Both the position numbers and the translations under genes were made by a program. DNA of 23,755 nucleotides, taken from assembly GCA_013298595.1 (NCBI GenBank), contig JAAFIG010000050.1:1-23755 (forward strand), in the 5' to 3' direction. The DNA comes from Deinococcales bacterium. Lineage in GTDB: Bacteria > Deinococcota > Deinococci > Deinococcales > JAAFIG01. Shown here one piece after another: positions 1-23,755 of the stretch. Below the pieces are notes generated by a model. That model was not told the DNA's origin, did not search any database, and saw only the letters and a list, made by a program, of their open reading frames with translations. Position 1 is the first letter of the stretch. Each line of letters begins with the position of its first letter.

Positions 1-2
1 AG

Positions 3-107
3 AAAGCTGTTGTGGAGAAGTGGTTACTTGATTTTTCTGGTGATGTTGAACGGGTTAAACGGTTGTGTGGGTGGGATTGGATCAAAGAGAATTTATGTCT
101 TACTTAA
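3..107 (+). CDS. C-terminal end of an unidentified protein (5' end outside window)
   Basis: The third forward frame is open from the window edge to TAA at 105-107 and encodes 34 residues ending in WDWIKENLCLT, a charged, tryptophan-containing, protein-like tail. The stop overlaps the stop of the opposing DinB-like gene (104-106). No CTCGAG occurs before 272, unlike the rest of the window. I do not recognise the family. The first forward frame is also open here, so the frame choice is inferred from residue composition only. Confidence 0.4.
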   Translation, partial: KAVVEKWLLDFSGDVERVKRLCGWDWIKENLCLT

Positions 108-430
108 ATGCCAATTTGGTATAACTGCTCGGGTGTAAGCTGTAACCAAAGCATTTTGGATTCAATCTGAGTGGTTGCAAAAGCCGCTAATAAATCCTTT
201 TTGCTAGATGGTTGTTTTGAACGATTCTGAATTTTCCAAACACCATAAACAGCACTTTGCAGCACTATCGCCTCGAGCCGAAGTAATTCGTTACTAATTT
301 CGCCATAAGTGCGTAAACACCGAGGGGGTTTAAATGAAAATAAATCAGCTTCTGGAAAAGCCTCGAGTATCCGTATTGTTAAACGCCGATGATTGAGAAA
401 ACGTTGCCAAAAAGTGTCCGATTCTGTCAT
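104..430 (-). CDS. DinB-like protein, apparently truncated at the C-terminus
   Basis: The 108-residue product starts MTESDTFWQRFLNHRRLTIRILEAFPEADLF and resembles the N-terminal two helices of DinB/YfiT-like metal-dependent four-helix proteins of Thermus/Deinococcus type, which are usually about 150-170 aa. It stops right after LQLTPEQLYQIGI, so the later helices and the C-terminal HxxxH metal ligands are absent. The frame runs upstream to 550, but I choose ATG 428-430. A -10-like TATAGT (minus strand, 437-442) lies 6 nt upstream, giving a leaderless start, and this start avoids overlapping divergent ugpA. Truncation coincides with the end of an unrelated plus-strand reading frame, which suggests an old insertion or rearrangement. 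It is probably a remnant without normal metal binding. The family call is from sequence feel, not a search. Confidence 0.55.
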   Translation of the reverse strand: MTESDTFWQRFLNHRRLTIRILEAFPEADLFSFKPPRCLRTYGEISNELLRLEAIVLQSAVYGVWKIQNRSKQPSSKKDLLAAFATTQIESKMLWLQLTPEQLYQIGI

Positions 431-436
431 GGCTGG

Positions 437-442
437 ACTATA
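437..442 (-). promoter_or_regulatory. -10 element of leaderless promoter for the DinB-like gene
   Basis: TATAGT on the minus strand ends 6 nt before the ATG at 430, so transcription would begin at or next to the A of the start codon. No Shine-Dalgarno is present. A TTGACT lies 14 nt upstream, a short spacer for a -35. Confidence 0.45.
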
Positions 443-468
443 ATTGTTTGCTGTAAAGTCAATGTCAG

Positions 469-508
469 CTTTGTGTGATTGACAAAGTCTTGATAATTCA
501 TGCGTAAT
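469..508 (+). promoter_or_regulatory. Promoter/operator region of ugpAEB
   Basis: TTGACA at 479-484 and CGTAAT at 503-508 (18-nt spacer) form a plausible sigma70-type promoter whose start would fall just upstream of ATG 520. The -35 is overlapped by a perfect inverted repeat CTTTGT-N7-ACAAAG (469-487). TTGACA is repeated 11 bp downstream as TTGATA (490-495), a 6-N5-6 arrangement like Pho boxes. Regulation by phosphate is an inference from this and from the genes controlled. Confidence 0.45.
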
Positions 509-519
509 CTGCAATCCGA

Positions 520-1437
520 ATGGAACGTTCGTTGCGAACAAACACAACAAATCGTCAGAATTTACGAATCCGTAAAGATTGGCTCGAGATGATGGTCTTA
601 CTCAGCCCGGGTTTGTTGTTATTGTTTGTGTTTGTGGTTTTACCAACCGTAGAGGCTTTTGCTTTATCGTTTCAACGTGAAGGTTTATTAGGACGCAACC
701 GAGTTTTTGTAGGTCTAGAAAATTACATAGAGATTTTTAAAAGTAAAGAAAATTTGCAAAGCGCTTGGCAGAGTTTGTACTTTGCTATTATCGTTGCTCC
801 TCTCGAGATTGTGTTGGCGTTTGCGGCAGCGCTTTTAATTGCCCGTCCTTTTCCTGGTGTAGCAGTGTATCGCACACTATTTTTTCTAACAACAGCCGTA
901 CCAACAGGTGTAGCAGCGATAGCGTGGAGTTGGTTCTTAAATCCGCAGACAGGTTGGGCAAATTGGTTGCTCGAGCGATTTGGTTTACCAGCAAAGACAT
1001 GGCTGCAAGACTCGAGTACGGCTTTGCCTACACTGGCGGTGATTACTGCTTGGGCAGGGGTTGGTTTTGCTTCGATTTTGCTGACGGCAGGTTTACAACA
1101 AATTCCCGAGGATCTTTACGAAGCTGCGCGTATAGATGGGGCAAATGGATGGCAGCAATTTTGTAGTATTACCATTCCATTGATTAGCCCAACGCTTTTT
1201 TTGGTCACGTTGCTGGTTTTTTTGCGTTCATTAACTGCTTTTGGACAAATTCATTTGCTGACCCAAGGTGGACCCGCTGACTCGAGTATGGTGTGGATTT
1301 ACCGTATTTATCAAGATGCTTTTTTTAATTTCAGGCAAACCTATGCCGCTGCTCAAAGCGTGTTGCTGTTTTTGTTTTTGTTGCTGTTGGCATTGCTGCA
1401 ATTTCGTTTAGTCGGACGCAAGGTGCATTATGAATAA
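520..1437 (+). CDS. ugpA: Glycerol-3-phosphate-type ABC transporter permease UgpA
   Basis: This 305-aa inner-membrane permease of the carbohydrate-uptake (CUT1) ABC family has six predicted membrane segments. The first covers about residues 26-48 (LLSPGLLLLFVFVVL). The cytoplasmic EAA loop is seen in EAARIDGANGWQQF followed by ITIPL, which docks the ATPase. ATG 520 is the first start after an in-frame TAA at 505-507. There is no good Shine-Dalgarno, and a promoter sits just upstream. It overlaps ugpE by 8 nt, which implies translational coupling. Assignment to Ugp rather than another sugar rests mainly on the partner binding protein. No ATPase (ugpC) gene is in the window, so a shared MalK/MsmK-type ATPase elsewhere is expected. 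Confidence 0.85.
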   Translation: MERSLRTNTTNRQNLRIRKDWLEMMVLLSPGLLLLFVFVVLPTVEAFALSFQREGLLGRNRVFVGLENYIEIFKSKENLQSAWQSLYFAIIVAPLEIVLAFAAALLIARPFPGVAVYRTLFFLTTAVPTGVAAIAWSWFLNPQTGWANWLLERFGLPAKTWLQDSSTALPTLAVITAWAGVGFASILLTAGLQQIPEDLYEAARIDGANGWQQFCSITIPLISPTLFLVTLLVFLRSLTAFGQIHLLTQGGPADSSMVWIYRIYQDAFFNFRQTYAAAQSVLLFLFLLLLALLQFRLVGRKVHYE

Positions 1438-2245
1438 AACGCTTGCTCGAGTATTTTTTTACGTTGGTATCAGCGTTTTTGCTGCCTTGTTGGTACTTCC
1501 ATTACTGACTTTATTTTCGGTCAGCTTTCGAGCCGATGCTGATGTTTATAACCCCAGTTTTTTTCCACCTCATCCGACAATTGAGCCATATCAAATCGCC
1601 TTAGAAAAATACCCATTACTGCGTTTTTTGCTTAATAGTTTTGTGATCTCGAGTCTGGTGACCGCTGGTGTGCTGCTGATCTCGAGTTGTACTGGGTATG
1701 CGCTGGCTCGAATCTCTTCTCGAGTGACTAACACTGTTTTTGCTTTGATTGTTGGTTTGTTACTTGTGCCTGGGGAAGTGACATTTTTACCGTTGTATAT
1801 CATGGTTAACAGATTGGGTTGGGTGGACTCATATTTTGCCCTGACCTTACCGTTTATTGCCAGCCCAATTGGTATTTTTTTGTTGCGTCAGTTTTTTAAA
1901 AGCCTGCCGCAAGAACTGTTTGACGCTGCTCGTTTGGATGGGGCTGGTCATTTCAGAATGCTTTGGCATATTGCCATACCGCTTGCGATGCCTGCCTTAG
2001 GTGCATTAGCAGCCTTAACCTTTTTGGGAACATGGAATATGTACCTCTGGCCCTTGGTGGTCACCAATGCCGAAAGCCTAAGAACAGCGCAAATTGCACT
2101 GCGTTTTATCAGTTCTGATGAAGCTGTGCGTTACAACATTGTCGGGGCGGCGGCTGTGATTATTTTATTACCCACCTTGATAGCCTTTTTAATTGCCCAA
2201 CGTGCTTTTGTACGAGGCATTGCCATGGGAAGTTTGAAAGGCTAG
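1430..2245 (+). CDS. ugpE: Glycerol-3-phosphate-type ABC transporter permease UgpE
   Basis: This 271-aa second CUT1 permease subunit has six membrane segments, the first at about residues 9-30, and the EAA-loop variant DAARLDGAGHFRML followed by IAIPLAMPAL. It pairs with UgpA to form the channel for the substrate delivered by UgpB. The ATG at 1430 lies inside the end of ugpA and is preceded by AAGGTG about 6 nt upstream. It ends in TAG, 59 nt before ugpB. The length is normal for the family. Confidence 0.85.
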   Translation: MNKTLARVFFYVGISVFAALLVLPLLTLFSVSFRADADVYNPSFFPPHPTIEPYQIALEKYPLLRFLLNSFVISSLVTAGVLLISSCTGYALARISSRVTNTVFALIVGLLLVPGEVTFLPLYIMVNRLGWVDSYFALTLPFIASPIGIFLLRQFFKSLPQELFDAARLDGAGHFRMLWHIAIPLAMPALGALAALTFLGTWNMYLWPLVVTNAESLRTAQIALRFISSDEAVRYNIVGAAAVIILLPTLIAFLIAQRAFVRGIAMGSLKG

Positions 2246-2304
2246 TTGCTAGATGTTGGTTTCTGGTGCAACACCCAGCGCGTGAAGATTGAAACGGAGG
2301 AAGT

Positions 2305-3621
2305 ATGAAAAAACGGTACTTAGCATTTGGTTTAGCGGCAGCCCTTGGTGCGGTTTCATTAACCACAGCGCAATCTGGACGTACCACAGTGACTTTTTGG
2401 TACGCGCTCGGCGGGAGTATCGGCGAGCAAATTGAAGGTTTGGTCAAAACCTATAACGCCAGTCAAGAGAAAATTACGATCAAAGCCGAATACACAGGCA
2501 ATTACGACGATACCTTGAACAAACTCCGGGCTGGTTTACAAGCGGGTAAAGGCTTCCCCAATGTGGTGCAAGTCTATGACGTGGGCACTCGCTTTATGGT
2601 GGATTCAGAGGCTGTTATCCCACTCGAGGATGTGGCAAAGAAAAATGGCTTTGATATCAACAAATTTGTCACTCAACCACGTAATTACTACACCGTAGAT
2701 GGCAAAATGTACAGCTTGCCTTTTAATTCGAGCAACCCATTGTTGTACTTTAATAGCAAAGCCTTAGCAGAAAGTAATGTTGAACAACGCCCACTGTATA
2801 CCTTGGTGCAACTCGAGGATACAATTAAACGCTTGACCATCAAAGATGCCAGCGGTAAAACCACGCGTTATGGTATCACTTGGAATGCTGATTCTTGGTT
2901 TGTGGAACAATTCGGTTATAACAGCGGTTATGCCTATTGCAACAACGAAAATGGGCGTAAAACTCGAGCCACCGAAACCACTTTTAATAACCCAGCAGCG
3001 ATTGCGTTTTTGGATATGATGGGGCGTTTAGCCAAGGATGGTTACGCTGCGCCTGTGGGACGTGATGGTACGGCTTCGTTGAATACTTTTGTTAATGGGC
3101 AAGCAGCAATGTATGTCTCGAGTACAGCCAATTTATTCGGTGCTACTCGAGCTGTTGGTGGTAAATTCCCAATTCGCACTTCGTTTTACCCGTTTCTCAA
3201 AGAGCGCAATGGTGTGGCTGTTGGTGGAGCGAGCTTGTGGATGCTCAAAGGCTTTCCGCAAATCGAACAAGATGGTGCTTGGGATTTCATCAAATGGATG
3301 GTTGAACCTAGTACCCAAGCTCGTTGGCATTTAGGAACAGGGTACTTTCCAGTGATTCAAGGTGTGACTGACCGTTTAGATGTTAAACAGGGTCAGGTCA
3401 AGAACAATAATTTTGTCACAGCCATTCGTCAGTTACAAACCAGTAAATCTAACAGTACCAGCGCAGGTTGTTTAATGGGGCAATTTACTGAAATTCGCAC
3501 CTATGTGGTTTCTGCATGGGAAGAAGTCTTAAAAGGTAAACCAGCCAAACAAGCCTTAGAAGAAGCCAAAGTCAAATCGGATGCTGCTTTGACCCGTTAT
3601 AACGCAACTGTTGCCAAGTAA
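2305..3621 (+). CDS. ugpB: Glycerol-3-phosphate-binding protein UgpB
   Basis: This 438-aa periplasmic solute-binding protein captures glycerol-3-phosphate or glycerophosphodiesters for UgpAE. The start has a strong GGAGG (2296-2300) 4 nt before ATG. A Sec signal (MKKRYLAFGLAAALGAVSLTTAQ) has no lipobox Cys. Segments matching E. coli UgpB as I remember it include TVTFWYALGG, GNYDDTLNKLRAG, VVQVYDVGTRFMV, PFNSSNPLLYFN, GGASLWMLKG and WHLGTGYFPV. These are specific to the UgpB branch rather than maltose or sugar binders. It is the last gene of ugpA-ugpE-ugpB and is followed by a hairpin terminator. Under the usual Pho-regulon logic it would be induced by phosphate starvation. Confidence 0.85.
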   Translation: MKKRYLAFGLAAALGAVSLTTAQSGRTTVTFWYALGGSIGEQIEGLVKTYNASQEKITIKAEYTGNYDDTLNKLRAGLQAGKGFPNVVQVYDVGTRFMVDSEAVIPLEDVAKKNGFDINKFVTQPRNYYTVDGKMYSLPFNSSNPLLYFNSKALAESNVEQRPLYTLVQLEDTIKRLTIKDASGKTTRYGITWNADSWFVEQFGYNSGYAYCNNENGRKTRATETTFNNPAAIAFLDMMGRLAKDGYAAPVGRDGTASLNTFVNGQAAMYVSSTANLFGATRAVGGKFPIRTSFYPFLKERNGVAVGGASLWMLKGFPQIEQDGAWDFIKWMVEPSTQARWHLGTGYFPVIQGVTDRLDVKQGQVKNNNFVTAIRQLQTSKSNSTSAGCLMGQFTEIRTYVVSAWEEVLKGKPAKQALEEAKVKSDAALTRYNATVAK

Positions 3622-3675
3622 GAATCTCTCGGTCACTCGAGTGGCGATACCCCATTCGAGCACTTTTCAAAGACA

Positions 3676-3702
3676 CCCCGCTCTGACTCGAGCGGGGTTT
3701 TA
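3676..3702 (+). terminator. Rho-independent terminator of ugpAEB
   Basis: A perfect 8-bp stem CCCCGCTC (3676-3683) pairs with GAGCGGGG (3690-3697) across a 6-nt loop and is followed by TTTTAT. A CTCGAG copy (3687-3692) straddles the loop and 3' arm. Confidence 0.85.
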
Positions 3703-3759
3703 TCATGCTTATTACTTGCTAACCAAAGGATAGGCATTAGCTTTGAGGGTACGAAATAA

Positions 3760-3784
3760 CCCCTCGAGGAGATGTCTCGAGGGG
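3760..3784 (-). terminator. Terminator of the phytase-like gene, built from two CTCGAG copies
   Basis: CCCCTCGAG (3760-3768) and CTCGAGGGG (3776-3784) form a perfect 9-bp stem with a 7-nt loop. Read on the minus strand, the hairpin is followed by TTATTT, as expected downstream of the minus-strand gene ending at 3816. Each arm contains one full copy of the genome's iterated palindrome. Confidence 0.75.
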
Positions 3785-3815
3785 CGAGGAGAGGAAGAAA
3801 ACCCGTGATGTTTAT

Positions 3816-5060
3816 TTAGCGTCCAACACCTGTGGCGATATTGAGAGGTTTCTCGAGTTTAAGCCAAATAAATTCGTTTGGATCTTTGATATCTGCGCCG
3901 CGTCCACCTTTGCCATCGTAGTTGTTGTCGTTAGCAACCAGAATAGTATTTTTATCCAGCACAATCACATTTTCTATAGTCACAAATGGAAAAGTGAAGA
4001 CACCATTTTGCGTACTTGGGGCGAGCTTATTGGCATCTGAGATATTCATTAAATCAGCAACCAATTCTTTTTGGGCAACACCGCTCGAGTCTTTTTTTGA
4101 AAGATCAATTTTGTAAACACGTTTGAATTTTGCCATTGCTCCCGAACCACCATCACGTTCGATTACAAGGTACTCGTTATCGTTAATCACTGCCATATCA
4201 CCAATGGCATTCGCTGTATCCTCAAGTTTGTAGTACGCAGCGATACCCACGTATTTTTTACTGGTAACATCAAATTCATGGATTCGCAATAAACCAGCTG
4301 TGTCGCCCAGAACTGTTCCCTCGAGTAAAGCGTAGAATTTAGTTTTGTTTGGGTTGTGGGCTAATCCTTCATATCCTCTGGAAGCATTGAGGTTTGCACT
4401 CGAGGCTTGTCCTGGGTTGGGTGATGCGGCAAGTACACTTGGGTTATTTGGCGAGCGCACAAAGTCTTTGCTTGGGTCTTTGCCTGCGCCATAATCTGGG
4501 GTTGGAATAGGTGCAGATAAAACCTTACCAGTGGTATCTACGTTAATTAAAAATGGTCCGAATTCATCACCAATCCAGATGGTGCCATCTTGAGCTACTA
4601 CAAAACTTTCAACATCAAAATCCGAACCTGTTAATAAACGTTCTGGTGTGTTTTCGTTGACAATAGCAAATGGGATTTTCTTATCAGGGTCGCGCAATTG
4701 AATAAAATTATTAACAGCTACCGTACCAGTGCCACCACTTGAGGTTTTTGGGCTGAGGGTGAGGTTGTATAAACGCAATAAGAAATCGGCGCTGTTGTAC
4801 TTGGCACCAAAGCCATTATCGGGTAGTACCCAGTAATTGCCATTGGCTGCAAATTGAATACCACTAAAGCCTTGTACGGGTTGGCTTGGAAAACGTGGTT
4901 CGGCAGCTTTGAGACCATTTCCGCCAAACTGTCCACTGGCAGGACCAGTCGCAAACGTATCAGCTGGTAGCAAACTAAAACCAATTAACTCGGTTTTGAT
5001 GCTTTGAGCGATAGCGGCGGTGGTGGCAAGAACTCCAAAGGCAATTAAGATTTTTTTCAT
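3816..5060 (-). CDS. Secreted esterase-like-activity-of-phytase family protein
   Basis: This 414-aa exported protein begins MKKILIAFGVLATTAAIAQ, a Sec signal with probable cleavage after AIA or AIAQ. Diagnostic segments include GFSGIQFAANGNYWVLPDNGFG, split by short gaps, then GSDFDVESFVV, IWIGDEFGPFLINVD, YEGLAHNPNKTKFYALLEG and IGDMAVINDNEYLVIERDGG. These fit the beta-propeller Phytase-like family (PF13449). Members are proposed to act on phosphate esters, but catalysis is poorly established. A TTG start at 5090 in the same frame is possible, but ATG 5060 opens directly into the signal peptide. It ends in its own hairpin terminator. The upstream region (5061-5134) carries 11-bp-spaced TTGAC-like repeats. 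Context with ugp and phoX supports a role in phosphate acquisition. Confidence 0.75.
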   Translation of the reverse strand: MKKILIAFGVLATTAAIAQSIKTELIGFSLLPADTFATGPASGQFGGNGLKAAEPRFPSQPVQGFSGIQFAANGNYWVLPDNGFGAKYNSADFLLRLYNLTLSPKTSSGGTGTVAVNNFIQLRDPDKKIPFAIVNENTPERLLTGSDFDVESFVVAQDGTIWIGDEFGPFLINVDTTGKVLSAPIPTPDYGAGKDPSKDFVRSPNNPSVLAASPNPGQASSANLNASRGYEGLAHNPNKTKFYALLEGTVLGDTAGLLRIHEFDVTSKKYVGIAAYYKLEDTANAIGDMAVINDNEYLVIERDGGSGAMAKFKRVYKIDLSKKDSSGVAQKELVADLMNISDANKLAPSTQNGVFTFPFVTIENVIVLDKNTILVANDNNYDGKGGRGADIKDPNEFIWLKLEKPLNIATGVGR

Positions 5061-5074
5061 ATCTTCAGTAGTTT

Positions 5075-5101
5075 GCTCAATAAGCGTCAAGGTTACGTCA
5101 T
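5075..5101 (-). promoter_or_regulatory. Candidate Pho-box-like tandem repeat before the phytase-like gene
   Basis: On the minus strand ATGACG (5096-5101), TTGACG (5085-5090) and TTGAGC (5075-5080) are spaced 11 and 10 bp apart, on one face of the helix, 15-41 nt before the ATG at 5060. This resembles response-regulator direct repeats. Function is inferred. Confidence 0.35.
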
Positions 5102-5134
5102 TGACAATTACTTGACATGAGATATTGGTAACAC

Positions 5135-5827
5135 TTATTGGTTGGGTTGCCTAGTGAAAAATCGCATTTGGTTTTCGTCTTTGTGCAGATGCACCCAAAA
5201 CACCAAACGATGATGCTCGAGGTAAGATTCGATTAAGACAGCTTCGCATTCTATGGGGAATAAACCTGCTTGGCTGTTAGGTGGTGGCTGTTGAACCCAG
5301 ATGACTCTGCCGCCGTGGTTTAAAGCCAACTCAAAGGCTGTGGGGCTTGGTGTATCAAGTTCTTGAGCTTCGAGCTGTTGAACCAATGTAAACCCAGGGT
5401 GTTCTAACGCTGCTCGTTCGGTGGCGTACAATTTTTCTGCCTTGTAGTGTTGTTCGCGCAACCGACGTAAAAACAGCGATCCATGAGTCGCAATCCATTG
5501 GTTTTTCTCGAGTTCGCGTTGTTCGGGGCTGAATGTTTGCCGATGACTGGCATAAGCCTCGAGCAGATTTTCCCAGTCTTTGATGCTATGCGGGTAGCGT
5601 TCTGCAAAAAAAGGATACCGCTGCTGATTATTTTCGACTTGACTGAGGTCTACCATTTCGATTTGGTCTATGGAATCACACAAATTCAGTAAACGAATTC
5701 TGGTTTTAGGACTGACGTTTTTCCACTTGAGTTCAATGGTTTTGCTACTGGGCAGCAAAACATGATGCTCGAGTAAATGGTTGCGTCGAGCGTGTTCGCT
5801 GACAGCTATTTTGACCAAGATTTTCAT
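5135..5827 (-). CDS. Unknown protein, last gene of the compact four-gene operon
   Basis: This 230-aa protein has no family I recognise. A beta-strand-rich start (MKILVKIAV) leads to a basic segment, then a long, very hydrophilic helical region (about residues 75-155, rich in E, K, R and Q, e.g. REQHYKAEKLYATERAALEH) that could form a coiled coil. It ends in a beta-rich C-terminus (GGRVIWVQQPPP ... LVFWVHLHKDENQMRFF). There is no signal peptide or membrane segment, so it is probably cytoplasmic. The start has GAGG about 6 nt upstream. The preceding small proline-rich gene ends only 1 nt before this ATG, so translation is almost certainly coupled. Confidence 0.8.
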   Translation of the reverse strand: MKILVKIAVSEHARRNHLLEHHVLLPSSKTIELKWKNVSPKTRIRLLNLCDSIDQIEMVDLSQVENNQQRYPFFAERYPHSIKDWENLLEAYASHRQTFSPEQRELEKNQWIATHGSLFLRRLREQHYKAEKLYATERAALEHPGFTLVQQLEAQELDTPSPTAFELALNHGGRVIWVQQPPPNSQAGLFPIECEAVLIESYLEHHRLVFWVHLHKDENQMRFFTRQPNQ

Positions 5828-5828
5828 G

Positions 5829-5978
5829 TCAGCCTCGGTAAGTTTTTAGTTTGGTGGTTGTGGCGGTTTTTTTTGGTGGTTCTGGGTATGGTAGGACTTC
5901 ATCAGGTTCAACAGGTTTTTCTCGAGGTGGCATCGGTGGAATGCGTGGTGGTTGCGGCAAAGGCATTGGTTTAATCAT
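5829..5978 (-). CDS. Small proline-rich protein (49 aa) in the unknown operon
   Basis: An ATG at 5976-5978 overlaps the 3' end of the zinc-ribbon gene by 8 nt and reads 49 codons to TGA at 5829-5831, one nucleotide before the next ATG. Fifteen of 49 residues are proline (segments such as MPLPQPPRIPPMPP and PYPEPP), with a K/T-rich tail ending KLKTYRG. The exact packing between two genes on the same strand is strong positional support. The Shine-Dalgarno is weak (ATAGG about 13 nt upstream), consistent with coupling. There is no signal peptide. It may be an extended linker or binding peptide for SH3-like partners; the function is unknown. Confidence 0.6.
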   Translation of the reverse strand: MIKPMPLPQPPRIPPMPPREKPVEPDEVLPYPEPPKKTATTTKLKTYRG

Positions 5979-6552
5979 AAAAACCAATGCCTATCAGCAG
6001 GGCTAAAGTGTCTTTGACAGTACCGCCAACAATCAGTAATGGTTCGCGTTCTTTAGCGTCCATATGCGGGTGAATCACAGCGCCGTACAGAATCACCGAA
6101 TCGAGTTTACGTAAATTAGAAATTCCAGGGTGTTCGATTAAACCACTGATATCGACATCGCCGATACCTTGAATAATTGTGTGCATAACACCTTTTTGCT
6201 CGAGATTTGTGGCAAATCTATACCCTAGTGTCATGCCTAGTTTTGCCTCGAGGTACTTGCTTGCATCTTTTTTGCCACGAGTCTGGTAAATCATCAGGTA
6301 TTGTCGTTCGCAATCTCGACAAATAACGGTGTCTTCAAATTGCCGACGAGGTGCATTGATGGTGTTGCAGTAATCACAATGACCAAGCCTGAGATTGGGC
6401 ATAAATTCTTCATCCAGTTGAGTGTTTAGACGCTGCCAAAGTTTACGTTCCTGTTTATCGAAATCTTCTACGCGCACAACTAATTTGCGTAAAGGATTTT
6501 TCAGTGTTCGCCCCCACAGTTCTGGCTTATCCAATGTTTCGGCAATAATCAT
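5971..6552 (-). CDS. Unknown zinc-ribbon protein in the compact operon
   Basis: This 193-aa protein has a four-cysteine zinc ribbon: CDYC at residues 59-62 and CRDC at 78-81. A helical region (about 25-55) precedes it, and the C-terminal half is hydrophobic and glycine-rich (GVMHTIIQGIGDVDISGLIEHPG ... LLIVGGTVKDTLALLIGIGFYD, shown in parts). A TTG further upstream (6579) is in frame, but ATG 6552 has AAAGG 5 nt ahead. It also forms an ATGA overlap with the reading frame downstream of the first gene's TAG. The 3' end overlaps the proline-rich gene by 8 nt. I recognise no family; a metal-stabilised nucleic-acid or protein-binding module is a guess. Confidence 0.8.
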   Translation of the reverse strand: MIIAETLDKPELWGRTLKNPLRKLVVRVEDFDKQERKLWQRLNTQLDEEFMPNLRLGHCDYCNTINAPRRQFEDTVICRDCERQYLMIYQTRGKKDASKYLEAKLGMTLGYRFATNLEQKGVMHTIIQGIGDVDISGLIEHPGISNLRKLDSVILYGAVIHPHMDAKEREPLLIVGGTVKDTLALLIGIGFYD

Positions 6553-6701
6553 AATGACCTTTCTAATTCGGCGGTGCAAATTGTGTATTTCAGTAAGGAT
6601 CTCGGGTGCGGGAACTCCTTACCAATTTGTTGAATGCGTTGCTTGATAACACTGGCACGAATGGGGGATTGCTGCTGAGTTTTTAGCGTTGCTCGATAAA
6701 C
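6549..6701 (-). other. Open in-frame 3' extension after a TAG, lacking any start codon
   Basis: Directly after the TAG (6702-6704) of the preceding gene, the same frame stays open for 50 codons to TGA at 6549-6551, which overlaps the next ATG as ATGA. The frame has no ATG, GTG or TTG codon. It encodes a protein-like helical stretch (YRATLKTQQQSP, ASVIKQRIQQIGKEF, SLLKYTICTAELERSL). Most simply, the first gene was once, or still is, 170 codons long with a nonsense codon at 120. Alternatives are TAG readthrough or a sequence error. Chance openness over 50 codons is possible. Confidence 0.5.
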
Positions 6702-7061
6702 CTAGAGTAATTTGCTGGGTGTGTTGCCACTGTATTCTGCGAGTAACTTATAGGTGTAGGCATTATGCCAACGAATACAAGTCAGAAATCCATCACTGAT
6801 ATCGGGTGAAATTGTTTGATCTGGTTGGCTGTGTATAGAAAATGTAGATGCCACGAAATCACCATCGGGTAACTGAAAAATCTGAACAAGAATGTCGGTA
6901 ATAAAAGCGAGGGTAAGCACAATTGGTGCGCCACAATCTGGTCGTTCCTCGAGCATAGATTGGCGGATAGTGTGTTCAAAGGCATGTTGTGTGATGTGGC
7001 TTTGTAAAGTACGAAATAATGGAACGCTACTGGGTATGAGTTCTGGGGGAGCGAAAATCAT
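6702..7061 (-). CDS. Unknown protein, first gene of the compact operon, possibly cut short by TAG
   Basis: A 119-aa product starts at ATG 7061, preceded by AAAGGA with a 4-nt spacer. A TTG at 7076 is in frame but lacks this signal. It starts MIFAPPELIPSSVPLFRTLQ, continues through a predicted strand-rich middle (IVLTLAFITDILVQIFQLPDG) and ends EYSGNTPSKLL at TAG. The same frame continues for 50 more codons into an ATGA overlap with the zinc-ribbon gene, so the functional protein may be about 170 aa. No family is recognised and there is no signal peptide. Upstream lie TTGACA elements (7117-7122 and 7083-7088, minus strand). Confidence 0.7.
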   Translation of the reverse strand: MIFAPPELIPSSVPLFRTLQSHITQHAFEHTIRQSMLEERPDCGAPIVLTLAFITDILVQIFQLPDGDFVASTFSIHSQPDQTISPDISDGFLTCIRWHNAYTYKLLAEYSGNTPSKLL

Positions 7062-7095
7062 TGTTCCTTTTAGCAAAAGATTGTCAAGGCTGTGT

Positions 7096-7138
7096 AACTT
7101 ACCGTGTTAAATACGATGTCAAATAAATGAAGTAAGTT
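7096..7138 (-). promoter_or_regulatory. Candidate promoter and inverted repeat before the unknown operon
   Basis: A perfect TTGACA (minus strand, 7117-7122) is followed 15 nt later by TAAGTT (7096-7101). The region is bracketed by an inverted repeat, AACTTAC (7096-7102) and GTAAGTT (7132-7138). A second TTGACA lies at 7083-7088. The spacer is shorter than ideal, so promoter assignment is tentative. Confidence 0.3.
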
Positions 7139-7201
7139 GGTTTCCTAATCGTATGAAAAAGGTTGAAAGCTCGAGAATATTGGCACAAAAGGATAAAGAT
7201 T

Positions 7202-7220
7202 TGTCAGGGCGTTCCTGACA
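7202..7220. promoter_or_regulatory. Inverted repeat TGTCAGG-N5-CCTGACA
   Basis: A perfect 7-bp inverted repeat lies about 50 nt before the start of the 7270 gene. The left half (TTTGTCAGG at 7200-7208) recurs twice upstream of phoX (9859-9867 and 9900-9908), so it may be an operator half-site. It could alternatively be a small leader hairpin. Confidence 0.35.
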
Positions 7221-7269
7221 CATTGAACCTATTTTTTTGCAAGAATTTCGATTCGCAATGGAGTCTGGT

Positions 7270-7743
7270 ATGAACTGGGAATCTCTGGACATCACAAAAA
7301 TTCGTTTGGATACTACGTATAGACAATCGCTGTACGCTCATCAATTCAAACTCTATCCAATTTTTGCTTTTCGTGCCCAGCGTTTTGTGGTGCTGACACC
7401 GATTCGTTTGTCGCATCAGCCACAAGCCCTCGAGGTGATTGAATTACTACCTCATGACCCAATGCTGATCGTGGATGCCCAATGCCCCGAACCAGTACTG
7501 ACCCCAGATGATGCAGAAAAACCATTTGCTTTGGTGAAACACATGGATTTTTTTGTTTATGCCCTCGAGAACCACCAAGATAAAGCTGTCTCGGCATTGC
7601 GAGAAGTTGGTTTCTTAGTGATTCGGGTTGTACCAGGTACGGACGCAGAATATGCTCAAGTTTTTGAATGGCTGAATCAACGCCCCGAGCCTTTAATCCA
7701 ACCGAATTTGTTTGGTGCTCCCGAGGACTCTGTGCTGGTGTAA
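7270..7743 (+). CDS. Unknown cytoplasmic protein
   Basis: This 157-aa product starts at ATG 7270 (MNWESLDITKIRLD), chosen because GGAG (7260-7263) lies 6 nt ahead. In-frame TTG 7237 and ATG 7258 are less well placed. It has a beta-rich core (FAFRAQRFVVLTPIRL, PMLIVDAQCPEP) and a helix followed by a strand (DKAVSALREVGFLVIRVVPG). It ends in a proline-rich tail (EPLIQPNLFGAPED). There is no signal peptide or membrane segment, and no family is recognised. It is monocistronic and ends at a strong bidirectional terminator facing phoX. The upstream inverted repeat suggests regulated expression. Confidence 0.7.
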   Translation: MNWESLDITKIRLDTTYRQSLYAHQFKLYPIFAFRAQRFVVLTPIRLSHQPQALEVIELLPHDPMLIVDAQCPEPVLTPDDAEKPFALVKHMDFFVYALENHQDKAVSALREVGFLVIRVVPGTDAEYAQVFEWLNQRPEPLIQPNLFGAPEDSVLV

Positions 7744-7806
7744 ATTTTTGACCACGATTGCCTGAGTAGGCTCGAGGATTTTTTGCTTTGAGTTTGCGTC
7801 ATAAAA

Positions 7807-7836
7807 AAGATCAAAACCCAAACGGGTTTTGATCTT
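7807..7836. terminator. Bidirectional terminator between the 7270 gene and phoX
   Basis: A perfect 13-bp stem AAGATCAAAACCC (7807-7819) pairs with GGGTTTTGATCTT (7824-7836) across loop AAAC, with A/T-rich flanks, between convergent genes. Confidence 0.85.
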
Positions 7837-7851
7837 CTCTTGAGCATGGAT

Positions 7852-9816
7852 TTAAGTGCCAATAATGCCGCCATCTGTTTTCTTAATGGCTATCACGCTT
7901 GGTCTTGGAACGCCAACGCCATCTGGGAATAACGAGACGGGCTTCTCAACGGTGCCACCTTCGCCTGGATGCTGAATGGCTGCAAAGAAATTTTTATTGT
8001 CTGGTGTAAAAATTGGACCACAGACTTCTGCACCTTTGACGGTGCTCATAAATTGCTGGACTTGCCCTCGAGCTGCGCCTCTGGTTGGGACAACAAAGAC
8101 ACCATCATTGGCTTTGAGTGTGCTGTTTTCCATACCATCGGTGGCTATCCACATGTTACCAGCGTTATCAAACGAAATATTATCTGGGGTGGCAACTGCT
8201 GAAACTTTTTCTTTGGCAAAACCAGCAAAGAAAGTACTTGGGTCGTTTGGATTGCCACAAACCAAAAATAAACTCCATTTGAATTTGGTAGCAGCCGCGT
8301 CGTTACCTTCCTCGAGCAACTCGAGAATATGCCCATCTTTATTATCGGCTCGAGGGTTGGCAGCATCTATTTGCGCGGCAGTGCGGCGGCTGTTATTGGT
8401 TAATACACAATAAATTGCGCCAGTCACGGGGTTGCGTTCAAAGTCTTCGGGGCGATCCATTTTGGTTGCACCAAGTAAATCGGCAGCCTGACGGGTTTTA
8501 ATGCAGATATCGGCTTGGGTAGCAAAACCATTTTCAGCAGTTAATTTGCCATTACCAACCACCATTGGTACCCATTCGCCTGTACCATCGGCATTGACTC
8601 GAGCTACGTACAAGGTGCCTTCGTCGAGCAAATCCATGTTGGCAGCACGGTTGCTGGCATTAAAACGACCTTTGCTGACAAATTTGTACATGTAATCAAA
8701 GCGTTCATCATCGCCCATGTACATAACTACGCGCCCATCGGCGGCTAGGCTAGTCTCTGCGCCTTCGTGCTTAAAACGCCCTAAGGCAGTGCGTTTTTTC
8801 GGAGTCATGGTTGGGTCGTAAGGATCAATTTCAACAATAAAACCATAACGGAATGGTTCGTTTGGATTTGCCTCGAGATTAAAGCGTTCGTAATGATTCT
8901 CCCAGACACGTCCAGAAGCCTTGGCAGTCATACCATAACGGGCATGAAGTGCTTTGATATTGGCATCTTTAACATTGTCGTTAAAAGCAAAGTACTGATT
9001 AAAATTCTCTTCAGCTGTTAAAATCGTACCCCACGGTGTGGTACCACCCGCGCAATTATTGAGCATTCCCAAAACGCGTTTACCCGTGGGGTCAGCTTTG
9101 GTTTGCAACAACGGATGCCCAGCCGCCGGACCTGTAATTTCCATTGGTGTGGTTGCCGTAATTCGGCGGTTGTACCTCGAGACAGCTTGGTATTCGATAT
9201 TGCCGCTGTTATCCCGAAAAACTTGCACAATTGTGCCACCATGAGCAGCCAATTCAACATCCACTTGTTCTTTGGTTGCTTTGCCAGCAGTATACCCAGC
9301 AAACATCAATTCTGGATTGGTGTACTCGTGATTTGCCCATAGCAATGCCTGATTCGAGCGTTTACTCTGAAAACCTGGCAATGGCAAAAATGAAACATAA
9401 TCGTTGTTGTAACCAAAGCTGGCTTCTTGGGTTTTAGCATCAAAAGTACCCACATCAAAGCGCTTTGCACCTCGAGCAATCGGGTCGCCCCAACGAATCA
9501 CCACATTCGATTCGTACCCCTGAGGCAACAAGGTTTTATCCTCGGTGGATAAACTGATTGGCTTAAAACCAAGACCACTATTTTGTGCAGCCACAGGCAG
9601 TAAACTCGAGACTCCTGAAAGCAGCATCAGACCAGTAAAACCACCTTTGAGAATACTGCGGCGATCTATGGCTTCTTCGATAATATTTTTGCTGTACAAA
9701 TTCTCTGATTGGTTCAGCACAGGGGTGGCGCAAGCATCACCGCATTTCCAATGACAGGTTGCCGAAGTGCGATTGCCAGAAGTATCAAATTCGCTGGTGT
9801 CTAACATCAGTTTCAT
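7852..9816 (-). CDS. phoX: PhoX-family alkaline phosphatase, Tat-exported
   Basis: This 654-aa PhoX (DUF839) enzyme hydrolyses phosphomonoesters outside the cytoplasm; the family uses an iron-calcium cofactor. A twin-arginine signal at about residues 52-78 (DRRSILKGGFTGLMLLSG ... PVAAQ) implies folded, cofactor-loaded export. Family marks are NHEYTNPE (162-169), NNCAGGTTPWG with Cys255, and ILTAEENFN with Glu269/270, the likely metal ligands. An unusual cytoplasmic-side stretch, CHWKCGDAC (21-29), precedes the Tat motif. The start has AAGGAG 6 nt before ATG. The 149-bp divergent region shared with the kinase gene carries repeated TTTTGTCAGG and an 11-bp-spaced CTGA repeat, consistent with phosphate control. 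Confidence 0.88.
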   Translation of the reverse strand: MKLMLDTSEFDTSGNRTSATCHWKCGDACATPVLNQSENLYSKNIIEEAIDRRSILKGGFTGLMLLSGVSSLLPVAAQNSGLGFKPISLSTEDKTLLPQGYESNVVIRWGDPIARGAKRFDVGTFDAKTQEASFGYNNDYVSFLPLPGFQSKRSNQALLWANHEYTNPELMFAGYTAGKATKEQVDVELAAHGGTIVQVFRDNSGNIEYQAVSRYNRRITATTPMEITGPAAGHPLLQTKADPTGKRVLGMLNNCAGGTTPWGTILTAEENFNQYFAFNDNVKDANIKALHARYGMTAKASGRVWENHYERFNLEANPNEPFRYGFIVEIDPYDPTMTPKKRTALGRFKHEGAETSLAADGRVVMYMGDDERFDYMYKFVSKGRFNASNRAANMDLLDEGTLYVARVNADGTGEWVPMVVGNGKLTAENGFATQADICIKTRQAADLLGATKMDRPEDFERNPVTGAIYCVLTNNSRRTAAQIDAANPRADNKDGHILELLEEGNDAAATKFKWSLFLVCGNPNDPSTFFAGFAKEKVSAVATPDNISFDNAGNMWIATDGMENSTLKANDGVFVVPTRGAARGQVQQFMSTVKGAEVCGPIFTPDNKNFFAAIQHPGEGGTVEKPVSLFPDGVGVPRPSVIAIKKTDGGIIGT

Positions 9817-9842
9817 AGTTGCTCCTTAAATAATGATTCTCT

Positions 9843-9908
9843 AGTAGTCAACTACTCTTTTGTCAGGACAGTTTCAGCTCTCGAGGTAAATGCTGTTATT
9901 TTGTCAGG
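9843..9908 (-). promoter_or_regulatory. Regulatory region of phoX: Pho-box-like repeats and an inverted repeat
   Basis: On the minus strand CTGAAA (9872-9877) and CTGACA (9861-9866) are spaced exactly 11 bp apart. The 10-mer TTTTGTCAGG occurs on the plus strand at 9858-9867 and again at 9899-9908. An inverted repeat AGTAGT-CA-ACTACT lies at 9843-9856, closer to the gene. Together these look like regulator binding sites; a Pho response regulator is the natural guess given phoX. Confidence 0.4.
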
Positions 9909-9974
9909 TATAAGTACCTTCGGTTTTTGCTCGAATCGTTTTCTTTATCTGACTCGAGTTAGACTGTGGTTGTT

Positions 9975-11066
9975 ATGGCGTTATCTGAACAAAATTGTGT
10001 CCATTGCGGTTCGAGTCAACCAAGTACTGCAACCACTTGCCAATTGTGTGGTGCCAGTCTGATTACAGATGTTGTATTAGCTGCTAACACACAAGTCGGT
10101 GCGTTTATGCTCGAGGGTGTGCTAGGGCGTGGTGGTTTTGGAATTACCTACAAGGCTCGAGATTTAATGTTTGATGTGGTGGTTGCTTTAAAGGAATTAT
10201 TTCCAGACGGTTTAGTGACCAGAGCTGCTTCTGGGGCTGTGCAAGTGAGTGCTTTGGCACAAGCAGATTTTGAACGAGTGAAAAAACAATTTACTTTAGA
10301 AGCCAATACTTTGCAAAAAATTAAGCATCACTCGAGTACCAGATTTATAGGACTTTTTGCTATCAATAACACCTTGTATTTAGCGATGGAATTTGTCGAA
10401 GGTGAAACCCTCGAGGCACGAATTGAACGTGGGGCGTTACTGAGTTTTCAAGAAGCCCAAGCAGTGCTTGATGATGTACTTGGTGTGCTCGAGGAAGCCC
10501 ATCATTTAGGTTTACTGCACCGTGATATCAAACCAGCTAATATTATTTTAAAAGCTGGAGGTGCAAGCCTGATTGATTTTGGTAGTGGGTTACGCTTTGA
10601 AAAAAACCGAACAATTCAAGTTTCTCAGCGCTTATTAACCCCAGAGTACGCACCACTCGAGTTATACGGGCAAGCTGTGCGCCTTGCTCCTGCTGCTGAT
10701 TTATACTCATTAGCTGCAACCATGTACGAAGCTATTTCGGGAGTACGCCCAGCAAGTGCCTTAGATCGTGTTAATGGGGCTGTGCTCGAGTCCTTAGCAA
10801 AGTACCAACCAAACATTGCTGCTGGCTTTATAAAAACCATAGACGCAGCTCTCGAGTTACGAGTAGATGCCAGACCGCAATCTGTGCTCGAGTTTCGGCA
10901 ACGTTTAGGGGCAAAACCAAGTATTCCTGTAACACCTGTGGCGAGTGCTGTACCAAATCCACCAAAAGTATCGAACCCTGTTCCTACGCCAAGGGTAGTT
11001 TGGTTGTTCATTATTTTAGCATCTGGTGTATTACTGGCTTTAATACTGTTACGAAATTTTTTCTAA
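9975..11066 (+). CDS. Zinc-ribbon Ser/Thr protein kinase with C-terminal membrane anchor
   Basis: This 363-aa Hanks-type kinase has an N-terminal zinc ribbon (C8, C11, C22, C25) and then a kinase domain from about residue 43. It has the P-loop GRGGFG (51-56), Lys73 in VALKE, HRDIKPAN (182-189), DFGS (201-204) and TPEYAPLE in the activation segment. All catalytic residues are present, so it should be active. A proline-rich linker (about 315-338) leads to one membrane helix (VVWLFIILASGVLLALILL), placing the kinase on the cytoplasmic face. ATG 9975 is preferred over GTG 9966. TAGACT lies 9 nt upstream and there is no Shine-Dalgarno. It shares domain order and motif wording with the kinase at 18405-19871. 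Its substrate is unknown. Confidence 0.88.
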   Translation: MALSEQNCVHCGSSQPSTATTCQLCGASLITDVVLAANTQVGAFMLEGVLGRGGFGITYKARDLMFDVVVALKELFPDGLVTRAASGAVQVSALAQADFERVKKQFTLEANTLQKIKHHSSTRFIGLFAINNTLYLAMEFVEGETLEARIERGALLSFQEAQAVLDDVLGVLEEAHHLGLLHRDIKPANIILKAGGASLIDFGSGLRFEKNRTIQVSQRLLTPEYAPLELYGQAVRLAPAADLYSLAATMYEAISGVRPASALDRVNGAVLESLAKYQPNIAAGFIKTIDAALELRVDARPQSVLEFRQRLGAKPSIPVTPVASAVPNPPKVSNPVPTPRVVWLFIILASGVLLALILLRNFF

Positions 11067-11092
11067 TCAATGCTTTGCTCGAGTCAATAAAA

Positions 11093-11119
11093 AATCCGAG
11101 GGCATCATGCCCTCGGATT
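11093..11119. terminator. Bidirectional terminator between the kinase and the OppA-like gene
   Basis: A perfect 12-bp stem AATCCGAGGGCA (11093-11104) pairs with TGCCCTCGGATT (11108-11119) with a TCA loop. An A-run precedes it on the plus strand, which becomes the T-run for the minus-strand gene. Confidence 0.85.
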
Positions 11120-11133
11120 CTCGAGTTTGCTGC

Positions 11134-12957
11134 TTACTTCATTGGGATAATTTCTTTTTGACCTTTTTGTGCCCAACCGATTTGCCAACCTAAATTACTT
11201 GGGTAACGGGTAGCCGCATTCCAAGTGTAATTACGCAAGCCTTTACGAGCTGTGTAAAGGTCAGTGCGTTCGTACAATGGAATAGCTGGTAACTCTTCGT
11301 TCCAGATTTTCTGGGCTTCGGCTAACAGCTTTTTACGAGCCACTGGATCGAATTCACGACGGGCTTGATCCCAGAGTTTATCGTAAGCGGCATTGCACCA
11401 ACCACCGATATTCTGACCAGCAAAGCCATTATCTTTGGTTGGCACATTGTCTTTAATGGTTTTGCTGCTTGCATCTTCACAGTAATAAGTACTCAGGTCT
11501 TCGATGATTGGCGCTTGGACATACGCAAATTGGAAAATACCTTTCCATTTACCGGTGCTGGCTTGGGCAATGAAAGCATCATCAAAAACAACACTTGAAG
11601 GGGCATTATTGAATTTAACATCAATACCCACTTTTTTCAGATTATCTTTGTAGAATTGTTGATCGCGCTCACGCACAGCATTACCTGCTGTGGTCACGTA
11701 CTCGAGCACAAATTTGACGGTGCGTCCACCAACGTTACGCTCGAGAATACCATCCGAGCCAGCTTTCCAACCTAAAGCTGCTAAGAGTTGCTTAGCGCGT
11801 TCTGGGTTGTAATTGTATTTGGTTAAACCAGCTTCGCTGTAAACACTGGCAACACTGTTGACAAAGTTATTGGTTGGTTTAGCCGTACCGCCACGCAAAT
11901 CATCAGCAACAGTGTCGCGGTCAATGGCAAACAACAAAGCCTGACGAGTACGCTTATCTTGGAGTTGCAAATCGGCAACTTCTGGAACGGTTTCGTCGAA
12001 TTGGTTGATATCCCAGTGTTCCCACAAAGCAGCTTTTGGTGTGAACACATCGTAAATACCTTTAGAGGAGTTACGCAATGTTGCCACTGTGGTGGCACTT
12101 GCAACCAAACCAACACTCGAGGTGGCATCCACTTGACCAGCTAAAACATTGACTTGCAAGGTCTCGGTTTTTGAGAAGTATTTGTAAATGATACGGTCAA
12201 CACTAGTTGGGTTGTTGTTCCAGTAATTTGGGTTACGAACCAAAGTCCAGCTTTGGTCGCGTGCCCAGCGTTGGAATTTAAATGCGCCACTGGTGACAAT
12301 TGGTCCACCCGCTGCGGTAAAGAATTTATTCGCCAAAAATTCTTTTTGCATAATTTCGATTTGTTGTTCTTTGCTTTTACCAGCGGTTAAGCCTTTAGCA
12401 CGTTCCCAAATCGGACGAATAATATGGGCAGGTGGTGTGTAATTAGACACATAACTCGGAGCTGCAACCGCAAACAAGTAAGGCGGATCATAGGTCAATT
12501 CAAAGCTGTTGTTATCTAAAACTTTAAAGCTTTTTGGGTAATTGTCGCGGCTCGAGACTGGTAAGCGTTCATCACCGAAAATTTCGTATGCCAATTTGAA
12601 ATCTTCGACTGTAATAGGACGACCATCGGACCATTTGATGTTTGGACGCAAATTCCAACGAATGGTTTGTGCGGTCACATCACCAGAGGCATTTTTGGTC
12701 AGTTTGACACCGCCATTGGCTTCGGTTGGAACTTCGGCAGCAAGGTCTGGTTGTAATTCGCCTTTGAAATCAAAGTAGGTTAGACCACCATGAATCCAAG
12801 AGTTGACTTCGGCACTAATCGCTTGGTTATTCACAAAAGGATCAAGCGCGGTAGGTTGTTGGCTTGTTCCAAGTACCAACGAGTTGTCGGTAGGACCTGC
12901 CAAAGCTGCACCGGATAGTGCAAGAACACCAAAAGCTGCGAGTAACTTTTTATTCAT
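11134..12957 (-). CDS. ABC transporter peptide-type (family 5) solute-binding protein
   Basis: This 607-aa periplasmic binding protein of the OppA/DppA family would deliver peptides or similar solutes to a permease not present here. A Sec signal (MNKKLLAAFGVLALSGAALA) is cleaved before GPTDN and has no lipobox. Family segments include LDPFVNNQAISAEVNSWI, IKWSDGRPITVEDFKLAYEI, FELTYDPPYLFA, RQALLFAIDRDTV, YNPERAKQLLAALGW and IWNEELPAIPLYERTDLY. The frame extends upstream to 13026, but ATG 12957 has a textbook GGAGG (cctcc at 12962-12966, plus strand) and opens the signal peptide. It is notably poor in CTCGAG, with four copies in 1.8 kb. It stands alone with a strong promoter, suggesting high expression. 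Confidence 0.88.
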   Translation of the reverse strand: MNKKLLAAFGVLALSGAALAGPTDNSLVLGTSQQPTALDPFVNNQAISAEVNSWIHGGLTYFDFKGELQPDLAAEVPTEANGGVKLTKNASGDVTAQTIRWNLRPNIKWSDGRPITVEDFKLAYEIFGDERLPVSSRDNYPKSFKVLDNNSFELTYDPPYLFAVAAPSYVSNYTPPAHIIRPIWERAKGLTAGKSKEQQIEIMQKEFLANKFFTAAGGPIVTSGAFKFQRWARDQSWTLVRNPNYWNNNPTSVDRIIYKYFSKTETLQVNVLAGQVDATSSVGLVASATTVATLRNSSKGIYDVFTPKAALWEHWDINQFDETVPEVADLQLQDKRTRQALLFAIDRDTVADDLRGGTAKPTNNFVNSVASVYSEAGLTKYNYNPERAKQLLAALGWKAGSDGILERNVGGRTVKFVLEYVTTAGNAVRERDQQFYKDNLKKVGIDVKFNNAPSSVVFDDAFIAQASTGKWKGIFQFAYVQAPIIEDLSTYYCEDASSKTIKDNVPTKDNGFAGQNIGGWCNAAYDKLWDQARREFDPVARKKLLAEAQKIWNEELPAIPLYERTDLYTARKGLRNYTWNAATRYPSNLGWQIGWAQKGQKEIIPMK

Positions 12958-12997
12958 ATCTCCTCCAAGAGACCTTGCCTTTAGGCAATTGCCGACA

Positions 12998-13026
12998 AGA
13001 ATATGAGTTTTGTGTGTACCTGTCAA
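12998..13026 (-). promoter_or_regulatory. Strong sigma70-type promoter of the OppA-like gene
   Basis: On the minus strand a perfect TTGACA (13021-13026) and TATTCT (12998-13003) are separated by exactly 17 nt. The short leader contains a small TTGCCT/AGGCAA hairpin (about 12974-12987) before the GGAGG. Confidence 0.75.
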
Positions 13027-13329
13027 TCTGAGGTCTACACAGGGTTCTTATCGGAGGTCTTTTTATTGTGCCCTAAGAGCGTGTCAATTTGAAGTCAAAT
13101 ATTTTACAGTCATTTGCAATAGTATTTAAAATACTGTTCTGGATGAACTATTATAATTTTTTTAAAACCTTCATTATTTTGAATCCTTAAAATTCACACT
13201 ACTTTCGATTCGAGGTATAAATGAAAGTTATTCGAGTAAAATCTTAGTTTTGTCAAACCGAATTTCTATGAGTAGGAACTCGAGATGGCAGCAATTGCTC
13301 ACCTCGAGGATTTGCTGTACTTTTAAACC
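13027..13329. other. 303-nt AT-rich intergenic region with regulatory-looking repeats
   Basis: I see no convincing gene here. It holds minus-strand TTGACA (13082-13087) and TTGACT (13093-13098) exactly 11 bp apart, upstream of the OppA promoter. It also has a perfect palindrome AGTATTT-A-AAATACT (13121-13135), a consensus TATAAT (13152-13157) with no clear -35, and two CTCGAG copies near its right end. The TATAAT could drive a long leader or small RNA, but nothing else supports one. Confidence 0.5.
13318..13323 (+). promoter_or_regulatory. -10 element of leaderless promoter for the DinB gene
   Basis: TACTTT ends 6 nt before ATG 13330, with TTGCTC (13295-13300) 17 nt upstream as a weak -35. 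No Shine-Dalgarno is present. The geometry matches the promoter of the other DinB-like gene at 430. Confidence 0.5.
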
Positions 13330-13776
13330 ATGACTGAAACCTTAACTGCCCTTGCCACAGCAGCCAACCAATTCCAAGCCGAATTTAGTAGACTCGAGCA
13401 AATACAACACCTTGATACCCCTCGAGCTGAAGGAAAATGGTCTCCCAGATTTATTTTTCATCACATTGCCGATATTGAATCCTTACAAGCAGTGCGTTTA
13501 CTTGCCATGCTTTGCCAAGATAACGCCATCATTATGCCCGCTCAACAAGAACTGTATGCCAGCAACACCCACTACACCACTCGAGACCCAAGTCAAAGCA
13601 TTGCTGCATTTGTTGCTTTACGCCAACGCAATGTACAACTCCTCTCGAGCCTCAGCTCAAACCAACTCGAGCGAAAAGGCACCCACCCCATCCGAGGCGA
13701 ATTTAGTATCGCAGCGTGGGCAGCGTTTATGGTCAAACACGATGCAAATCATCTCGAGCAGTTAAGGGCGAGTTAA
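13330..13776 (+). CDS. DinB superfamily protein
   Basis: This 148-aa four-helix-bundle protein is of the DinB/YfiT-like metal-dependent type, often thiol transferases or stress proteins. Typical marks are GKWSPRFIFHHIADIE, with His44/45 after the GKWS motif, and HDANHLEQL at the C-terminus with His137 and His141. These make up the usual three-histidine metal site. It is full length. The gene is densely packed with CTCGAG (six copies in 447 bp), mostly as Leu-Glu. It has a leaderless start and is monocistronic, converging on the EamA gene with an 83-bp gap. Confidence 0.8.
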   Translation: MTETLTALATAANQFQAEFSRLEQIQHLDTPRAEGKWSPRFIFHHIADIESLQAVRLLAMLCQDNAIIMPAQQELYASNTHYTTRDPSQSIAAFVALRQRNVQLLSSLSSNQLERKGTHPIRGEFSIAAWAAFMVKHDANHLEQLRAS

Positions 13777-13804
13777 AGGATGAAGGCAATACTTTAGTGG
13801 CAAG

Positions 13805-13826
13805 TGACCACGCCTGTTTGTGGTCA
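13805..13826. terminator. Possible weak terminator hairpin
   Basis: TGACCAC (13805-13811) and GTGGTCA (13820-13826) form a 7-bp stem with an 8-nt loop between convergent genes. There is no clear T-run on either side, so termination activity is uncertain. Confidence 0.35.
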
Positions 13827-13859
13827 AGATAGGCATGTCTCGTCCAACTAGGCAAAGGC

Positions 13860-14729
13860 TCAAAGCTGTTTTTTCTGCGGGTCATACTGGCTTAACAGCA
13901 TAGCTGCTAAAATCAAACCAGCTCCAATAATCGCTTCTCGAGTGAATATTTCTTTTAGCCACCACACCGAGAAAATCGCGGCAAAAACTGGCTCGAGAGC
14001 GTATATTACAGAGGTTTGGAAAGCTGGAACGATTCGTTGAGCATAGGATTGGGCTAAAGTGGTGAGGGCAGTGGCAACAATGCCAAGGTAAACGATTGGC
14101 AGCCAATTCTCGAGAATAACAGCGGTGGGAAGTGGTTTGCTGACCAGTTCGGGAATTGCCCAGAGTATGCCCAGTACAGCAACAACAGCAACTTGTACAG
14201 CAGCTAAAGGTAAGGCATCGTAACGACTGGCGATTCTGTCCATCATGACAATGTACAAAGCGTAACTGATGGCACAACCGAGTACCCAAAGGTCACCAAT
14301 ACTAAAACTGAGGGTTAAACCTTGGAGTGACATAACTGCAATACCACCCAATGCGATTGCCCCAGCCACAAAAGCAGTCCAAGGTACGCGCTGCTTTAAG
14401 AAAGGCAACATTAACGGCACCAGAATCACATTTAACCCCGTGATAAAAGCACCTCGAGAACTTGAAACCGAGGTTAAGCCAATCACTTGGGTTAAATAAC
14501 TGATAAATAATACCAATGCAACCAAACCACCCTCGAGCCATAATTTTTGACTAGCAAAACGTAACCAAGGCAGTAAAACAATAGCTGCAACGATAAATCG
14601 CATAGCAATAAGCATGGCAGGAGACAAGCTCTGCACAGCATTTTTAACAATTGGAAAGGTTGTACCCCAAACCACAGTTACCAAAACCAAAATGCCAATG
14701 CCCAAATAAGAAGTCGAAGCTCGAGTCAC
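13860..14729 (-). CDS. EamA (DMT superfamily) transporter
   Basis: This 289-aa integral membrane protein has about ten hydrophobic segments and the duplicated EamA/RhaT layout. It opens LGIGILVLVTVVWGTTFPIVKNAV, shown here in part, then AMLIAMRFIVAAIVLLPWLRF. The second half contains YALYIVMMDRIASRYDALPLAA and ALEPVFAAIFSVWWLKE, the conserved EPVFAA motif of drug/metabolite exporters. The frame runs to 14816, but that would overlap divergent lapA. GTG 14729 fits a -10 TATACT (14738-14743) 8 nt upstream and starts just before the first helix. Substrate is unknown; an amino acid or metabolite exporter is typical. Confidence 0.82.
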   Translation of the reverse strand: MTRASTSYLGIGILVLVTVVWGTTFPIVKNAVQSLSPAMLIAMRFIVAAIVLLPWLRFASQKLWLEGGLVALVLFISYLTQVIGLTSVSSSRGAFITGLNVILVPLMLPFLKQRVPWTAFVAGAIALGGIAVMSLQGLTLSFSIGDLWVLGCAISYALYIVMMDRIASRYDALPLAAVQVAVVAVLGILWAIPELVSKPLPTAVILENWLPIVYLGIVATALTTLAQSYAQRIVPAFQTSVIYALEPVFAAIFSVWWLKEIFTREAIIGAGLILAAMLLSQYDPQKKQL

Positions 14730-14737
14730 AATGCAAA

Positions 14738-14785
14738 AGTATATCCGAGCTTTTTCAGCACAAGTCCCTCGAGACGCGTTACAAT
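14738..14785. promoter_or_regulatory. Divergent leaderless promoters for the EamA gene and lapA
   Basis: Minus-strand TATACT (14738-14743) ends 8 nt before GTG 14729. Plus-strand TACAAT (14780-14785) ends 7 nt before ATG 14793. Neither gene has a Shine-Dalgarno. Both -35 regions are poor. Confidence 0.45.
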
Positions 14786-14792
14786 TACCATT

Positions 14793-15137
14793 ATGAAAGC
14801 CTTGCAATACCTTCAAGTGCTGTTGTTAATCCTAGGGATTGTCTATCTGGTGGTGTTCCATATCTCAAATGCCAGCGCTGTGATTGATTTTCCATTATTT
14901 GGACGCTTCTCGAGTGCGGCTAGTATTGCCATGCTGGTTGGTTTTTTTGGTGGTTTGTTATATGGTTTACTGCTTACTTTGCCTAGCATTGTGCGTCGAG
15001 CCACGCAAATGCGCCGCATGAATAAACGCATCCGAGAACTCGAGAATGTACTGGCTAAGCAAAAACCAGCCGAAACACCACGGATTCCAGATCGAGCCGA
15101 AACCCTCGAGGCGTTACGCTCCGAAGGTAAAATGTGA
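14793..15137 (+). CDS. LapA-domain (DUF1049) membrane protein
   Basis: This 114-aa inner-membrane protein has two hydrophobic helices (about residues 4-24 and 44-66) separated by VIDFPLFGRFS. A cytoplasmic, charged coiled-coil-like tail follows (RRMNKRIRELENVLAKQ). This is the normal LapA/DUF1049 architecture, linked in other bacteria to envelope or lipopolysaccharide assembly. It starts an apparent operon: its TGA overlaps the GTG of the next frame (GTGA, 15134-15137), and recJ is the last gene. Confidence 0.75.
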   Translation: MKALQYLQVLLLILGIVYLVVFHISNASAVIDFPLFGRFSSAASIAMLVGFFGGLLYGLLLTLPSIVRRATQMRRMNKRIRELENVLAKQKPAETPRIPDRAETLEALRSEGKM

Positions 15138-15418
15138 AAGAAGGCTTTGATTTCTCTACAAGCGAAATTCTTGAATGGGAACTCGAAGCAATCAATCAAG
15201 CTCTGTGGAAACAGCAATTAGAAATCAGTCCTCATGCTTTTCAAGCAGCTTGAGATGAGCGTATTCCGTATGCTGCTATTCTTGAGACTGTGTTGATAGG
15301 GGTTGCAGTTAATAAGGATTTGCCTGATAATTCTTTACAACGTCAACCCGGTATTAACTATGAACATCTGTTTGGCAATCGCTGGTTACGAGTCAAAGTA
15401 ACGAATACTACGCTGTGA
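15134..15418 (+). pseudogene. DUF4258-like toxin gene interrupted by an in-frame TGA
   Basis: GTG 15134, coupled to lapA through a GTGA overlap, opens a frame of 94 codons to TGA 15416-15418, with an additional in-frame TGA at codon 40 (15251-15253). The first part reads VKEGFDFSTSEILEWELEAI, then ISPHAFQAA. After the stop the frame continues DERIPYAAILETVLIG, INYEHLFGNRWLRVKV. The order (HA...ERI...VL...G...LRVKV) resembles DUF4258 / MqsR-like RNase-fold toxins, where an Arg commonly sits at the stop position, so CGA to TGA is the likely lesion. The adjacent YgiT-like gene supports a toxin-antitoxin pair. It is probably inactivated; readthrough or sequence error cannot be excluded. The family call is tentative. 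Confidence 0.6.
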
Positions 15419-15442
15419 CGGTTCACACGATTTAGGAGTACT

Positions 15443-15658
15443 ATGACACTCATTTCAAATGAAATAGCAAAAGATTACACTTTCCAAAGTCAGGGTGTGA
15501 CCTTCGTAGTGAAAAATATTCCAACTCGCGTCAGAACCGCCAGCAACGGTGAGATCATAGAAACTTTTTCAATGCCAATTGCCTCCAGACTTGACCAAAT
15601 CATGAATGACATCCTCGAGCAAGATGCCACACCGCGCACTGTTGAACTCGAGTTTTGA
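15443..15658 (+). CDS. YgiT/MqsA-like antitoxin fragment without zinc cysteines
   Basis: This 71-aa protein has TAGGAG 5 nt before ATG. The pattern of a strand (DYTFQSQGVTFVVKNIPTRV) and then a helix (MPIASRLDQIMNDILEQ) parallels YgiT-type antitoxins (Y-x-G-x-VVxNVPA-x-V ... A-x-RLxxI). The two CxxC zinc knuckles typical of that family are missing. It lies 24 nt after the interrupted toxin-like gene and 20 nt before recJ, in the usual toxin-then-antitoxin order. It would neutralise the toxin if both were active. The assignment depends largely on context. Confidence 0.5.
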   Translation: MTLISNEIAKDYTFQSQGVTFVVKNIPTRVRTASNGEIIETFSMPIASRLDQIMNDILEQDATPRTVELEF

Positions 15659-15678
15659 AATGGTAGTTTAAGCATTCA

Positions 15679-17871
15679 ATGCCTGTACTTGCGAAAATCG
15701 AATCTATTCCTGTTCAAGTTCTACGTCCTGTGCAATGGCGTTTACGCGCCCCTGCCCCTGTTGCACCCCTCGAGGTGTTATCTAAAACCCTTGGTTTATC
15801 ACCGCAATTGGCAGCTGTGCTGTACTCGAGGGGTGTGCATAGTGTGGAAGCACTCGAGCCACCTTTGGCATTAAGCCCAAATCCTGCCTTACTCGAGGCA
15901 GCGGCTATTATTGCCAAAGCGATTCGGGCAAAGAAACGCATTCGGGTACATGGCGATTACGATGCCGATGGTGTGACGGCTGCCAGTGTTTTGGTAACAG
16001 GAATTTGTGAGTTGGGTGGTAATGCCCATGCTTTTATTCCACACCGAATTACCGATGGTTACGGCATTAACCCAGACCGAGTGCCCGAGCATATCGAGGC
16101 GTGCGATTTATTTATTACTGTGGATTGCGGTGTTAGCAATCTCGAGGAAATCGAGACAATTGTGGCAGCGGGTATCGAAGCGATTGTCACCGATCATCAC
16201 GCACCCGGTAAAATCTTGCCCGGTTGTTTAATCGTGCATCCTGCTTTAGCCCCCAATTATCATCATGATTTACCTGCGTTAACGGGTAGCGGCGTGGCTT
16301 TTCATTTGCTTTGGGCATTGCGCCGAGAATTTGGTGAACCACCACCGCTCGAGTACGCCGACCTTGCGGCTATTGGTACGATTGCCGATTTGGCACCATT
16401 ACTAGGCGAGAATCGGGCATTGGTCAAAGCTGGTTTAGCCCAAATGCGGAACTCGCGCTGGACGGGTATTCGAGCCATGCTCGAGCAAAAAAGAATTACC
16501 GCACCAACCGCTCGAGATGTAGGTTTTATTATTGCACCACGTATTAACGCGGCTGGTCGGCTAGGCGAAGCTGATACGGCGCTCGAGTTATTAACCACCA
16601 ATAATGCCCAGCGTGCCCTCACTCTTGCTACGTATTTAGATGCGCGTAATCTCGAGCGTAAACGCATCCAAGATGATATGTACACCGAAGCCCTCGAGAT
16701 TGCTGACCCTGAAGCACCTGCGCTGGTTGTAACTAAAACAGGTTGGCATCCTGGGGTGATGGGCATTGTGGCGAGTAAGTTACTCGAGAAATTCTTTAAA
16801 CCGGTCTTTATCATTGCCGAAGGCAAAGGTAGTGTCCGCACCACCGAGGGTTTTAGTGCCGTCGAAGCTCTGCGTTTTGCTCACAACACTTTAAAACGCT
16901 ACGGCGGGCATTCACAAGCAGGTGGTTTTGCCATCTACGAAGAAAATATTGCTGCTTTTGGACAGAAAATTCTCGAGTTTGCCCATACCCAACCCGAACC
17001 TCGAGAACGAGTTGTTGCCGACGCGATTCTTGCACCCAATCAAGTTTCCAAAGATATGATCGAGCAATTACAAAGCCTCGAGCCGTTTGGACAAGGCAAC
17101 CAAGCCCCACTTTTTTGGTTGCGTGAACCACTCGAGAGTGCAGGTAGCTTAGGCAAAGAAGGCAAACATTTTCAGTACCGAGTACAAGGTATCAAAGGGA
17201 AGCAATGGGGTATTGGCGTGCCATTTAGCGGTGGCGACAATATAGATGCGGCTGTGGTACTCGAGGAAAACGAATTTAATGGACGCACCAGCCTAGAATT
17301 CACCACGCAAAAAATGCGTTACCAAAGCCAATTGCAAATTCTCGAAACCGACTTAGATGATGGCTTGCACTATGCTCGAGTCGAAGCAAAAACCGAATTT
17401 GAACGCCTCAAAGAAACCTCGGTAGCCGTGTACGCCAGCGGTGCTGCCCTTGAGTTTATTCAAAATAAACACCCGCATTTACAAACCGATTGGCTCGAGA
17501 TTCCAGACCAAATCGTGCTTTTTTCAATGCCCGAACCAACTCTACTCGAGACGTGGCTAACAGCAAAAATCATGCTCCGATTCGCCCTGACTGAAAAAAC
17601 CTTATGCGAACTCGAGCAACGCGAATTCTTTACCCTCAATCACCTACGAACCCTCGAGATCGCCGCCAAAAAAGGCGAAACCATGCCTATTCCAACCAAG
17701 CGATTACTCGAGAGCATCAAAGGATTAACCAGCATCGAAGCGTACCAAACCAGCCCAGCCTTACGAAATGCCGAACTCGAACAATACCGTTTGCAAAGTT
17801 TTACCCGCATGTACCGCATGGCAGATGATGCGGGTTTCTCGAGTTCAGTACGGCGTTTATACGGCAAATAA
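15679..17871 (+). CDS. recJ: Single-stranded-DNA-specific exonuclease RecJ
   Basis: This 730-aa DHH-superfamily 5'-3' exonuclease acts in recombinational and mismatch repair. The DHH domain shows HGDYDADG (91-98), VDCG (148-151), TDHH (171-174) and DLAAIGTIAD (228-237). The DHHA1 domain shows YGGHSQAGGF (408-417). An OB-fold region follows, then a C-terminal extension (about 560-730) of the kind seen in Thermus/Deinococcus RecJ. ATG 15679 is 20 nt after the antitoxin-like gene, with no clear Shine-Dalgarno. The gene has 24 CTCGAG copies, about one per 91 bp. By eye, 19 of 23 Leu-Glu pairs are written CTC GAG. It ends 4 nt before a convergent gene. Confidence 0.93.
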   Translation: MPVLAKIESIPVQVLRPVQWRLRAPAPVAPLEVLSKTLGLSPQLAAVLYSRGVHSVEALEPPLALSPNPALLEAAAIIAKAIRAKKRIRVHGDYDADGVTAASVLVTGICELGGNAHAFIPHRITDGYGINPDRVPEHIEACDLFITVDCGVSNLEEIETIVAAGIEAIVTDHHAPGKILPGCLIVHPALAPNYHHDLPALTGSGVAFHLLWALRREFGEPPPLEYADLAAIGTIADLAPLLGENRALVKAGLAQMRNSRWTGIRAMLEQKRITAPTARDVGFIIAPRINAAGRLGEADTALELLTTNNAQRALTLATYLDARNLERKRIQDDMYTEALEIADPEAPALVVTKTGWHPGVMGIVASKLLEKFFKPVFIIAEGKGSVRTTEGFSAVEALRFAHNTLKRYGGHSQAGGFAIYEENIAAFGQKILEFAHTQPEPRERVVADAILAPNQVSKDMIEQLQSLEPFGQGNQAPLFWLREPLESAGSLGKEGKHFQYRVQGIKGKQWGIGVPFSGGDNIDAAVVLEENEFNGRTSLEFTTQKMRYQSQLQILETDLDDGLHYARVEAKTEFERLKETSVAVYASGAALEFIQNKHPHLQTDWLEIPDQIVLFSMPEPTLLETWLTAKIMLRFALTEKTLCELEQREFFTLNHLRTLEIAAKKGETMPIPTKRLLESIKGLTSIEAYQTSPALRNAELEQYRLQSFTRMYRMADDAGFSSSVRRLYGK

Positions 17872-17875
17872 TAAA

Positions 17876-18388
17876 TTATTTTGTGCCAGCCAGCAACCGC
17901 TGAAATTCTGACTCGGGAAATTCATTTGAAGCGACGATGTGAATAACCATCTGCATAAACTGATATTTCAGCAAACCTTGCAGTGTGCCTTCAAATTCTT
18001 GAGCAAAATAATCTTCAAAAAACTCTCGAGAAAATACGGTAAATTCTTCTTCAGAGACAAAGTAAATAAGAGTACCTTGAGGCGATTTTTCGACAATGTT
18101 TTGTTTGGTGTTATTTGGGGTGATAACAAATGGATACTCGAGTGCGCTATGAATTCGGGCATCGTTGCTGTTTTGAATTTCACTGTAACTTTTAATAGGT
18201 TGTGCCTTTGCTAAAGACTGAATGGTAAAGTTGGGGATAAACACAAACTCGAGCATTCGGGATATAGAAAGGATAAAAATTTTGTCGAAGTAATCAGCAA
18301 TACTTTCGTTTTGGTACTCGAGTTTTTCCAGACCAAGCCAGACCATGCGGTGTTTGAGTTGTTCAATGATTAGTTTAGTTTCGCGCAT
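17876..18388 (-). CDS. Unknown protein at the end of the GNAT-kinase operon
   Basis: This 170-aa soluble protein has no family I recognise. It begins with a helical charged segment (MRETKLIIEQLKHRMVWLGLEKLEY) followed by a helix-rich middle. Its C-terminal half is acidic and aromatic (LIYFVSEEEFTVFSREFFEDYFAQEFEGTL, quoted in part) and ends EFQRLLAGTK. The start has AAAGG 7 nt upstream, inside the 16-nt gap after the kinase gene, so it is co-transcribed with it. It could be a kinase substrate or partner. It converges on recJ with only 4 nt between stops; an AAATAAT-AA-ATTATTT palindrome there is too weak to call a terminator. Confidence 0.75.
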   Translation of the reverse strand: MRETKLIIEQLKHRMVWLGLEKLEYQNESIADYFDKIFILSISRMLEFVFIPNFTIQSLAKAQPIKSYSEIQNSNDARIHSALEYPFVITPNNTKQNIVEKSPQGTLIYFVSEEEFTVFSREFFEDYFAQEFEGTLQGLLKYQFMQMVIHIVASNEFPESEFQRLLAGTK

Positions 18389-18404
18389 ATTTGACCTTTT
18401 TTGC

Positions 18405-19871
18405 TTAAATCAGCCCAACTGCTTGGAGTAAACCAGCAATCATTAAAAGCCAAAAGCCATCCCAAAAATGATGTGCTTGTAAGTGACTGGCTCGAGATGG
18501 GAAAAGATAAGCACCCAGCAATAAAGGATAAGTAAAAACCGTGGTCAGTAAAAACCAGATAAGCAATGGGGTATCATTAAATGAACTGGTTTTGCCGTAT
18601 ACCAAAGCCACAACAACAATATCGATGCCTGCTGCAAAAGTGCAGATCAGTAAGCGACGTACAATGCTGATGGGTTTGATTAAACCATGCCATAAGCTCA
18701 GCGGAAATTCAAGCAACGCTGTGTAAAGCCATGTGAGCATAGAAATAGTTAGTACCGTTGTAAAACCCGTGTTGATCACTTGCAGCCAAGGAATGGGTTT
18801 CAGCGTCAATGATATGGTAAAAATGAGATATCCAAAGGCAACAAAAATCAGAAAATCATAGTTATAAACGGCAAAATTTGGTTTTGTGGTTGGTATTTGC
18901 TTTGGGTTACTCTGTTTTTGTTTTGATGGGGCTTGTTGTGTGGTTGTGTTGCGTTGCAAAGCCAGTGCAGCAAAGGCTTTGGCATCTTTAGGACGATCAG
19001 CAACTTGTAACGATAAACCGTGTTCGATGGCTTCGCGCAAGCCAATACTAAAATTGGCTTTTAATGGAATCAGTTTCGCCCCCGACATGCGATCCACAGC
19101 GGTTGGTGGTGCATTGCCTGTTAAGGCATGATACAGCGTGGCAGCCAAAGCGTAAACATCGGTGGCAGTGGTGACTCGAGCTTCGGAGCTGTACTGCTCG
19201 AGTGGGGCGTATCCGGGTGTGACCATACGTGTGTGGCGCATGGTACGCCCAGCCGTAAAATTTCGAGCACTGCCAAAATCAATCAGCACAGCTCGTCCGT
19301 CGCCAGTTAAGAACACATTGGCGGGTTTGATATCGCGGTGGAGTAAACCTGCTGCGTGGACTATCTCGAGGGCATCGCAGAGTTGCTGGGCGATATCGCG
19401 CACCTCCTTGGTTTTGAGTTTTCCCAGTTTTTGAATTCGAGCCTCGAGGGTTTCGCCTTCGAGTAATTCCATGACCATATAGACGGTGTTGTTGGTTTCA
19501 AAAACCGCGTACACATCCACGATATTGGGATGATTTTTGCCGCGCATAAATTGCTTGAGGATTTTGTGTTCTTCAAGAAATTTTGTTTTTAACTCGTCAA
19601 ATTCAATAACAGTGATGGTGGTGGATGGAAGAACCATCTCTTGGATACGGTTGCTACCTTCAGGGAAGAATTCTTTAATGGCAACACTTTTTTGGCTCGA
19701 GTGCGCTCGGTAGGTAATGCCAAAACCACCTTGTCCGAGAAAATCATCGATGGTGTACTGCTCGAGTTGCGTGCCTTTGGCAAGGTAAGCACTGGTCAGG
19801 GGCGAACCGCAGGTTGGACAGATGGTATCCAACGCAGCCACCTTCGAGCCGCAAGCCAAGCAGAGGTTCAC
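18405..19871 (-). CDS. Zinc-ribbon Ser/Thr protein kinase with multi-pass C-terminal membrane domain
   Basis: This 488-aa Hanks-type kinase has a zinc ribbon (C4, C7, C18, C21), GQGGFG (46-51), Lys66 in VAIKE, HRDIKPAN (178-185), DFGS (198-201) and TPGYAPLEQY, so it appears catalytically complete. A Q/K/N/T-rich linker (about 310-333) precedes a C-terminal domain of about five membrane helices. The start is GTG 19871, overlapping the GNAT stop as GTGA, with translational coupling. Its CTCGAG copies cluster in the kinase part. The 678 bp encoding the linker and most of the membrane domain have none, perhaps because that sequence is less constrained or was acquired separately. It is a paralogue of the 9975 kinase. 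Confidence 0.88.
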   Translation of the reverse strand: MNLCLACGSKVAALDTICPTCGSPLTSAYLAKGTQLEQYTIDDFLGQGGFGITYRAHSSQKSVAIKEFFPEGSNRIQEMVLPSTTITVIEFDELKTKFLEEHKILKQFMRGKNHPNIVDVYAVFETNNTVYMVMELLEGETLEARIQKLGKLKTKEVRDIAQQLCDALEIVHAAGLLHRDIKPANVFLTGDGRAVLIDFGSARNFTAGRTMRHTRMVTPGYAPLEQYSSEARVTTATDVYALAATLYHALTGNAPPTAVDRMSGAKLIPLKANFSIGLREAIEHGLSLQVADRPKDAKAFAALALQRNTTTQQAPSKQKQSNPKQIPTTKPNFAVYNYDFLIFVAFGYLIFTISLTLKPIPWLQVINTGFTTVLTISMLTWLYTALLEFPLSLWHGLIKPISIVRRLLICTFAAGIDIVVVALVYGKTSSFNDTPLLIWFLLTTVFTYPLLLGAYLFPSRASHLQAHHFWDGFWLLMIAGLLQAVGLI

Positions 19872-20842
19872 TGGGTTAGTTTAACGGTTTTTTCGTAACG
19901 AATTCTCGAGCGGTAACGTTTGAAACCCATGCTGATGTTCATTTGTAGCATGGCAGTGTTGACATGATCGTTGAAGGTACGAATTTCGAGTCCGCCTTGC
20001 TCGAGGGCATACCGCACACCTTGGAGTTTAAGTTGTTTAGCGACTCCCATGCCTCGGAAGGCTTTTTGTACCCCTGTCATACCAATCATAAAGTAATCGG
20101 GTTGACGTTCCAAGCTGGTAAAACCAATCCACTGGTTGTTTTTAGTGGCAATCCAAATGCTGTCAGGATTTACGTCGGTATTACCGAGAAATTTGGCGTG
20201 CCAGAGTTCAAATGGCTCGAGGGTGCTGGGTTGTCCAAATGGCACATCGAGGGTGAGTTCGCTATCCAAATCAAAGAGTTTTTTGATACGGGTTTCTTCT
20301 GGAAAACTCGAGAAAACCTCGATGCGAATACCAGCCGCTGCTAAGTTCGCCTCGAGTTGGGCGTAGTGCTCGAGATCAATTGTTTTTGGGTCAAGCCGCG
20401 ATTCGATGCGTTCCCACGCAGCAGTAAACCCATGTTTTTGCACAAAGTACACAGCGTTGGCTTCGTCATCGTTAATCATGGTTTGTAAATCTGTCGCATC
20501 GCCACGGGCTTCGATGGCGTTCTCGAGGGTTTGCCATAAGGTATTGCCAATACCACGTTGTTGATATTGCTTATGCACACAAACCTCGAGCCAGTATTTA
20601 CCAGCAGCATGCGAGCGAGTGTTATGTCCGATTTCGGCGACTGCGACAATTTTTTTCTGATTGTCCTCGAGAATTTCGGCAACAAATTGGGCAAAGTACA
20701 AATTAGGATCGCGGTGCAAGTGTTCAAGTGCCAGATTTCCTGGGGTGCTGTGCCATTCTGAAATGCTGTTATAAATTCCGCACAGACTAAGATAATCGTT
20801 TGGGTACGTGGCTGGGCGAATCTCGAGCATTAAATCGGGCAT
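19868..20842 (-). CDS. Tandem GNAT-fold N-acetyltransferase
   Basis: A protein of about 324 aa contains two GNAT domains. The first has acetyl-CoA motif A in VHKQYQQRGIGNTLWQTLENAI, given in part; the second has VQKAFRGMGVAKQLKLQGVRYA, also with the RxxGxG/A-type loop. Both domains keep the loop, so either or both could bind acetyl-CoA. Similar two-domain GNATs include mycothiol synthase-like and antibiotic or protein acetyltransferases; the substrate is not readable here. ATG 20842 (MPDLMLEIRPA) is chosen over the first ATG at 20902 because the GNAT fold begins at LEIRPA. ATG 20830 is also possible. It is the first gene of a three-gene operon with the kinase. Confidence 0.8.
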   Translation of the reverse strand: MPDLMLEIRPATYPNDYLSLCGIYNSISEWHSTPGNLALEHLHRDPNLYFAQFVAEILEDNQKKIVAVAEIGHNTRSHAAGKYWLEVCVHKQYQQRGIGNTLWQTLENAIEARGDATDLQTMINDDEANAVYFVQKHGFTAAWERIESRLDPKTIDLEHYAQLEANLAAAGIRIEVFSSFPEETRIKKLFDLDSELTLDVPFGQPSTLEPFELWHAKFLGNTDVNPDSIWIATKNNQWIGFTSLERQPDYFMIGMTGVQKAFRGMGVAKQLKLQGVRYALEQGGLEIRTFNDHVNTAMLQMNISMGFKRYRSRIRYEKTVKLTQ

Positions 20843-20886
20843 GTGAAAATCATTGCGTATAACCCAGACTTTGTACAATACGCCTT

Positions 20887-20954
20887 TTGACGCATACAGC
20901 ATTGGTGCGGTAAGCTCGAGGCAGAATTCACAGGCAACGCTTGTCCACTGGACA
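20887..20954 (+). promoter_or_regulatory. Candidate promoter and operator of the malZ-like gene
   Basis: TTGACG (20887-20892) and TAAGCT (20911-20916) are spaced 18 nt. A perfect inverted repeat TGTCCA-C-TGGACA lies downstream at 20942-20954, a position suited to a repressor. A clear AAGGAG sits 5 nt before ATG 21001. Confidence 0.4.
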
Positions 20955-21000
20955 CGACCTTTTTCCCTTGGTCGGTCTGGTGTTTTTTTAAGGAGTTTTT

Positions 21001-22845
21001 ATGGATTGGACAAATTACTTACATCACGATCACAGCCCGTTTTATGTGTCAGAAAGCGAAGCAGCAGTCGGAGATAAAATTCGTGTTCGCATCCGAGTGC
21101 CTCGCAATGCACCACTCAAAAAGATTGAACTGGCAGTTTTACGGATTGGTGAAATGACTCGAGTGCCAATGCAACCCGCTAAACTCGAGGATAAAAACTG
21201 GTTATTTTTTGAAACTGAAATCGAATTGATTGCACGTCGAACCCATTACTTTTTTTGGGTGCATGGTGAAACAGGCAGTGTCAAATTCTCGGCTCGAGGG
21301 GTGCAACGCACTAACCCTGCTTTCCGTGATTGGTTTGTTTTCTTAGCCGAGCAGCACCGCCCGAATTGGTTAGATGATCGGGTTTTTTACCAGATTTTTC
21401 CAGATCGTTTTTACAACGGCGACCCCAGCAACGATGTTCAAGCTGGCGAGTACAACTATATGGGTAAACCTGTACAAAAAATGGCTTGGACTGACCAACC
21501 TGAACAGCGTGTTGGACCACTGCAACACTGGGGCGGTGATCTCGAGGGCATTCGTCAGAAATTACCGTACCTGACCGATTTAGGTATTAACGGTTTGTAC
21601 CTCAACCCAATTTTTACCAGCCCGAGTAATCATCGTTACGATACCGAAAACTTTCTTGAGATAGACCCGCATCTGGGCGGACAGAAAGCCTTTGATGCCT
21701 TGGTTCAAGATGCCAAAAAACTCGATATACGCATTATTTTAGATGGTGTTTTTAACCACACAGGAGATCGCGCCCCTGAATTCAAAAAAGCCTTAGAAAA
21801 CAAAGTTGAACGACAAATGTACACCTTCCGAGCTGATGGTACGTACGAGGCATTTTTTGGTGTTAAAACCCTGCCTAAACTCGATTACGATTCGCACCTT
21901 GCCTTCGAGCATTTTCTCGAGGGAGCACACGCCCCAGTGCGTCATTGGTTACGAGCTGGCGCTGATGGTTGGCGTTTAGATGTTGCCCATATGATGGGCA
22001 AAGACGGCACAGACCGAGGCAATCTCGAGATTCATCGCCGCTTAAAAGCCGCTGCCAGACTCGAGAACCCCGAAGCTTGGATTTTTGGTGAGCGATTCTG
22101 GGATGCCGAACCATACTTGCAAGGCGCATCCGACCCGCACGACCACGCTGGCGGTGGCGAAGATGGCGTGATGAATTACCAAGGTTTTGCCTTACCCGTA
22201 GCCGATTGGTTGGCAGGCGTTGATATTTTTGGAAACAGCGTGCAGCTAGGTACCGACGAATTGATTGCCACCCTCGAGGAAAGTTACCGAGTGATACCCA
22301 ACCCAATGCGCTTCTCGCATTACAATCTACTCGGTTCACACGATGTCCCACGTGCGCTCGAGCGTATGGATGGCAACTTTGATAAACTCAAAACTGCGTT
22401 TGCCATGCTGCTGGCTTACCCCGGCGTTCCAGGCATTTATTACGGTGACGAAATCGGTTTGCGTGGCGGCAACGACCCCTACTGCCGAGCACCATTTCCA
22501 TGGGACGAAAAACAATGGAACTTACCACTGCGTGGTTTTCTGCAAACCCTGATCAAAGCCCGCAAACAAAGTAAAGCCTTGCAATCAGGAGCCCTCAAAT
22601 TCCTCGAGACACGCTTCGATGCCCTGACTTTTGCCCGCACCTACACCCATGCTGACGGGCGAGTCGAAAGTGCTTTAATTGGTGTCAACCGAGGCATCGG
22701 ACAAACCATGAATTTTAATACCGCGCTGGTCGGTGTGTTTGAAGGCTCATGGCAAGATGCCATTACAGGCGAAGTATTCCACGCTCGAGATGGCATTCTC
22801 AAAGCCACAGTTTTCAAACCTCGAGTATTACTGCCAATACTGTAA
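21001..22845 (+). CDS. malZ: MalZ-like maltodextrin glucosidase (GH13)
   Basis: This 614-aa cytoplasmic GH13 hydrolase removes glucose from maltodextrins or cleaves related alpha-glucans. It has an N-terminal beta domain (about 1-115), then the (beta/alpha)8 barrel opening DRVFYQIFPDRF. Conserved region I is DGVFNH (248-253). The nucleophile is Asp327 in GWRLDVAHM, the acid/base is Glu364 in IFGERFWD, and Asp448 lies in LGSHD. The local wording (HWGGDLEGI, GLYLNPIF, YDTE, GVPGIYYGDE, CRAPFPW) closely tracks E. coli MalZ, and the length fits (about 605). There is no signal peptide. Neopullulanase or cyclomaltodextrinase activity is an alternative. A 14-bp-stem terminator follows. Confidence 0.85.
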   Translation: MDWTNYLHHDHSPFYVSESEAAVGDKIRVRIRVPRNAPLKKIELAVLRIGEMTRVPMQPAKLEDKNWLFFETEIELIARRTHYFFWVHGETGSVKFSARGVQRTNPAFRDWFVFLAEQHRPNWLDDRVFYQIFPDRFYNGDPSNDVQAGEYNYMGKPVQKMAWTDQPEQRVGPLQHWGGDLEGIRQKLPYLTDLGINGLYLNPIFTSPSNHRYDTENFLEIDPHLGGQKAFDALVQDAKKLDIRIILDGVFNHTGDRAPEFKKALENKVERQMYTFRADGTYEAFFGVKTLPKLDYDSHLAFEHFLEGAHAPVRHWLRAGADGWRLDVAHMMGKDGTDRGNLEIHRRLKAAARLENPEAWIFGERFWDAEPYLQGASDPHDHAGGGEDGVMNYQGFALPVADWLAGVDIFGNSVQLGTDELIATLEESYRVIPNPMRFSHYNLLGSHDVPRALERMDGNFDKLKTAFAMLLAYPGVPGIYYGDEIGLRGGNDPYCRAPFPWDEKQWNLPLRGFLQTLIKARKQSKALQSGALKFLETRFDALTFARTYTHADGRVESALIGVNRGIGQTMNFNTALVGVFEGSWQDAITGEVFHARDGILKATVFKPRVLLPIL

Positions 22846-22937
22846 AACACCATCACTCACAGGATGAATGTAAGGTTCACCCCGACAACTTTATGGGATT
22901 TATTGGCACGGTGTTGGCTCGAGTCAAATCAAAAAAC

Positions 22938-22970
22938 AAATTTGGCGAACCAAAACGGTTCGCCAAATTT
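22938..22970. terminator. Bidirectional terminator after malZ
   Basis: A perfect 14-bp stem AAATTTGGCGAACC (22938-22951) pairs with GGTTCGCCAAATTT (22957-22970) with loop AAAAC, between convergent genes. CTCGAG copies flank it at 22918 and 22976. Confidence 0.88.
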
Positions 22971-22986
22971 CTTGGCTCGAGACGAA

Positions 22987-23415
22987 CTATTGAACGTTGA
23001 CCGTTAAACCAATACTGGTGGTCTGACCTGTTTTGGTATTCTCGAGAATAATTGTGACTGGGTACGTGCCATAAGCGGTTTTGCTTTCAATATCAAAAGT
23101 CAAACTCAGTTCTGGGTTGCTGTTGCTGTCTGCGCCAAGACTGCATTTATCCATGCTGATACCCAGTGCATCCGAAGCAATTATTTGTTTGACTTTAATT
23201 GTATCCTCGAGATTTTCAAAACCATATTGCAAGCGAATCAATTGCGAATTATCCAGCAAACTTGATGTATTGATTTTAATAGTGCTACTGGTACTCGAGA
23301 AAATATCGACTACGGCGGTATTACCAGTCCAATCTGCTTGACCTGCGGCAAGACTGGCAGTGCTGATACTGAGAGCGGCGATCAATCCGAAGGCAATTAA
23401 CTTTACATTTTTCAT
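22987..23415 (-). CDS. Small secreted protein of unknown function
   Basis: This 142-aa exported protein starts at ATG 23415 (MKNVKLIAFGLIAALSISTASLAAG, a Sec signal, cleavage likely after SLA or LAA), with AAGGAG about 9 nt upstream. The frame extends to 23571 without supporting signals. The mature part is all-beta and Ser/Thr/Asn-rich, with one cysteine (DKCSLGAD). It ends in repeated strands (TAYGTYPVTIILENTKTGQTTSIGLTVNV, in part) typical of an Ig-like or bacterial surface fold. No specific family is recognised. It is probably periplasmic or cell-surface. Confidence 0.7.
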   Translation of the reverse strand: MKNVKLIAFGLIAALSISTASLAAGQADWTGNTAVVDIFSSTSSTIKINTSSLLDNSQLIRLQYGFENLEDTIKVKQIIASDALGISMDKCSLGADSNSNPELSLTFDIESKTAYGTYPVTIILENTKTGQTTSIGLTVNVQ

Positions 23416-23446
23416 ATTGGTTCTCCTTGTGTATCTTTTATGCGTT

Positions 23447-23463
23447 TCGCAAATTTTTTGCGA
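23447..23463. promoter_or_regulatory. Inverted repeat TCGCAAA-TTT-TTTGCGA
   Basis: This perfect 7-bp inverted repeat lies 32 nt upstream of the secreted-protein start, within its expected promoter region. It may be an operator; no regulator is evident. Confidence 0.35.
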
Positions 23464-23653
23464 TGAACAAAGTATGCGAGTCGGGCATGAATCAATGCGG
23501 TGGGTCTCGAGGAGAAGTGATGAAGTTTGAACTAAAACCAACTCGAGCAAATTTTGCTGTCTGAGAAGCATAAAATAGAGGAGAGGTGATTGTGCAATTC
23601 ACACGGTCTGCATGAAATTTGAACGAGACAACCGTAGCAACTGTAATGAATTG

Positions 23654-23755
23654 TCAAATCTCAACACTTACCCCCTTGCGTTTTGTCGCCCAATTCGCAT
23701 CGAAAACCTCACCACTCTTAGCCATCGCATTCAACATGATAAGTAACTTCCGCAT
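23654..23755 (-). mobile_element. C-terminus of an IS110-type transposase (continues beyond window)
   Basis: On the minus strand 33 codons run from the window edge to TGA (23654-23656). They read RKLLIMLNAMAKSGEVFDAN and then WATKRKGVSVEI. The RKLLxxLNAMxxxGxxFD pattern is what I know from the C-terminal end of IS110/IS1111-family (DEDD) transposases. The piece has no CTCGAG and uses more GTG/GAG/AAG codons than its neighbours, consistent with mobile origin. Element boundaries cannot be placed. Confidence 0.6.

Follow-up and report, generated by a model that had tools for sequence, protein, structure and literature searches.

The DNA considered here, a contig of 23,755 bases from a Deinococcales bacterium (its full length is called the window below), is crowded with the palindrome CTCGAG. 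This raises the question of whether the crowding is local or belongs to the lineage, and of what process maintains it. An initial annotation had estimated about 147 copies, spread over all reading frames, both gene orientations and the gaps between genes. An exact pattern scan finds 147, the first at 272 and the last ending at 23547, which fall at all codon offsets and in genes of both strands, with 18 outside genes. One hundred dinucleotide-preserving shuffles of the window gave a mean of 2.32 copies and a maximum of 13. The excess is 31.9-fold relative to base composition, in agreement with the "about 30-fold" first proposed, but ~62-fold relative to a first-order Markov (dinucleotide) model, for which the earlier figure is an underestimate. 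Apart from words that overlap it, CTCGAG is the only strongly enriched 6-mer in the window. Three features illustrate its placement:

272..23547, no strand: dispersed CTCGAG palindromes (n = 147, mean spacing ~160 bases), found by pattern scan in genes on both strands and in gaps.

15679..17871, + strand: RecJ-like gene with 24 sites by per-gene count, more densely filled than any other long gene in the window; its identity comes from sequence reading and homologues.

13277..13330, no strand: intergenic example, in which the gap separating a divergent pair of genes has CTCGAG at 13279 and 13303, from scan positions and gene limits.

An excess confined to the window, or a genome-wide count near Markov expectation, would have refuted the annotation. 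Instead, the genome, a 94% complete metagenome-assembled genome (MAG) of an uncultured member of the Deinococcales (68 contigs, 4.58 Mb), contains by direct count 27,159 copies in 4,582,226 bases. This amounts to 5.9 per kb, or about one per 170 bases, and the letters of CTCGAG make up 3.6% of all bases. As a control, the reversed word GAGCTC was counted 15 times in the whole genome. In a 1.59-Mb sample (L001-L020, L204-L243 and L264-L283), with the expectation computed after masking of CTCGAG, the ratio of observed to expected copies (O/E) is 96. The excess is genome-wide, at roughly 60-95 times expectation.

Comparison with related genomes, which the annotation had also called for, reveals that the excess is common to relatives. 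Each of the four family genomes (G000-G003) carries 5.9-6.5 CTCGAG per kb, and this density is similar regardless of GC content (45, 49, 59 and 53%, respectively, in the sampled sequence). In the sister family, density is 6.2 and 7.7 per kb in genus g11, 3.6 in g8 and 0.3 in g4. The named genome closest to this one is a Deinococcales MAG (JAAFJQ01), and further close matches are Trueperaceae, Meiothermus and Thermus. Among 111 genomes of the phylum, CTCGAG is several-fold or more above GAGCTC in most Meiothermus-like genomes (g13, g28 and g29) and in f3 g23, and about equal to GAGCTC in the Thermus-like g7; the figures for f2 and Meiothermus are based on counts over whole genomes and on small loci. 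Because the family and g11 are saturated, the Meiothermus-like genomes moderate and the Thermus-like genomes and g4 nearly devoid of the excess, the trait looks old and graded across the phylum. The literature searched on the Deinococcus-Thermus group or on this word contained no report of a CTCGAG excess in the group. Orthologues of genes that are neighbors in the window lie mostly on separate contigs in G001, G002 and G003, which suggests low conservation of gene order, with the qualification that G001 is fragmented.

By its behavior, the CTCGAG repeat is a highly iterated palindrome (HIP), as the annotation had surmised from its likeness to HIP1 (GCGATCGC) of cyanobacteria. It has both the excess and the dispersal that characterize the class, being a short palindrome tens-fold in excess throughout the genome that occurs inside and outside coding DNA and that members of a clade have in common. 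HIP1 and the alternative cyanobacterial HIPs likewise are short palindromes tens of times over expectation in genes and gaps, are shared by clades, and are lost or weakened in some members (PMC4390886). However, word, phylum, density and near-miss pattern all differ from those of HIP1. The core word CGATCG has an O/E of only 0.21 in the present genome. HIP1 reaches 300-2,700 copies per Mb in most cyanobacteria (PMC4390886), whereas CTCGAG reaches about 5,900-7,700 per Mb here, although the comparison sets a hexamer against an octamer and is therefore not strict. Deviations from HIP1 concentrate at its outer positions, whereas near-misses of CTCGAG are even over positions 1-3. Cyanobacterial HIPs generally go with a matching methyltransferase; here no methyltransferase of five families was found in all high-density genomes, and a strong proteome effect is seen. 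CTCGAG is the densest HIP that we found, in a new lineage and with a new word. HIP1 has been unexplained for decades (PMC4390886).

The placement of sites indicates that the bias acts on DNA and not on codons. Density is 5.75 per kb in coding and 5.87 per kb in noncoding DNA of the genome, with G002 as an exception (noncoding 10.5, coding 5.4). It is flat around start codons, so that no association with promoters or gene starts is seen. No helical phasing and no preferred distance beyond the codon period were detected in the spacing of sites, nor is there an extended motif around the word, whose flanks are near background. Eleven tRNA genes (840 nt) contain no site, a number too small to judge. 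Equal density in coding and noncoding DNA, the involvement of every frame, and an altered proteome bear out the DNA-level process that the annotation had proposed.

The effect on proteins was observed directly. Within the window, genic sites are most often read as Leu-Glu (84 of 129), and 82 of 102 Leu-Glu pairs are written CTCGAG. In the four family genomes, 66-77% of Leu-Glu pairs are written CTC GAG, where codon usage would predict 5-14%, and occupancy of the remaining two reading frames able to encode the word is 29-64%. No dipeptide of the family proteomes is more over-represented than Leu-Glu (O/E 2.25-2.35), and Glu-Leu is at ~1. Across relatives, the Leu-Glu O/E declines along with CTCGAG density, from 2.1-2.25 in g11 through 1.73 in g8, 1.68 in Meiothermus and 1.36 in Trueperaceae to 1.15 in Thermus, 1.06 in g4 and 1.01 in loci of other phyla, several of these groups being small samples. 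Because the excess persists in orthologue-validated genes (2.0-2.3), spurious open reading frames (ORFs) are not its cause. CTCGAG has therefore reshaped the proteome, and many amino-acid changes have been fixed for the sake of the word or as its by-product.

Turnover of sites was assessed against G001 in 76 gene pairs, which span 80 kb at an amino-acid identity of 73.5% and in which fourfold-degenerate third positions are 40% identical. In this comparison, 58% of CTCGAG sites are at the same place, rising to 86% where Leu-Glu is kept. Where the genome has a Leu-Glu not written CTCGAG, the counterpart in G001 is CTCGAG in 59% of cases; the pattern therefore reflects the nearly complete filling of possible places more than the retention of individual sites. 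Density also depends on gene GC content, from 0.66 per kb below 36% GC up to 6.7 in the GC-richest genes, and sites are scarcest in a polysaccharide cluster and a defense-like island. The latter (L009:8041-12184), as read from its sequence, encodes an MBL-fold-like ORF, a ThiF/E1-JAB-like ORF and a membrane protein, and has the look of a defense island. Few sites in low-GC stretches fit slow filling of DNA that was presumably acquired, but low GC in itself also reduces the chance that CTCGAG occurs.

Near-miss words carry information on the force behind the excess. In 103 kb of noncoding DNA, CTCGAG is 72-fold over expectation, which would correspond to a per-site bias of about e^4. In the same DNA, words one transition away are enriched 2.46-, 2.44- and 2.15-fold at positions 1, 2 and 3, and those one transversion away average ~0.9. 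Values for Leu-Glu codon pairs are 6.0 for CTTGAG, 3.0 for CTCGAA and 0.4 for CTGGAG. A simulated mutation-selection equilibrium acting on the exact word only leaves transitions and transversions both near 1, which disfavors simple equilibrium selection on exact CTCGAG. Simulated directed conversion of one-off words gives 1.5-1.6 for transitions and 0.7-0.85 for transversions; at the tested rates its O/E is 19-38 compared with the observed 72, and its transition value falls short of the observed 2.3, so the model fits qualitatively only. Simulated relaxation yields 2.7-3.0 and 1.4, respectively, with falling density. The pattern could thus stem from a conversion-like drive, from partial function of transition variants, or from a recent relaxation or weakening of pressure. 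In the noncoding near-miss counts, neither C of the motif shows the C>T decay excess expected of 5-methylcytosine (m5C). The near-equal transition enrichment at C and T positions speaks against this modification, and no sign of its hypermutability is seen.

The annotation had also suggested a methyltransferase target, a proposal that so far is not supported. DNA methyltransferases of PF00145, PF01555, PF02384, PF07669 and PF02086 vary among genomes, and none was found that is common to all high-CTCGAG genomes. Sequence does not reveal specificity, and completeness of the family MAGs is 91-94%, so that a CTCGAG enzyme may lie outside the five families, be unrecognized, or be missing from the assemblies. 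In these families, the genome itself has few enzymes, with one m5C enzyme (L131), two of PF01555 (L156 and L166), one gamma N6-methyladenine (m6A) enzyme (L182), one long enzyme (L193) and a weak D12 match (L340). The m5C enzyme has counterparts in G001 (74%), G012 (63%) and G062 (61% to the G001 copy), and no close one was found in G002 or G003. The gamma enzyme (L182:534-2958; PF07669/PF02384) has a 307-aa unannotated ORF immediately upstream, with which it possibly forms a restriction-modification pair. It was rejected as a shared factor, having only weak similarity and no orthologue seen in G001-G003. Another gamma methyltransferase (L188, L190, L313, L314/L183 and L315) is conserved at 34-59% identity between Meiothermus-like and Trueperaceae-like genomes, in which a similar ORF lies beside it. 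It too has no orthologue and only weak similarity among family proteins, and therefore does not explain the family genomes.

Searches with the MT-A70 family (PF05063) gave no match, and the controls were silent too; the XhoI family (PF04555) had no match in 12 genomes, with control genomes silent as well. The word is the one recognized by XhoI/PaeR7I restriction-modification, but restriction normally leads to avoidance of a word, and here it is in excess. The related deduction that the cell cannot contain an unprotected XhoI-type nuclease is fair on general grounds. A combination of m5C and very-short-patch repair is ruled out: the family genomes lack a Vsr nuclease, and CTTGAG, from the T:G product CTTGAG/CTCAAG, is enriched and not depleted. 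The saturated genomes strongly avoid many other palindromes. In the present genome, GGCC is at 1% of expectation, GAGCTC, TTCGAA, CCGCGG, GACGTC and GGCGCC are each below 4%, and in the sampled sequence about 20 other palindromic hexamers, together with GGCC, have O/E under 0.15. Genus g11 is similar in this respect, g8, Trueperaceae and Meiothermus are mostly without avoidance, and G002 does not avoid GGCC. Strong palindrome avoidance is usually read as heavy restriction pressure. A simple scan detected no CRISPR arrays in the sampled sequence.

The explanation that we tentatively prefer, at less than even odds, is that CTCGAG is a highly iterated palindrome of this Deinococcales lineage, recognized by a core factor and kept near saturation by a conversion-like molecular drive. 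The word would be a strand-symmetric recognition sequence for a putative core chromosomal factor that binds, repairs or modifies DNA, and a bias of about e^4, acting continuously on each site, would hold it near saturation in every context able to spell it. Lost sites and near-miss words would be turned back into CTCGAG more often than the reverse, conversion rather than ordinary selection being the supposition; biased recombinational or mismatch repair is a candidate route. Such a bias would cover all resident DNA, with Leu-Glu and similar dipeptides arising where protein function tolerates them, and would fill newly acquired genes slowly. No CTCGAG-recognizing or -converting protein was found in this analysis. 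The bolder statement, that a methyltransferase-independent drive saturated the genome of a lineage with one hexanucleotide, overriding protein sequence (Leu-Glu more than 2-fold) and exceeding any HIP density that we found described, seems to us doubtful, if possible.

A coupling to methylation of the kind proposed by Elhai, in which a CTCGAG-specific methyltransferase marks the word and methyl-directed mismatch repair favors mutations that create it, is unlikely on balance. It draws on the general company of cyanobacterial HIPs with methyltransferases of matching specificity (PMC4390886), on CTCGAG orphan methyltransferases in Nocardia (PMC4752239) and a probable Micrococcus counterpart of m5C type (PMC6346199), and on the several methyltransferases that the present genome carries. 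However, the lack of an enzyme common to all high genomes and the missing m5C decay signature tell against it. In the orphan systems, moreover, sites of this same word cluster at the replication origin, whereas here they are spread evenly and density in the dnaA/oriC region is average, which rules out origin-linked methylation as in Nocardia. Ordinary selection on each site, as a binding site of a nucleoid-associated or architectural protein for which transition variants keep part of the affinity, is rather unlikely. It would suit the dispersal of sites, their equal density in coding and noncoding DNA and their similar strength in two families. CTCGAG-written Leu-Glu is also somewhat better conserved than other Leu-Glu in G001 (0.77 versus 0.67, a small sample), but this difference is not seen against G002. 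The lack of helical phasing or preferred spacing and the absence of promoter or origin preference also tell against this reading, and equal enrichment at all three transition positions is unusual for partial binding.

Biased uptake in natural transformation is known to act as a drive by which a word can fill genomes (PMC1939737), and Thermus relatives are highly competent (PMC3235269), so that CTCGAG might be a DNA-uptake sequence. We consider this very unlikely. Thermus uptake is reportedly broad in specificity (PMC3235269), and Thermus shows little CTCGAG excess. The uptake sequences of Pasteurellaceae and Neisseriaceae, although also short words spread through genomes by a drive-like process, are longer, non-palindromic (PMC1939737) and present about once per kb, in contrast to a palindromic 6-mer at 5.9 per kb. 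This density is far above one site per transformed fragment, at which uptake selection should saturate. A protein-level codon or dipeptide preference, or an artefact of assembly or contamination, is hardly credible: Leu-Glu is indeed the commonest reading of sites, but noncoding DNA is equally dense, Glu-Leu is not enriched, and three more family genomes show the excess.

Dense CTCGAG also occurs in viral sequence. Two IMG/VR contigs, neither with a close protein match to the family samples, carry 5.7 per kb (L368, 14.5 kb; O/E 33, all 44 of 44 Leu-Glu as CTCGAG, no GAGCTC) and 7.4 per kb (L372, 12.4 kb; O/E 21, 79% of Leu-Glu as CTCGAG, one GAGCTC). A further viral stretch (L398:37-795) has 24 copies within a single ORF that contains many repeated V-S-R units and is probably a tandem repeat.

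To our knowledge, neither a function nor a cause of HIP1 has found general agreement since it was described in 1995; a study by Xu et al. in 2018 reportedly addressed selection on it. With a second lineage and an independent, denser palindrome, the HIP question becomes testable by comparison, that is, by asking which gene tracks density. Such a test is feasible because relatives are graded, from Thermus and g4 with little or none through moderate Meiothermus to saturated genomes, and because there is no obvious shared methyltransferase. The proteome effect suggests that amino-acid changes can become fixed in large numbers through a bias at the DNA level, a point relevant to models of how proteins evolve and to phylogenetic work on such lineages.

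What the first reader, a model, noticed from the sequence alone, without database searches (positions are those of the whole stretch)
5135..7061. Compact, translationally coupled operon of four unrecognised genes
Four minus-strand frames are packed without gaps: ATGA overlap, 8-nt overlap, then a 1-nt gap. They encode an unknown protein with an in-frame TAG, a zinc-ribbon protein (CxxC-x15-CxxC), a 49-aa peptide that is 31% proline, and a 230-aa protein with a long helical middle. Such packing usually marks subunits of one complex made in fixed ratio. No component matches a family I know, so this is the best candidate for an undescribed system in the window.
Basis: partly seen in the sequence, partly recalled or inferred. 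Interest (0 to 1): 0.62.

Follow-up and report, generated by a model that had tools for sequence, protein, structure and literature searches.

The report
Orphan accessory gene cluster in Deinococci
A short run of four unfamiliar genes in one Deinococcus-type bacterium is real but looks like an ordinary set of lineage-specific accessory genes, with no evidence that they form a new molecular machine.

Summary
The four minus-strand frames exist, but one central detail fails. Codon usage supports coding for gene 1 up to its TAG (119 aa), gene 2, gene 3 and gene 4. The 49 codons after the TAG do not look coding. So gene 1 most likely ends at the TAG, 149 nt before gene 2, and the "ATGA overlap" is probably not real. 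The tight unit is genes 2-3-4. Such packing is common here: 39% of same-strand neighbours lie within 10 nt. No component matches Pfam, NCBIfam, PHROGs, PADLOC or PDB. Genes 1 and 2 were not found in the related genomes searched; gene 4 was not found in any of 110 other genomes of the phylum, including the sister species. Its only relative is a plasmid protein in Thermoanaerobacterium (core 29% identical), which has no partner there. The genes lie in a 2.7-kb segment absent from the sister species, between blocks that are separate in it. Base composition and CTCGAG density are native, so this is not a very recent import. Best reading: a lineage-restricted accessory cassette, possibly of plasmid origin. 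"Subunits in fixed ratio" is unsupported by co-occurrence. Noticed on the way and more striking: CTCGAG occurs about 6 times per kb throughout this bacterial family.

The parts
6702..7061 (-). gene 1: 119-aa protein ending at TAG (6702-6704); unknown family
   Evidence: ORF and AAGGA-type SD before ATG 7061; codon usage coding-like; no family match
6553..6701 (-).
   Evidence: codon score -0.161, 0.8 percentile of coding segments
5971..6552 (-). gene 2: 193-aa protein with a CxxC-x15-CxxC zinc-ribbon motif
   Evidence: GAAAGG Shine-Dalgarno 5 nt before the ATG; coding-like; only sub-threshold matches centred on the ribbon
5829..5978 (-). gene 3: 49-aa protein, 31% proline
   Evidence: 8-nt overlap with gene 2; codon usage at the 57th percentile of coding segments; Pro content unmatched in 1,445 ORFs of similar length
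5135..5827 (-). gene 4: 230-aa protein; residues 105-209 related to a Thermoanaerobacterium plasmid protein
   Evidence: coding-like; tblastn E 9e-4 in the plasmid collection, pairwise E 3e-11, 29% identity
7202..7220 (.). perfect inverted repeat TGTCAGG-N5-CCTGACA in the gap between gene 1 and the divergent ORF 7237-7743; candidate operator or stem-loop
   Evidence: terminator-like scan; no second perfect copy in the window or in loci from elsewhere
5119..7845 (.). segment without a match in the sister species G001, bounded by conserved blocks (phytase-like gene side, PhoX side)
   Evidence: alignment to G001 ends at 5118 and resumes at 7846 on a different G001 contig

Best explanation
A lineage-restricted accessory cassette. 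Genes 2-3-4 are one tightly packed transcription unit; gene 1 lies 149 nt upstream on the same strand and ends at its TAG. The cassette sits in a 2.7-kb segment at a synteny break between ordinary metabolic blocks. Shown: coding character, packing, absence from close relatives, native composition, and a plasmid-borne relative of gene 4. Inferred: descent from a mobile element long enough ago to have ameliorated. Also inferred, and weak: a small nucleic-acid-associated accessory function, resting only on the zinc ribbon of gene 2 and on gene 4's relative, whose immediate plasmid neighbours are a tyrosine recombinase and an HU protein.
For: No relatives of gene 2 in 60 related genomes, of gene 4 in 110 other genomes of the phylum, or of gene 1 in 12 related genomes. 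None in genome contigs of 85k species for genes 2 and 4, in IMG/VR or in phages. Gene 4 core matches WP_233432566 on plasmid pMU3262, with shared WI-x2-HGS, ERAA-x-E-x-P and CEAV-x-I-x-SYL motifs. The synteny break lies around the segment. GC is 0.42-0.46 against 0.45 genome-wide. CTCGAG is at 4.15/kb, and 23% of equal-sized genome windows hold as few, whereas long stretches without any CTCGAG are mostly low-GC and look accessory.
Against: No integrase, transposase or att-like repeat was identified beside the segment. A single distant relative of one gene is thin support for plasmid origin. Genes with no relatives can also arise in place. The collections are finite, and the scans with short peptide patterns find close relatives only.
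Confidence: 0.55

Rival explanations
1. The proteins of genes 2, 3 and 4 (perhaps also 1) form one new complex made in fixed ratio by translational coupling.
For: 8-nt overlap and 1-nt gap; coding-like codon usage in all three; no known family.
Against: No second genome carries the set. The one relative of gene 4 stands alone. Close packing is routine here. Single-sequence models were useless (pLDDT 36-38).
Confidence: 0.15
2. Remnant of a prophage or integrative element, with gene 1 cut short by a nonsense mutation.
For: Segment unique to this genome; orphan genes; a plasmid-borne relative of gene 4; in-frame TAG followed by an open but non-coding-like tail.
Against: No PHROG match; nothing in phage or IMG/VR collections; no recombinase or structural gene among the window ORFs examined.
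Confidence: 0.2
3. An unrecognised defence or toxin-antitoxin cassette.
For: Small orphan genes in a variable segment.
Against: No PADLOC family at a meaningful score; the best, Cas10a at E 0.013, covers the zinc-ribbon region. The neighbours are transporters, phosphatases and kinases, not a defence island.
Confidence: 0.07
4. Chance open frames, not genes.
For: No homologues for genes 1-3.
Against: Codon usage of all four (gene 1 to its TAG) exceeds every sampled off-frame segment; gene 4 has a relative.
Confidence: 0.03

Closest known systems
Hypothetical protein WP_233432566 (TSAC_RS14210) on Thermoanaerobacterium saccharolyticum plasmid pMU3262
   Same: C-terminal core aligns with gene 4 residues 105-209 at 29% identity, sharing WI-x2-HGS, ERAA-x-E-x-P and CEAV-x-I-x-SYL
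   Different: Not flanked by relatives of genes 1-3, and none were found on that plasmid; the N-terminal halves barely align; function unknown
Zinc-ribbon domains (Pfam zinc_ribbon_6 PF14599 and similar)
   Same: CxxC-x15-CxxC pattern in gene 2
   Different: Score 10.3 against a cut-off of 27; the rest of gene 2 matches nothing

Membership tests
Conserved multi-gene system (operon encoding one complex) | same genes adjacent in several independent genomes | tested here: not met
   not found in any other genome searched; the relative of gene 4 has no partner genes
Conserved multi-gene system (operon encoding one complex) | overlapping or abutting reading frames | tested here: met
   genes 2-3-4 only; gene 1 excluded by the codon-usage test of the tail
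pMU3262 WP_233432566 protein family | shared C-terminal core | tested here: met
pMU3262 WP_233432566 protein family | shared function or genomic context | tested here: inconclusive
   function unknown; contexts differ
Known phage protein families (PHROGs) | significant profile match | tested here: not met
   best E 0.29-0.42
Known defence systems (PADLOC) | significant profile match | tested here: not met
   best E 0.013, in the zinc-ribbon region

The most novel reading that the evidence does not exclude
Genes 2-3-4 encode a previously undescribed three-part complex (zinc-ribbon protein, proline-rich peptide and helical protein) derived from a plasmid maintenance or transfer function.
Probability: 0.1. 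Interest if true: 0.45.

Novelty: new member of a known kind. Interest (0 to 1): 0.22.

Why it matters
If the cassette is a complex, it would add an unknown accessory function to Deinococci. As things stand it is one of many orphan accessory gene clusters. Its main use is methodological: a codon-usage test separates real gene ends from chance read-through frames, and CTCGAG density in this family may serve as a clock for how long a gene has been resident.

Tried and rejected
Single-sequence AlphaFold2 models of genes 2 and 4: pLDDT 37.8 and 35.8, not used for fold search. Weak hits of gene 4 residues 145-215 in other genomes (E 0.01-0.09; 13 of 61 genomes with a hit including its own, about 6 expected by chance): rejected as near chance. 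PDB hits to prM protein (E 0.057), ubi-d4 (E 3.7) and a designed PPR protein (no stretch passing on its own): rejected. Promoter and terminator scans gave fewer hits than shuffles. No Rfam match in the window. TAG recoding: not supported, because the tail after the TAG is not coding-like. A simple insertion into an intact ancestral site: not demonstrable, because the flanking genes lie on different contigs and in other contexts in G001. The divergent ORF 7237-7743 as a conserved partner: no match in the three other genomes of the family.

Full report
Observation. The window is a whole contig of a 4.58-Mb genome. The Deinococci-specific RecJ C-terminal domain in the window's recJ gene supports a Deinococci origin. 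The four minus-strand frames are present as described, with one important correction. I built a codon model from ORFs of 150 aa or more in 400 kb of the same genome and scored each part. Gene 1 up to the TAG, gene 2, gene 3 and gene 4 all score above every sampled off-frame segment. The 49 codons after the TAG score -0.161, the 0.8 percentile of real coding segments and within the off-frame range. A 49-codon open frame is not rare by chance (12% off-frame, 22% at random). Gene 1 therefore most likely ends at the TAG, and the packed unit is genes 2-3-4. A nonsense mutation in a decaying gene 1 remains possible.

Is the packing unusual? No. Among 255 same-strand neighbours in the sampled genome, 27% overlap and 39% lie within 10 nt (longest-ORF starts, so overlaps are somewhat overcounted). 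What is unusual is gene 3: 31% proline, where none of 1,445 ORFs of 40-60 aa reaches 30%.

What the proteins are. No Pfam, NCBIfam, PHROG or PADLOC family gives a significant match; the sub-threshold hits of gene 2 centre on the CxxC-x15-CxxC ribbon. PDB sequence searches gave nothing credible. Single-sequence structure models failed. In whole genomes, gene 2 was absent from 60 relatives including the sister species G001 and family members G002 and G003. A gene-4 profile found nothing in the 110 other genomes held for the phylum, and gene 1 nothing in 12 relatives. Genome-contig, IMG/VR and phage searches were empty. These pattern scans reach close relatives only.

The one lead. Gene 4 residues 105-209 match a hypothetical protein on the 110-kb Thermoanaerobacterium plasmid pMU3262 (tblastn E 9e-4, pairwise E 3e-11, 29% identity). 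The shared motifs (WI-x2-HGS, ERAA-x-E-x-P, CEAV-x-I-x-SYL) make homology convincing. On the plasmid the gene lies between a tyrosine recombinase and an HU gene, and a scan of open frames across the plasmid finds no relative of genes 1, 2 or 3. So gene 4 belongs to a small, unnamed family, one other member of which is carried by a plasmid, and it is not tied to the other three genes.

Surroundings. The phytase-like gene (3816-5060) and PhoX (7852-9816) are conserved in G001, but alignment to G001 stops at 5118 and resumes only at 7846, on different contigs with different neighbours. The 2.7-kb segment between, with the four genes and the divergent orphan ORF 7237-7743 (no match in the rest of the family), is specific to this genome. 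The neighbours are transport, phosphatase and kinase genes, not a defence island or prophage. GC is native. CTCGAG density, 8 sites in 1,927 bp, is within the normal range, which argues against very recent arrival.

Verdict. A real, lineage-restricted accessory cassette, perhaps ultimately from a mobile element. The inference of subunits in fixed ratio cannot be supported, because the set has not been found anywhere else and the one relative of gene 4 stands alone. How the proteins work remains inference: a zinc-ribbon protein and a mobile-element-associated helical protein suggest a nucleic-acid-associated accessory role, at low confidence.

Noticed on the way. The palindrome CTCGAG occurs 27,159 times in this genome, about 5.9 per kb, against 15 copies of the reversed control, and at 6.0-6.5 per kb in the three other genomes of the family (from rounded genome sizes). 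In 424 kb it is the most enriched 6-mer, 29 times the base-composition expectation. It is about equally dense inside and outside genes, with exponential-like spacing, and there are 2,140 copies in ORFs where synonymous shuffling gives 236. Over 13 kb aligned to G001 at 73% identity, 55% of sites are conserved against 19.5% for 6-mers of the same composition. This resembles the highly iterated palindromes of cyanobacteria, where HIP1 runs near one per 1,000 nt and is tied to orphan methyltransferases (PMC4390886). I found no report of a CTCGAG case in three searches of the open library. Neither C5 methylases (PF00145) nor Eco57I-type methylases (PF07669) showed an orthologue shared by the whole family among the best matches compared; other methylase classes were not searched.

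Noticed in passing
whole window (147 sites) and the whole genome; family-wide: CTCGAG occurs about 6 times per kb (27,159 copies in 4.58 Mb; 26,619-28,178 in the three other genomes of the family; similar density in two genomes of a second family, 3.6/kb in another and 0.3/kb in a fourth of that family), 29x base-composition expectation, 9x synonymous-shuffle expectation, and 55% of sites conserved between species at 73% identity against 19.5% for control 6-mers. It looks like a highly iterated palindrome, several-fold denser than HIP1 of cyanobacteria (about 1 per kb, PMC4390886). No family-wide C5 or Eco57I-type methyltransferase was found; other classes not searched.
   Followed up: yes
424 kb sampled from the own genome: Many other palindromes are almost absent: AGGCCT, CCGCGG, CGGCCG, GGCGCC and GGGCCC have 0 copies where 110-164 are expected on both strands, and GAGCTC has 2.
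   Followed up: partly
own genome, stretches of 1.2 kb or more without CTCGAG: Most CTCGAG-free stretches are low in GC (0.30-0.39) and appear to carry accessory genes (surface, pilin-like and unassigned proteins), so CTCGAG density may mark how long a segment has been resident.
   Followed up: partly
7202-7220: Perfect inverted repeat TGTCAGG-N5-CCTGACA between the divergent gene 1 and ORF 7237-7743; no other perfect copy in the window or in loci fetched from elsewhere. Candidate operator.
   Followed up: partly
7237-7743: 168-aa orphan ORF divergent from the cassette, no family match, no match in the three other genomes of the family.
   Followed up: partly
9966-11066 and 18405-19871: Two serine/threonine protein kinases, each with a weak N-terminal zinc-ribbon match and a hydrophobic C-terminal stretch, within 9 kb of each other.
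   Followed up: no
L024 11233-11661: Beside the phytase-like gene in family member G002 lies an ORF that resembles, from memory and untested, the DUF4157 peptidase-like domain linked with extracellular contractile injection systems.
   Followed up: no
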